Below the pieces are notes generated by a model, which saw only the letters and a program-made list of their open reading frames with translations, made no database searches and was not told the DNA's origin. A DNA stretch of 64,000 nt. Source: Isoetes taiwanensis (taxonomy: Eukaryota > Streptophyta > Lycopodiopsida > Isoetales > Isoetaceae). The position numbers and the translations under genes are program-made. The first letter of the stretch is position 1; the number at the start of each line of letters is the position of its first letter. The stretch is from NCBI GenBank assembly GCA_021234155.1, contig JAJEKV010000291.1:124001-188000 (forward strand), given 5' to 3'. Shown here one piece after another: positions 1 through 64,000 of the stretch.

Positions 1-190
1 AAATCATGTTTTAATCAGGCGTGAAACCCTATCAAATCCACTCGAAAATTTGTTGTTTTGCCTAGAAAACTTAACCAAATATGAACATATCATACATCAT
101 CAGATCCCAGAGAGAGCATTCCAATGCAATAAAAAACACGTAAAACGGAGTCCGGATCAAAAGTTATGATAAAAAGAATATTATCATCAA
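1..190. repeat. Dispersed repeat, copy 1
   Basis: This stretch resembles 57785-57960 over most of its length: both carry a stretch like aacttaaccaaa, then cata/catac, then agatccc(a/g)gagagagc, then tccaa(t/c)gcaataaaaa and finally ggatcaaaagttatgata. A shorter related tail is at about 46770-46800. No coding capacity is seen. It is an unclassified interspersed repeat, possibly the edge of a retrotransposon whose ends are not visible here. Confidence 0.55.
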
Positions 191-649
191 ATCTGCAATT
201 TGCAAAAGCTATTCGGATTAAAAAGTACAAAAATCAGGTATCTACTTGATAGATCTGATTCAAATCATACGTCAATGAAAAGCTTTCCACAATAAGCTTT
301 CTAAAAAGCCCAAGATCATCTGAATCTAACCTTTATAGCTCAAGTTATGAGCGCAAAAACAATTTTGACATTCTCTCTCTAGCGCTTCTCTTCTTTATCT
401 ATTTTTAGTGACTTAGATAGTACATACAATGGTTTAGTAAAAACGAATCTCTCAAAAAAAAAATCTTATTTTTGATTAAAACCCTTTTTTCTCAACCAAA
501 AATTTGTAAAAAGCATTTGCAAACATAATGGCATAACATAACATTATAAGGCGAAAATTATACCTCTCATAGTTTCTATACATGGCACAGTCTTAGCTCA
601 TTAAATAACTCCTAAGTTCAACTGCATGTCACAATCTTAGCATAATTAA
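191..649. other. AT-rich noncoding stretch, no gene seen
   Basis: No reading frame with recognisable homology, TATA module or structured repeat stands out. It is flanking DNA between the dispersed repeat and the first traces of the LINE that hosts the copia element. The LINE may begin somewhere within it but I cannot fix its 5' end. Confidence 0.4.
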
Positions 650-688
650 ACAAGTGTTAATCATCCTGAGGTCGAAAACCATTTGATA
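650..688 (+). pseudogene. LINE fragment left of the copia element
   Basis: Read across the copia insertion (skipping 689-30712 and one TSD copy), this segment continues in frame into 30718 onward as PEVENHL then INGTCAFI, a register typical of the N-terminal reverse transcriptase region of non-LTR elements (compare ENYRTIxxGT). The match is short and inferred from continuity, so the call is tentative. It implies that the copia element landed inside a LINE. Confidence 0.4.
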
Positions 689-1363
689 TGTTGGAGTTTG
701 AAGGTTATTGCATAATGGATAGTTGATCCTGTTCAAGGTCATTATTAAGTTGCATAGGTTGCACAGGTCCTCTCTGTCTTATACAGGTACTTGTGGTGAA
801 TCAGAGGATCGAATTAACCTAATGCTTATAAACAATACAGGGAGGTCAGTTGAAATAACCTATGGTTGTTAGAAATACACCATGGTTGTATAGATATGAC
901 CCTTGGTAATGCAAGGGTCATTATTTTGTATTGTGATGCAAACGAATTATTGGAGATAAACTTATAAACTTAGAAAACAGTTGAAGGTGGCCGAACCGAG
1001 ATGCTGGATCATCTCCTAAACCGTCGTACAGATAAGATAAAGGATCGAAGATTATAAACGGGAAGACAAGGGGATTGATCGGCAGTTCCATCATCATGGG
1101 GAGACCGTTCTAGCACAAGAAAATTGCTGTGAAACAAAGCATTGGGAATTTCGGTTTACAGCTACAGTAGTTCGATGGTTTGAAAGTCATTTAATTATAT
1201 TTTCATTAACCTTTGGATTTATTGCAGCATTGGAACTTGACTAATGGTTCAATGACTATTAGTGTATGAATGGCATTGTGAAATTGCATGAAAGTAAAGG
1301 TGTGATTGGTGTTTAAAATGTGACTAAGTGAAACTTAGCTAGAGAATTGTTGTAAATCTAACA
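689..1363 (+). repeat. Copia 5' LTR
   Basis: This 675-bp direct repeat matches 30038-30712, begins TGTTGG and ends TCTAACA. It is preceded by TSD TGATA and followed after two bases by the primer-binding site. Confidence 0.96.
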
Positions 1364-1365
1364 TC

Positions 1366-1377
1366 TGGTATCAGAGC
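1366..1377 (+). promoter_or_regulatory. Copia primer-binding site (tRNA-iMet)
   Basis: TGGTATCAGAGC lies two bases after the 5' LTR and is the standard complement of the 3' end of plant initiator-Met tRNA, which primes minus-strand synthesis. Confidence 0.93.
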
Positions 1378-1393
1378 AGACCAGGTTGTGAAG

Positions 1394-3389
1394 ATGTCAA
1401 GCAGATTTGGAGCCAGTCTTCTCAGCAGTGTTGATGTTTACAAAGGAGGGCCTGGATTTCAAGTATGGAAGGATGCTATAATGCATATTTTGGAGGTTGA
1501 GGACCTTTGGGATTTAGTAAATCCGTTGGAGGAGAGTTCAGCAACTGCAAGGGCTGCTGTAACAAGAGGTACTGTCACTGCTGATACTAATGAAGCTGAA
1601 AGTTCAGGAGAAGTCAACTCTGGAGAATCCACAGGTGCATCTAAGGGGAGCAAGTCTGAATATGCCAGAATAAAAGAAGCTCAAGGAATCATCAGTTCCA
1701 AGGTAAGCCCCACCATTAGACTGAAGTTAAGAAACAAAACACCAAAGGAAATGTGGTTGTATTTGATTAAACAGTTTGAAGAGAAAACTTCATCACAAAT
1801 AGACTTACTTGATAAAGAGCTTAGAAGTTTAAAATTACATGATGAGGATGATCTCTCTGAGTTCTTTAACAAATTTGATAATATAGTGGCTGATTTAGCT
1901 GCTGCTGGAGTAGATCTGTCTGAAAGGTTCCAAGTTCTCACAATAGCTAGGGCTATGATTGAGAATGAACAATTAGGACTGTTTATCAGAAATGTGGCCA
2001 AAACTCGAGATGAGGCAGAGAGTATTTTGAGGACTGAAATTGAGCAGAAAAAGATTGCAAAGGGAAATGAGGAAGAAGGTACTGCAATTCTATTTGCAGG
2101 CAAAAGGAGAAAAAGTTGTCATGATAAAATAGTTTGTTACTATTGTCATGAGCAGGGGCATGTAAAAAACAATTGTCCCAAACTTAAAAGAGAATTTAAT
2201 TGCTATACTTGTGGAGGAAGAGGGCATTTAGCTGCAAAATGTCCTACTCCTAAAGCTTATGATAAAGGAAAAGGAAGAGGGAGTACTAGTAGAGGAGGAA
2301 AAATAAATACTAGAGGACGAGGAGAGAGGAAATCAGCTGGTGCCTTTATTACTAAGGAACATAAGCATGAAGAAAAACAATCTATTGAAGATGAAAACGA
2401 GGTAATTGGTGAATTTGCTGCTCTTGCTAAGGAAGTTACAAACAAAAAATGTGATGCTCTTGTAGTTGATAGTGGAGCTGAAAGATCAGTAGTGCAAACC
2501 ACTGATCTACTAAAGAAAATATCGAGAAGTCACACAAAAAATGTCAAAGTAGAAAATGGAGCTTTACAATCTATTGAAGGAAGGGGTTTGCTGCAATTAA
2601 GAGACTTAGATGGGAAAATAGTGGATATTGAGAATGTATTGTGTGTGCCAAGTATAATTAAAAATCTGATTTCGGTTAGCCAGCTTGTAGATCTTGGTTA
2701 TAGAGTAAATTTTGACTCTGAAGGTTGTAATATTTACTATGGAAATGAAAAAAAATTTGTTGCAAAAAGGGTTGACAATCTCTTTCAATTAGATGACTCA
2801 GTTTGCAATGAAATAAATGCCATGGAAGTTTCAGATTTCAGCATATGGCATAGCAGGTTAGCTCATACACACTAACAATGTAAAGAAATTGGCAAAGAGA
2901 GGATGGATACAATGTAACAGTGCAAATTCTGAAAAACTTGTATGTGAAGGTTGTGCTTTAGGAAAGTTAAATAGGCTGCCCTTCAAAAAAACACGAGCAA
3001 GAGCTAGTGACATCTTGGAACTTGTACATACAGATTTATGCGGGCCTTTAAATGTCAAAGGAAAGACAAACAAAAGATACTTCATATCTTTTATAGATGA
3101 CTATTCCAGAAAATGCAAATGCTATGGAAATGGAGAGATAAACTGGGAAAAATGTCGAATGTATAAGATCTGATAGGGGTGGAGAATATTTGTCTGCTAA
3201 ATTCAAACTCTTTTGCATTGCTAATGGAATAAAAAGACAATTGACATGCAGGTATAGTCCACAACAAAATGGTGTTGCAGAAAGAAGAAATAGAACCTTG
3301 ATGGATGCAGTTAGATCAATGATCAAGGGAAGTGGATTGCCTAATTATCTATGGGAGGAAGCAATCAAAACTGCTAATATGATACAAAA
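1394..3389 (+). pseudogene. Copia gag-protease-integrase, 5' part
   Basis: The first ATG downstream of the primer site is at 1394. The product has a Gag domain of the UBN2 type, two CCHC knuckles (CYYCHEQGHVKNNC and CYTCGGRGHLAAKC, about residues 245-285), an aspartic protease motif VVDSGAE and the GAG-pre-integrase segment (WHSRLAH). At about 2870 a frameshift moves the frame; the integrase zinc region and FISFIDDYSRK follow. About 3105-3145 the reading jumps straight to the SDRGGEY segment, so part of the integrase core between the first and second catalytic Asp is missing. A further shift leads to QQNGVAERRNRTL, and the gene then breaks at MIQN, where the giant element begins. It continues at 27826. 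Confidence 0.93.
3382..3389. repeat. Target-site duplication, left copy
   Basis: ATACAAAA here matches TTACAAAA at 27818-27825 at seven of eight positions. Removing the insert and one copy restores the copia reading ATG ATA CAA AAT AGA (MIQNR), which shows that this is the insertion point. Confidence 0.8.
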
Positions 3390-3418
3390 CCATCATTCAA
3401 TTAAATTGGGTTTATGTC
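3390..3418 (+). repeat. Giant element left terminal inverted repeat
   Basis: It starts CCATCAT, then a variable base, then CAATTAAATTGGG, a variable base and TTATGTC. The reverse complement of 27789-27817 matches 27 of 29 positions. Similarity stops just inside. Confidence 0.85.
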
Positions 3419-3664
3419 TTAATTTTGGGACAAATTTCATATTGCATGTTTTTAGTAGCATATTCAAATTCACACATTTCACCTCAAAATTATGAAAACG
3501 TAATATCATGTTATTTACAAAATAGTCAATATTTCACAATATAGCACCATATCATAAAAACGTGATAACAAAAATTTACATAGTTATTCAACTTTCTTCA
3601 AGCACCCCCAATGATATCATAGCCTTCTTCCCGACATCCCGAGGTATTGTAATTCTCGTGATTT

Positions 3665-6505
3665 CTATTTTGGAATAGTGTTTGGAGTCCATGAGTACAA
3701 AACACTTTCATAGTCTAGCCAAAGATCGGGATCACTCGGATTTCTCCTCCATTTCTTTGTCCAACAATCTGAAAGTACCTTTCTTTTATCCGACACGTTG
3801 GTCAACCGATGCTTTGGACACCACCATTCCACCCGCACATGGTTGAAGTTAATATTACCTTCTTCTTTGCAAATATCGAGGAGATAGTGAACCCCAACCA
3901 CTTTGGATATGTATCTAAATCTCTGGCTTTACTATCACAAATTGGTGGCATTCCAAGTCGATTGGAAGGTTCATAAGCATCCATGCCTAGAAACTTTGGC
4001 CTATTGTTCTTAGGACCAACATAGTGTTTTGTCGAGGAAGGAGGAGGAGCATATTGCTTGCGAATGCTACTTACGGTGTCATCAAAATCCTCGCCAAGCA
4101 CCCGCTAAGGTCTTCCACCTAGTTTTAGGCAACCACCCTTCTTTCAATTCATCCGAGGATGTGTCTATCTCCCCCAACGGGTTAATCACCTTCTTTCCAA
4201 GTAAGCCACCAAGGCACGGTTGGTGTCATCCGGATTGGTTTGCCAATGCTTTATATAGTCTTGGATTCCTTCCTTAGTCAATCCCAATTGCTTCACTTCT
4301 TCAGTAGGTTTTAAAGCTTTTGGTTGACCTAGAGGTATCATAGGCTTGCCATTCTCATCTCTCACCATATTTCCTCCCCTCCTCTCCACTCATCCTCTGA
4401 AGGTCTCATCTTCCATTGGAAGATTGGAATCCCATCTCTCACCCAAAAAGTGAACTGCAGAGGCACGGAATGACCTTCAAGATCCAATGTATAACCATCC
4501 ACAAAGCTCTTCCAATCGGGCACTTCTTCTATGAGAGAAGCTATAGGGTTTGGAGTAGTGCATTCATGCAAGATTTCCATTAGCCTAGGAAAGTTGGTCC
4601 TTTGTTTTTTGCTTCAAAGATACAACTATATTTGCCAAATAATGCATCCACATCCTCATGGGTATGCCCGGGCATAAGAAACCCTAAATTAACTCTTTCA
4701 AATATCCCCCGGTACTGTTAAGTAGGATAGGAAAGAAAACATCCACTGTTCTTATTTTGGCCAAGCACAATTATCAAGTTGCAAGAGAAACCTTTTGGGT
4801 AGATCTTGAGGTTTAGCACGTGAAGTTGAAGCTCCAACATGTTCATTAGACCCATGCTTCCTAAACCTTGCCTTGCTAAACTTTTCAATATTGTTAGGGT
4901 TTCCATCTAACAATGCTCTATGTAGTGCCCGGCTAGTCAGAAGGTCCCGGAGGTGACCATTGTATCCATTTTCATAGTTTCTCAAACACCTCATGATACT
5001 CCCAATATGAAAATCACGGACCATCACTCCACAACTCCAAACTAAAATGGCCATAGTAGGTTTGATTACGCCCATGCAAGATTGCCCGATCATTGAGATC
5101 TCAGTAAAGGGTATGATCTTCCACATGACTTTGGTATGTACTTGAATTGTGGAAGACAAGTCTTTTGCTGGTCCATCTTGTCATGTATAATACATAAATA
5201 GTTATTGGGTTCCAATGCGGATAAAGTCCTCCACATCCAATAACATGATCTACATGATAGTTGGTCAGTCATATGGTCCTTCATATGCTCCCCTTATCCT
5301 AGCCCTTTGACTAGGTTGCACAGTCTTATCAAGAGTCTCCTTCAACTTAGCACATAAATTGCACTTTGTAAAGTTGTTTGAAGTTGCTATGGTGACATGA
5401 TTGAAATGCTTCTTCCATAACCTACTAAAGCTAGGTTGGGATATTGGAAGAATTCCCAATTCTCGAAGTAGGGAATTCACTTCTTCCAAAATCTTTTGAG
5501 TACAATGTGATGGCAACCTTTTCTCAACAATTTGCTCTTCCCTTTTCATCCCTTACGCTTTTTGTGTGGCATAGACTCGTGCATTGAAATCAATATATTT
5601 TTCAAATATCTCCCGGCAGCCGGGGTCCTAGTGTTGGTCTCAACAAACCATTATTTCCATGTAAAGCAATCCTGTTCCCCTCTGCCTGTTTTTTTTTGCC
5701 AATTATGCCATGAAGAAGTTGGAATTGCATGGATACTCTGCCATGCTTTTGCACATATCCATTTGCCTAGCAAAGGGTATCTTTTTCTGTTTGGGTTTCT
5801 TTCATCTTGAAGTGCATGCTCGAAGATTGTGTACATGTGGGTCCTCCTCTCATCAACAGTGTACTCTTGAAAAGTGGCTCTTGCTTCCACCAATTGTTCT
5901 ATTGTGAAGAATTGCATACAATCACTCCAACAACAATCTGAGCCCCTAACCTTCACCATTGTCTCACGTTTGGTGTCACTAATCAACTTGGCTCTTTTGC
6001 TAGGATAATGTCTCGGCAATAACGATACTTCTCCCCTTTTGCCTAGGTTTAGAGTTCCAACCGCCAATGGATCAATATCAAGACAATCATTGTCCCCAAC
6101 AACCTCAAAGCTCACGGAAAAATATAATCCTCCACAAATTGAACACTACTTATAGGCCATGCCATGATGCAAGGAACCTCCAATTGCTTGACACAACCAA
6201 AACATTCCTTGTCACCCAAACCTTTACCTTTCGGTTGTCTTCCAACATCGAAATTGCAATACCAATATTGTCTTCCCTAGCCTTTCATCATTAATGAGCT
6301 TGACCGAGGATCTCGCTAGCACAATGACTCCTTGGCCTACTATTTCCTTGTTGCACTTGTGCATGATTCTCACCTTCTTGTTCCTCCATTGCACCCTACT
6401 ATAGAGGACTAATTGTTTTTCTTCAACATTCTTGCTAGGAGTTGGTTTTTCATTGATATTGCTCTTTTCACCATCTTGAGTTGGAGGGGCACCATTGACC
6501 TAGGC
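3665..6505 (-). pseudogene. Transposase 1 of the giant element (DDE, DUF7869-like)
   Basis: On the minus strand several frames join into one protein. From the N-terminus they give a segment after a splice-acceptor-like site at about 6506; a cysteine/helical module (CCWSDCMQFFTIEQL ... Y-LLGKWIC-KAW, 5700-5940); a segment with FTKCNLCAKLKE (about 5350); QLDNCA, the likely catalytic Asp (4765-4782); GFLMPGHTHEDVDALF (about 4636-4680); and a C-terminus VEWWCP ... CWTKKW ... LYSWTP ending at the TAG at 3665. This order is that of a transposase-like family found in plants, oomycetes and invertebrates. At least four frameshifts are present. The family name is recalled, not searched; the role as transposase is inferred from DDE-like motifs and TIR context. 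Transcription diverges from transposase 2. Confidence 0.7.
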
Positions 6506-6967
6506 AAATTGCACCCTTTTTAGTCAATGAGTAAGAAAAAATTATTACACCATAAGATAAAAAAGTACGTACATTTATGGAATATGTAGAGGAAAATCAA
6601 ATTTTTTAAAAGCAAGAAATTCCTTGGAAATAGGTTTAATATAATAATAACAATGGGCATTAAAACGAAATCATTTAAAACAAGAATTTTCATGGCAACA
6701 ACAAGGAAATGACATTTATATAAATATATCCAAATTTTAATTATCGAAAATTTGGATATATGATTCTGAAAAAGACATATAACTAATAGACGTGAGAATT
6801 TATTATCCATAATAATATACCCTAGATAATATAGCTGGCGGGAATTTCGTACGCCTGGCGTGTTATTTGAGGCAATAAATTATTCACGCTAAGAGCTAAT
6901 TAACCCTATATAAATCCGGTTCACGCTCTCAAGACCATTACGTCCCAATTTTTTTTTACGCCCCGCC
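6506..6967. promoter_or_regulatory. Intergenic region between the divergent transposase genes
   Basis: This AT-rich spacer lies between the two divergent transposase genes. It contains a dyad motif ACGCCTGGCGTG (6851-6862) of the family common in the right half of the element, and the TATA module described separately. It is likely to hold the promoters for both genes or, for the minus gene, an intron, since coding similarity of transposase 1 begins behind an acceptor-like TTGCCTAG. Confidence 0.5.
6881..6935 (+). promoter_or_regulatory. TATA promoter module, copy 1
   Basis: The module reads TATTCACGCTAA, then TATATAAATCC (TATA at 6907-6915), then five bases and ACGCTCTCAA. The same three blocks recur at 20197-20252 with the same spacing between TATA and ACGCTCTCAA. 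An ATG with a good context (CCGCCATGGCG) follows at 6968. This looks like a core promoter with start region reused by two genes of the element. Confidence 0.65.
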
Positions 6968-9071
6968 ATGGCGTTGACCTCGGGCTTCATGAAGAACCCG
7001 AGGTCTCGTCAAAGAGACGTCGGGTTGAAGGGTATAAGCGCGCTATTGGGGGACAGAAATTCATGTCGCGACATCGGGGTGCTTTGTGGGTGCTTAGGGT
7101 GTTTTTTAAAAATTTGGCATCGCCTGTTTTGACGGGTAGTTAACATTTTCTTTAATTTTTCTTAATCATAATTAGGCGAAATTAGTGGCGCCGGATCTCC
7201 CCTGCTTTCGGGGAAGGGGGAAGCTCCATTTTGATTTCAAAAGCGGCGAGGGAGTCATTCTTGGCAAAAATGGGCGGGGGTAACCATGTCTTTTGCTTGG
7301 TTCTTGCACTGAATTTTTTTCTTGACTCCTTCTTTTCGAGAGAGTGCATTTTGTTGCATGGCATGGACTTTGATTCTCTTGTTGCAGAGTATGAAGCTAA
7401 ATTTGGGCGGGGATTTGGATTTGGCAGCGAGAATCTTTGGGAGTGGATTTGAATTACTACCGCCGACAAATCTCTTAGAAATTTGAATATGATGATTCCA
7501 TTGATGGGGAAGGCGAGGAAATTGAGAGTCCATCCACGGTTGCAAGGGGAAAACAAGGTATATGAGACTTCACCACTCTGAGGCGCCAATTAAGCAAGGG
7601 AGGCATGCTTCTACACAAAATTCCCCATGTTCTCCAAAGCACAAGAAACCGTGTTGTTGCATGTCCCCGACAAGTACAACAAGAAAAATTATGGTGCAAG
7701 AGAAGAGACCAAAGGAGAAGGAGAGCTGAAAGATTAGGATTGAATTCTTTAGCGAGCAAAAAGAAAAGAAGGGCTTTCTTTGAGGGTGAAACAGGTTAGA
7801 AGCCCGGATCATAGTAAATTCATAGAAAAAAAGATGCAAAAACATGATTCCTAAGGGACGAGAGAGGAGGTCATTGCACGAGCCTTTGAAGCACTACCGA
7901 GAATTCAAGATGCTAGGAAAGAAAGAGTTCTTGCAATGAAACATGTTGTTGAGAGTGTTAAAGACACTCGCCACGGCCAACAAAAAAAAAAAGCGAGGGA
8001 CATTTGCAATGCAAGATCATCCACTATCATGATGGCTTTGAAAGAAAGGGTCTGTGAGAAGCAAGGTTTGTGAGGTCTTAAACTTGAGAAGAAAAACAGT
8101 TTATGCAGCTATTGATAAGAGAAATCTAGCGTAAAACCGGAGGCCCTTGGAGTATGTTCAAAGCGTAAGGAAAGATCGGCGAGGTTGAGTGATGAAGATA
8201 GAAAACATAGTTCAGTTTTGGACAAATAACACTTTCGGGTGTCTCTAACAAGAGACAAGTTATCAAGTTGAGAAGAACACCCAATGGAAGAAAGGAACGA
8301 AGCCTTACTCGATGCATGCAATTCATTTTACGGAAGAACCACAAGTAAGTAATCTTAGGATTCATATTCAATTCAGAAAAATGAGTAAGTAATCCTAGTA
8401 TATTCATATTCATCTTGCTAAATATTGTGGTACTTGCGGGTCACATTCTTTGAAAGGTTCAAAAAAAGCACATCGAGATTTGCATTGGATTGAGACTTTT
8501 TGAAGCTTTGAAGCCAAAGTTTGTGAGGAGGTTAAACGAAAGAGAGACTTGTTGTTGCATCTATCACATGAGAATGGAGTATGTAAGGCAGTGCTCTCGA
8601 ATAGCATTAGAAGGGACAGCAATGTGCATGGTGAACAATGTGACTGTCAATGTAAGGTATGTGGTGTTGGTCCTACTTGTCAAGCAAGGAACCATGTCTT
8701 TGCAAACACAAGCGTTTTGTGGAAAAGTTTCTTATGTGAAAAGAATGAGAATGTGGAGTTGCACAAAGATGCATACCTTAGGATGTCATGTGCAGATTGT
8801 GGAATTAAAAAGTTCCAACTTTGTCCTTTAGAGGCCAGCCACATGGCAAAGGTGGAATGGAAGAACTTTGAAAAGGTGACTCACTTTTTATTAGCAACAT
8901 ATATGCCATTGATTGTGGTTGACATGTGCTCTTCCTTGCTTGTACATTGTTTAAAGCACAATTTCATTATTTTTGGACAAAACCTGAATTTATGGACCAT
9001 TTTTTAAATTGTCGCATGAATGACTCTTTTTCATACACTAATTGACATCCCTTGCGAGTGCTGCATATGCC

Positions 9072-9497
9072 TCAGCAGCACGCACGGGTATCTTGATAGT
9101 ATTGGGTATCTTCTTCTTGTTTGAAAGCATAGTCGATAATCTCTAGTTCTATACGGTCACTTGCAGTCGTTGGCCTCCATCTCTTCTTCCAACAATTGAC
9201 ATAATTGGATGGGTACATCTGGTTCCTCACAGGTACAGGCTCCCAACAAGTCACTTGGATAGTCTCAAAGTTCTCTTTCTTATCATCCATTTGGGGCTCT
9301 TCAATAGCATACCCTACCCACGTCGGACACAAGACATCATCAGACCACACCATTACAAAACATGCCTCACGGTGATGGCTTGACGCTTTGTGGTACATGA
9401 TGAGGCATCCAAAAACAAAAGGCCCAATGTGCCCGATCAAGCTCTCATCAATATCAGAGGTATGCACATGTTTAATGAAATATATAAAAGATATCAA
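9072..9497 (-). pseudogene. C-terminal fragment of a third transposase-like protein
   Basis: The 141-residue frame contains FVMVWSDD, then WVGYAIEEPQ, TCWEPVP and CWKKRW, the same layout as the C-terminus of transposase 1 (VEWWCP ... CWTKKW). It sits on the minus strand inside the intron of transposase 2. It is probably a remnant of another copy of the family inserted or duplicated here. The similarity is to a pattern, not a verified alignment. Confidence 0.45.
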
Positions 9498-10032
9498 TCA
9501 CATACCTATTTCTATTTTGTTGCAAGAGAAATTTCACGGTAAGATCTTCATGGATGGCTTGTCAAATGGACATTCATGTTCTTCTGAGAGTCCCAGATAT
9601 CTTGAGAATAGATGATGTCGACTTTGATGTAAGTGCCTTCTTGTCACAAAGTCCGGTAGCTTTGGCATTGTAGTAGTCCATATATAATGAAATAATCCAA
9701 AAATGAAAGTTGAGATTGCTAAGCGAGATGGAACCCTTGGGTGTGGGACCGTCCATAGTGTTCAATCCTAGAAAATGGCCACAGACTGTAACACCCGGGT
9801 CTATAATGATACAAAATCTTTCCCCAAAGCTATTGTAATGTCATACCTCTATTGTCAGCAATTAGCATCTCCTAGAGTGTGTTACCCTGACTTCAAACAC
9901 CTCTTCAACGCTATGAGCGGTTGGGACTAAATGAGGTGGTACATGAATTCTCGTAACAAGAAACCCTTTTGAAACCAGACGTCCATTTTGAATATGTTCA
10001 TCATCTGCAAAACAGTGAAAGATATATCATTA

Positions 10033-13000
10033 CAAATTGGGCGCTCGCCGCATTTCCAAGCTTGCACATCTGAAAATATATGAAAACATGGGAAAAATGT
10101 GAAAAAAAAAAAAAAAAAAAAATTGGCGCAAATTGGGCCCCAGCCCTATTTGGGCTCGCCAAGTTAGGCTTCGCCCCATTTCAATCTTTGAGATTAGGGC
10201 CCCATCGTGCACAAATTTGGGTGTCTCCCTTATCTCGTGCCGCGAGATTTGGTCTTGACATCTTGAGCCCTACTGTTGACTTACAATCACCACAAGTTGA
10301 GCCAAGCTAGTAGCATAACAAATTATTGACAACAACATTGTTTGCTCATTCTTAAATCAAACCCTATGACAAGTAGCTATGCCATTTCGAAAATAAAAAG
10401 TCATACCTCATCTTGAAGCCAAAGGGTGTGTCTTATCACCTCATTATTAGTGTGGCAATGCATCTTTGCAACTCTCAACGAAAGAGAAACATGGGTACTT
10501 AGAGCACTAGATAAAGGAGATCTATTCTCCATTCGAAATTAAAATTACACTAAAATATAATCTAGAATTGCAATAAAATGACAACCTTGAATTGCAAATC
10601 CACGAAAGTCATGACACATTACGCTAAGCGCAAATGGTTTAGTCGAGGCGGCAATGGCCGAATTGGCGAGGCATTTCGGAATATGGAATGGATAGCAAGT
10701 GCTTGGCGATATTGAGTCGAGGGGGGGAAATTTGAATTTGAATTTTGAATCTCAAGAACGACGTGAATGGTCCACACGACAATATTGAGTTGAGGGGGGA
10801 AATTTAAATTTTGAATCTCAACAACCACGTGAATGGTCCACGTGGCAGCTTTATTTTGAATTTTGAAATGGTCATGTTAAGGTGCATTTAATTTGACACG
10901 CTCTATGGGCACTAACTACGCATGGACCTTTTATTATGAGCATGCCACTTCCCCATCACGCATGCAACCTCCTCGTCCTCCTCCTTATCTGCTCCTCTTC
11001 CTTGAAGGCGCCCATCTTCTGGAGGACCTTTTGAGGTGTTTTCCCATGTTTCATAAAGGCGCCCATCTTCTAGAGAATATTTTGAGGTGTTTTTGCATGT
11101 CCAAGGCTGCTAAAGGTTAGCATATCTCCTTCCTTAGTGTTTTTATTCCTTTTGTATTGGCTTTATATGCCCACTTCAATGGTGCATGGCCCTTGTTTTT
11201 CTTTTACCCTTTTGTTGGGTGTGCATGTTGTATTTTGCTTTAACAAGGCTTACTTTTACTTAATAAGATTGGGTTGTCACTTGGAAAGGGGTGGCTAATT
11301 TGGAGCCCTCCTATTTTTATTATTTTTGCCTTGAACACGACCATTGCCATATATTATTCATTTACAACTTTTCTTTTATTTTAAGTTAATCTATTAGGCA
11401 TGCAAATTGGGCGAGCGCCCAATTTGATGTCTAGCTCTACCAAAACTTGCCTTCCATACATTCTAATACTTATATTCCACACATATTTTCCCTTCTAATG
11501 GACATGTAAATTGGGTGGTCGCCAAATTGGCCCGCCCCATTAGGTCTTCTTCCCCTATACATTCTAATACTTATATTCCACACATATTTTCCCTTCTAAT
11601 GGACATGTAAATTGGGTGGTCGCCAAATTGGCCCGCCCCATTAGGTCTTCTTCCCCTGTATGTTGTATGGAGATTCCTCATGCACAAATCGGGCGGGCCC
11701 AATTTGTTATGTGCTTAGTCTTGAACATCTAACTTGCCTGCCCATTATGTTTTCCCTGTATGTTCTATGGAGATTCCTTATGCACAAATGCCCGATTTGG
11801 TGTGTCTGCCTCGTAGAAGTGCCAATTTGTTGTGCCTCGCTAGCATGCCCAATTCTTAGAAAAGTAAGAAGGAACAAGATTAGAATGTTTGTTGAGCATT
11901 CTATTTCAAGATAAGAAATTGAAAAATACATGCACAAGAATTAACGGCTCACACAAATTAGGGGCTCAGAAATATAATGAGTATATTATCTGCTTGTTTT
12001 CCTACAATCAATTCTCTTTTAAATTGGGCGATCGCCCAATTTGTGGGACACTACTGATAAGCTATTAGACTAGCTTATCCCATTCTGCAAGCTTATGAGC
12101 TTGTTTTTCTGAAGTCCCAGGCGTATTCCTGCAAAGCGTTCTGCTTCAAATCCGGCGGACGCCCAATTTGATCATAATAAAATTAATCATGAAAGAAAAA
12201 TGACCATTTTGTTGGTCTTATAACACTGGCAGTCGCCCGATTTTAGAGTAGCAGTAGTTCTAAAGCTGGCTGGCCCTTATTCCTTCACCTGTGTTCCTGC
12301 AACAAGAAACCAAACAGAAGAATAAACCAAAATATGAACAGATCTATGATCTTGCAATCACGAATCTTTCTATCTTTTTGTCTATGCAAGCACATCTTTT
12401 GTCTATGTTTTGGCATTGCAGAAGTTCTCAAGCAATCTACAGATTCGAAACAGAAGGTAGAAACATTTGCATATGGCGCACTGAGGGTTCTTACCGGATA
12501 TGATTCGTCCTTGAGTACGAAATGGAGGCAGAAGCAAACGATCACCGCCAGAAGCAGAAGAAGAGACACAGGTAGCTTCATAGCAGGATATTGCTTTGAA
12601 ATTCCTCTTTGCTTTGAAATTCCTCTTTGCAGGAAGAGATACAGATATGCAAACTGCTTTTAGAGCAAATCCACAAAACGTTTACCTCTTTGTAAACCGC
12701 TTTTGGAGCAAATACACAACCTGATTCCGCCTCCTCCATTTTGTTCAGCTGGTCATTGAGATGACGAGAGAAGAAAGCGGCGGAGGATATTGCCGTCGAC
12801 ATCTACTTTTAGGTTTAGGTTTAGGGTTTTGAATTTTTTCTTCTTAATATTCTATTTAATGAATATCGTTTATCTAATTGTTTAAAATGACAAAAACCAA
12901 CAATTGCTTATTGGCCTTGTGTTTAAGGCTTTCGTCTTGTGTGTTTCGAGTGTTGAGTTCGAAACTGGCTTTTGACATTTAGATTTTTTTTTTTTTTTTC

Positions 13001-13161
13001 CGTTAATAATTGTAGATAAAGTCAACCTGTGATATTTAGAGGGTTTATTTTTTCCATTGGAAGTTATATGCTTCATTTTTTAATATTACCAATGTTGTAG
13101 ATAATGATCAATGTTGTTGATTGCAATGCAGCATGTGCAAATAGGGCGGTCGCCCAATTTT
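10033..13161. repeat. Palindrome family A (AAATTGGGCG / CGCCCAATTT)
   Basis: Inverted copies of AAATTGGGCG with a spacer of zero to a few bases recur. The clearest are 11403-11426 (arms CAAATTGGGCG, spacer AG, both arms perfect), 12021-12042 (a perfect 22-bp palindrome), 12147-12170, 13138-13161, 10033-10055, 11507-11530, 11608-11631 and 11685-11706, with half sites near 10129, 11785 and 12228. All lie inside the transposase 2 intron. The half site shares AAATTGGG with the terminal inverted repeats, which suggests a binding site for an element protein. Confidence 0.75.
11455..11656 (+). repeat. 101-bp tandem duplication
   Basis: Two adjacent copies of a segment running from attctaatacttatattcc to attaggtcttcttcccct repeat with a period of 101 bp and are nearly identical. 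Each copy contains one family A dyad motif. Confidence 0.85.
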
Positions 13162-14934
13162 CATTAACATGGCACATGGAAAATAAAAACTTACATCGTG
13201 GATAGTATAATATGTTATAAAACACATATTATATAACCATGTATTTTATAATATTTTTTATTAAATAGTTGTATGGGTATCAAATAGTTGGGGGTTCAAG
13301 CTATATTAGCTTACAATTCTTTCAGCGTTCTTTATATTTTGGATGAGAATGTACACTTTAGATCCTTGTTCGAGGTAATTTGGGAACTGTATGGACTTGG
13401 GGAAAGTCCAAAAATAATGAAATTGTGCTTTTTAGGTGCAGGAGACCTTCATTAAAAAAGGTGGACAGCCAAAAACCAAGGATGTTATGAAGCTAGTTTA
13501 CAAATCCACTTCTCTGCAAGAGTTTTTTGTGCATGCCAAGAGTGTTATTAAGCAGTTTATTCCTCACAACTACACTGCTAGATGGCAGGCTGAAAAGTTC
13601 AAAGACTGCTTGCAAACATTCCCTCCAGGTACAATGGTACATGTCATTGATTTTGCAGAAAACTATACCTTTAAGATACAGCAGGAAATACAAACCCTCC
13701 ATTGGAGAAATGACCAGTGCACGCTTCTAGTGCACATAACATATAGACATGCAAAAGATGGTGAGAAGGCAAACCTGGTTGTTGGTGACAGGAAGATTGT
13801 GAAGGAAACAAATTTCTACATCTCTGATGATAGGGACCATGATTGCTTATTTGTGCGGCATTGTTTGCAAAGGCATAGTGATGCTCTTAAAAGCTGGAAA
13901 TATAGAAGTTGATAACCATGTTTTACTGGTGGGATGGATGTCTTTGCTTTCGGTTCAAATCAGCAAGAGCATTTTATTATTTAGGCGGTATTTTTCGGAT
14001 GAGAGGCATCAAGATAACTTGGCACTTCTTTGCCTCACTCATGGAAAAGGCGACACGATGGTGCGAGTCGCGATGATCAAAAGAGTTCTTACAAGTGAGA
14101 TCTTTGAAAAGAAATTCCACACCACTAAGAAATGCGTAAGATGATCTTTGTACTTTTTCTGAGAGGTACTTTAGTGAAAAGGGAAAGCGAAAAGACTATA
14201 ATTCTATCGGTACACATTTCTTCTCACTACATTTTTACTATTCAAAAGGTGTTCTCATTTTGCATGCTTTTGTAGGAACTTTTGGCTTATCGGACTTGGA
14301 GAAGTAGACGAGGTCTATCGAGGTATATTTGTGACACTTTAAAGGGACGAAAAAAGTTCACATGATCGGACCTTTTGTAAAAGAAAGGCTGTTATGATGG
14401 CACACAAAACACTTTCATGTTTTGTGATGCATCTTTGGAAGGGTCTATGTAAGAGTTGTGTGAATTTGATAAGAGCAGGTGCCTTTGTCTATTCTGAACT
14501 CAAACCAAAGGAGGTGGATCGAGAAGATATAATTGAGCATGTGCGGTTTGAGGGTGACAATCGGTGGAAAGCTAGCCTCATAGAGCCGGTGACAACTTTG
14601 CCATTGTTAGCGAACCCGGTACAAAAACAAGTATGATTTTTGGCTAGTAAAGTTCTCGAGGCCATGCATGTAGTAGAAAGCGGCTTTTGTAGATGGTGGG
14701 GTGCAAAATTCAGCGAGAAGAGAGCACATCATTACAGGGGAAGTACTATGAGTTGAGGTCGACAAAAAATATGAACCCGGTAAACAAGCCCGGACCGTGC
14801 AACTATTCTCATCTTGTTATTCTTTGTCAAAGTTGAATTGCGAAAGATGTCTTGACGAGGAAAACATGTATAAGTTGTCGAAGAAGCATACGAGCAAATA
14901 ATTAATTGCTTACCTCCGGCGAGACTCGAAGCAA

Positions 14935-15250
14935 ATGTGATGTCTGCGGTTTCAAAAAACGGTGCTAAAAGTACATCCAAGAATGCAGATTCGGGAAGTT
15001 GATGTGATGTCTGCGGTTGCCAAGAAATCTGGTGCTAAAAGTAAAGTCAAAAAGCGGACTTCGGCAACAAATGTGATGTCTGCGGTTTCCAAGAAATCTG
15101 GTGCTAAAAGTACATCCAAGAATGCGGTCGGGAAGGCGATGTGATATGCGGTTGCCAAGAAATCACGGTGCTAAAAGTAAGTCCAAAAAGCGGGACTTCG
15201 GCAACAAATGTGATGTCTAAAGTTTCCAAAAATCTGCGGCTAAAGGACTT
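14935..15250 (+). repeat. About 68-bp coding tandem repeats (Lys/Ser/Ala tail)
   Basis: Five units begin with GTGATGTCTGCGGT or close variants at about 14937, 15004, 15073, 15141 and 15210. In frame they encode VMSAVSKKSGAKSK followed by a short variable part, a basic repeat that forms the C-terminus of transposase 2 and could bind DNA or direct nuclear import. Units differ by small indels that break the frame. Confidence 0.7.
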
Positions 15251-15414
15251 CCAAGAAATCTTAGATGATTTCTTAACTTGTAACTTGTAAATGAAGTGAA
15301 TGTAACTTGTAAAGAATTGATCGTAATACAAAAATTTTACCGACTCTCCATATCCTCCTTGTATCTCAAATTAAATTTGTTGTGCGAAGATGATCATTTT
15401 TGTACTAAGATATC

Positions 15415-15640
15415 CGGGATGCTTGGGGGTGCTTCGAGGTGCTTGGGGGTGCTTTTTGAGGTGCTTGGGGTGCTTTTCGAGATGCTTGGGGGCAGGGGTA
15501 TTACCCGAGGGAATATTCGGTGGGAATATTTCCTTGACAAAGGTACCCATGGAATATTCCCTTGCAAGTTTCGAGTTCTAGATTCCATAAGGGTCTTACC
15601 TTGGGAATATTTCATTGCGAATATTCCCTTGCACGCTTTG
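15415..15640 (+). repeat. GGTGCTT repeats and GGGAATATTCCC dyads
   Basis: From 15420 to 15500 the sequence is a run of tgcttgggggtgctt(t/c)gagg variants. It is followed by several copies of GGAATATTCC in direct and inverted form (about 15508-15630). Short runs of the same GGTGCTT type occur near 7078-7105 and 19070-19085. It lies just downstream of transposase 2. Confidence 0.6.
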
Positions 15641-15846
15641 AACTTAGAGGAATTTGAACTTAGATGAGATGTATTTGAACTTAGATGTATTTGAACTTAG
15701 ATGAATTTTAAACTTAGATGAATTTTTTGAACTTAGATGAATTTTAAACTTAGATGAATTTTGAACTTAGATGAATTTGAACTCTGGATGAATTTGAAAC
15801 TTAGATGAATTTGAGCTTATATGAATTTGAATTTACATGAATTTGA
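15640..15846 (+). repeat. 17-18 bp minisatellite
   Basis: About eleven degenerate tandem copies of a unit like gaacttagatgaatttt are seen, with some units carrying indels. It lies beyond the transposase 2 gene and shows no coding role. Confidence 0.85.
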
Positions 15847-16206
15847 AGCGGGCAGACCGAATTCAAGAAAAACACGGGGAAAATCAATCAAGTTCAGTAC
15901 TGTGCACAAAATCAAAAATCTGTTTGTATTTCATATCAAAAAAATTGCAAAGCCGCGATTACAATATCGATGAAGAGTGTAAGAACATTCAACATCTCTT
16001 CCACCTGGTATATAAGTTAAAATATACATGAAGTTAACACGGTTTGTTAACTTGCAAAATCTGTCATTACATAACTTTGTTTCTTTGTAGGAATAACTTA
16101 AGTTTCCAAAATGATACATACCGAACTGTATTGCTTGAATACATCCACGTCCCGAATATTAACACCAAATATTAACTTAGAATATTAACAAACCTGCGGG
16201 TCTATT
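15847..16206. other. Noncoding spacer
   Basis: No recognisable gene or repeat family is seen between the minisatellite and the minus-strand frames that start at 16207. Confidence 0.35.
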
Positions 16207-17620
16207 TTAACGAGAATCTTCTTCTTCACTCTTTGCGCATAGTATTGGCCAAGTGTTTTGCGTCCACATCATCTTCACTCTCATCACCATCTTCATTTTC
16301 ATCGGCTTCTTCACTTTCTCCAACATCGTATCTTCTTTCATTGCCTCTTCATCTCCAACATCAGCTTCTTTTCGGCAAGAACCACTTTTTTTGTAACATG
16401 ATCTTCTTCTACATTTGTAGCGGTGTACGTACATGTGTCGACTCACCTTCTTTAGCAACTTCTTTACCACCTAGTATTTCATTGCAAACCCCTGAATAGC
16501 CTCATCAAGCTGCAGAGGTATCCTTTGTGCTTATGCGATCTATTTGTGGATTACATATAGGATTAACTCTATGCACAAAAAGCATCTCGAACAAACCTCT
16601 ACACACCAAAGGAACTCATGCGGGTTAACAACACCGGAACAAGCTGGTATTGAACTAGACCCCGGATACCGGACATGGTTGACAAAACCAGTCACAACTA
16701 GCACCAAAATTTGAATGCTCTATACCAAGACCTGATTGTTTATCGTGTCCTCAACTTCATTGCTCAATAAACCCCTTTGCTCTTGTTCAAACTTCGGTTT
16801 GCAAACCCTGCTTTGCTTTCTCTGAGGCCCTGCTTGCAAACCCCGCTGCTCTTGTTCAAAAGTACGTCCAAAAGCTCGTTTTGATGATCAATTTTTTCCC
16901 CCTCAGCTCCAACTTTCTCCTTCCTTTTTTGGTCTTCTTTTCCACACGTTTGGTAAGCGGGGTGTAGTAAAAGGAACAAAAAAAAAAAAAAAAAAAAAAT
17001 AGTAAGCATTCAAGAATTTACCAATATCATTAGTAATGGTAATGGTAATTGGTTCATACCATCAGTTCCCTTATTTGGAGTCTTCCACTTCCTAGGCATG
17101 CTTTTCCTGCCTTTCTTACACAATGCGTGGGCATGGCATCATCAAAATCTAATACTTTAGCAACCCCATCTTCTGCAGCATTTGTGTGGTACTCTGCTTT
17201 TGGGATTGAGCTAATGTGTTGCTCGATCATCCGCAAGACCATCGGCCGGTATTGTATTCACATTTAGATGCGGTGGCCTTCTTTGGACTCTTGGTGTTAG
17301 TGGCCTTCTTTGGACTCTTGGTGTTTTTGGGGATGCTGGATCCTGCAAAATCAATAAAGCAATTAACATCTTCTACACATGAATCCATACACAACAGCAA
17401 ACATGTTTTACACGTAATCTCGACTTGTTCTCTGCGGACCTTCCTCTTCTTTTTTGCTCCCCGCAATGCACAAATGTTAATTAAAAGAATTTACATTCTT
17501 CTACATTCTAATTCAATTATGCAATGCAATTACCTTTTCCAGCTGGATTTGGTCATGGCTCTGGTTATAGGCCTTCTTTTCATGTTGTTATCATCATTGT
17601 TTGGAGTTTCATAATCACTT
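16207..17620 (-). pseudogene. Candidate basic/acidic nuclear protein gene, unrecognised
   Basis: Short minus-strand frames suggest exons of one gene. About 17440-17466 encode AKKKRKVRREQ, resembling a classical nuclear localisation signal. About 17270-17340 encode a duplicated KSPKKAT motif. About 16220-16330 give in one frame an acidic stretch (GESEEADENEDGDESEDD). Poly-A/T runs and splice-like sites separate them. No domain is recognised, and the exon order and start are not fixed. It lies directly downstream of the RING-like gene on the same strand and could be its continuation. Confidence 0.3.
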
Positions 17621-17663
17621 GAAAGCGTAATACGATCCCCTGTCATTGTCCCCCTGAAACTTC

Positions 17664-18741
17664 TTACGGATCAGGGGATATGATCGCATATCCCCACTGT
17701 GTCGGCAATCCTGTAGGTATAGTTGCCTTGCATACTATCTGACACAAATTCTCCAAGCACAATTGGAAGCATAGTAGATGGTATGAGTGTCCACAATCTA
17801 ATGTCACCTGCAACTGAAACTGTGTGTCAAAAGAAAGCATGCAGGCCTTGCATCCATCCTCCCCATCTACAACTGTCCATTCACCTGCACATGGTTTGAT
17901 CAAAGACTTGTGAAGGTAATTAGATCCAAGTCTGTTCAAGTTAGAAATGGCGTTCTGAAAATCTTTGTTGAGTTGTCGGCAAGAAGACAAGCGCAACTCA
18001 AGGTCTTGTGCACGCATCCGAAAGGCACTCCTCTTCTCTATCATGCTTTTTTTTTTCCTTACCATACTTAAGAGAGATAAACCCATACCATCACCCTGCT
18101 TTGCAAGTTCATTCAGGGCTCCATCTTCTTCTGGAAATTCAGAACCGAAATCTATAATGCAACTTTTTTGCTCTTGAATATCCCCTGCAAGTGCCATGCA
18201 AGCATCTTCATAAGCAGAAATCATGCCATCAAGCCTACATACCTCATTGTGCGACTCAACGGCTCTAGAAGACATGCTTTTTAATTCAGGTTTACGATGT
18301 ACCGCCCTATCTTGCAATGCTTCAAGTCCCACATTTATATTCTTTAAGCATGTCTCAGCCACTACATCCCTGTACTTAAACATTTTCTGGGCTGGTTCAT
18401 ACCTGGTAAATGCAAACTTTGCCCAGTTAACCAAATATTTTGCAGGGGCGTGTCTTGCTTTTCTTGTATTACGCCATGCAAAAGCTCTTGCAAAATAAAC
18501 CCTTGCTTCCTTGTTCTTGATCCCAAAGCGGGTACACTTTCGACGCCAAATCCCTAACCGGTCTTTGCAAACTCGGTAGGGCTTTGTGTAGTTTGATTTT
18601 TCCCTCCTTCATTAGCTCGACCATACCTGCTAGGAAATCTTACGGAGGGCATTCATCCCAAGTTATTGTCTCGGGATCCCTTCCCTCATTACATAGCCCT
18701 CGAAACTTAGCGAACTCCTCATTTGTAGTAGCGACTTTCAT
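17664..18741 (-). pseudogene. Coiled-coil protein with RING-like C-terminus
   Basis: The likely ATG at 18741 opens MKVATTNEEFAKFRGLCNEG; one TAA (about 18650) and a frameshift near 18440 interrupt the frame, after which a 256-residue stretch runs to the stop at 17664. The middle is helical and charged. The C-terminus has CKAC, then CGHSYHLLC and a final Cys pair (CQIVC), the spacing of a RING/zinc-binding fold, followed by IPTG-PTQWGY. Function is unknown; RING proteins are often ubiquitin ligases, but here a DNA- or protein-binding role is equally likely. It belongs to the giant element's cargo. Confidence 0.5.
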
Positions 18742-19121
18742 CCGGAAATGCAAGAGGAAAATTAAGAAAGAACTAAGTTTTTGGCGAAAAGAAAAGAAAG
18801 GATATCAAGAAACCTAAAACTAACTTTTTTTTTTTTTTCTCAGTAGAAATTTGGCGAATCATTGCTTTGCTACACCGCCATTTCCAAATAATTTCACGAA
18901 AAATGACATGCAATGATCCTCCTCCTCGCGCTCGATTCATACCGGAGGTCGGAGTACAAAGTGAAAAGCTATTGGCGGGAACCCTATTTTGTGGCGGGGA
19001 AGTGGCGGGAATCTTTCCTCCAGCCCGGCAAAACGTCAATGAAAGCCCCCACCATAAAAACCAAAGCGGGGTGCTTGGGGGGTGCTTTCATTTCGCAAAA
19101 TTGTCCCCAAAAGCGCGCTTA
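18742..19121. other. Spacer between the RING-like gene and the acidic gene
   Basis: It contains an oligo-T run (18828-18838), GGTGCTT-type sequence and GCGGGAA repeats near 18970-19020, but no clear gene. It probably includes the promoters of the flanking divergent genes. Confidence 0.35.
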
Positions 19122-19437
19122 TACCCTGAAGAACCCCTCTCTTCCCCGCTCATCGATTTCCTTGCCCAATTCTCCTCGATTCGATTGAGGAGGATGATGC
19201 TGATTTTGAAGAGGAGGAGTTGAGCTCCTCTGATTCCTCTGATTCTGAAGAGGAGGAAGAGGAGGAAGAGGAGGAGTTGGAGGAAGAGGAGGAGATGTCC
19301 TCCCAAGAGCATGAAACCGCTCTGCTTCGGGGTTGGCTTGACCCTGAAACAGAGAATGAAATCTCGGAGGAGGAGGAGGAGGAGGAGGAGGAGGAGGAGG
19401 AGGAAGGTCGACAGTTCGACCAATTTTGGAGTGGTTA
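19122..19437 (+). CDS. Highly acidic Glu/Ser-rich protein fragment
   Basis: An open frame from after a TGA at about 19121 to the TAA at 19435-19437 encodes LDSIEEDDADFEEEE followed by Ser/Asp/Glu runs, then HETALLRGWLDPETENE and a long Glu run ending RQFDQFWSG. There is no ATG before 19293, so an upstream exon is likely. It is low-complexity apart from the central segment. Acidic proteins of this kind occur next to transposases in large elements, but no function can be assigned. The proline-rich frame on the other strand is only its shadow. Confidence 0.4.
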
Positions 19438-20196
19438 AGAGATGAAACATGTTTGCATGTGATTTCTTTTTGTTTTTGTTTTTGTTTTGCACCTTTCTTT
19501 TTCTTTTCTAACATCTTTCTTTCTTCTTTGTTTGCGTGGAAGAAGAGTGATCTGAGATCCGGGCGCCCATTTTTTTGTTTCCATTCTTACAGAAGTTTTG
19601 GACACGCCTCCGGGCAATTTTTTTTTTAAAATTGTGTGAAAAGCCTTCGGGCAACTGCTTCCAAGCCTTCGGGCATCTGTACATACAACTGTTTTTAATG
19701 AAATCAAACAGTTTTCTTCATAAACTTTGTCTTCAAAGCAGTTTTCTTGAAACAGTTTTTACGTACATAAATATTTTTGGATAAAATCAAATCGTATTCT
19801 CCAATTATTTTGGCTCCAAGCTGTTTTCTCTAAAATTTTGTCTCTCTAGAATTTTGTATCTGCAAATTTTGTCTCAACAAAGTCTCGGGAACACTATAAA
19901 TCAACCACATGAGAAATCTCTGATTCGTCACAGTAACCATAGGAAATTTTCCTATACGACCTAAAACAATTCCCCAACCTTACAAGTCATTTTTTAGCCT
20001 TCATAATTTTGCCTTTAAAATCATTTTTAATGTAGCCTATATAAAATTTCTAAATTCTATTTTTTCGAATGCAATAAATGGAATAAAATGCCGTGAGAAT
20101 TTATTGCATGAAATGCAATATTCTCCATATATACCATATACATGTCATGTCGGAAGGAAGAAGACCGACGCGGGCGTGTTAATTCAAGCAATCAAT
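19438..20196. other. Noncoding spacer
   Basis: The region is T-rich, with short internal repeats (ttcgggcaactg/tcgggcatctg, about 19645-19680; attttgtctc, about 19835-19880). No gene is seen. It leads into the second TATA module. Confidence 0.4.
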
Positions 20197-20256
20197 TATT
20201 CACGCTAACTTATTTCTAATTGTGCCTATATAAATCCATTTTACGCTCTCAAAGTT
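20197..20256 (+). promoter_or_regulatory. TATA promoter module, copy 2
   Basis: ATTATTCACGCTAA, CCTATATAAATCC (TATA at 20227-20235), five bases, then ACGCTCTCAA. This matches the module at 6881-6935 block by block, with identical spacing after the TATA. GAGAATTTATT and GGCGTGTTA also recur upstream in both (6793/20095 and 6857/20174). It suggests a common promoter class for element genes. Confidence 0.65.
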
Positions 20257-21830
20257 CCTACATTTTCTTCCTTCCTTCATACGATTTGCCGGTTGCGCTT
20301 CTGCTGTGTTTGGATCCGCCGTCCCGAAATCTTGGTGAGCAGATTTATATTCATCAATGTTAGATGTTTGGTTTCGGCAATTCCTAACTTACTAAAAGAC
20401 TCCGCCTTTTGTTCTGTAGCATCTGTAGCAGAGGAAATCGGAGACTCAGAATCGAAAAGCCTCGGAATTAAAACCACAAGCATAGTCCTCCGTTCTTCGA
20501 ATCCTTCCAGCCTCAGAACTCAAGGTTAGTTTTCATTTAGTTTTAAGTTGCATCTCAATGGCAGGTTTAATCCAAGAAGACAAGCTTTTGCATTTGCTCG
20601 AGCGAGGCAGGAAGAGATGATGTTTATGAAAACCAGAATAGTTTTTATAAACTTCATACGCTTCTTTTGTTCAGTAAATTCTTGAGTTTCTCTCTTCCTG
20701 AATTAATCATGCTATTGCATGCAAGTTTCTATTATGAATGTGTAGTAGAAAGCATTAGAAAAATCTGAAAGATAATATTTGAAACACGCTAAGCGTGTTT
20801 TAGGGTAACCTTAGCCTTCAACATGAATACACGCTCGGCGTGCATTCAGCAGGGAGGGAGAAAAAAAAAACCTGTACAGATAGATAAGTAAATAGATAAA
20901 GGGCGAGCAATTATTTACACTGACTGGCTATGAATGCACGCCGAAGCGCAATACGCTTTTCCTATATAGCGCTTTTACGCCGGCGTGCAAACAATTGTAT
21001 CCCTACTTTCAACTTTTACGCTAAACACGCCGGGCGTGTCTCTTTAGTTTCTAAGTTTATAAATAAAGAAATATAACACGCCAGCGTGAATACCGACATT
21101 CGCTCACTTCCTATTGATAGATGCCGGGTTACATTAATCACCCGGTTGGTGGCGAAGATGGATTGGAATTACATTTGGGCTAAAGAATCACACAGACCAG
21201 CCTCAGTTTCGGCTCCAATCTCCGGTCCGGTTGAACGCGGCCGAGCACCGGTTCGGGTGGAGCACCGATCTTGCAACCCCGGAGTACTTGGATCAAGTAA
21301 TGATGATGGCACAGAGCGCAGGCAATGATAGATCCGGGCTCGGGGCCCTTGTAATCGCATACGGAGGCTCGCCCTCTTATCTAATCTTCGAGAATGCAAG
21401 ACATGCATTGATCGAGAGTGAATCGGTGATCCGTCACCGACATTCAAAATGAGGAGCGTTTTTCTTTAGTGGTTAGCCTCTATGCCCGGATGCCCCAACA
21501 CGAACCACTACCACAGGCGGTATACGATGCAATGGAGATGGCTCAACCAATGGAACCACTACCGCAGGCGCTATACGATGCATTGGAGGTTCAACCAATG
21601 GAGCAGGAGGTGGAGCAAGAGGAGGAGGAGGAGGTGGAGGTGGAGCAAAGGGGGTGGTGGAGCTAGAGCCCGGTGTTTTTCTTTGGGGTTTTACCGGAAG
21701 AATTCACTATGCCTGCAATGGCAATGGGAGATCGATAGCCCGGCTACTCAGTATGGCGGGCTTGAAACGATGATGTCCGGGATTTTGTCCGGTTTATCCG
21801 GTTTATCCAGATTATATATACAATTGTAAT
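20257..21830 (+). pseudogene. Candidate spliced gene behind promoter 2, unrecognised
   Basis: No family is recognised. Frames that may be exons are 20293-20524; about 21230-21450, encoding RFGWSTDLATPEYLDQVM and GALVIAYGGSPSYL up to a TGA; and 21469-21666, encoding a duplicated PLPQA(V/L)YDA(M/L)E motif followed by an acidic EQEEEEEVEVEQ stretch. Between them (20760-21095) the spacer carries six palindromes of family B. Frames shift between the segments, so exon boundaries are unproven. Confidence 0.3.
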
Positions 21831-22569
21831 CTTTTTCCAATGAATACAACAAATTTTGTCTACTTCTATATTTCTACAATGTAATACATGTTACATACCT
21901 TTTTTAAGCGGTTTCTTGGCCATGCAACAAATGTTCCAACACTTTCTCCAACCGTATCCCCACCGGGGTGTCTGCGAGGTAAAGCTTCATCCATAGCGCA
22001 GCAGTTAATCACTGTAACTCGGACATACTTATCCCCGAGCGGAATTCCATGACGGTTCTGATCCGGATCGATGGAGTCGATCTTGCATAATCCTACTTTC
22101 CTTTTACGATTTGTAGTTAACATGAAACATTCATCTTCGACCTTGCGCAGAAAATTGCTATTGAACACCTACTATTGGAAATTAATGTTCAAGCTATTGG
22201 AATGAGATGAGTACCCAAGTGCGTCAGAGCCATTCTTGAGAAGCTGATTTGAGTCTCTGAAGCTGATTTGAGAAGCTGAAGGCGCTATGGAAACTCTGGC
22301 TTCGGGGAAAATTCGAATTAGAAGAAAGATTAGGTTAACTACGTTTTAGGGGATAAATTTGGCGGGATTTTAAAAACTTAATGAAAGAAGTCGGTGGATC
22401 GGGTCTTCGTCATTATTATTTGTATGTGTCAAGAATATTTTAAACCGCATTTTGTGTTTTCTTGAAATTCAAATTTCTCTTTTTCTCGTCTGGTAGCAAA
22501 AGCTATTTCTTGAGCAGCTTCGGCGTATCCGAAGCGACCTTCCGACTCTCTGTTACTAGGCGACTCGAG

Positions 22570-25500
22570 ATGTCTTCTAAAGCGAATCGAGGTCGAAAGG
22601 CTGGTGAGGAAGCGGTGGAAGAGGAATCTCTAAACCCGGCTCTTCTCAAGTTTGGAGGGGCGTTGATCGGAATACCAGAATACAGAACCCTATTCAAGGT
22701 ATTTAATTTGCCCACGAATACACCTTGTGTGGAGAGTATTATGCTTGCATGAATTTGAGATATTTCCTTTCACTTAATATGCTTTGCATGAGTTTGAGTT
22801 ATTATGCTTTGCATGAATTTTAAGTATTAACATCGGTTAATGCTCGATTGTCCGTTACGTAGAACATAATTTTGCTCGCTTTTTATATATAGAATATAGC
22901 GGTGTTAGGCGGTTGGAGATAGCAATGTTCAATGAGGTTAAATAGTGTGAAATATGGATTCATGAAGGGTATGTAGCTTAAAATGTGGATGCAAAATAAT
23001 TTAGTTTCAAATTAAGCATAGCATGGTCAATAATAGGAGATACCAACACGCCAAGCGTGATTTGTACTAATTTAGGTTTAAATGCACGCCAAAGCGTGAT
23101 CTCTTGTTCGAAAAGTACTCTAAAAGTGCTCATCTTCATTTGCAGTGCTCAAGAGGAAGAAAACCCTACTAATTGGGGGTTCTAATCCACGCCAAGAAAG
23201 CAAGGGCGCGACCAGATCACGGTACCATATGATCTCACCTTAGATGATGAAGGGCCGATTCTTATAGCAACCAATCGACCCCACGCCTGAAGAGGAAATG
23301 GGCGAGGGTGCTTAGTGGTACGTTGACCTTGCCAAGACAAATGGCAAGCTTCGACTTAACTCTCTTCTCGAGGAAAAAGGAAGGCACAAGATGGCCAAAC
23401 AAAGGGATCCTAATCTCTTGTGAGGAAGAGGATGACACCTGCGCAAATTGCTCTTGGAGATTACACGAAGCGAAGAAAGATGCGCTCGGACTTACTCTTT
23501 GTAGAGCTAATGCATACAAGGATACGTTCATGAAGACAGATGTGAACAGTGAGACATGTTTTAAGTATGGTTGGCCAACCAATGTAGCGATTACGCCAAT
23601 ATCTATTTGCCAAGGGGTTACAAATGCGTATGAGGCATGTTCACTAAACCGACACCAAGTCACTATTTGCAGCAAGCTAGGGGAATTAGCTGACTTGAAA
23701 GCTTCTAAAAGGGTCCTAGATCTAGGGAAGAATGTTCAACCCTGCAGGTTGTCGGAAGGCATGGAGGCTTCGTTTTTGAGAATGAACAGACAGAGTGGCG
23801 CCAGACTAGAGGCCATGAACAATTTGAATAAAGTGCGTGACCATTATCCATTGGGTCTTAAGGAAACTTTTGCGATCCATGTGAAGTCCTCATCCGTTCA
23901 CCAAGCTCCATTTATGTTAGCAGGGAGATATGATCCAAAGCACATGCCATGGAGATTGTTGAGCATGATTAGTAATCCAGGTCAAATGCCTATGCCAGCG
24001 GATGTGCTACCTTGGGATATGATCTCGAACAAGCTTCTTTGTGTGGGACGAACGCCCGAGGAGCTATTATCAAGTGATGATATTAAATATGTCATCATCG
24101 ACGGGCAGCATTCGTTGAGGCACAAAAAGGCCATCATCAGCAAAGCGTAACAAACAGGCCAAAAGTGTTCTACAATCACTATGCGCGATAGGAGGTGTCA
24201 GATCTTGGATGCCAATACTTCACCGCAGATTTGGCTGAGATTAGTGCAACTTTGAATGAAATGGGGAAGACATTTCTATACAAAAGGTAATCAACCTGGT
24301 TTCATAAATTGTATTCCGCATGGTGCTTTTCAAATCAAACCAATTCCACGCCGGGCATGTTTTGAAATCAATCGAATTCCGCCAGGCGTGTTTTCAAGTC
24401 AACCAATTGATTTGAAAACGCCTGGCGTGAATCGATTGATTTGAAAACACGCCTGGAATTGGTTTGATTTGAAAGCACCGCATGAATTGCATTAGTAACT
24501 TTATTCATTTCACGCCAGGTGATTTTTTCTCTTCATCAATTCTATTCAAATCCGCGGCGTGTTTCTATTCTATGATATCGATTCAATGTCCGTACTATTG
24601 CAGTCCATACGTTGAACAACCGTGCTACCGCCGTCAGCGATTGGGTGGAATATGGCTGCCCATTGCCCAAAAAGCAGGGCAGGCGGGTCAAAGTCCGAGG
24701 CATTCAAGCCGGAGCGGACTCGCCGCATGAACAATTATACGAGGAGAAGAAGAAGACCGCAAGAAAATCAAAGAAAAAGGTGGTGATGACATTGCAGATC
24801 CTTCCAAAGCTCATCCAGCCAGTCAGGACCAATGTGACTCAGTATAAGATTGTGTTTTGTAAGGAGGCAAGATGGCTCAAGTGGAATGAATTCGGGACGC
24901 TTATGCACAAGGGAAGCTGCCGGGATACTATGGGTAGGGTGCCTCTGTTGATGTAAGCATCTTTGACTTGAATGTGACAGAGATGAGAAAGACTCGAGGG
25001 GCTAGACGGCCCGAGACCATTTGGGTTTTAGACCGGTGCTTAAAGAAGGAAGTCTTATACAAGAAGGGTGCTTTCACCAAGGATAGGATGTCCTTCGTTG
25101 AGTCTTTACTGATCATGTAAAGGATATGCATTACAATGAAGTCACCGGTAGGAGCCGAGTTACAAAGGCTATCGGGGGATGTGGCATTATCCGAAATTGG
25201 ATTCTTTGGACAAATACAAGGTCGGGTAATGATGACATCAAGAAGTTTGTATTTTGGTCAAAGGACTTCCTAAAGAATTGGAAGGCTAAAAATACAAAAC
25301 ATAAGGAGACTCTACCCCTAAGGTCTCGGGCTGAGTTGAGAAGAAAAGTGGCCCTTGTGAAGAAGATTATCGGAGAAGGCGATTAATCGTCCGAAGATTG
25401 AGTCTCCATTCGGGTACAAAGGTCTCTTGCCGATTCAACTTCGGCCTTAAAAATATATCACTCTTTTGTGTTGGACAAGCGAGGGGGTGGGAGAGGGAGA

Positions 25501-26640
25501 TATGGGCATGAACGGAAGGACTACAATAGCTTCTTTACCACCTGTATAGGATTGACAACCGAGAGGTCCTTCACTATTGTCATCATTTGTCCTTCGTGTG
25601 AGTCACATGCATGCACTATCTGGCTGCTCATGATCCGGAGTGCCTCAAAGTTATTAGGGGGGATGCCTAATATATGATGTTAAGGATAATGAGTCAACGT
25701 AAGCGGCGGAAGATGGCACATGTGATCTTTATTATGATATCCATGTCGGGGCGAGGAATATGATATTGCTAAGGCCAAGGGTGACAATAGCGGTGCATGG
25801 GAATGTTTTCTTCTAGATGATCGGACTTAAGAACTATATTCTTTCATACGGATCGGGATCGGTGAGATGGGGATGAGTCGAGAAGAGGATGAGGATCGGG
25901 ACCCCCTCCTCTAAGTGGGGGAAATCAAGCACGAGCTACAAACTAAGGAGAAGGGCCCCTTAAATAAAAATGGATTTCCCCGTCTATGGTGCTTACCTCG
26001 TCGCAGGCATTTGCTCCAATTGATACAACCTGCTTGGAGCTTCATGTTGGAGGTTATATTGCCCGAGAGGCTCTTATGGGTGCAAGAAGATGTCTTTGCT
26101 TTAGAGTGATGAGCAGGCCAAAGACTTTCTTGAACCATTCCTCATGCATGTGCTTGCCAAGTCTCCTAAAGGCCCTTATGGCAACCTGAAATCATCAGCA
26201 ATCAAAAGTCTCGTAGACTTGTCCAATTCGAAAGTGGGCGTTGCTCGGAGAGGGAACTAGTGTCTACTGACACGATAAGGAAAGCGTAATGAACAAATAG
26301 CGCTGCTAAACTGGTTGCTCAAAGAAATCTTTGTGATGGCGGCGAACTTAGGGAATATCCTTGCCCACATTGCGGGTGATGCAAGCAACAATAGAGTAGA
26401 TTCACGGGTTAACAATGAAATAATTGGATGGGAAACCGAAAATGAAGGCAACGAAGCGGCTCTAGTGATTCACAGGGTTTGCCAAATCAATAGTAAAATA
26501 ATGTGGGTTGTGAAGGACGCAGTGAACTAATAGAAAATAACAATTCTAACAGTCGAAGAAGGCGAAGATTAAGGGTGGCGGAGGGAGAATAGCCGATGAT
26601 TAAAATAAACCGAAGATGATAGGTATGGCCTTGCCCCGCG
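22570..26640 (+). pseudogene. Large cargo gene with DGQHS (ParB-like) motif
   Basis: Exon 1 runs from ATG 22570 to 22698 (MSSKANRGRKAG ... EYRTLFK) before a GT donor. After a spacer with family B palindromes the coding resumes near 23140. A 280-residue open frame (to 24150) contains CANCSWRLH, RHQVTICSKLGELADL, SFLRMNRQSGARLEAMNNL and, near its end, YVIIDGQHSLRHKKAI. The last resembles the core box of ParB/Srx-type domains, which are often fused to DNA methyltransferases. After a hairpin (24.3-24.5 kb) further frames (24612-24956, 25126-25386, 25915-26200 and 26315-26530) seem to continue the protein, with IARE(A) and GARRCLCF late in it. No catalytic methylase motif is certain. Frame breaks are frequent after 24150. 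Confidence 0.4.
24322..24478. repeat. Long inverted repeat (about 75-bp arms)
   Basis: The left arm ggtgcttttcaaatcaaacc ... and the right arm pair almost throughout with a very short centre (around ccaattga, 24402-24409). Each arm contains two CACGCC/GGCGTG units, so the hairpin is built from family B motifs joined by caaatcaa linkers. It would fold into a strong cruciform or RNA stem. Confidence 0.75.
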
Positions 26641-26843
26641 AAATAAGCGCCACAGCGCGTGATTTAATTTGTATTACCTTTGAATTAAATCGCGCAAAAG
26701 CGTGCTTTGATTATTTTTTCGTTGTCAAACTAAATCCGCCCGAGCCTTGATTTGGTTATGACTATTTCAAATCACGCTTGGCTGGCGTTTGTATTGTTTG
26801 TGTTATCGTATCTTGCTGACCGGATACATGTTTGATGTTTCAG

Positions 26844-27481
26844 CTTCCATTGCGTTTCTAAGAAGGTTGTGGTGTTCGACCTAAACGGAGTCCTTTGCAA
26901 GACTTTTCCGAAAAATAAAGTGGCTAGAGAACAGTTTCATCAGACACCAGTAGAATCAAACACCAAGTGGATCTATCCGCTTGACGCACTTGAAGGAGAT
27001 GCTAGGCGAGGCATTGAGGTTATTTCGAGTTGGTATTTGGTCATCCATGGAACTAAGGAACATCAAGGATACTTTGGAGGCATTGGGGGAAATGCGTAGA
27101 AATTGGTTGACCCTTTGGGATCAGAACAAATGTGTGAAGTTCACTAATCCCAAGGATCCAACAGGCAAGCCTATCTTCATCAAACACTTGAGTAACATGA
27201 TGGACGAACTTGGTATCGAGAATAAGGATGATATAATCATAGTGGATGATGATGCTCTCAAATGCTTCTACAATCAAACACAGGCCCTGAATCCACCATC
27301 TTACGATCCAAAAAACTTTGGGACAGATGATTTTCTGGTGAAGTTTGTGTCTATTATGCATAATTTGGCTATGGGGATGACGGTGGGTGAAGTGTTAGAT
27401 TCGTACCCAGAACTGGATAGAACGGCTGACATGGAACCACACCTTGTTAAATACGTGGAAAAACATGGATTGATCCCTTAA
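26844..27481 (+). pseudogene. FCP1/NIF-like HAD phosphatase-like protein, DxN variant
   Basis: Behind an acceptor-like TTTCAG the frame reads KKVVVFDLNGVLCKTF, the HAD motif I position, here D-L-N instead of the D-x-D of FCP1/SCP phosphatases (GAC 26878, AAC 26884). After a frameshift near 26985 come RVGIWSSM (motif II region), GKPIFIKHL with a conserved Lys, and IIIVDDDALKC (motif IV, DD). The protein ends VEKHGLIP with TAA at 27479-27481, 336 bp before the element's right end. FCP1-type enzymes dephosphorylate Ser/Thr, e.g. of the RNA polymerase II tail; loss of the second Asp usually abolishes or alters catalysis. A related gene with the same substitution is at 61593-62297. Confidence 0.7.
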
Positions 27482-27788
27482 TGTTTTATTGGAATATATG
27501 ATATTTTTGTATGATATTTGTGCCATGTATCGATAATTTCGAGTCTGGAATTGCCTCGCAAATAATGCAATTTGTTATTATCAAACCTAATATTATCATC
27601 TATTGAGCAAGCAATATTTGTCTCATCTATGTTAGCAACTTGCTCTTCATTTCTGCATATTTCAATTCGCATATGAAAAGTCACACGTGAATCGCAACCT
27701 TATGTTATTTTTGAAGTCCAAAAAAAAAAGATTAAAAAAAACAAAAACCCCCTAGAAGACAATAGCAGGTTGGCGTGATTTTGGAGTT
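27482..27788. other. Right subterminal region of the giant element
   Basis: No gene is seen. It is AT-rich with an oligo-A run (27719-27730) and, next to the TIR, a GGCGTGATTTT half site of palindrome family B. Confidence 0.5.
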
Positions 27789-27817
27789 GACATAATCCCA
27801 ATTTAATTGGATGATGG
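27789..27817 (-). repeat. Giant element right terminal inverted repeat
   Basis: Read on the minus strand it is CCATCAT, C, CAATTAAATTGGG, A, TTATGTC, differing from the left end at two of 29 positions. It is followed by the right target duplication copy. Confidence 0.85.
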
Positions 27818-27825
27818 TTACAAAA
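27818..27825. repeat. Target-site duplication, right copy
   Basis: TTACAAAA pairs with ATACAAAA at 3382-3389; the copia frame resumes immediately (NRLPSSSIQGNIPD). Confidence 0.8.
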
Positions 27826-29980
27826 TAGACTGCCCTCATCGAGCATTCAAGGTAATATCCCTGATCTTATTTGGTCTGGCAATGCTCATAAACTTGACTA
27901 TGATATGTTTAAGGTGTATGGATGCTTGGTGTATGCACATATACCATCAGAATTAAGGAGGAAATTAGATGACAAAGCTGAAATAGGTTTTTTGGTTGGT
28001 TACGATGAGGAAAGTAAAGGCTTTAGAATATTTGTTCCATCTACAAAGTCAATAATTGTGAGCAGGGATGTACTTTTTAATGAAGACATTGTGTATAGAG
28101 ATAGGCTTGGTAAGAAAACAGTGGAACAAAAGGTAAATAAAGGTGAAGAAGCACATGGAAAATGTGAGAATAATGATTTAGAATTGGATGATGAAATGGA
28201 TGGGGAAAATGAGAACAAAGCAGAAAATACTGAGAACGATATGACAGCAGAACAGAAGCAAATTGACAATGATAACATGGAAAAACAAGTCAAGGAAAAG
28301 AGAAAGACTCAAACTGAAAGATTACTAGAAGAGGCAAATATTGACAGAGAAGTTTATGGGAGAAATGTACTTGGAAAAAGTAAAAGAATTGAGGCACTAG
28401 GTCTGGATTATGATGAAATAATGGCGATTATTGAAGATGAACATATACCCAAAACAGTAATGGAAGCATTGAGTTGTCAAGATAAAACTAAATGGGAAGA
28501 TGCTATGAAGGAGGAACTGTCATCATTTGTAGAAACAGGAACTTATGAGTTAACTGAATGGATCAAAACATAATAGGCAGCAAATGGCTATTTAAAATAA
28601 AAGAAAGTGTGGATGGGGTAAGGAAATACAAAGCACGGCTAGTAGCTCAAGGCTACACTGAGAAAGAAGGAAAGGATTTTGAAGATACATATTCACCTAT
28701 TGTGAAGCTCACGAGCATAAGAGTACTTTTGGGTTTGGCTAATGCCTTAAATTTAGAATTACATCACATGGATGTAAAAACATCATTTTTGAATGCAAAT
28801 TTAAATCAAACTGTTTATATGAAGCAAGCTCCAGGGTATGAGCAAGGCAAAAACATGGTTTGGAAACTCAACAAGGCGGTTTATGGGCTAAAACAGGCAC
28901 CATAGAGAATGGTACATGTGCATCAACAACTATCTCAAGGAACAAGGGTTTGAAAAATTGCTAAATGATGGGAATATTTATAGATATGGAAATTCTGATA
29001 ACTACTGCATCATAGCCTTGTACGTAGATGATTGCATCATGATTGCCAATGATGTAAAGATCTTGAATATTTGCAAGAATATTTTGAAAGCCAGGTTTAA
29101 AATGAGTGACTTAGGGGAATTAAAACACTTCCTAGGCATTGAAGTCATAAGAGACAGGGAGAAGAAATTTCTGAAACTGAGCCAAAGCAAGCACGTCAAC
29201 AATATGCTGAACAGATTCAATCTCTTAGATGCTAATGCAGTTAAGACCCATGCTGTTCCTGGCCACAGACTTGCAGCAGAAAAAGATATAACAGAAAGTG
29301 AAAGAAAAGACATGGAAAAGATTCCTTATAGAGAACTTATTGGCTGCTTATTGTACTTGGCTAATAATAGCAGGCCAGATATCTCATACATAGTTAACAT
29401 CTTGAGCAGAAAATGCAGCAGTCCTAGCAAGGAACATTGGTTGAGTGCAAAAAGAGTATTGAAATATCTCAAAGGCACTATAAATCAAGGTATAACCTTT
29501 GACTCAGAAGATCTTAACATGTATGCCTACAGTGATGCAGACTGGGGAGGTGATTTGTCCTCTCGAAAATCAACTTCAGGGTATGTAGTATTTTTAGCAG
29601 GAGGGGCAATCTCTTGGAAATGTAAAAAGCAAAGTGCAATAGCCATGTCCTCGACTGAAGCTGAATATGCAGCTTCTTCTTTGGTAGCCAAGGAGATAGC
29701 CTGGCTAAGAAGATTGTTAGAAGAACTGCAATGTGAACAAAAGGGGCCTACATGTATATTTACTGACAGTCAAAGCTGCATTGCAATCACAAAAAACCCA
29801 GTGGACCATGAGAGAACGAAACATATTGAATTGAGCATGCACTTTATCAGGGATTTGGTATCAAAAAACTATATCAAAATGGTATACGTTGGTACATCAA
29901 ATCAGGTGGCAGATATCTTTACAAAAGCATTGCCAGAAGGGAAGTTCATACAATTCAGAAATGATCTTAAAGTTGTGTGA
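27826..29980 (+). pseudogene. Copia pol, 3' part (integrase C-term, RT, RNase H)
   Basis: It continues the integrase from 3389 with NRLPSSSIQGN, FKVYGCLVYAHIP and the SH3-like GFLVGYDEESKGFRIF. Then come an acidic linker and reverse transcriptase (SKWLFKIK, KARLVAQGYTQ-like, HMDVKTSFLNANL, LYVDDCIMI with the YVDD box at about 29017-29030). RNase H follows (SRPDISY, YSDADWGGD, STEAEYAA), ending in TGA at 29978-29980. Two single-base shifts are visible, near 28556 and at 28903 (LKQAP before REWYM). Apart from them the domain set is complete. Confidence 0.95.
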
Positions 29981-30026
29981 TTGATTGACTGTTCAGAAAT
30001 AATGTTAAGGACCACTGATTATGCAA

Positions 30027-30037
30027 TAAAGGAGGAA
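30027..30037 (+). promoter_or_regulatory. Copia polypurine tract
   Basis: The purine run AAAGGAGGAA immediately precedes the 3' LTR and would prime plus-strand synthesis. Confidence 0.85.
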
Positions 30038-30712
30038 TGTTGGAGTTTGAAGGTTATTGCATAATGGATAGTTGATCATGTTCAAGGTCATTATTAAGTT
30101 GCATAGGTTGCACAGGTCCTCTCTGTCTTATACAGATACTTGTGGTGAATCAGAGGATCGAATTAACCTAATGCTTATAAACAATACAGGGAGGTCAGTT
30201 GAAATAACCTATGGTTGTTAGAAATACACCATGGTTGTATAGATATGACCCTATGGTAATGCAAGGGTCATTATTTCTATTGTGATGCAAACGAATTATT
30301 GGAGATAAACTTATAAACTTAGAAAACAGTTGAAGGTGGCCGAACCGAGATGCTGGATCATCTCCTAAACCGTCGTACAGATAAGATAAAGGATCGGAGA
30401 TTATAAACGGGAAGACAAGGGGATTGATCGGCAGTTCCATCATCATGGGGAGACCGTTCTAGCACAAGAAAATTGCTATGAAACAAAGCATTGGGAATTT
30501 CGGTTTACAGCTACAGTAGTTCGATGGTTTGAAAGTCATTTAATTATATTTTCATTAACCTTTGGATTCATTGCAGCATTGGAACTTGACTAATGGTTCA
30601 ATGACTATTAGTGTATGAATGGCATTGTGAAATTGCATGAAAGTAAAGCTGTGATTGGTGTTTAAGGTGTGACTAAGTGAAACTTAGCTAGAGAATTGTT
30701 GTAAATCTAACA
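30038..30712 (+). repeat. Copia 3' LTR
   Basis: This 675-bp copy of 689-1363 is followed by TSD TGATA. Confidence 0.96.
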
Positions 30713-30717
30713 TGATA

Positions 30718-31197
30718 AATGGCACTTGCGCCTTTATACTAAGCATTAGCAAAGGTGTTTTGAATGGGAAAAAACCAAGAATATCTTCTTAAGATACTCG
30801 ACTACAGATCACTTGGTAACCCTTCGAATACTAATAGAGCAAAGCAAATCACAAGAAAAGAAGATAATATGTTGCTTCATGGATTTCAGAAAAGCATTTG
30901 ACACCGTCCCAAGGAAAAAGCTGTTACAGAGATTAGTAGGTATGCGGGCCCCAGAAGATATGTTAGGGTCGATTGCACGGTTATATCAAAGAGTGTATGC
31001 TAAAATGGAACATGAAGGATAGACGATAGATTGTGACATAGGAGTTAAACAGGGATGCCCATTGTCCCCGACACTATTCGGTATTTACATAGATGCACTA
31101 CATGGCTTCATCGCAGAAAGGTAAGGGGATGCGGAGCCCCCCACCATGGGGGATACTAGGGTACCTATCATGCTGTATGTTGATGACTTAAGCATGA
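30718..31197 (+). pseudogene. LINE reverse transcriptase, middle part
   Basis: The frame reads STTDHLVTLRILIEQ, CCFMDFRKAFDTVPR (catalytic motif A), then after a TAG GVKQGCPLSPTLFGIYIDAL and MLYVDDLSMM (the YVDD catalytic box at about 31175), where gypsy-1 interrupts it. Resumption at 42490 restores LSMMATKNKGMH. The element type is non-LTR, with an RT of a clade common in non-seed plants and algae; in-frame stops show that it is dead. Confidence 0.88.
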
Positions 31198-31843
31198 TGA
31201 TACAATGAAGGAAATGTAACCAATTCAAACAGCAAAACTCAAAGGAAGAAGTATCACTCTCCAATCGTTAGGAGATTTAACCACCCAACCGGGCCAGGCT
31301 TTATGCAAGATTCGTTACTTGCTGTTTAAGATCGCAACCAAGAGACCAAGGCTTAAGGATGACAGGTTTGGACAATCACTAACTACTGCAGAGCACGGGT
31401 TCTTAGACACAAAACCGGATTTCTATATCTCTCAAAGAAGGAAGCAGTTATATTTATTAAGCCAGATATCCTATTTCCGGATGAACCTTTTCTGCTCAAA
31501 AATATCAATCTAAAAGGTAGTTACGATCTAATTACAGAGATTCGGGCTAAAACAACATGGATTCGGCCCTTTTTCAGGTGTCAATCGATCCCTTTTCTGG
31601 ATCCGGCAATTCTGGTTCATCCGCAGGCTATTTCGTTGGAAGGGGTCACGGGCCGTTATCAGCCACGCCCCTTTAATAATTTAAGATGGACTATTGGTTT
31701 TTTTGACTTTAAAATACTAATGTATCTAACTTTACTCAAATGCATTATTATAAAGTGTGACCCTTAACAATTAGCCTTAGGAATATTAACTCGTGTTGTG
31801 TCACGCCTGAGCCACTCCCCCAAGCCGGCATTGAGCCGTAACA
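31198..31843 (-). repeat. Gypsy-1 3' LTR
   Basis: It matches 41846-42489 closely except for a patch of differences around 31550-31660, many of them at CTG/CAG triplets. Next to it on the inner side the minus strand has a purine tract GGGAAGGGAAGGAT (31844-31857). Confidence 0.93.
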
Positions 31844-32181
31844 ATCCTTCCCTTCCCGAGGTTAAACGTCCGCGTTAACCTCGAGGAAAAATTGTCTATC
31901 CTTAATCGTCTAAGGATATTTAATTCGATAACTTCAGTTCCTTTAGAAGTTACGGATTTCGCATTTCCATTCAGTTAGAATGACCTCAATTCCTTTAGAG
32001 GATTTTCGTTCCCTTTTCCATTAGGGATGACCTCAATTCAATTAGAGGTCTTAATATCTTTACAATCGTTAGTAAAGAGTTCTATGCATATTAATATCTA
32101 GATATTTTACCAATAAAATAATTGCAATTAATAATATGGAGTTTCCAAATATAAAGTTTGAAGGTCATTGGCCTTTGCTCA

Positions 32182-33441
32182 TTACACTTGCAAAGTTTTT
32201 TCGTATTCGTTGACCAAGGAGCCGTATTCTTTTAATTGTACCTTAGAATACCATACCGCATCCGTGGACAGATGAAATTTAAATTTCACCAGGTACCTTC
32301 GATAGGAAGAATTCCTAGTCTCCTTATCTTGGTGCGCCAATATTTTCTCCGGTTCCAACACCTCTTCATCATCTTTAATGTTGGGAGGTTCTAATTGCTC
32401 CATTCTCTGCAAAATCTCAGGAGAAATTTCACTTCCCTTATAGGGTTTCAGTATTCCCACATGTAAACGATAAGCATTCTCACCGACTTTGTCGTCAACT
32501 TGGAATGGACCATAATACCTAGGGGCCAGTTTTACATACCGATTACCCATCTTCCGTAGACGCTTTTTTGGAAGATGAATCCAAACCCATTGATCTTTTT
32601 TGTAAACTACCCTTTTTCGTTTCTTTGCAAGTTTGGAAGCCATCAATTCCTGACTTTTTTGGATTCGCGCCTTTACCTCTCGCAAGATATCCGCAAAGTC
32701 TGTAGTGGCTTCATCGGAAGCAGGTATTTCTCCATCTAGTTTCGCAATTGGAGATTCCAAAGAATATCTATATACTACCTCAAAAGGAGTTCTTTGGGTA
32801 ACTGAGTGGACCGTGTTATTATAGGCAAACTCCAATAGATAAAGATATTCTTCCCACTGGCTTTTCCTTTCAGCAACATAAGATCTCAGCATATCCTCAA
32901 TAACTCGATTAACAACCTCAGTCTGACCATCCGTTTGGGGATGATACGCAGTGGAATACTTTAGAGTCGTGCCTAAGTTTTTCATAAGTCCACCCCAAAA
33001 TTTGCTACAGAATAGGGGATCCCTATCTGTTATGATTGCATCTGGCATCCCATGGACCTTAAATATTTCCTTTAAGAAAATCTTGCTTGCTTGCGGAGCA
33101 GTCATGCTAGATTTACAAGGAATAAAATGAGCATGTTTAGACAACCTGTCTACTAATGTCCAAATTTGATCATTCTTGTGGATAGTCTTTGGTAACCCTT
33201 GAATAAAATCCATGGTAATATGCTTCCATGGTTTTTCTGGAATAGGCAAAGGCTGTACTAATCCAGCAGGCTTACCTGTAGAAGCTTTTACTTGTTGACA
33301 AATAAGACATGCTTCGACATATTTTCTTACATCCCTTTCAAGCTTTGGCCAAAAGAAACGTCTTTTAACGGTTGCCAAAGTAGCTTGAATTCCTCTATGA
33401 CCAGAATATGGAGGTTCATGACATTCCTGTATAACCTTCAA
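32182..33441 (-). pseudogene. Gypsy-1 integrase with chromodomain-like C-terminus
   Basis: The 419-residue open frame starts within the zinc-binding region (CHE-x-H-x-GH, CLICQQ) and holds the DDE core: ITMDFIQGLP, IITDRDPLFCSKFW, and the Glu in NRVIEDML. GAG... is followed by the GPF/Y module LAPRYYGPFQV. The C-terminus EPEKIL ... YLVKFKFHLS resembles a chromodomain, which in chromoviruses directs integration to heterochromatin. It is intact in itself but separated from RNase H by a frame break at 33441-33445. Confidence 0.92.
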
Positions 33442-33444
33442 CCT

Positions 33445-35042
33445 CTATGCTTGTGTAACACAAGTACGATTTCGGTAGAGTAATAACCCATTATGAATCC
33501 TGTACTCTGCCAAAGGATCTCTTCCATCCTTTTGTACCTGTGCATATGGAGTAGCAAAGGAGGGGTCGTTCACATATTCTTCTTTCATAGGTTCCAAATC
33601 AACAAATTCTGCTACAGATATAGCTTGAATACTTATCCGACTTAATGCATCTGCAACCTGGTTCTCCTTCCCAGGCTTATATTCAAGCTGCATCCCTTCA
33701 AAATCCTTTATAGTGTCAATGAGCTTTAATTGCCGCGCATTGATAATATCCTGCGTTTGTATATGTTTCAAACTTTGCTGATCAAAGCGAGCTACGAACT
33801 TAGATCCCATAAGATAATGTCTCCACTTCTTGAGTGCATGAACTAGTGCAATCAATTCCTTTTCATAAGTGCTATACTTTTGCTCTAATGGTTTGAGCAT
33901 ATTCGGCTGACATAAGCGAATGGATGTCCATCTTGCATCAATACTGCTCCAATAGCATTTCCACTTGCATCCGAACAAACTGTAAAAGGCTTATTCCAAT
34001 CAGGTAGCACTAATACCGGTTCAGTTGCCATGCTCTCTTTCAGAATTCGGAAAGCTTCTTCAGCTTCCGGATTCCAAACAAAAGGGGTATCTTTCTTTAA
34101 AAACCTGCTAAGAGGAAGGGTTATTTTTGCAAAATCCTTCACAAATCTTCGATAGTAACTGCACAACTGCACAAAAGATCGTAAATCCTTGAGGTTTTCA
34201 GGCCGTGGCCAATCAATAATAACCCTAATCTTTTCGGGATCCATCCGTATGCCTTCTTTGGATATGATATGACCTAAATATCCAACTTCTTGCATAAAGA
34301 ACCTGCTTTTGGACTCGTTAACAAACAACTTATTTTGCCTCAGGAGGTCAAAAACCTGTTGAAGGTGCTTCTTATGCTCCTCAATAGTTCTGCTATATAT
34401 AAGTATATCATCAAAGAAGACTACCACACTTTTCCCTAATACGGGTGCTAGAACTCTCCCCATATGACGGCAAAAAGTTGCCGGGGCATTGGTCAGACCA
34501 AAAGGCATTACACGAAACTCATAGTGACTTGTTCTGAATGCTGTTTTACCAATGTCTTCTTCCCTAATTCGGATCTGGTGATATCCTGATTTCAAATCAA
34601 TTTTGCTAAATATACAGGCACCTCGTAATTCATCAAATAAATCATCAGCTCTAGGTACTGGAAATTTATCTTTGACAGTCAACTTATTGAGAGCTCTATA
34701 ATCCACGCACACCCTATATCCCTTATCTTTCTTTTTGATAAGAATAACAGGTGCACCAAAAGGGGAACAGCTTGGCCGTATTAGCTGTCGTTCTAACATC
34801 TCTGCTATCTGTTTCTCAAACTCTAATTTCTCAAAATGGCTAACTCTATAAGGCGCCCTGTTTGGAGGTTTAGCGTTTTCTTGCAACTGTATAGCATGAT
34901 CCTCTGGACGATGAGGAGGTAAATCTAAAGTTTCCTCATCTTTGAAGAGATCGTCGAATTGTCTCAGAAAACTGTACAACTCGAGAGGCACCTGTGATGG
35001 AGGGTCAGAATTTCTCAAGTAAATAAAGTATGATTCATGCAA
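33445..35042 (-). pseudogene. Gypsy-1 reverse transcriptase and RNase H
   Basis: RT covers 35042-33885: [39 protein letters not shown] and [11 protein letters not shown] (FDD box), followed by HLQQVF and the connection. RNase H continues in another frame (33978-33445) with FTVCSDASG-x-AIGAVL, KELIALVHALKKWRHYL and KENQVADALSR. One frameshift near 33920 separates the two. The family length and motif order are normal. Confidence 0.94.
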
Positions 35043-35480
35043 GCCTGTATTAACTTCTTAGTTTCAGAGTATGTCAGTAGGGGTTCGGCTTGAGATGTGG
35101 AATCTGCACACAGCTTCAAGGGTTGCCCTTCAACCATTATAATTACTGTCTTTTCCCTGTAATTAGGTCGGGCATCATACTGTTCTCGCCATCCAATTCC
35201 TAATATCACGTCCATAGTTCCTAGAGGGGCCATAATCAAAACTCTTTCTTTGAACACGCCCTATTTGGATGGGAGCTACCACATATTTATCACACTTGGT
35301 TTCTAGGACCTTTCAAACCACATTAACCGTGATTTTTTGTTTGTAAATCACAGATAGATAATCCTAATTTATACACCAAGTCCTGCGAGATAAAGTCATG
35401 TGTTGAGCCATCATCAAGTAAAACAGTCACATCTTGACCTTTTACTGAACCTTTCATTTTAAACAGCCATGCTTCTGACC
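35015..35480 (-). pseudogene. Gypsy-1 protease region
   Basis: The minus strand encodes VTVLLDDGSTHDFISQ (retropepsin-type active site, DDGST in place of DSGST) and, after frame changes, MDVILGIGWREQYD, the conserved second half of the gypsy protease. It connects gag upstream with RT downstream. Confidence 0.8.
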
Positions 35481-36653
35481 CTGTATTATCTTCTGACAAA
35501 TTCTTTTTAGGTAATGCACATAATTTGCGGTCTCTTTTTCCTGTTCAATGGCTGCAAGCTTTCCTTTATTTCTTTCCTCTCCTTCCCTGGAAGTTTCGGG
35601 TCTATCTTCCACATGGTGAGATTGAGCAACTTGCCTTTCCTTAGGCGGCGGCTCCTTAAACTGCACTTTCTTTGTATTTTTATCTGTCGGAGCTGTATTC
35701 TTCGGGCAGTTGGATTGATAATGTGGTCCCCCACAATTATAACATCCAGTCTTTGGCCCTTTACTCTGTTCCTGTTTGGGCTTTTGTACATTATTAGAGC
35801 GTTTTCCATTCCTCCCATTGAACCTGGTCTTACGCTCATCACGGCCCCTTTTATTTTTCTTATCTCTTCTATTTTCAAATTTTTCACGCTTTGGTCTTTT
35901 TTGCTCACGAGAAGGCGCTCCTTCCCATATAACTAACTTACGAGCCTTGGGGTTCAACTTTCGTTCTGCAGCTCCTGCTTTCTTAATTGCATCTTCCATG
36001 TTGACTGGTTCAATAAGATCTAATTCTGCAAATATGTCCTCCCTTAACCCATTGACAAACTTCCTTAAGAGTTCGTGTTCACCCAAGTTCCTAACTTGTG
36101 AACCTAGATGACTAAATTTCATGTAATATTCGGACACTGTTTCTCCGTCATCCGGTTTAACAAGGTCCCATTCTTTTTGCAACATCCTGTAATAATTTGC
36201 AGGCAAATAATGGGCTTCAAATGCACTACGAAAAACTGCCCATGAATTAACTTCAGGCTGCATTAATCTGCGACCTTGCCACCAAACTTGAGCTTGTAGT
36301 TTCCATGGCTTGCAGTTTCTCTTGCTCGGTCGCGTTAACCCTCTCAAAGAACTTTTCCCATATCCCCAGGAAGCTTATTACTTGCATTGGCTTAACGGAC
36401 GCTCCGCCAGTAAAGTATGGCAGATCAACTTTTTCCAACCATTTAGGAGCTTTATCCCTTTTAGTTGACGTATCAGTTCCAGTAGTCTTTAGAGGCTCTG
36501 GGTTGCCAGTATCTGGCGGCGGATTTTCAGGTGGTGGTGGATGAGCAGGTGGAGGGTCTCTGGGTAATGGAGGTGGCTGAGCATTACTAGGAAGAAAACC
36601 ATAAAGTAGAGCAATCTGCTCTAATTTATACTGGTAATCCTCTGGGGATGTAG
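35454..36653 (-). pseudogene. Gypsy-1 gag, main part
   Basis: The retrotransposon gag domain (FFERVNATEQEKLQ, frameshift near 36290, then AVFRSAFEAHYLP, KEWDLVKPDDGETVSEYYMKF, LRKFVNGLR) is followed by a basic region and a CCHC knuckle CYNCGGPHYQSNC (about 35705-35745). A Pro-rich segment (PPPLPRDPPPAHPPPP) lies near its N-terminus. The first residues lie across gypsy-2 at 41714-41799. Confidence 0.9.
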
Positions 36654-36658
36654 GCTGT

Positions 36659-36883
36659 TAAAACACACACTTGACGTGGCACGCTATCTCACCACCCAAC
36701 CACGAGCCCTCAGCTATGACACCGCTGCCTCAGAGCTCTCCCCCGAGCTACTATATAGCATGCCGCCCCCTTTGGTCCATCTTTGGACCAAAGCCCTCTT
36801 TGGACCATAAGCCCCCTTTTGGACTAAAGGCCCTCTTTTGGCCTAAAAGCCATCTTTGGACTCCACGTCCTTAGCATATAGCA
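36659..36883 (-). repeat. Gypsy-2 3' LTR
   Basis: This 225-bp direct repeat is the partner of 41484-41708. A C-rich plus-strand run after it (36886-36892) is the minus-strand polypurine tract AGAGGGGGGGAA. Confidence 0.93.
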
Positions 36884-36977
36884 TTCCCCCCCTCTTGACA
36901 TTGCGGCGGTCCCTGCTGCAAAAGGGTATCTAAATACCTTTAGCCATCCGAGCATAATCCTTCCCTTGGCCCCTCGC

Positions 36978-39900
36978 TTAGGCGGCTAGTAGAAGCATTG
37001 TGCTTGGACTTCCTCTTGTCCCTCGGCTTCCTTTGCTTTTCCGATCTTTATATTCTCTAAGAATATGGGATAAGCTTCTAAAACATTGCCACGCACCCAT
37101 GAAGCGTCCTCCAAAGGTTTGTGAGCTTAACTTAACCAAATATTGTCTTGAACCACTAGTGGATTTATCCGCCAAAATTGTTTCGGCTCTAGAACTTGAA
37201 TCATCAATCAATTCTGGCTCGGTTAACCTCCCAAGTTGAGGTAACTCCTTACCATGATAAGCCTTTAGGAATGAAACATTCACTACATCATGCATTTTCC
37301 AACCTTGAGGCAATCTTAATTGATATGCATTCTCATTGACCACTTTAATAACTTGAAATGGTCCATGGAAGCGGGGTGCCAACTTAAGATCCTTCTTTGG
37401 CGCATCTTGCTTAAAGTGGCCTTTATGGATCCTCATCCATACCCAATCTCCTTCCCTTAAAACCATTGGTTGCCGCAACTTAGATGATTTATTTGCAAAA
37501 GATGCTTGAGCATCTCGAAGTCTGAGCTTGAAGCAAGTCTATGAGATCCTTATGCTCAATAACCAAATCATCGGCATTTGGAACATCTTCACACTTTCGA
37601 AAGAGTGGCTCCCGCCTGAGTGACCATAGGCTTTGAAAAAGGAGTCATCTTTATGGTAGACCGATAGGTATTATTATACACAAATTCAGCAATAGGCAAA
37701 TACTCTTCCCAATGACCTTGATGTTCATTGACAAACCCCTTAAGATGGAACAAATAACTTTATTGACCACCTCGGATTGTCCATCGGTTTACGGGTGAAA
37801 AGAAAAGGAGAACCTCAACTCGTTCCCAATTGCATAAATAATGCCTTCCGAATTTACTAGTAAACTTTTGTATCGATCGGATACAATAATCTTTGGCAAA
37901 CCATGTAGCCTAAATATCTCTTTGATAAAGAGCGTAGCCGCACTATAAGCCGTCAACTTATCCGAACAAGGAATAAAATGAGCGTGCTTAGTTAAACAAT
38001 CAACAATTGTCCAAATGGCGGTGTTCTTGCCGGCGGGAGGAAGACCAACAATAAAATCCATAGTGATCTGTTCCCACTTTGCCTCCGGAATAGGCAAGGA
38101 TAAAGGAACACCATGAGGTTTCTTGTTCGCTTTCTTTATCCGTTGACAAGTAACACAATGCCTAATATGAACCAAAACATCTCTCCGCAATCCAGGCCAA
38201 ATAAAGTATGGTTCAAGCTTTGCCAAAAGTTGCCCCCACGCCACGATGACCCGCGATAGGTGCATCATGGACTTCTTTAAGAATAAGTGACCGAAAAGTT
38301 CAAGACAATGCATAGCTTTGGACCTTTATACAAGAACCCATTAACGATCTTATATCCATATGCATTGCCACTTTGAGCTAACAACCAAATATCTTTATAA
38401 TCAAGGTCAAGTGGCATACAATGGCTTCATTTCCTCCAAATGGTTGGATTGATTGTGCTATAGAAAGAGAACAACCGCATAAGCGTCTACTTAAAGCATC
38501 AGCTACAACATTCTCTTTACCGGGACGATAATCCATCGAGAAATCATATTCTTTGCATAAAAGCAACCCATTTCAATCGCCTTTCCGATAATGTTTTTCG
38601 CGGAAACAATGTGCCTAATGCTTTGGTGGTCCAAAATATAAGATAAGATAGTGTCGCCACACTTTCAAAGCATGAATGACAGCCAGAAATTCCTTATCAT
38701 AAACACTATATCTACTTTCCGTCGTAAAACTTTTCGACTTTCATAAGCAATAGGATGACCATCCCGCATCAAAACCCGCCCAAAGCCACACCACTTGCAT
38801 CAACACATAACAAGAAAGGTAGACCAAACTTTTTAAAAGGGAGGATTAACCATGGCATCCTTTAAAACTTGGAAAGCAACCGATGATTAAGATTCCATTG
38901 AAAGGAACATCTTTTCAGAGCAACAAATATAAATCTGAAGCTAAACGAGCAAAATTTGCATAAACTTCCTATAATAACCGCAGATAAGCCCAAAAGGAAC
39001 GCGAATGCAAAGAACCAAGTAGGTACGAGGCCAATCCACAATTGCTTGTACCTTCTTTGGGATCAACTTTAAGACCCCCTAAAAACAAACAATATGACCC
39101 AAATATTCAATTTCCATTGGAAAAATATACTTTTCTTAGGATTAAGAGTAATAGACTCTCCCTTAACCGACGGAAAACCTCTCGCAAATGCAAGTAATGA
39201 TCTTCCTCGGACTTACTAAAACTAATATGTCATCAAAGAACACGACAACATAAACACCATGCACATCTTCAAATATTCGCCCCATTAGCCTCAAAAAGAA
39301 GTCGGGGGCATTTGTAAGTCCAAATGGCATGACTAAAAACTCATAATGTCCAAAGGTTGTCCTAAACGCTAGCCTTGTGAACATCTTCAAAGCAACCTTA
39401 AGTTGCCAATACCCCGACTTAAGATCAAGACGGCTAAAAACTGTGGCACCTTTTTGGAGTTGATCAAACAAATCATCCGCCCTTGGTATAGGAAACCGAT
39501 TCTTTATGGTTATCTTATTCAAAGCGCCGATAATCTATACACACGCGCCAGAATTATCTTTTTCTTAACCAACAAGACAGAGCACCAAAAGGTGAAGAAC
39601 TATGGCGGATCAATCCAAACTTGAAGCAACTCATCAAGCCTGGCGCCTAATCTCAACTTGTTGGCCATGCATTCTCCGATAAGGAGCTTGATTAGGAGGT
39701 GCTTTCCCGTGAAGAAGATCAATCCCCGCGGGTCCTCCAAACGTTGGGGTGGCAAAGTTTGTGGAATTTCATTTGAAAAGACATCATCAAAATAATGCAA
39801 AAAGACTTTTGACGCCATTTAATGGAGATACTTCTAACTTAGAACATAAAACCACCAAATACACAAAATGAGTTTTCATTGCCAAACGTTTAAACTGCAT

Positions 39901-40298
39901 TAACGTAAACCGTGGGAATAGGGGGATACAATATCATCCTTCACAAACTTGAAGGTCTTTTACCCCTTCCAAGGATAACATAACAATACCCGCTTTCCAA
40001 TCTATAAGAGGATTAATAGCCTTATGCCATGGCATGCCTAGAATAATATCCATACCTCCAAGGTCGGAAACCATGAAAGAACGCTACGATATATCCCTCG
40101 CAATTGAAATTCAACATCCTTGACCATAAATGAAGAAGGCGGAGGGGCAACATTCAAGAAAGCGTAAGCTAATTCTACATCACTTGATAAAGGAATAGAA
40201 GTTAATTTGAGTTCTTTCACCAACGCAGCGTAAATAAAATCAAACTCAACGCCCGGATCGAATAGGACATGTACTTTTGATCTTGAATAGTAGCCCAA
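36978..40298 (-). pseudogene. Gypsy-2 pol
   Basis: In order on the minus strand: protease region with VHVLFDPGVEFDFI (40230-40290); RT with [43 protein letters not shown] and VVFFDDILV (39240-39500); RNase H remnant with YRPGKENVVADALSRR (about 38500); integrase with CVTCQRIKKANKK, ITMDFIVGLPP, KIIVSDRYKSLL (about 37860-38160); and a GPF/Y module plus chromo-like ETILADKSTSGSRQYLVKL (37100-37400). Frameshifts are numerous, and CAG/CTG triplets are strikingly rare in 38281-39180. Confidence 0.9.
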
Positions 40299-41420
40299 AA
40301 TCGTGAAGAGAGACTACTATTCTCAATGTAATCCATATCCGATTTTTCCCGGACCGTAGCCACCTTCTTCCCTTTTCCATCTCCGACGTAAGCTACTTTC
40401 TTACTTTTATCTTCTTTCTTAGTCCCGGACTTAAGAGTAGGTGTAGCTTCCTTTCGTTCCCCTTTCTTCTTTTCCAAATAAGTAGGGCATTCATAAAACT
40501 TATGATCAGTTGAATAACAAACAAAACACTTATTTTCTCGCATAAGCCGCTTCTTGCGTGCTTGATACGATTCCTTTGGCTCTTTGGCCCCAACAGGTTC
40601 ATTATCTGCAACGTCTGTGTGCGGCCGTTTGAACGGCCCAGACCCTGGAGCAGATCCCATTGATTTATCCCGAAAACCACTCGCCTCTTTCATAGAAACT
40701 TTGAGGCCACGTTGAGCATTAATGGCCCGATGAGGGCCAAACCTTCCTCCTCTACTTTCTCCGCCATCTTCACAGAGCTCACCAAAAGAAAGATTGGCAA
40801 CTTGTGTGTCGAAGCTTTGCCGCACCTAACGATGCACCCCACCCATGAGTTTTTCGGACTTCTCAAAGATCATTTTTACTAAGCTGAAGTCCTTTCTTTA
40901 AAACTCGCGGGCGCTAAGGATCGAACAGTTTCCATGTTTTGTTGGGTCAACTTATTCCATTCCGCGATAAGATCGCGCTCCCAATTATGACCCAAAAAAC
41001 GATTTTTGATTTGCTTTTCAAATTCCGCAAAGGTAACAATAGGTTGATCGACTGGCTGGTTCTTCTGGATATCCAGCCACCAGTCCTTAGCAACCCCATC
41101 CAGATGACGCTCAGCAAAATATAACTGAGTGTCCTCGTCATCCTTAGTCTTAGCAAAATATGAATTCAAATCCCGAAGCCACGCGAATAATTCATCCGCA
41201 TCACTAGTGGCAGCGGAATACTTTTTGAATTCAATTTTGACATTGGCACCCGTTTTGATGCCACTACGTGGACGCCTCTCGCAGCCTTTGTCGCGAATCG
41301 GCGCGCACCGCGCCGCAGAGAATCCAATTCTTGCAGCTCATAATTCGAGCCTCGGCCGCAAGTTTTTCTCTCATGAGCTTAATTATCATGCTCTGACTCA
41401 AAAAGTTTTTCCTTGAGCTC
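40217..41420 (-). pseudogene. Gypsy-2 gag
   Basis: The gag domain (TQLYFAERHLDGVAKDWWLD, FAEFEKQIKNRF, WNKLTQQNMETV) is followed, after a break near 40870, by a basic region and one CCHC knuckle CFVCYSTDHKFYEC (about 40500-40545). The N-terminal part toward 41420 is damaged. Confidence 0.85.
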
Positions 41421-41470
41421 TTCATCTTCCAAGTTAACATTGGCAGGGGAACCGGCCATCGAAACTTGTT

Positions 41471-41482
41471 GCTCTGATACCA
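41471..41482 (-). promoter_or_regulatory. Gypsy-2 primer-binding site (tRNA-iMet)
   Basis: The minus strand reads TGGTATCAGAGC one base from the 5' LTR. Confidence 0.9.
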
Positions 41483-41483
41483 C

Positions 41484-41708
41484 TAAAACACACACTTGAC
41501 GTGGCACGCTATCTCACCACCCAACCACGAGCCCTCAGCTATGACACCGCTGCCTCAGAGCTCTCCCCCGAGCTACTATATAGCATGCACGCCCCTTTGG
41601 TCCATCTTTGGACCAAAGCCCTCTTTGGACCATAAGCCCCCTTTTGGACTAAAGGCCCTCTTTTGGCCTAAAAGCCATCTTTGGACTCCACGTCCTTAGC
41701 ATATAGCA
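41484..41708 (-). repeat. Gypsy-2 5' LTR
   Basis: It differs from 36659-36883 at only a couple of positions (for example gcatgcacgcccc versus gcatgccgccccc), so this is a recent insertion. Confidence 0.93.
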
Positions 41709-41713
41709 GCTGT

Positions 41714-41799
41714 GGCAGTGCTATCTGGGTAGCAATGAAATTGGCAGTTCTTAAGGCCTGCTGATATTGCTCTTCAGAGATATTGTAACGGTGTGCCAT
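41714..41799 (-). pseudogene. Gypsy-1 gag N-terminus
   Basis: ATG at 41797-41799 opens MAHRYNISEEQYQQALRTAN and the frame runs to the gypsy-2 insertion. It continues at 36653 as LQPTSPEDYQYKLEQ after skipping gypsy-2 and one TSD copy. Confidence 0.85.
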
Positions 41800-41829
41800 C
41801 GTCACAGTCACAGGTTCAAGAGCGGATTG

Positions 41830-41841
41830 GCTCTGATACCA
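41830..41841 (-). promoter_or_regulatory. Gypsy-1 primer-binding site (tRNA-iMet)
   Basis: TGGTATCAGAGC on the minus strand, four bases from the 5' LTR. Confidence 0.9.
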
Positions 41842-41845
41842 AAAT

Positions 41846-42489
41846 TGATACAATGAAGGAAATTTAACCAATTCAAACAGCAAAACTCAAAGGAAGAAGT
41901 ATCACTCTCCAATCATTAGGAGATTTAACCACCCAACTGGGCCAGGCTTTATGCAAGATTCGTTACTTGCTGTTTAAGACCGCAACCAAGAGACCAAGGC
42001 TTAAGGATGACAGGTTTGGACAATCACTAACTACTGCAGAGCGCGGGTTCTTAGACACAAAACCGGATTTCTATATCTCTCAAAGAAGGAAGCAGTTATA
42101 TTTATTACGCCAGATATCCTATTTCCGGATGAACCTTTTCTGCTCAAAAATATCAATCTAAAAGGTAGTTACGATCTAATTACAGAGATTCGGGCTAAAA
42201 CAAAGATGGATTCGCCCTTTTTGGTGTCAATCGATCCCTTTTACGGATCCGGCAATTACGGTTCATCCGCGAGCTATTTTAGAGGGAAGGGTGTGGCGGC
42301 GTTATCAGCCACACCCCTTTAATAATTTAAGATGGACTATTGGTTTTTTTTACTTTAAAATACTAATGTATCTAACTTTACTCAAATGCATTACTATAAA
42401 GTGTGACCCTTAACAATTAGCCTTAGGAATATTAACTCGTGTTGTGTCACGCCTGAGCCACTCCCCCAAGCCGGCATTGAGCCGTAACA
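41846..42489 (-). repeat. Gypsy-1 5' LTR
   Basis: This 644-bp copy is the partner of 31198-31843 and is followed by TSD CATGA. Confidence 0.93.
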
Positions 42490-42494
42490 CATGA

Positions 42495-43863
42495 TGGCTA
42501 CAAAGAACAAGGGTATGCACAGGTTATTAGGGCTACTAGAGGCCTTCTGCAACAGGACAAGGCTGACAGTGAACCTGGCGAAGACCAAAATAGTTACATT
42601 CGGCACCAAGAGCAGACACAGACCCTTCAAGTATATGGGGACAGAACTGGAAGAATCGGTAGAATACAAATACCTAGGATACGATGCACACGATATGGGC
42701 AAATGGTCTAAGGGAGCGGATGCCAGATTCCAGTCAGCCATATAAAGCTACTTCAATATGAAAAACTTCTGCAACAAGAGCAAAATAATCGACTAGGAGA
42801 TCAAATGCTACCTGTTTAATACAATGGTTGCGTCGACACAACTATATGGATCAGAGGCATGGGGGCCTGGCCTATCAGACAAGAAATGGGAAAAGCAAGA
42901 CGGGATTTTCAGGCAATGGCATAGGCAGGAATTCAGAGTGCAGTCAAATACATCCCTGGCAGTCATGGTATATGAGACAGGTCAGAGACCAATGAAGATA
43001 AGAGCCTGGGAAAGGATCATCAGATACTTACTGAAGGACAACATGGGAGGCCACACTGGAAAGCTATCAACAATCGCAATCAGTGAATCGGCCAAGTCAC
43101 ACATCATCAAGGTAGCGGGTGGTTCAGAGAAGTAGCAGTATGGACTAGAGAGATGGGGTTAAATTTGAGCGATCTAGTAAAAGACTGGGCCGACAGAGCA
43201 ACAAGAGCATGACTGCAAAAACACAACGGTCCCAAAACACTCTGGCTAACAGAAGTCTTCAACCCGGACCAACAGATAGGACAATAGATGTCCAGAGACA
43301 ATCTATTAGGGAAGACAAGAAGGGACACCTTGGCAAGATTTAGGATGGGAATCCACGATCTAGGAATTGAAAAGGACAGGTGGAGAAAAGTGGAAAGGGA
43401 AAACCGGGTCTGTAGAATCTGTAACGCAGGAAGAGTAGAGGACGAGAATCATATGCTCAGCGATTGTACAACATATAAAGACATCAGAAACAAATACAGG
43501 CATATAAGGTGGGGACAACCGGCACATATCCTAATGGCAAGAGCAGATACAAAAGAAGATCTGGCAGACGCAATCAGGAAGATGATAAATAGACACGGGG
43601 AGGTGCACAAAGAAAGAGGGCTGGTAATATGAACCACTGAAAAGGTGGGACATTGAAGCCCACAAAAGCTCAGCTAAAAGCTGATGATAACGACGCACCA
43701 CCGCACGGCCACGATGCCGATTATAAGCGGGGTGCCGGTATCAATAGAAAATAAGAGAAGCCCTTCGAAAGGGCTACAATGTATCAGCATGCAGCACTAG
43801 TAGCACCCATTGGGGAGCTCGCCCATGCTACATCAGTCCGGAGGCCTCAGGATACTAGGGACA
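42495..43863 (+). pseudogene. LINE, C-terminal part and 3' UTR
   Basis: It resumes the RT after gypsy-1: ATKNKGMHRLLGLLEAFC, LTVNLAKTKIVTFG, YKYLGYDAHD. Then come a thumb/linker (LYGSEAWGP, GIFRQWHRQ) and, after frame breaks, a C-terminal domain with CRICNAGRVEDENHMLSDC (CX2C...HX4C). The stop near 43630 is followed by about 230 bp of 3' UTR leading to the tail. Confidence 0.87.
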
Positions 43864-43864
43864 A

Positions 43865-43971
43865 TAATTCTATTCTATTCTATTCTATTCTATTCTATTC
43901 TATTCTATTCTATTCTATTCTATTCTATTCTATTCTATTCTATTCTATTCTATTCTATTCTATTCTATTCT
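43865..43971 (+). repeat. (ATTCT)n tail of the LINE
   Basis: About 21 perfect units of the pentanucleotide follow the LINE 3' UTR, so it is the element's own 3' microsatellite tail rather than a poly-A. Flanking target duplications were not found. Confidence 0.9.
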
Positions 43972-46920
43972 AATAGCTATGCTTCAATCTAGATGTTCAT
44001 AAACTGTAATGCTGAGCAACACCAGTTTATCGGCTGAGCAACACCAAAAAAGTCTAAAAATAAACAGCCATATTTTCACTATTTCATCCCTTGAAGGGCC
44101 AAATCTTGTGTGTTTTTTTAGAGATACAACAATCTGTACAGAACCTACTTGAAAAGGATATTCAGAAAAAGGATTCGACTACAGAAGATTGATGGCAGTG
44201 ATATATGAAGCCTAGGGCAAGCCAAAAAGATGCAAAAATATTGAGGTTCGCTGCAACAAACAACAACAACAATAAAACTAAGCTTGAACCTGAATATAGA
44301 AGACTGGTTTTGTATTGTTCCAAAGGCTTTGACATCCAGCCAAAGACATGTTCGGCCAAAGGCATAAATGCTTAAATGATCTCGAACCATTATCAGAGAT
44401 ATTGATATGCTCCAATTTCATTGTTTCCCGCTTGTATCAGGTCTATTTATAAAATCCAGTTAATCCCAGAGATGTAGCCGATGCTTGTCTTTGATACAAG
44501 CTGCTTAATAGTACCATATAGAAATCATAGGTATAACCATGAAAACTGCCACTAAAAGAAATTTGAGGGTATATGCACTCTAGCATTAGTATATTTCATA
44601 CAATGCAGTCATCAAATCATATAAAATGCACTCCATATATTGGATGATTTGGAGTTCACTATTTTCTATAAGTTTATACATCCACTTCTCATTTGCACTT
44701 TATCATCTCAGAGCACTATTATTCCAACTTCAATATAGGAAAGGTTTCTTTCTGCAGGTTTTATCACTTTTGTCATTCTCTCAATTTGACGTGTGATTCT
44801 AGTGCAAGAGGAGCATGCACGATGTGCATGTATCCTATGATTTTGGGATTGTTAAGACATCTCTGGAGTATGCTATGTATAAGTATTTTTTTGCATTGAT
44901 TTGTCATCGGCGTATTCTCAACTATTTTTTAATCGCAGGAGAGAGACGTGTTTCTGCAAGGTGTGCTATCTTTGTCAGTCTCCTTAATCTCTTCTGTCTC
45001 GATTTTCTTTGTCCCAATTCGTCAATTCTTTTGATCTTCCTTGGACCTACCATTGTTTATGCAAACTAGAAGTTGTCTTCTATCGTGACTTCTGCTAGTT
45101 TGTGCAAGGCTTGAATGTAGTTGTATCATGGTTCTATTGGAAGATGACATATATTGCATGCATTTTAGCCATGGATCATCCAAAGTTCACAATATAATAC
45201 ACGTTTCTGATCATCGCCACATCTATCTTTTTTTCAAATCAAGAGTGGGGTCATCTTCAAAAATTAGCTAGCATTTTAGGCCCATTAGGTCATCCAAAGC
45301 TCACAATTTATTACAAGTTTTAGATCATCGCCACATGTTTACTTTTTTTTTTTGCCAGATCATACGATGTTCTGCATTCAAAAATCATCTAATGCTACAC
45401 ATGGGTATATGGCTTTGATTACACTGGAACCACAAGTGAAGTTGCGACTTATCATTAGGGGTTTCAAAAAAATTATTTTGAGTTGGCATAGAAAAAGGGA
45501 CTAATGTCAACGTCAGTTGGATGAAATACATTTTGTCAAAGCCTTACGGGGGGCCTTGGATGATTTACTTTCTTTCGCAGAATAAAGTGTTAATGTTCAA
45601 GTTTATTTAGAGGATCCTAGAATAATATTGATGATTCTCGGTGTAGCATTCTTAACCTAGCTGAATCAACTGAATGAAATACCAATTTTTTGTACTTGCA
45701 ACATACCGCTTCTGTGTGCATAAAGAGATGAGAATTGACCATTAGTTCTTCCTGTATCAGCTTGCTAGTCTGCCTATGATTTTTTTGATGAGTCCATTCC
45801 TTCATTTTTCTCACGTGGAACCCTTGGTTGCAGATAGATTCTCATCCAAATGTCTATCCCATCATCTCTACAAATGATTTTTTTTTTTTTTATTTTTTTT
45901 TTAAATCCAATTTGAGAATAGACAGAATTAGAACAAACTGGGTTCTAATGATCCAGTGCTTAACTTCCCTGATCAAAGGGCACTTCTGAGGGAAATGAAT
46001 GAGAATACCATGCCTCGAGTTCAAAATAATAGTCGAATCATCTACAATAGCATTTATTTTTTTTTATTGAAGGCTTACCTACAATAGCATTTAACTCAAG
46101 AAAATTTTTATTCTCTTCTCTGTTAGTATCATTATCTATAAAACCAGAAGAGTAGCAAAAGATTTATATAAGAATTATAAGCTTGTCGTATTTGCCTATA
46201 ATAGGAACTGAGGATTTCACCACCTGCTTCAAGACTTTCGTTCTGTTCTTGTCCATATTTTTCCCTTTGATCATGATACAGTTTGGAATTTCCCGATTTT
46301 GTGGGGTGAAAATACCCATTGCTATCCATAGTTTTGCACTTGTTTGTGGTTTCCAGAGGAAACTCATAGGTTTTGTATTCCATTTCAACATCCTTAAGAA
46401 CCTCTGCAGCAAAACATTAGAGGAAATTTGAGATCTCATTTTATCCCCATAAGAATCCTCCAATGGAATGGCTATCCTCTATTAACTGCAATTAATGCAG
46501 CACCAACAACCTCATTGATGTTGTTTTCCCCCCATAACTTTTGATCCACTTGTCAAAATGTTGCGCCGTTTGTTGCATTAGATGCGGAATGAAAAGATCT
46601 TTCCAATGATATATGGTTATGATGTATTTCAATATGGTCATATGGATTAACCTTAAAAAAATATGATTTTTTGCTTATTTCTTATATATTTATAACGTAA
46701 AAGATGTATGAATGGGTTGTCACTAGATAGATCTTGTGAAGACGAACCCATTGCTACAAAAAGTTTTTGAATCGGAGTTCTGGATCAAAAGTTATAATGA
46801 AAAAATGATACTACAGAAGTTAGTTGCAGCTGCATTAATTACAGGCTGCCACATAATACTGGAATGAGATATACTGAAGCTCTTCTCTTATTGGATAGTT
46901 TAAAAAGCTGACATGGCATT
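43972..46920. other. Unique-looking intergenic DNA
   Basis: No convincing gene. A roughly 55-bp segment (catccaaag(t/c)tcacaat ... gatcatcgccacat) is duplicated at about 45173 and 45289. Oligo-A/T runs are at 45339-45349 and 45880-45902. The short frames present match nothing I recognise. Confidence 0.45.
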
Positions 46921-47220
46921 TTAAGCATCCCTTAATGGGACAAAATGTGATCTCATTTTTCCTCTAATGTGGGGGAGTCTGCTTTTAAAACCTTTTCGAA
47001 AGTTTTCAATGACATGATCGTCAGCTTCCTCCCATATTTTAAACAGTCTGAATGAAGCCCTCGATTTCCATCCTAGGTCCTCTAATTCCTCAGCCAGGGA
47101 CTTAGTTGCCTGCTGCATTTTTGCCATGGACCTCCTAAAGATATAAAATTTTAAGCTGCAATGATCATCTTTGGAGTGCCTTGTTTTCACCCTTATTGGC
47201 TGATACAGAAGGATGTCCAT
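46921..47220 (-). CDS. Possible exon of an unrecognised protein
   Basis: A 99-residue frame includes MAKMQQATKSLAEELEDLGWKS and FKIWEEADDHVIENFRKGF. Composition is protein-like (amphipathic, no low complexity) and it is the most convincing frame in this stretch. I do not recognise the family; it could be a fragment of a host gene or of another transposon. Confidence 0.25.
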   Translation of the reverse strand: MDILLYQPIRVKTRHSKDDHCSLKFYIFRRSMAKMQQATKSLAEELEDLGWKSRASFRLFKIWEEADDHVIENFRKGFKSRLPHIRGKMRSHFVPLRDA

Positions 47221-47245
47221 CTTCTATATTTTAAGGAGCTCGAGA

Positions 47246-47490
47246 CTAGTTCCGATGGCATATATATGTGCTTGTGCTAGAAGACGACTTTTGTTCGATA
47301 AATAAACTTTTCGCCCTTAAAAAATTGAAATAAAATAGTTCCTATTTTATTATTCCCTATCCTTAGGCTTCACTTGTGGGGCAAGTGCATTATGCTCAAG
47401 GATCTAGTTCCGATGGCATATACCTATGCTTATGCTACAAGGCGACATTTTGTTCGATAATAAACCTTTTGCCTTTAAAAAATTAAAATA
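47246..47490 (+). repeat. 158-bp spaced duplication
   Basis: ctagttccgatggcata and the following 90 bases (ending ttaaaaaatt(g/a)aaataaaa) occur at 47246 and 47404 with moderate divergence. Confidence 0.6.
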
Positions 47491-47740
47491 AAATAAGATA
47501 GATAGATAGTATATTTTATGTCATATCACATTTGACAGATGCATGACGACATAAAACGGACCCTGGACTAGCGAATGGACTGCGGAAATGGGTAAAGAAG
47601 CTCATTGGCTCATTAACAAACCGTGATAGCAGAACCCTAAATTCTCGACGTGTCTCTGTATATTTGTCTTCTGCGCAACCACAGAGCAGATGCAGTTGCA
47701 GACTTTATACAGGAGGAAATGGTAAAAAACTATGGCATGA

Positions 47741-47967
47741 TGAAATGCACAAATGGCGTGCTAGCTATACTCGCCACCCAACCACGAGCTCAGCACAGAT
47801 ACTGAATGCCCTATGAGCTCTCCCCCGAGCCTCTTTATAGCTAGCAAACCCTCTATGGATGCATGCAACCCCTCTAGGGATGCATGCAACCCCTTTAGGG
47901 ATGCATGCAACCCCTCTATGGATGCATGCAATCCCTCTATGGACGTCCACGTCCCATGACTATTGCA
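47741..47967 (-). repeat. Gypsy-3 3' LTR with 21-bp tandem units
   Basis: It contains consecutive 21-bp units like cctctatggatgcatgcaac, one more than the other LTR. The two LTRs otherwise agree closely. A purine tract AAGGGGGAGGGCA follows on the minus strand's upstream side. Confidence 0.9.
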
Positions 47968-48011
47968 TGCCCTCCCCCTTGACATCGCAGCAGTCCTCTG
48001 CTGCAAGGGGA

Positions 48012-48305
48012 CTAGAATCCTTTTGCCATCTTAGCATAATCTTTTCTTGGCCCTCGTTTAGGCCGGCTACTAGAAGCCTCCCCAATGCCTTGTGCCTTCC
48101 GGGCGTTATATTCATGCAGAATATCGGAATAGGCCTCTAATAAATTGCCACGAACCCATGAAGCGTCCCCCAAAGGTTTATTGACAAGCTTAACCAAATA
48201 TTGCTTAGAACCACTAGTGGATTTATCATTCAGAATTGTTTCCGGCTCAAAAACTTTGGAATCTTCAATCAATTCTGGTTCACTTATGCGCCCTACTGGG
48301 GGCAA
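48012..48305 (-). pseudogene. Gypsy-3 chromo-like pol C-terminus
   Basis: The frame reads ETILNDKSTSGSKQYLVKL and WVRGNLLEAY, matching the C-terminus of gypsy-2 pol. It is all that remains of the integrase end; short RT scraps (PFGAPVLLVRKK, SYYRQFVKNFA) lie at 48600-48780. Confidence 0.8.
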
Positions 48306-48874
48306 ATCTTTTCCTTGATAGGCGTTTAAAAATGAGACATTAATCGAGGCGCCAACTTAAGGTCTTTCTATCGCGCGTCCTTCTTAAAGTGGCCTTTGTG
48401 AATCCTCATCCATACCCAATCACCTTCCTTAAAAGTCATTGTTTGCTGTTAGATGACCATAGACTTAATGAGACCATGCAGACGAAAGTTTGAACAAGGG
48501 AGAAAGTGGCCGTGCTTAGTCAAACAATCCACAACTGTCCAAATCATATTATTCTTCCGAGAGCTCAGTGGAAAACCTCATAAGAAAGGCACATCCTTTT
48601 TTGTATTAATAAATAGAGCCCTGAAGCAACGCTAGCAAAATTCTTAACAAATTGTCTATAATAACTGCAAATGCAAATAGTGTTTTTCCAAAGACTTGCA
48701 ATACACATACGCCAAGAATTGTCCTTTTTTCCTAACCAATAAAACTGGTGCACCAAAAGGTGAAGAACTATGCGCAAAACAAGCTTTGAAGTAACTCATC
48801 AAGTTGAAGTACCGAATCTCGCCTTGTTGCCCATGCATTCTACCCAAGCAAGTAAACAAAATGAGATTTCATTG

Positions 48875-49354
48875 CTAAATCTTTGAAATTGACAAACGTA
48901 AACCCGAGTGGAAGGGGGCTATCACAAGATCCTTAACCAACTTAAAGGTCCTTTTCCCGCCATCCAAGGCTAACAAAAGAGTACCAGAAACCCAGTCAAC
49001 CAAAGGATTATACTCTTGATGCCAAGGCATCCCAATCAAAAGATCCACACTGCCAAGGTCAGCCACCAAAAAAGTACGCTTGGCGTTAAAACCTTGAATG
49101 GAATAGTCCAAATCTTTAACAACCAAGGCACAAGGTGATAGTTGACCACGAAAAGCGGACGACAAATCGATTGCATTTGTCAATGGAAGAGTGGACAAGT
49201 CCAACGCCTTCACTAACCTGTCAGAAATCACATCAAACTCACTACCAGGGTCAAAAAGAGCATGCACTTTCTGATCCCGGACAATGGCCCAAAAACGCAA
49301 AAGCTGACTATGTTCAGGATGGTCTAGTGTATAGGCATGACCTACAAAAGCCAC
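48875..49354 (-). pseudogene. Gypsy-3 protease region
   Basis: A 159-residue frame includes FWAIVRDQKVHALFDPGSEFDVIS, the active-site region with DPGS where retropepsins normally have D(S/T)G, then VDLLIGMPWHQEYNPLVDW. Gypsy-2 has the same DPG. Confidence 0.8.
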
Positions 49355-50440
49355 CGTCTTGGTCCCGCTTTCTTTCCCGCTTTCTTTCTTTGATTCCGGT
49401 GGAACTTTAGATGTATGTGGTTTTGAATCCCCTTTTTCCTTTGGGGTGTACCTGGAACATTCAAAAAATTTATGGTCAGGACTAGAGCAAAAAAAACACT
49501 TATGCTCACGACGACGCTTATTCTTCTTAGAGCCATATAGGATTCTTTAGGCTCCCTCTCGGCGAAGACTTATCCTCCTCCCCGAGAACGCTTTTTTTGA
49601 CCCTAAGGCGTAAATAATAGGAACATGATCTCCATTGTGACGCCCTTCACGATGCACGGGTTTAACAAAATGAGAATGACCCGCCTGGGAATCATACGAC
49701 ATAGGTTTAAACCCCCTTTGTGCATTGATGGCCTGAGTTAATGAAAGACCCTCCTCTTCAACTTTTTTTGCTAGTTTGCAGAGGGCCCCAAAAGAAAGGT
49801 TTGCAGCTTGAAGATCCAACTTGGCTCGGATCCAACGATGGACTTTGCCCATCAACCGATCAGATTTTTCTGCATCATTTTGCCAAGCTGGAGACCTTTC
49901 TTCAAGACTCTTGCCGAAAAATCACGAACGGACTCCTTGTCTTGCTGGGTCAACTGGTTCCATTCTGCGAGCAAATCCCGCTCCCAATTATGACCCGTAA
50001 ACCTTTCCTTAATGAGCGTCTCAAACTCGCAAATGTTGTGATCGGAGTTTCCTTAGGTCATTTGCTTGAGTAGATCAAGCCACCAATCCTTAGCGACCCT
50101 CCTAAATGACGTTCAAACAAAATAAAGCCGAAGTGTCATCATCATCTTTGGTCTTGGCTTTAAATATGAGTTCGGATCCCAACCATGCAAAGATTTCTCT
50201 GCATCATCCATGGTCGCCAAATAAGGTTTGAACTCAATTTTCACATTCGCGTCGATCTTAATACCAGCGACACGTGGATGTCCCGCATCATGTGACGACT
50301 TCAAGCGCCAACTTCGGCCCGGCGAGTCCATGTCCGAAGCTCTCAGATGCGAGCTAAAGTACCGCCAACTTTTCGCTCAAAATCGCATTGTCGGTCTCCA
50401 ACTCCATTACCCGATCCACTTCCTCAGCGGATTGGTCCAT
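49355..50440 (-). pseudogene. Gypsy-3 gag
   Basis: Gag-domain remnants (about 49950-50440) are followed by MGKVHRWIRAKLDLQAANLSFGALC, a basic region and a knuckle remnant near 49470-49500 (CFFCSSPDH-type in a shifted frame). Several frameshifts are present. Confidence 0.7.
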
Positions 50441-50451
50441 CACAACTTGAA

Positions 50452-50463
50452 GCTCTGATACCA
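50452..50463 (-). promoter_or_regulatory. Gypsy-3 primer-binding site (tRNA-iMet)
   Basis: TGGTATCAGAGC on the minus strand, one base from the 5' LTR. Confidence 0.88.
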
Positions 50464-50464
50464 C

Positions 50465-50670
50465 TGAAACGCACAAATGACGTGCTAGCTATACTCGCCA
50501 CCCAACCACGAGCTTAGCACAGATACTGAATGCCCTATGAGCTCTCCCCCGAGCCTCTTTATAGCTAGCAAACCCTCTATGGATGTATGCAACCCCTCTA
50601 GGGATGCATGCAACCCCTCTATGGATGCATGCAATCCCTCTATGGACGTCCACGTCCCATGACTATTGCA
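50465..50670 (-). repeat. Gypsy-3 5' LTR
   Basis: This 206-bp partner of 47741-47967 is one 21-bp unit shorter. Confidence 0.9.
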
Positions 50671-50675
50671 CATGA

Positions 50676-52209
50676 ACAGAGTAAATCTTCCCACCTTGAA
50701 AGATCTAGCAGCTTGGAAGCTAAGTATGAAATGCATTGGATGCGAAAAAAATTGCATAGACATTGTCTTTAAGATTACATAATATTGAAGCCATATGCTT
50801 TAGTGCAATGGGTCATGCAAAAAAACGAAAAGGAATTTTGTGTGTAGAGTTTTATATGTCCTAAGCATATAACATAAGCCAAGGGCTTTGATATCCTGGT
50901 TTTATAGAAAAGATTATTGAGGTCACATGACAAATTAGTAAGAAGAATCAAGTATTTTCATTTAATCTTTTGACTACATCGGCGAAAGGTTTATATTTTA
51001 GTACCCCAATGCTTTAGTTATAGTGTATGGAATAAAATTCAGTATTAAAATTACTGGAGCATCTAATGGATATCAAGGGATCAAATGATAATAGAGTGGT
51101 GGCAGATGCACAATTATAGCAGAAGTTCCTTTGGGGCATGTTCCAGTGATAGGACCTTAAACCCGTTATATCCGAGGTCATAAGATAAGCATGACCAACA
51201 CAACTCTAGTAATGTGGACTCTAAAAATTCATTGCCCTGTACAGTTTTGAGATTCTAAGAATTCATTGCCCTACACATGTTCGAGATTGACCATATGTCA
51301 TATACAATCACATAGACAGGGATAACCAAATACTTTTACAAGGATATAAAGTGGGAAGCATAGAAGAGGGCATGTGATCTCTGATAACTAAGGAAAACTT
51401 GTAAGAATGGATTATGGCGAGAATCAGGTAGTAAACCTATTTATTAATCACATTTCAGAAAGATCCCTACCATCAAAAAAAATTCTAGTATGCTCTAAAC
51501 TTGCATTACAAACTTTAAGTAGGTAATACAGATTGTGTAGGGTTTTATTATTGGTCTCAAACTTCATTGTGATTTAGTTATGACAAATATATCATGGCCT
51601 TTTTCTAATTATTACTAATACAAGGGTATAAAAGGTGTGTAGTTGCATGGAGATAAATCGAGAAAGCCTCATGCCTTTAGACCCTTGCATGATTATCATT
51701 TTTGTGCTAACCATGTATTGATTGGCTAAGGTACGAGTTTTCTTCTGTTCATGCTGTTCTAATGCTCGAGTTAAGTGGTGGTTACAAAAGGATACTGGAT
51801 ACATGAGACTTTACCACACTGATGATAGAGGCATGGGTATTGATTGTTGTAACGTCTATTACAGGTTGCCTAGTTGGTATACTATAATTTGGCCAAGTTC
51901 CTAATTTTATTTGAATGTTTCACTATATACAAAGGGTAGGAAGACTTATGGGCATTTTATCCAAAAATATTTCAAAGATAGACTGTTGTATAACATGTTC
52001 CTGGGGACATTGATCAGAGTTCTTAACTATGGCACTACATAGAGGTGGTATATTGTTGGATTATATGAATAGGGGTTGATTCTTCTGTTTTAACTAGTAA
52101 AACGAGGTTTGCAGACATAGAAATACTATGGTTTTAGTTTCTCAAGCAATTTCAGGTCTTTTAAAGACAAGTGTCCAATTGTCCTCATTGCAGATTACTT
52201 AAACCTTTT
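50676..52209. other. AT-rich region downstream of the WRKY gene
   Basis: No gene is recognised. It probably contains the WRKY 3' UTR and intergenic DNA. Confidence 0.45.
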
Positions 52210-53079
52210 CTAGGAATATTCATCATGCAAATCTAGGTTAGGCGTTGCAGGATAAAAAGCAGGATCAAAATCCGTTGAAGATCCCACTTCCTGCAAACTA
52301 CTGTGTTGCTCAGCAGTCTCAACAGAAAATTTCAATACGTTGGAGTCAGCAACAGGTCGGGAGATTTGTCTAGAGAGCTCAAATCTGTTTGCATTTGCTT
52401 GCACTGGATGGTCGGAATGTTCATCTATATATTCCACTGCATAATCCTCTCTTTCGGTCATTTGCACCCATTTTTTTGCTGGGCAATTTTGTTCCTTACA
52501 TCTATAATAGTTTCTGCACATTATAACAAGCCTTCATATTAGTACTGACATGTTTGAAATAAACAAATGGTCACCTTAATACCTCGGATATGGAGACCCC
52601 AAAATATTTTTCTGGCCATATTTCCTCCAGACATAACCATCATCAGCAGGTCCTTCACTCTTGTCATCCCTTGGTTTCTGGATTTCAAACCTCACACATT
52701 TCCTAAAACAGCAGCATTTCATGCATTATGCACTGCAGGCATCAAACAGCAGGAAAAAAAAAACAACCAACCCCTTTCTAGAATAATTTCGCCCTGAAGG
52801 GCTGCTATATTGTTCAGATGATAAATCCTGGCTAATATTTTGAGTAATTGGAATAGGAGAAACCGAGGGCGGCTGCGGCGCAGTAGGCTCATTTGGAATT
52901 ATGGTAGTGAGCTGAACCAGGGCAGTGTCGGAAATTGAAACCAGATTGGGTGCAATGTCTGCAAAATTGGCATAGTTGAGGGTGCCATTAATTCCCATCT
53001 GTTCAATTTGTCTTGCATAGCTGCACACCTTTTGGATGTTCGAAATCGGAGACTGATGTTCATCCATGTCCAATTGCAT
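52210..53079 (-). CDS. WRKY transcription factor (single WRKY domain)
   Basis: Three exons on the minus strand fit together: 53079-52772, 52702-52583 and 52513-52210. They total 732 nt, 243 codons plus TAG, with GT/AG borders and a continuous frame. The domain reads [21 protein letters not shown] (WRKYGQK at 52609-52629), then after the intron [17 protein letters not shown] and a final EHSDH. The intron splits the Arg codon after PYP, the conserved position in most WRKY groups. WRKY proteins bind W-box DNA (TTGACC/T) in the nucleus, often in defence and stress responses. The zinc site is CX4C but the closing pair is HX2H rather than HXH or HXC. ATG 53079 directly follows a TTTAG, so a 5' exon may exist (candidate coding 53060-53251). 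No lesion is seen. Confidence 0.82.
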
Positions 53080-53251
53080 CTAAATGGATGCCAATGCTTT
53101 GAATCTTCTTGTGTGCAGATGCAGAGTCTACAGAACGGCTTATATATGTGCCATCTGTTTGACCAGCCGCCCCGTTGACTGTTTTAGAACTAGTCAATAC
53201 GCAATTTCTGCTCTTCCACTTGACTAGCGAAATTAAAAGAAAAAACATCAT

Positions 53252-55230
53252 AATATCGTCTCTCTAACAACAGTAAACCGCGTTTCTAGATCTTGCAACT
53301 GTAGCTAACATGACATTTAAACGAATTTGGAGCAATTTCTATCTTTACTTGACATTTTGAGAGACAAATCTGTCTCCATTTTAAAAGTTAGAAGCAAGTG
53401 GTTGTACTGCATGTGCCAATACCACAAATTAAACAGACAAGCATGAGGACAAAGCTTGGTATCCATTTTATTGACATGCGAAGCCAATTACGGATGCCCC
53501 TCAATAATTACTGATCAACTTTTATAAGGTAACATTTGTTTACCTTGTAAAATCCCATTTCCTCACTCTTGAAAATCCTTTTCTTTATCATGCTCCTTTT
53601 TGAATAGGGTAGGTATTTGAATAGTTTGCTTGAATTTTCTCCCCCATCAATTCTATGACAATCTAATGAATCACAATGATAACAAGTAAATACTCTTATC
53701 CTATCTGACTATCCCATCTGACATCAACGTAGGCTCACATAGACCCTAAAGCTATTTTAAAGTGTTAACTCGTGGTTCTGCAAACCTGCTAAAACAAGAT
53801 GCTAATGCATTAATGGGTTGCCCGTTGGGCTCACACGTTTTCAACCAGCAGAATATTGAATAGAAAAAGAAATACATGGCCTATAATGTCAAAGTGTTTA
53901 ATCCTCTCTTGAGTTCCCATAAAATACAATACCAATTTCCCAAAACGTGCACGATATAGTTCCAAAAGACACGTCATTGTTTTATCATCACTTCTACTAG
54001 TAAATCTGCATTTAGAACAACATTAGAGTTAGAATACCATTGCTACACGTTAAGAAGATGATCAACAAAAGTTTCCTTATAAGTGCCAAGCGTGAATTGG
54101 GCCACATCTCCAGGCTTGACAATGTTGTGCGCCAATCAACACAGGACTGACATGCATGTTCTTGTATCTGATATGCCTCCAGAAGACCACTATCATGACA
54201 TTGGAATCTCATGTCCTTTCTTTTCCCATCTCCTATAAGAAGGCCAAAATTTAACTTCTAGACAGAAATGGGATGTATCAATGCTAAAACTGATCAGAGC
54301 CAATCATATGCTAACAGACTAGATAGATTAAGACATTAGGTTATACAGGTATAATCTTTTTAAGAAAATGTTGGGCTTAACAATTATGCCAATCATGTCC
54401 TGACCCTGTTACAGTATCAATAAAAAAGCCTTGTTCCAACCCCTCTACTGCTTGAAGCTTCTCATACGGAAGTGTCAACTCGTACTCTGCAAACATGCTA
54501 AAAAAAAAAAAAAAAAAAAAAAACTCATGTTGGACAAAAAAAAATGCTCTTCATGTTGGACGCCAAGTAGTATTTAAATAATACGACAAATGTGTTAACG
54601 TGATAACTATGTGCAAAAGCTTTCAATAATGGCTGGAACAGATACAATAATGGCTAATACTACATAAGTATAGAAATTTCAATCAGCAAAATTTAAAGGG
54701 AAAAACTACCAAATGCCCTTAAGTTTTTAACTATTTTGCAAAATGCCTTCCACGAAATGCCCCTTAGGTCCAGGCAATCGGCAAGCGGCAATTGTACCAG
54801 GCAATCGGCAAGCAACAAAATTTTTCTGCTTCAATTATAGTTTTTTCCTAGTTCCTTTCAATAACCATCTCTGATCTGAACTCAACCGATCTTGTGCAAT
54901 GGAGAACATTAAGCAGACATTTAATCCTGTAAGCAGTCTCTCGCGGTTTTGTGGCAAAAATTTGCACTGACAAAAATATGCAGTTGGAAAAAACAGTCTT
55001 TTTGGATTTTGGCCTGCATGTGATCACATCATCATGTAAGTTTTCTTTCCTTTAACGATTTTTTTGCATTGCCCTTGCATTCTAGATAGAGACTGATTTC
55101 TAGTCAGTTCATTTCAATTCCTTTGCCAGCCAGCTTTTTCCTTTGTCTACATGCAAAAAAATCTAGATGCATTAAAGCCCAAGAGCGGAATGCATCTGTT
55201 GAGCACTGAACTTTATTAATTTTTAGTGTA
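53252..55230. other. Noncoding region between the WRKY and MULE genes
   Basis: No gene is recognised. It has an oligo-A run (54500-54522) and, as the upstream side of the minus-strand WRKY gene, probably contains its promoter. A small duplication (ccaggcaatcggcaagc) is at 54773 and 54799. Confidence 0.45.
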
Positions 55231-55238
55231 TTTGGTGA

Positions 55239-56812
55239 ATGTACATGATTGATCAATTAAGTTTTATGGATTGTGGATGCAGGTACACAGTGATTTGTGC
55301 AACTGAAAATTGTACTTGGCGTCTGCATGCCTCTATAATAGAAGGTGGTCCTCAATGTGCTGTGAAAAAATTTCACGATGTTCATAATTGTACTGGTGCT
55401 GCTCGTCTTGGAAATAAAGATATTAGTACAGTTTGACTTGCAAACTATACCATTGACAGGTTCAGAGATCAACCGTGTTTAAGACCCAAGGATTTCATTG
55501 GAGATATTAGAAGAGAGAAAGGTGTGACTATTTCATATGGACTTGCTTGGAAAGCAAAAGAGGCTGCATATGCTAACATTCATGGTGACTATACTGAAGC
55601 CTACAAGAAACTTGAAGGGTATTGTAATGAAATTCTTAAAAGCAACCCTGGAAGTGTGGCTTTTGTGCAGAAAACAATAGAAGACAATTTCTTTCGTATT
55701 TTTATAGCTTTTGATGCTAGTTTGAAGGGTTTTCGTTACTGCAAACCAGTATTGGGCCTAGATGGTACTCACCTCAAAGGAAGATACCTTGACATTTTCT
55801 TGTCAGCGACAGCTATTGATGGTAATGATGGTTTATTTCCTGTTGCATTTGTAGTTGTACTTACAGAGAATGATGACGACTGGGTGTGGTTTATATAAAA
55901 TTTGAAGAATTACTTGTATCATCATGAACAGATGACTTTCATATCTGACAGACAGAAGGGATTGGTAGAAGGTGTTCAGGTTGTGTTTGGAATGTGCCAC
56001 ATGCTTATTGCATGCGCCATTTAGCTGAGAATTTTAGGAGGGTTTTTAAGAGTACACAACTTGTTCACGTGCTATGGAATGCTGCACGGGCAAACAATAT
56101 TGAGGAATATGACGCAGTCATCACAGAAATACGTGCAGCTAATGCAGAGGCCACTACATGGATTCTTGCTGCTGCTGATCCTATTCACTGGGCGAACTCA
56201 AAATTCACAGGAAGGAGGTATGGACATCTAACTTCTAATATCGCAGAGTCTTTGAATTCTTGGTTGCATGAGCCTAGAGAGTTGCCTATTCTAGCTATGT
56301 TGGAATTGATACGCCATGATATGATGACGCTATGTCTTGGCTAGAAAATGCAGGAGAATATGCTTTGACCCCTCATGCTGAGCTTGATGTGAAGAAATCA
56401 TGCTAAAAGGGTGATTCATACCATATGATTGCAGCTTCTGAGCTTGAATTTGAAGTCTTGTCATCTAATTGTGAATTTGGGTTTGAAGACATGTTCATGC
56501 AACAAGTGGCAGCAAGATGGAATTCCATGTGGCCATGCAGCATGTGCAATACTTTATAAAAATGAACGTGTACAGGAGTATGGTCATATGGCCTTTTTTG
56601 CAGTTTCATATGTTCACACCTACAAGGAGATTATGCATCCAATTTTAATTCCTAGTGACACAGGTAGTATGTTGCCTCCAATGACAAGAAGACCACCAGG
56701 TCGTCCAAGGACCAAGAGAATCCGCATTGAGGAAGAGGTGAAAGAAGTGCATCATTGCACTAGATGTAAGAGCACGGGGCATAATTCACGCACATGTAGG
56801 GCTCCTATCTGA
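55239..56812 (+). pseudogene. MULE (MuDR-type) transposase, broken
   Basis: After an acceptor-like ATGCAG the frame gives the N-terminal DNA-binding region (YTVICATENCTWRLHAS), then PKDFIGDIRREKG, the catalytic start VLGLDGTHLKGRY, the second Asp in TFISDRQKGLVEG, and PHAYCMRHLAENFRR. Then come NIAESLNSWL, a SWIM finger CSCNKWQQDGIPCGHAACA and a C-terminal CCHC knuckle CTRCKSTGHNSRTC, ending in TGA at about 56810. Lesions: TGA at 55434 (where Trp is expected), TAA at 55897, a one-base shift near 55993, and breaks around 56340-56440. Domain order is complete for the family. TIRs were not found, so a former domesticated gene cannot be excluded. Confidence 0.88.
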
Positions 56813-56862
56813 TGGACATGTTTATTTGTTTAGAAATTTCGTTGTTTTGTTTTGTATCAGCA

Positions 56863-57200
56863 TTAAATTAAAATCCCCCTTAAACCCCCTTTGGTTTGGG
56901 TGCATATTCACACGGGGGTGACTCCGGGCAACGAGAGCTGTTGGATAGGCATATTCACCCCTTATTCCTTAATCTACACTGTACGTAAAGTTCCTCGTTT
57001 GTGGGGTATGCAAGTACAAAATTTGCTATACTGTATAACAAGATTCGCAAAATACTATAAGATTTCAAGCTTTAATACACTATGGTGTTGATTTTTTATG
57101 CGTGCAAAAATACAATTATGAGGGCTCTCGCTGCCCTACCTCACCCCCCGTGGTGAATATGCACCCAAACCAAAGGGGTTTAAGGGGATTTTAATTTAAA
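56863..57200. mobile_element. MITE-like inverted-repeat element
   Basis: About 338 bp with inverted ends: taaattaaaatcccc(c)ttaaa, ccc(c)tttggtttgggtgca, tattcac at the left are matched in reverse at the right. The pairing extends weakly to gggcaacgagag/ctctcgctgccc, about 90 bp in. There is no coding capacity. The flanks are A/T palindromic, so the target duplication (perhaps TTAA or ATTTAA) cannot be fixed. Confidence 0.8.
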
Positions 57201-57784
57201 TGTGTTGGACCCAATGGTTGTGTTAATTAATGTCAATGGTAGTTATGTGTTGGTTGTTAATGTCAATGGTTGTTATGTGTTGGTTGTTATGTGTTGGGGA
57301 TTTAATTTTTTATATGTTGGATGTTAATGGTTTGTGTTGCAAAAAAAAAAAAATTTGGCCCCTTCGGGGCCTTAGGGACGCCCCCCTCCCCTCGGTGTGA
57401 CAAAAATTTTAGAATTCAAACCAGAAAAAAACTATAATTACCTGTAGCTTTTGAATTTCATCACAATAAAACAAATAGAACAAAAGTAAAAGTTACCATA
57501 AAGATAGAGCAGATTGATCCCATTATTCTGAAAGTCATAAAGTTTGCAACACCCATACACAAACATTTTTCAACCGAATTTACAAAGAGCCTTTGGCCTC
57601 CATGGATTCTTGTGGTGAGAAACCAAAGTGGGAAACTTTTCTGCTTGTTAGCACAAGGATCTAGAAGCCTTGGAATTTGCTTAATAACTGCCTCAAAATC
57701 TAAAAATGCATGGTAATTTTTTGCAACCTTCATTCGGAATGAGCCATAAAACAATATTCAATAGCGCAATCCTGTATTAATCAG

Positions 57785-57960
57785 TTGGTAGGATGTGAAA
57801 GCGTACCAAACCCGGCCGAAAAATTGCTGTTTTAGCATAGATAACTTAACCAAACATATCCATGTCATACACTATCAAAAAGATCCCGGAGAGAGCTTTC
57901 CAACGCAATAAAAATCATCTCAAACAGATCTCTGGATCAAAAGTTATGATAAGAAATGTG
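57785..57960. repeat. Dispersed repeat, copy 2
   Basis: It is similar to 1-190 block by block (aacttaaccaaa ... agatccc(g/a)gagagagc ... ggatcaaaagttatgata). No coding capacity is seen. Confidence 0.55.
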
Positions 57961-58013
57961 TTGCCGGCGGGGAAACTGCACTACATGCGCCCTTCAAGCC
58001 CTTCATGTGCCCA

Positions 58014-58187
58014 TTATGCACCACACACACAAAAAGAGGGCGTTTGTTGTGAGCCATTGGTTGTTGACCATTATGCACCACGCCCACAAAAAGAGGGCTT
58101 TTGTTGTGAGCCATTGGTTGTTGACCATTCTGCACCACACGCACAAAAAAGGGCTTTTGTTGTGAGCCATTGGTTGTTGGCCATTGG
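58014..58187 (+). repeat. 57-bp tandem repeat, three units
   Basis: Units begin near caccac(a/g)c(a/c)cacaaaaa and contain gtgagccattggttgttg at 58049, 58106 and 58162; period is 57, then 56. It is a minisatellite without spacers. Confidence 0.88.
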
Positions 58188-58212
58188 AAAAAAAAAGGGC
58201 TAAAATCAAATC

Positions 58213-58620
58213 TAGATGTTTATGAGTAGTCGCTTCTACCTATATGCCAGTGTCTCGGGAACGCGACACCAAAGTCCACTCAAGCGGTCTCCCATGGATC
58301 CATTACAACCCCTCCCACTAGAACTATGCTCGTCCTCGAGCATCATGCTTCAACTGCAGATACAAACCCACCGTATTTCCCTTGCACGGTGGAACTACGT
58401 GTCATATGACATCTAAGTCATGAATGACCCCTTGGAGACTCGAACTTGAGCCATGCTCTGATATCAAATGTAACATTCCTAACTGACATGCCCTTAACCA
58501 ACTAGGTAAGACCGTCTAGACGTTTATGAGTAGTCACTTCTACCCATTTATGCCAGTGTCTCGGGAATGCGACACCAAGATCCACTTGAGCAGTCTCTTA
58601 TGGGTCCGTTACATATTATA
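58213..58620 (+). repeat. Spaced duplication of about 90 bp
   Basis: tttatgagtagtc(g/a)cttctacc followed by tgccagtgtctcgggaa(c/t)gcgacacc and a tail ending in cc(a/g)ttac occurs at about 58218-58305 and 58525-58612. The second is preceded by ctctgatatcaaatgtaac. It could be a remnant of an LTR pair or of a retrotransposon edge. Confidence 0.55.
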
Positions 58621-60400
58621 CATAATATTTGATAAGCCCATTCACAAATGCTCTAGTAAAAAAAGAGACTCCAATGATATGTGGAATTGAGCTTTAATGT
58701 AGTTGCTTCGCCATCCAACGATTTGCCAATGGGAGAACAAACTCCAGATTTACTAATTTGATGCCATTCTCCACCAAGTTTTGCTCACATATGAGCTATG
58801 TTCTACACCATTTCCAACTATGTACATGCCCCATAAACCAGTATTCCCCTTATTTTTTTTGAATTAATAAAGGATTCACTCCATTTTTTATAGTGCTCAA
58901 CCATATAAGCTACAATAAGACGAGTGTGTGCCTGCATCTCCATAGAACAAGGTATATGCCATATGTGGTCGTTTAAATTTCTCAGTAAATCTACCACAGC
59001 AAAAATAGAGCAACACAACTGGGAGCCAACATCAGTGCAGATATGAAGAAGCCCATCTGCACCACTCCATTTAAAACCAATCTTTTGAATTTATCTGATC
59101 GCATTTCCTCAGACAAATCATTATAGGCTCCTGGATTGAAGATTCTAACCATGTGGCTTCCCTAAATATATGAGACAGCCCCACAGTTCCAACTGATTGG
59201 CTATTACGTTTCTTACGATTCAGTTTACCGCCTACTACGTCTCCCCCATGAGAATGGATGTTCTAAACGTGAAATACCTTTTAACATGTCCGAAATGTCA
59301 GAAAAGAAGGTAAATGAGTTACAGGCCTCTGTAAATGGACCATACATGATGGAGCTTTCGATTAAAGTTCTTTCTTTACCATGAACACATTGAATTAGAC
59401 AAAATCATGCTACATAGTTCCCTTTTTTAACACTAGAGTTGTTACTGGAACTATTCTGGGTTCATCCACCAGAATTGGTCCAGCATACCCTCTGCCACTT
59501 AAACCCAGGTATCTAACAAGAGAAATTTCCATTTCACAAGATACCACCACTTTTGGAATCTTCACTCGATTCTTTATGGCCATGGAGAATTTCATCACCA
59601 ATAGATTTACTGATATGTTGTGGTGATTGCCCAAACCTCATTGAATTCAGCAGTTTTTACGCCAGGCCAGAACTGCATTCTTCAAACTTTCTAGCATAAA
59701 GGGGTCCAAATGTTTTTAAAATTGAAAGTAATTGACGTTTTATGATAAAACATGTTGATTTGCATGTTTTCATGTTTCGTTACTATTAGATGGCATTATA
59801 TGAAGTCGTCAAACCATTTTTAGCTCAAAAAAGCTGTTTGAGGTTGTGAATTGTTTCTCCTTTACTATAACAAGTATTGACGTAAGACTTGCGGCCATAA
59901 GTTGTCAACTCTAAGAGCTATAGTCCAATAATTTTTTGAAGTGTCTATAAGTCATGTTGATCTCAATTTTCACTAAAGAAGATTCGATACAGAATCCAGG
60001 ACAAAAATAGAACTAACGTGGTTTAACTAAACTCATATATAAGCTTTCTAAGGGCAATAAATGATGCACTCCATTCATTCCACTTATACATTCATAATAA
60101 AGAATTTTATGAACTTAAATATGGTGAATAACCATGTATTCTTTACATTTAGAAGTGGTTGCCACTACACAAAATTAGAGTTTAGCTAAGGTAATAATAC
60201 AAAAAACTCATCTTTTATGGTAGGCAATATTTTTTATGAATGTCACCCTTCCTTGGCAACATAGTTGTGCTCAATAGACGAATGCAAGATTTTTCTGAAA
60301 ACAGGCCCTATATCTAACCTCAAATCTGAAAATTCTTCACTAAGTCGTATTTAATTAAAGTGGGACTCATTCCATTCCCACTTTTTTTTGGAACCCTGTT
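58621..60400. other. Region without a recognisable gene
   Basis: Short frames only. No repeats of note and no domain recognised. Confidence 0.4.
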
Positions 60401-60615
60401 ATTTTACACAAAAAAGGAGCACCCCGACCCGAAAACTGTCCTTAATTTGAATTTTTGTCTGTTAGTGTGCATCCAAGCTTTCTTCCAGTTTTCTCGGATA
60501 GCGAGTCGAGAACAGGAACAATGCAACTCAAACAAATGAAACTCATTAAAGATTGAAACCAAAGTTCTAGTTGAAAAAGAATTTTTATTAATAAATTGAA
60601 TAGGTACAATGTATT

Positions 60616-61150
60616 TTACATCGGACGCAGAGACCATGGCGGTCTTGCTGTCACTACAGTCATATCATCGTGGTAGGTGGTCCACCTTAGGGGATTAACT
60701 TGCGGGGCTTCTTCATGCCATCTGTAAGCCTTGGGGGCAACCTGAAGAGTGTGGAATGCCTCACGAGGAGGTGCCTCGAGCCACCGGCCGACCTCGGCCC
60801 ACCCGACTTCTCCACTCTCCCCCCGCAGCCTTTTCATCGAATATGCTCCTTCCCCAACCTCCGTGGATGTTATGCAATGCTTGCAAGATGCTTTGAGCTT
60901 TCGGACTGCCTCAAATTTCTTCCCCTCTTCTTTATCCCGAAGCGGTGCATGGCGCCCCGTGATTCACGAGCAACCTTGTTCCAAAGGCCGGTAAGAGTGT
61001 AGCGCGGAGCGGGATCTCGCGCCTTAATCCAGATCTCTTCCGGCTTTGAGCTGGATCTCAGGCCGCCTTTGAGCTGCCTCGCGGATGCATGAACAGATTC
61101 AGGTCCGCCGCGGATCGCCCGAACCACCCGGAGCAAGGAGAGTCTACGAC
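60616..61150 (-). pseudogene. Unrecognised small gene of the second element
   Basis: After a possible acceptor near 61145 the frame reads LLRVVRAIRGGPESVHASARQ, EEIWIKARDPAPRYT and GLWNKVARESRGAMHRFG. A shift near 60875 leads to EVGRWLEAPPREAFHTL and AYRWHEEAP, ending at 60616. No family is recognised. The region is more GC-rich than its surroundings, as expected for coding sequence. Confidence 0.35.
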
Positions 61151-61261
61151 AACAATTACGGTGATCATTAGTCAAAATGAAGAAAAGAATGGTGAATTCA
61201 AAATACGTTGGAGAACATTCATTCCATATAGCCGCATCCAATCATCGTAGTAGTAGTGCCT

Positions 61262-62537
61262 TTCGACTCGAAAGTGAGAAAGGCCCGTAAAAGTCAAAAT
61301 AATGCACCATTCTCAACGAGACGCCAACGAATAACAAGGTTTCTTTTCGACTCGAGTCGAGAAAGGCCCAGAAACCCAATGTACAACCATTATCATTATA
61401 GAATATGGCCGCATCCACCACACAAACAAACATACAAATGGTTTCATCAATAGGACAAGCATGCCTTCTAATTTCATGAAGTCGAGAAAGCCAACGAAAA
61501 CTCAATGTACAAGTATATTCATTACAAAATATAGTACATTTCTTCACGTTTCTTTACAAGATTCACACAATTCGACTATTTGAAAGCAGAGGTCACTCTT
61601 CTTGTTCACCAAAATATTTGTCGTCCATAGCTTTCATGATCGCGCTGCTCTCTGGATCGACCTCCTTGAGGTCCGAATAGTTCCTAATCACATCGGCCAC
61701 AAGTATGGCAAACAGGGATTCCACAAGACAGGAACGAGCTTGAAAGACAACCACCTATCCGTTTCATACTCTTCTGGTCGATAACTCTTGGCAATGATTG
61801 TATTGTGCGAGTTATGATAACACTTGTAGGCGGAGTCGTCTATGATCAGAGTGTTGTGTTTGTTAAAGTCCTGGTATGCTTCATAAACCCTGTCCAGCCT
61901 TTTCACCATAATAGGCTTCCCCTTTGTGATGGCTGGATCGATGCTCGACCCTTTCGTTTCCCCAAACAAACTTGAACATCAAAACTGGAAGGCCGAGAAC
62001 ACCAAGGACATTGATAATATTTTTCTTTGCCATACAAGACCATATGGCCACTTGGAATCCCCGTTCCAGGCGCCACTCGATAATCTCCTTTGCTCTAGGC
62101 CGAGGATACACGATTTTAGACCACACTTTTGTCAGCACCTGCGAGGTGTTGAGCTCAGGGACGTCTTTATCGTGGTATACTGCAGCTAATACTCCATTGA
62201 CGTCAAATATTATAAGCTTGGTGGGCCCCGCTGGATCCCAATTAGAGTTTGGCTTTGACCAGATTTCTGATTGATCGGGATCCATATGCGGGATCATTAT
62301 TTTTCAGTCCTTTCTTGCCCAAGACTTGTCTTGCTCTTTGATCGCCTTTCTTGGATCCAGTATCCTCCACGTGATGTGAACTGCCAGCAGATTCGTATGA
62401 TATTGACAGTGATCCCGATTCGTTGCGGTCGATGTCCCTAGAATGATGAAAGACGCCGATAGGAGCGTTTTCTCGACTCACGAAGTCGAAAAAAAACTTA
62501 AACTTCCGGAGGGTTTCTCGACTCGCAGTCGAGAAAC
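61262..62537. repeat. Palindrome family C (CTCGACTC / GAGTCGAG)
   Basis: Dyads occur at 61262-61284, 61344-61365 (core TCGACTCGAGTCGA is a perfect palindrome), 62469-62493 and 62513-62537, with a half site at 61479-61495. Each is bordered by TTT and AAA. They flank the FCP1-like gene and occupy its neighbouring spacer or introns. Confidence 0.65.
61593..62297 (-). pseudogene. FCP1/NIF-like HAD phosphatase-like protein, second copy
   Basis: ATG at 62295-62297 opens MIPHMDPDQSEIW; then KLIIFDVNGVLAAVY (HAD motif I, D-V-N), RGFQVAIWSCMAKKNI, a frameshift near 61935, KGKPIMVKRLDRVY, HNTLIIDDSAYKCYHN (motif IV) and, after another shift near 61715, DVIRNYSDLKEVDPESS ending in TGA at 61593-61595. 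Order and spacing parallel 26844-27481. Both copies have Asn for the second catalytic Asp, so it is a shared family trait rather than a local mutation. Role in the element is unknown. Confidence 0.7.
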
Positions 62538-62699
62538 ACCAGAGCAAAGTGAACTCACCTCAATCTCGGACTCTCCAAAGATTAGTTCGGCAACGTTATC
62601 GTCTAAACCTTGGACATTGTCGTCTCCGTCACCTTTCTCTCCCTGGCTGTCAGGTTTGTCTTCGTCATCATCGTCCTTACTGCTTCCAATTGTCTTCCT

Positions 62700-64000
62700 C
62701 GCTTTGAAATGCTCATGAAGCAGTCCAGTATGATAGAATGGTTTCAACCATGTCCTTATTTCCAACCACGGAAATAGGTTTCATTCCATACAGCATAGCC
62801 CCCTGAGAGAACAGGCCATTCATGTACCACTCGCATACAATATGATCTTCCTCGACCAAGCCGGTTATGAAGTACTTGATAACTCTTGGCGGATAGGAAT
62901 TCTATGTATTGGACCTTGTCGCACCATCAGTCTTTGACTTTGTCCATCGATGGCACATCCTCCATAAAAACCGCCACCCTTCCGGGGTTCCATCGCTCTT
63001 GAGAAATCATGAACTTGTCGAGATAGTGGTGTTCGCTAGACCACCACTTGTCCAAGCTCAGTGGCGATCTTGAAACCAAAACCAAAACTACATTGGCAAA
63101 ACTTGGTGCCTTCGGAGCCAAGTCTACACTCATGTTCCGGTTCAGATATGGAATACAAGATCTTGTTGGTGAAGTTAATATCGGCTGCCCATTGTGGCAT
63201 GCTAGGTTGTCCGATTGCCCGGCATGCAAAAGATAAGGAAACTGAAAGTATCCAGCTCGGTCATGTCTAGATACGTCTTGTACCACTGCTCAATGTCAGG
63301 TTTTTCATAAAACAGGGTGGGGTCTTCGATCATATTGATGGCAAATAGTGCCACGGGCCCAGGTGCCAGTTCGAGACCACCAAACCCCTTGTGTCCCAAG
63401 GTTACCAGGAATGGAGGGGAGCTATCATCCGTCTTAAATGGGACCACCACGAATCCAAGCTTCCTCTTCAGAATTGCCATAGCAGGTTCAGGGAGGGTTT
63501 TGACGTTATACTTTAGCTTGGTGTTGATGTAGGGTTGACATAGACGGTTCAACTCCTTCATGTCTTCCTCATCAAGCGCAGCCTTCTCCTTATAATAATC
63601 AAAATCATGGCATGCATTGGAGGCAACATTGCAGAACTCTGTGATGCCTTCTTCCAATGCACGCCGTCTCTTTAGGATTGTGGCGTAATCCTTTGCGTCC
63701 TGCAATTTTGAACTTCTACTTTTCCTTAGCAGGATTGTTCCATCCAGGATTCTGCTCTGTAGATCAAGCGTTTCCTTGTCCATCACGCCCTGTATCCTTT
63801 TCATGGATTGCTTGTCGAACAACTTTGGGTCCGGCCTGCACGGCAATTCTCCATTGTTGTCCTTCAGCTTGCCTCTTTGTCCATTGAGCCCATATCTCAG
63901 TCCATTTCTCCCAGACCGCCTTAGTGCTAAGAATGAGGTCATAATGGTCTGAGAGAGATTCCCTGCCCTTTCTTGGTGTTCTCTTATTCTTCTCGTCTTC
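62700..64000 (-). pseudogene. Large unrecognised gene of the second element, runs off the window
   Basis: A 246-residue open stretch (63942-63202) contains RRRALEEGITEFCNVASNAC, NVKTLPEPAMAILKRKLG, LVTLGHKGFGGLELAPGPVA and EKPDIEQWYKTYLDMTELD. It then shifts into frames with EHHYLDKFMISQERW, PGRVAVFMEDVP (about 62930-63050) and further segments to 62700, probably followed by an acidic C-terminal exon (DDDDEDKPDSQGEKGDGDD, 62580-62680). No domain is recognised. It stands where the DGQHS gene stands in the first element but I saw no clear similarity between them. Confidence 0.4.

Follow-up and report, generated by a model that had tools for sequence, protein, structure and literature searches.

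A 24.4-kb insert in a copia retrotransposon of Isoetes taiwanensis: very probably two nested DNA transposons, the outer one with a DUF7869-type transposase gene

The window analyzed here, a stretch of 64,000 nucleotides from Isoetes taiwanensis, holds a copia LTR retrotransposon whose integrase region is interrupted by a gene-bearing insert, raising the question of whether the insert is one giant transposon, as the first-pass annotation had proposed, or one element lodged within another. The LTRs of the host copia share 98.4% identity over 678 columns (9 mismatches, 2 gaps). The proposal that excision would restore the copia reading frame was borne out, since the integrase frame (...ANMIQNRLPSSS...) closes once the insert and one copy of its target site duplication (TSD) are omitted. 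The host and the boundaries of the outer element are as follows.

689..30712, plus strand: host copia LTR retrotransposon; LTRs 689-1364 and 30037-30712 (676 bp), TSD TGATA (5 bp)
3388..27819, unstranded: outer DNA transposon copy, 24,432 bp, defined by its terminal inverted repeat (TIR) pair, 4-bp TSD and comparison with other copies
3388..3418, plus strand: outer left TIR AACCATCATTCAATTAAATTGGGTTTATGTC, 31 bp, beginning AACC
27789..27819, minus strand: outer right TIR, 29/31 to the left TIR
3384..3387, unstranded: left copy of the target duplication ACAA; right copy at 27820-27823

The inverted ends, previously read as matching at 27 of 29 positions, were confirmed and now match at 29 of 31 (AACCATCATYCAATTAAATTGGGWTTATGTC); none of 2000 random 90x90 pairs reached 28/30, the best being 21. 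For the comparison 7 copies were fetched, together with the end windows of 10 further copies. Eighteen outer copies were inspected for the TSD, 14 with both ends within the stretch and 4 with the right end beyond it; all 14 with both ends seen display an exact 4-bp TSD outside the 31-bp TIR, and their constant ends with differing flanks indicate independent insertions. The duplication is thus 4 bp (ACAA in the window) and not the 7-8 bp first reported, the surplus being AA/TT of the TIR, and while an insertion placed at 3390..27817 was correctly recognized, its exact bounds are 3388-27819. Ten of these 14 copies measure 12.0-12.9 kb, about 12.3 kb being typical. Genome searches gave 1,158 first-look candidates for the left end (211 bases from 3390 identical in 40/40 scored) and 1,045 for the right end (226 bases 98-100% identical in 40/40 scored), so the possibility that no other copies carry these TIRs does not hold. 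The outer element is a cut-and-paste TIR DNA transposon with a fixed-length duplication, and the idea of a genuine DNA transposon with extra genes inserted in copia stands, with many further copies added.

The hAT and P superfamilies generate an 8-bp TSD and MULE/MuDR elements one of 8-11 bp; both assignments were rejected for the outer element, whose TSD is 4 bp in 14/14 copies. Bao et al. reportedly described in 2009 a 4-bp TSD as the hallmark of Sola, and the outer element shares this TSD length.

The transposase gene of the outer element lies near its left end.

3591..6145, minus strand: T1, the outer element's transposase gene (DDE, DUF7869-type), with frameshifts in the assembly; assigned by PF25273 and homologues

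The PF25273 model matched the T1 piece 4365-4613 with an E value of 3.7e-5 and 23.8 bits, below the cut-off of 26. Moreover, a stitched T1 query retrieved 31 homologues, the best of which (P0001) had an E value of 7.8e-206 and 68% identity over 56% of the query, and in homologue P0002 the RNase H fold order is seen with D509, D654 and E693 as acidic triad. DUF7869 proteins (PF25273; e.g. those of Riccia sorocarpa and Branchiostoma) belong to the same protein family as T1, the motifs LQLDN...ENKN and GHTHEDID being conserved between them. In the genome DUF7869 gave 9,905 first-look candidates, and all 150 scored exceed the cut-off. T1 would recognise the outer ends, cut with a 4-bp stagger and join the ends. 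Pfam files DUF7869 (PF25273) under unknown function, and the word DUF7869 was absent from the literature searched.

Three further coding regions of the outer element lie toward its right end.

22570..24280, plus strand: DGQHS gene, with a proposed two-exon structure drawn by eye; resemblance to ParB confined to a motif
24576..26530, plus strand: downstream coding stretch, broken in the window copy
26836..27478, plus strand: FCP1/NIF-like (HAD phosphatase-type) gene, PF03031

The motif [VIL][VIL][DGA]GQH[STR] was present in 4 of the 8 sequences scanned (window, c2, c4 and c6). The stitched DGQHS frame gave no Pfam family at E<=1 and no homologue at E<=0.1; its likeness to ParB is a motif resemblance (GGNHS/DGQHS) only, and scoring of 2 genome candidates for ParB PF02195 yielded no match, whereas matches were obtained in 10/14 control genomes. 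The downstream stretch gave no Pfam family over cut-off; in another copy an open 509-aa frame (L020:7427-8953, minus) spans its second part. PF03031 matched the FCP1/NIF-like gene with E values of 3.3e-8 on 26954-27478 and 1.1e-8 when stitched; taken by majority over 7 copies, the gene reads as a single open 214-aa frame.

Genes for N6/N4 DNA methylases are also found in this genome (1,443 first-look candidates, 150 scored). Twenty-four of the best 150 methylase matches have one of the best 150 DUF7869 matches no more than 20 kb away, against an expectation of 0.54, and 22 of these 24 neighbours are divergently arranged. PF01555 was detected in one such DUF7869-methylase unit (L053) with an E value of 2.9e-17; pieces of the outer element's second gene in the window gave no match to it, and the DGQHS and methylase proteins show no significant similarity (hhalign E 0.13, probability under 1%). 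According to PMC12477816, algae are already known to harbour large DNA transposons that carry accessory genes, the Sola-1 element Sola1-1_Ec32 of Ectocarpus encodes a ParB plus N4C/N6A methylase protein, and methylase self-marking has been proposed as a strategy of algal transposons. Sola1-1_Ec32 is a large DNA transposon whose transposase and accessory gene occupy opposite strands (PMC12477816), as here, and the methylase genes adjoining DUF7869 genes in the present genome are a further likeness; however, it is larger (21.5 kb versus ~12.3 kb for the window's outer element), and no methylase domain is detectable in the second gene of the outer family in the window. We hypothesize that the divergent gene beside the transposase (DGQHS here, a methylase elsewhere) encodes an accessory protein with the DNA of the element itself as its target.

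Within the outer element lies a second one, with its own genes.

7030..19126, unstranded: inner DNA transposon of a separate family, 12,097 bp; TIR GGGTATAAGCGCGCTWTTGGGG 21/22, TSD TGAA at 7026-7029 and 19127-19130
8504..8880, plus strand: T2, N-terminal part of the inner transposase-like gene (DFAENY family); 15 homologues of the stitched query, best E 3.4e-67
13436..14150, plus strand: T2, catalytic part (DFAENY ... D ... HGKG), frameshifted, from comparison with homologues
17664..18608, minus strand: open RING-like frame of 314 codons in the inner element; zf-RING models E 0.04-0.4, under cut-off

The blocks DFAENYT, WSDG.A.QFK and GHGKGEHDGAGA are common to T2 and its 15 DFAENY-family relatives; the structural model of homologue P0033 places an RNase H-like region at 221-429, and P0034, the one relative tested against Pfam, gave no family over cut-off.

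A single composite transposon of 24.4 kb with two transposases and cargo, as the first-pass annotation had it, accounts for the fact that one outer TIR pair encloses both gene sets. Nevertheless, the inner 12.1 kb is bounded by a separate TIR pair and a TGAA duplication, its site is uninterrupted in 7/7 other outer copies examined there, and its family is rarer, the left end giving 26 genome matches including the window (86-97% identity apart from the window copy) versus the 1,158 first-look candidates of the outer left end; we thus regard the composite as very improbable. The insert very probably comprises two nested cut-and-paste DNA transposons of different kinds, each of ~12 kb, the one of the rarer family having landed later inside the other. 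Two transposase-like genes and cargo are indeed present, as first described, but they are split over two elements: T1, DGQHS and the FCP1/NIF-like gene belong to the outer, T2 and the RING-like frame to the inner. Nested insertions and pseudogenised transposases are also described in giant algal transposons (PMC12477816).

The T1 frame is interrupted in 8/8 outer copies examined, some frameshift places recurring in 5-6 of the 8, and it remains split in the majority reading of 7 copies. These frameshifts, and those of the cargo genes, could stem from faulty assembly of Nanopore repeats that were poorly polished, in a family that is still autonomous: indels are in excess over nonsense changes, with 2 stops across the 8 copies, the majority NIF-like frame and the 509-aa frame of one outer fragment are open, and the Isoetes taiwanensis assembly was built with miniasm, racon and pilon (PMC8566536). 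We consider this unlikely, since differences between T1 copies are spread almost evenly over codon positions (157/168/207; 118 synonymous, 261 nonsynonymous) and the NIF-like gene shows 8 synonymous and 59 nonsynonymous changes with 3 stops, which together indicate outer copies without coding constraint, and since short deletions show no homopolymer concentration (12/50 in the T1 part) and only 2 gaps occur between the copia LTRs of the same contig. Per kb and copy, the last 404 columns of the outer element carry 6.4 substitutions, the T1 part 21.1 and the remaining interior 48-54; differences private to the window copy (15.7-29.6/kb in three long interior stretches) exceed the expectation from the flanking LTR pair. 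The extra genes might instead be functionless captured pieces of host genes, in the manner of Pack-MULEs, and not conserved accessory genes. The NIF-like gene belongs to PF03031, presumably resembling plant HAD/NIF phosphatases, and it varies between copies without constraint, both in keeping with capture; DGQHS, however, occupies the methylase's place in other DUF7869 elements, on the strand opposite the transposase, suggesting a shared layout despite the lack of significant similarity between the two proteins, and capture seems doubtful to us. Because T1 is broken in 8/8 copies, coding constraint is lacking and the ends are near-identical, movement in trans is probable; the outer subfamily would be mobilised by one of the intact DUF7869 relatives that seem to be numerous in this genome.

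The case illustrates how a nested insertion can mimic a giant composite transposon. It also suggests a function for DUF7869, that of a DDE transposase with 4-bp duplication, the ends and TSDs having been measured on 14 copies, and it links N6/N4 DNA-methylase genes of this land plant to DUF7869 transposons (24 near the listed DUF7869 matches). We tentatively propose that DUF7869 transposons, possibly in their thousands, have colonised this lycophyte genome, many of them carrying a bacterial-type N6-adenine/N4-cytosine methylase in a divergent pair for self-marking; the outer family of the window may be a high-copy lineage whose accessory gene has become too divergent to be recognised as a methylase and which, its own transposase dead, parasitises its relatives. 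Adenine or N4-cytosine methylation would then be predicted on or beside the elements.

The insert in the copia integrase gene, taken in the first-pass annotation for one 24.4-kb multi-gene TIR transposon, is a nest of two transposons and not a composite. The features concerned are the following (window coordinates).

689-30712: copia element; LTRs of 676 bases, 5-bp duplication TGATA
3388-27819: outer element, a TIR DNA transposon that breaks the copia integrase frame; inverted repeats of 31 bases each, with 2 differences
7030-19126: inner element; own inverted repeat GGGTATAAGCGCGCTWTTGGGG (21/22), duplication TGAA (seen at the window copy, n = 1)

Over 678 columns the two copia LTRs differ by 9 mismatches and 2 gaps (98.4% identity). 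Two claims of the annotation held: the insertion in the integrase has matching inverted ends (none of 2000 randomly drawn pairs of 90-base segments reached 28/30), and the copia frame closes (...KTANMIQNRLPSSS...) once the insert and one duplication are removed.

Copies were sought in a genome of 1,658,258,908 bases and 1110 contigs; PMC8566536 describes the Isoetes taiwanensis assembly as 1658.30 Mb in 204 scaffolds and 909 contigs, built with Nanopore, miniasm, racon and pilon. The left 211 bases of the outer element gave 1158 first-look candidates and the right 226 bases 1045, all unconfirmed as copies; the 40 scored per end were 100% identical on the left and 98-100% on the right. We compared 18 copies, all picked by a perfect left end: the window, seven fetched at 20-30 kb and the end windows of ten more. 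Both ends were visible in 14, while in four (c7 and three of the ten) the right end lay beyond the fetched stretch. An exact 4-bp duplication adjoined AACC...GGTT in all 14 (ACAA in the window, then CTTT, CATG, AGTA, ATGA, GTAA, CATG, TAAA, GTGT, GTAG, TTAT, TACA, CACT and AATT), replacing the 7-8 bp first proposed, which had appeared because the AA of the TIR comes after ACAA. Sola elements also have a 4-bp target duplication.

Ten of these 14 copies measured 12.0-12.9 kb; later inserts bring the other four (window, c2, c3 and c6) to 24-29 kb. In the seven fetched copies element positions 3640 to 15737 were bridged unbroken, that is, window 7030-19126 was absent from each. The left 217 bases of the inner element had 26 genome matches including the window (26/26 candidates scored), the others being 86-97% identical; with its own TIR and TGAA, the inner element is therefore a second, rarer family.

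Other repeats were observed in these stretches. Copy c3 holds a 2.66-kb insert with CACTA-like ends (L015 7618 to L016 276), the first 831 bases of which are 97.7% identical to window 59431-60263. Window 8950-9343, in a gap of the inner transposase-like gene T2, shares 85.5% identity with L023:8541-8942, located at the end of a further DUF7869 gene next to outer copy c5; it may be a third insertion, nested in the inner element. Another LTR retrotransposon occupies window 31198-42489, its ~645-base direct repeats being 95.5% identical and flanked by CATGA; 43867-43972 is a perfect (ATTCT)21 microsatellite.

DUF7869, the type of the outer transposase T1, gave 9905 first-look candidates genome-wide; 150/150 scored exceeded the cut-off, and by count from the table some 128 of these lack an internal stop, the longest open frame reaching 987 codons; the family was found in 0/14 control genomes. 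The DNA methylase family N6_N4_Mtase (PF01555) gave 1443 candidates, 150/150 scored again exceeding the cut-off, and was also found in 11/14 control genomes, as expected of a prokaryotic family. Comparing the best 150 of 1443 with the best 150 of 9905, 24/150 methylases lay within 20 kb of a listed DUF7869 match (0.54 expected under uniform placement) and the other 126 had no DUF7869 neighbour among the matches listed. The pairs were divergent in 22/24; spacing was 5.08-6.04 kb in 17, all of them divergent. This closeness speaks against bacterial contamination as the methylase source. Near outer copy c4 there is a divergent, almost open DUF7869 gene (L019:3712-6006), a LINE-like stretch judged by eye (L019:9738 to L020:3910) and, in inverted orientation, a piece of a different outer copy in which a 509-aa frame is open (L020:6280-9766).

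One such pair was inspected.

C1093:4836600-4846500 (L053): divergent DUF7869 and N6/N4 DNA-methylase pair

Here a ParB-like stretch (GGNHS, by eye) and the methylase (E 2.9e-17) share one strand, with DUF7869 (E 1.4e-44) on the opposite strand; both genes are split into several frames. The ParB-like stretch matched just DUF6551 in Pfam, under the cut-off (E 0.0087), and ParB_N had no match in the genome. DLPYG and DAFSGSGTT, spotted by eye, correspond to methylase motifs; the piece bearing DLPYG had no Pfam match above cut-off. The DGQHS gene of the window occupies the position corresponding to the methylase-side gene, and similarity between the two proteins was not significant. A long MITE-like palindrome lies at 24322-24479, in a putative intron 3' of the DGQHS exon.

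PMC12477816 describes giant KDZ, EnSpm and Sola-1 elements in Ectocarpus that contain nested insertions and whose transposases are often pseudogenised, and it refers to cases in green and red algae; Sola1-1_Ec32 (21.5 kb) encodes, on the other strand from its transposase, a 1104-aa protein combining ParB and methylase. Its anatomy is close to that of the Isoetes elements. A limited literature search found no comparable case in lycophytes or land plants and no mention of DUF7869.

With P0001 (459 aa), a relative whose frame is open, as the reference, T1 shows 12-18 frameshifts in each copy, yet two stops in total over all eight copies; some frameshift sites are common to 5-6/8, and the majority reading of seven copies is still split into several frames. 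Differences between copies at codon positions 1/2/3 number 157/168/207 (118 synonymous, 261 replacement); the NIF-like gene has 8 synonymous, 59 replacement and 3 stops. The outer copies are thus not coding-constrained. The NIF-like majority reading is an open frame. Nanopore error may account for part of the surplus of indels.

The ends of the outer element are better conserved than its interior: substitutions per kb per copy were 6.4 in the last 404 columns, 21.1 in the T1 part and 48-54 in the remaining interior, left-end conservation being biased since that end served to choose the copies. Differences private to the window copy came, per kb, to 15.7 for T1, 6.7 for a 747-base stretch and 0 for the last 404 columns; the two other long stretches had 28.2 and 29.6. 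Mostly these exceed the level expected, judging by the flanking LTRs, for the period after copia landed, which points to divergence of this copy before insertion; alternatively, the excess may arise from LTR conversion, the sampling of just seven copies, or error. Movement of the outer element in trans is the simplest reading.
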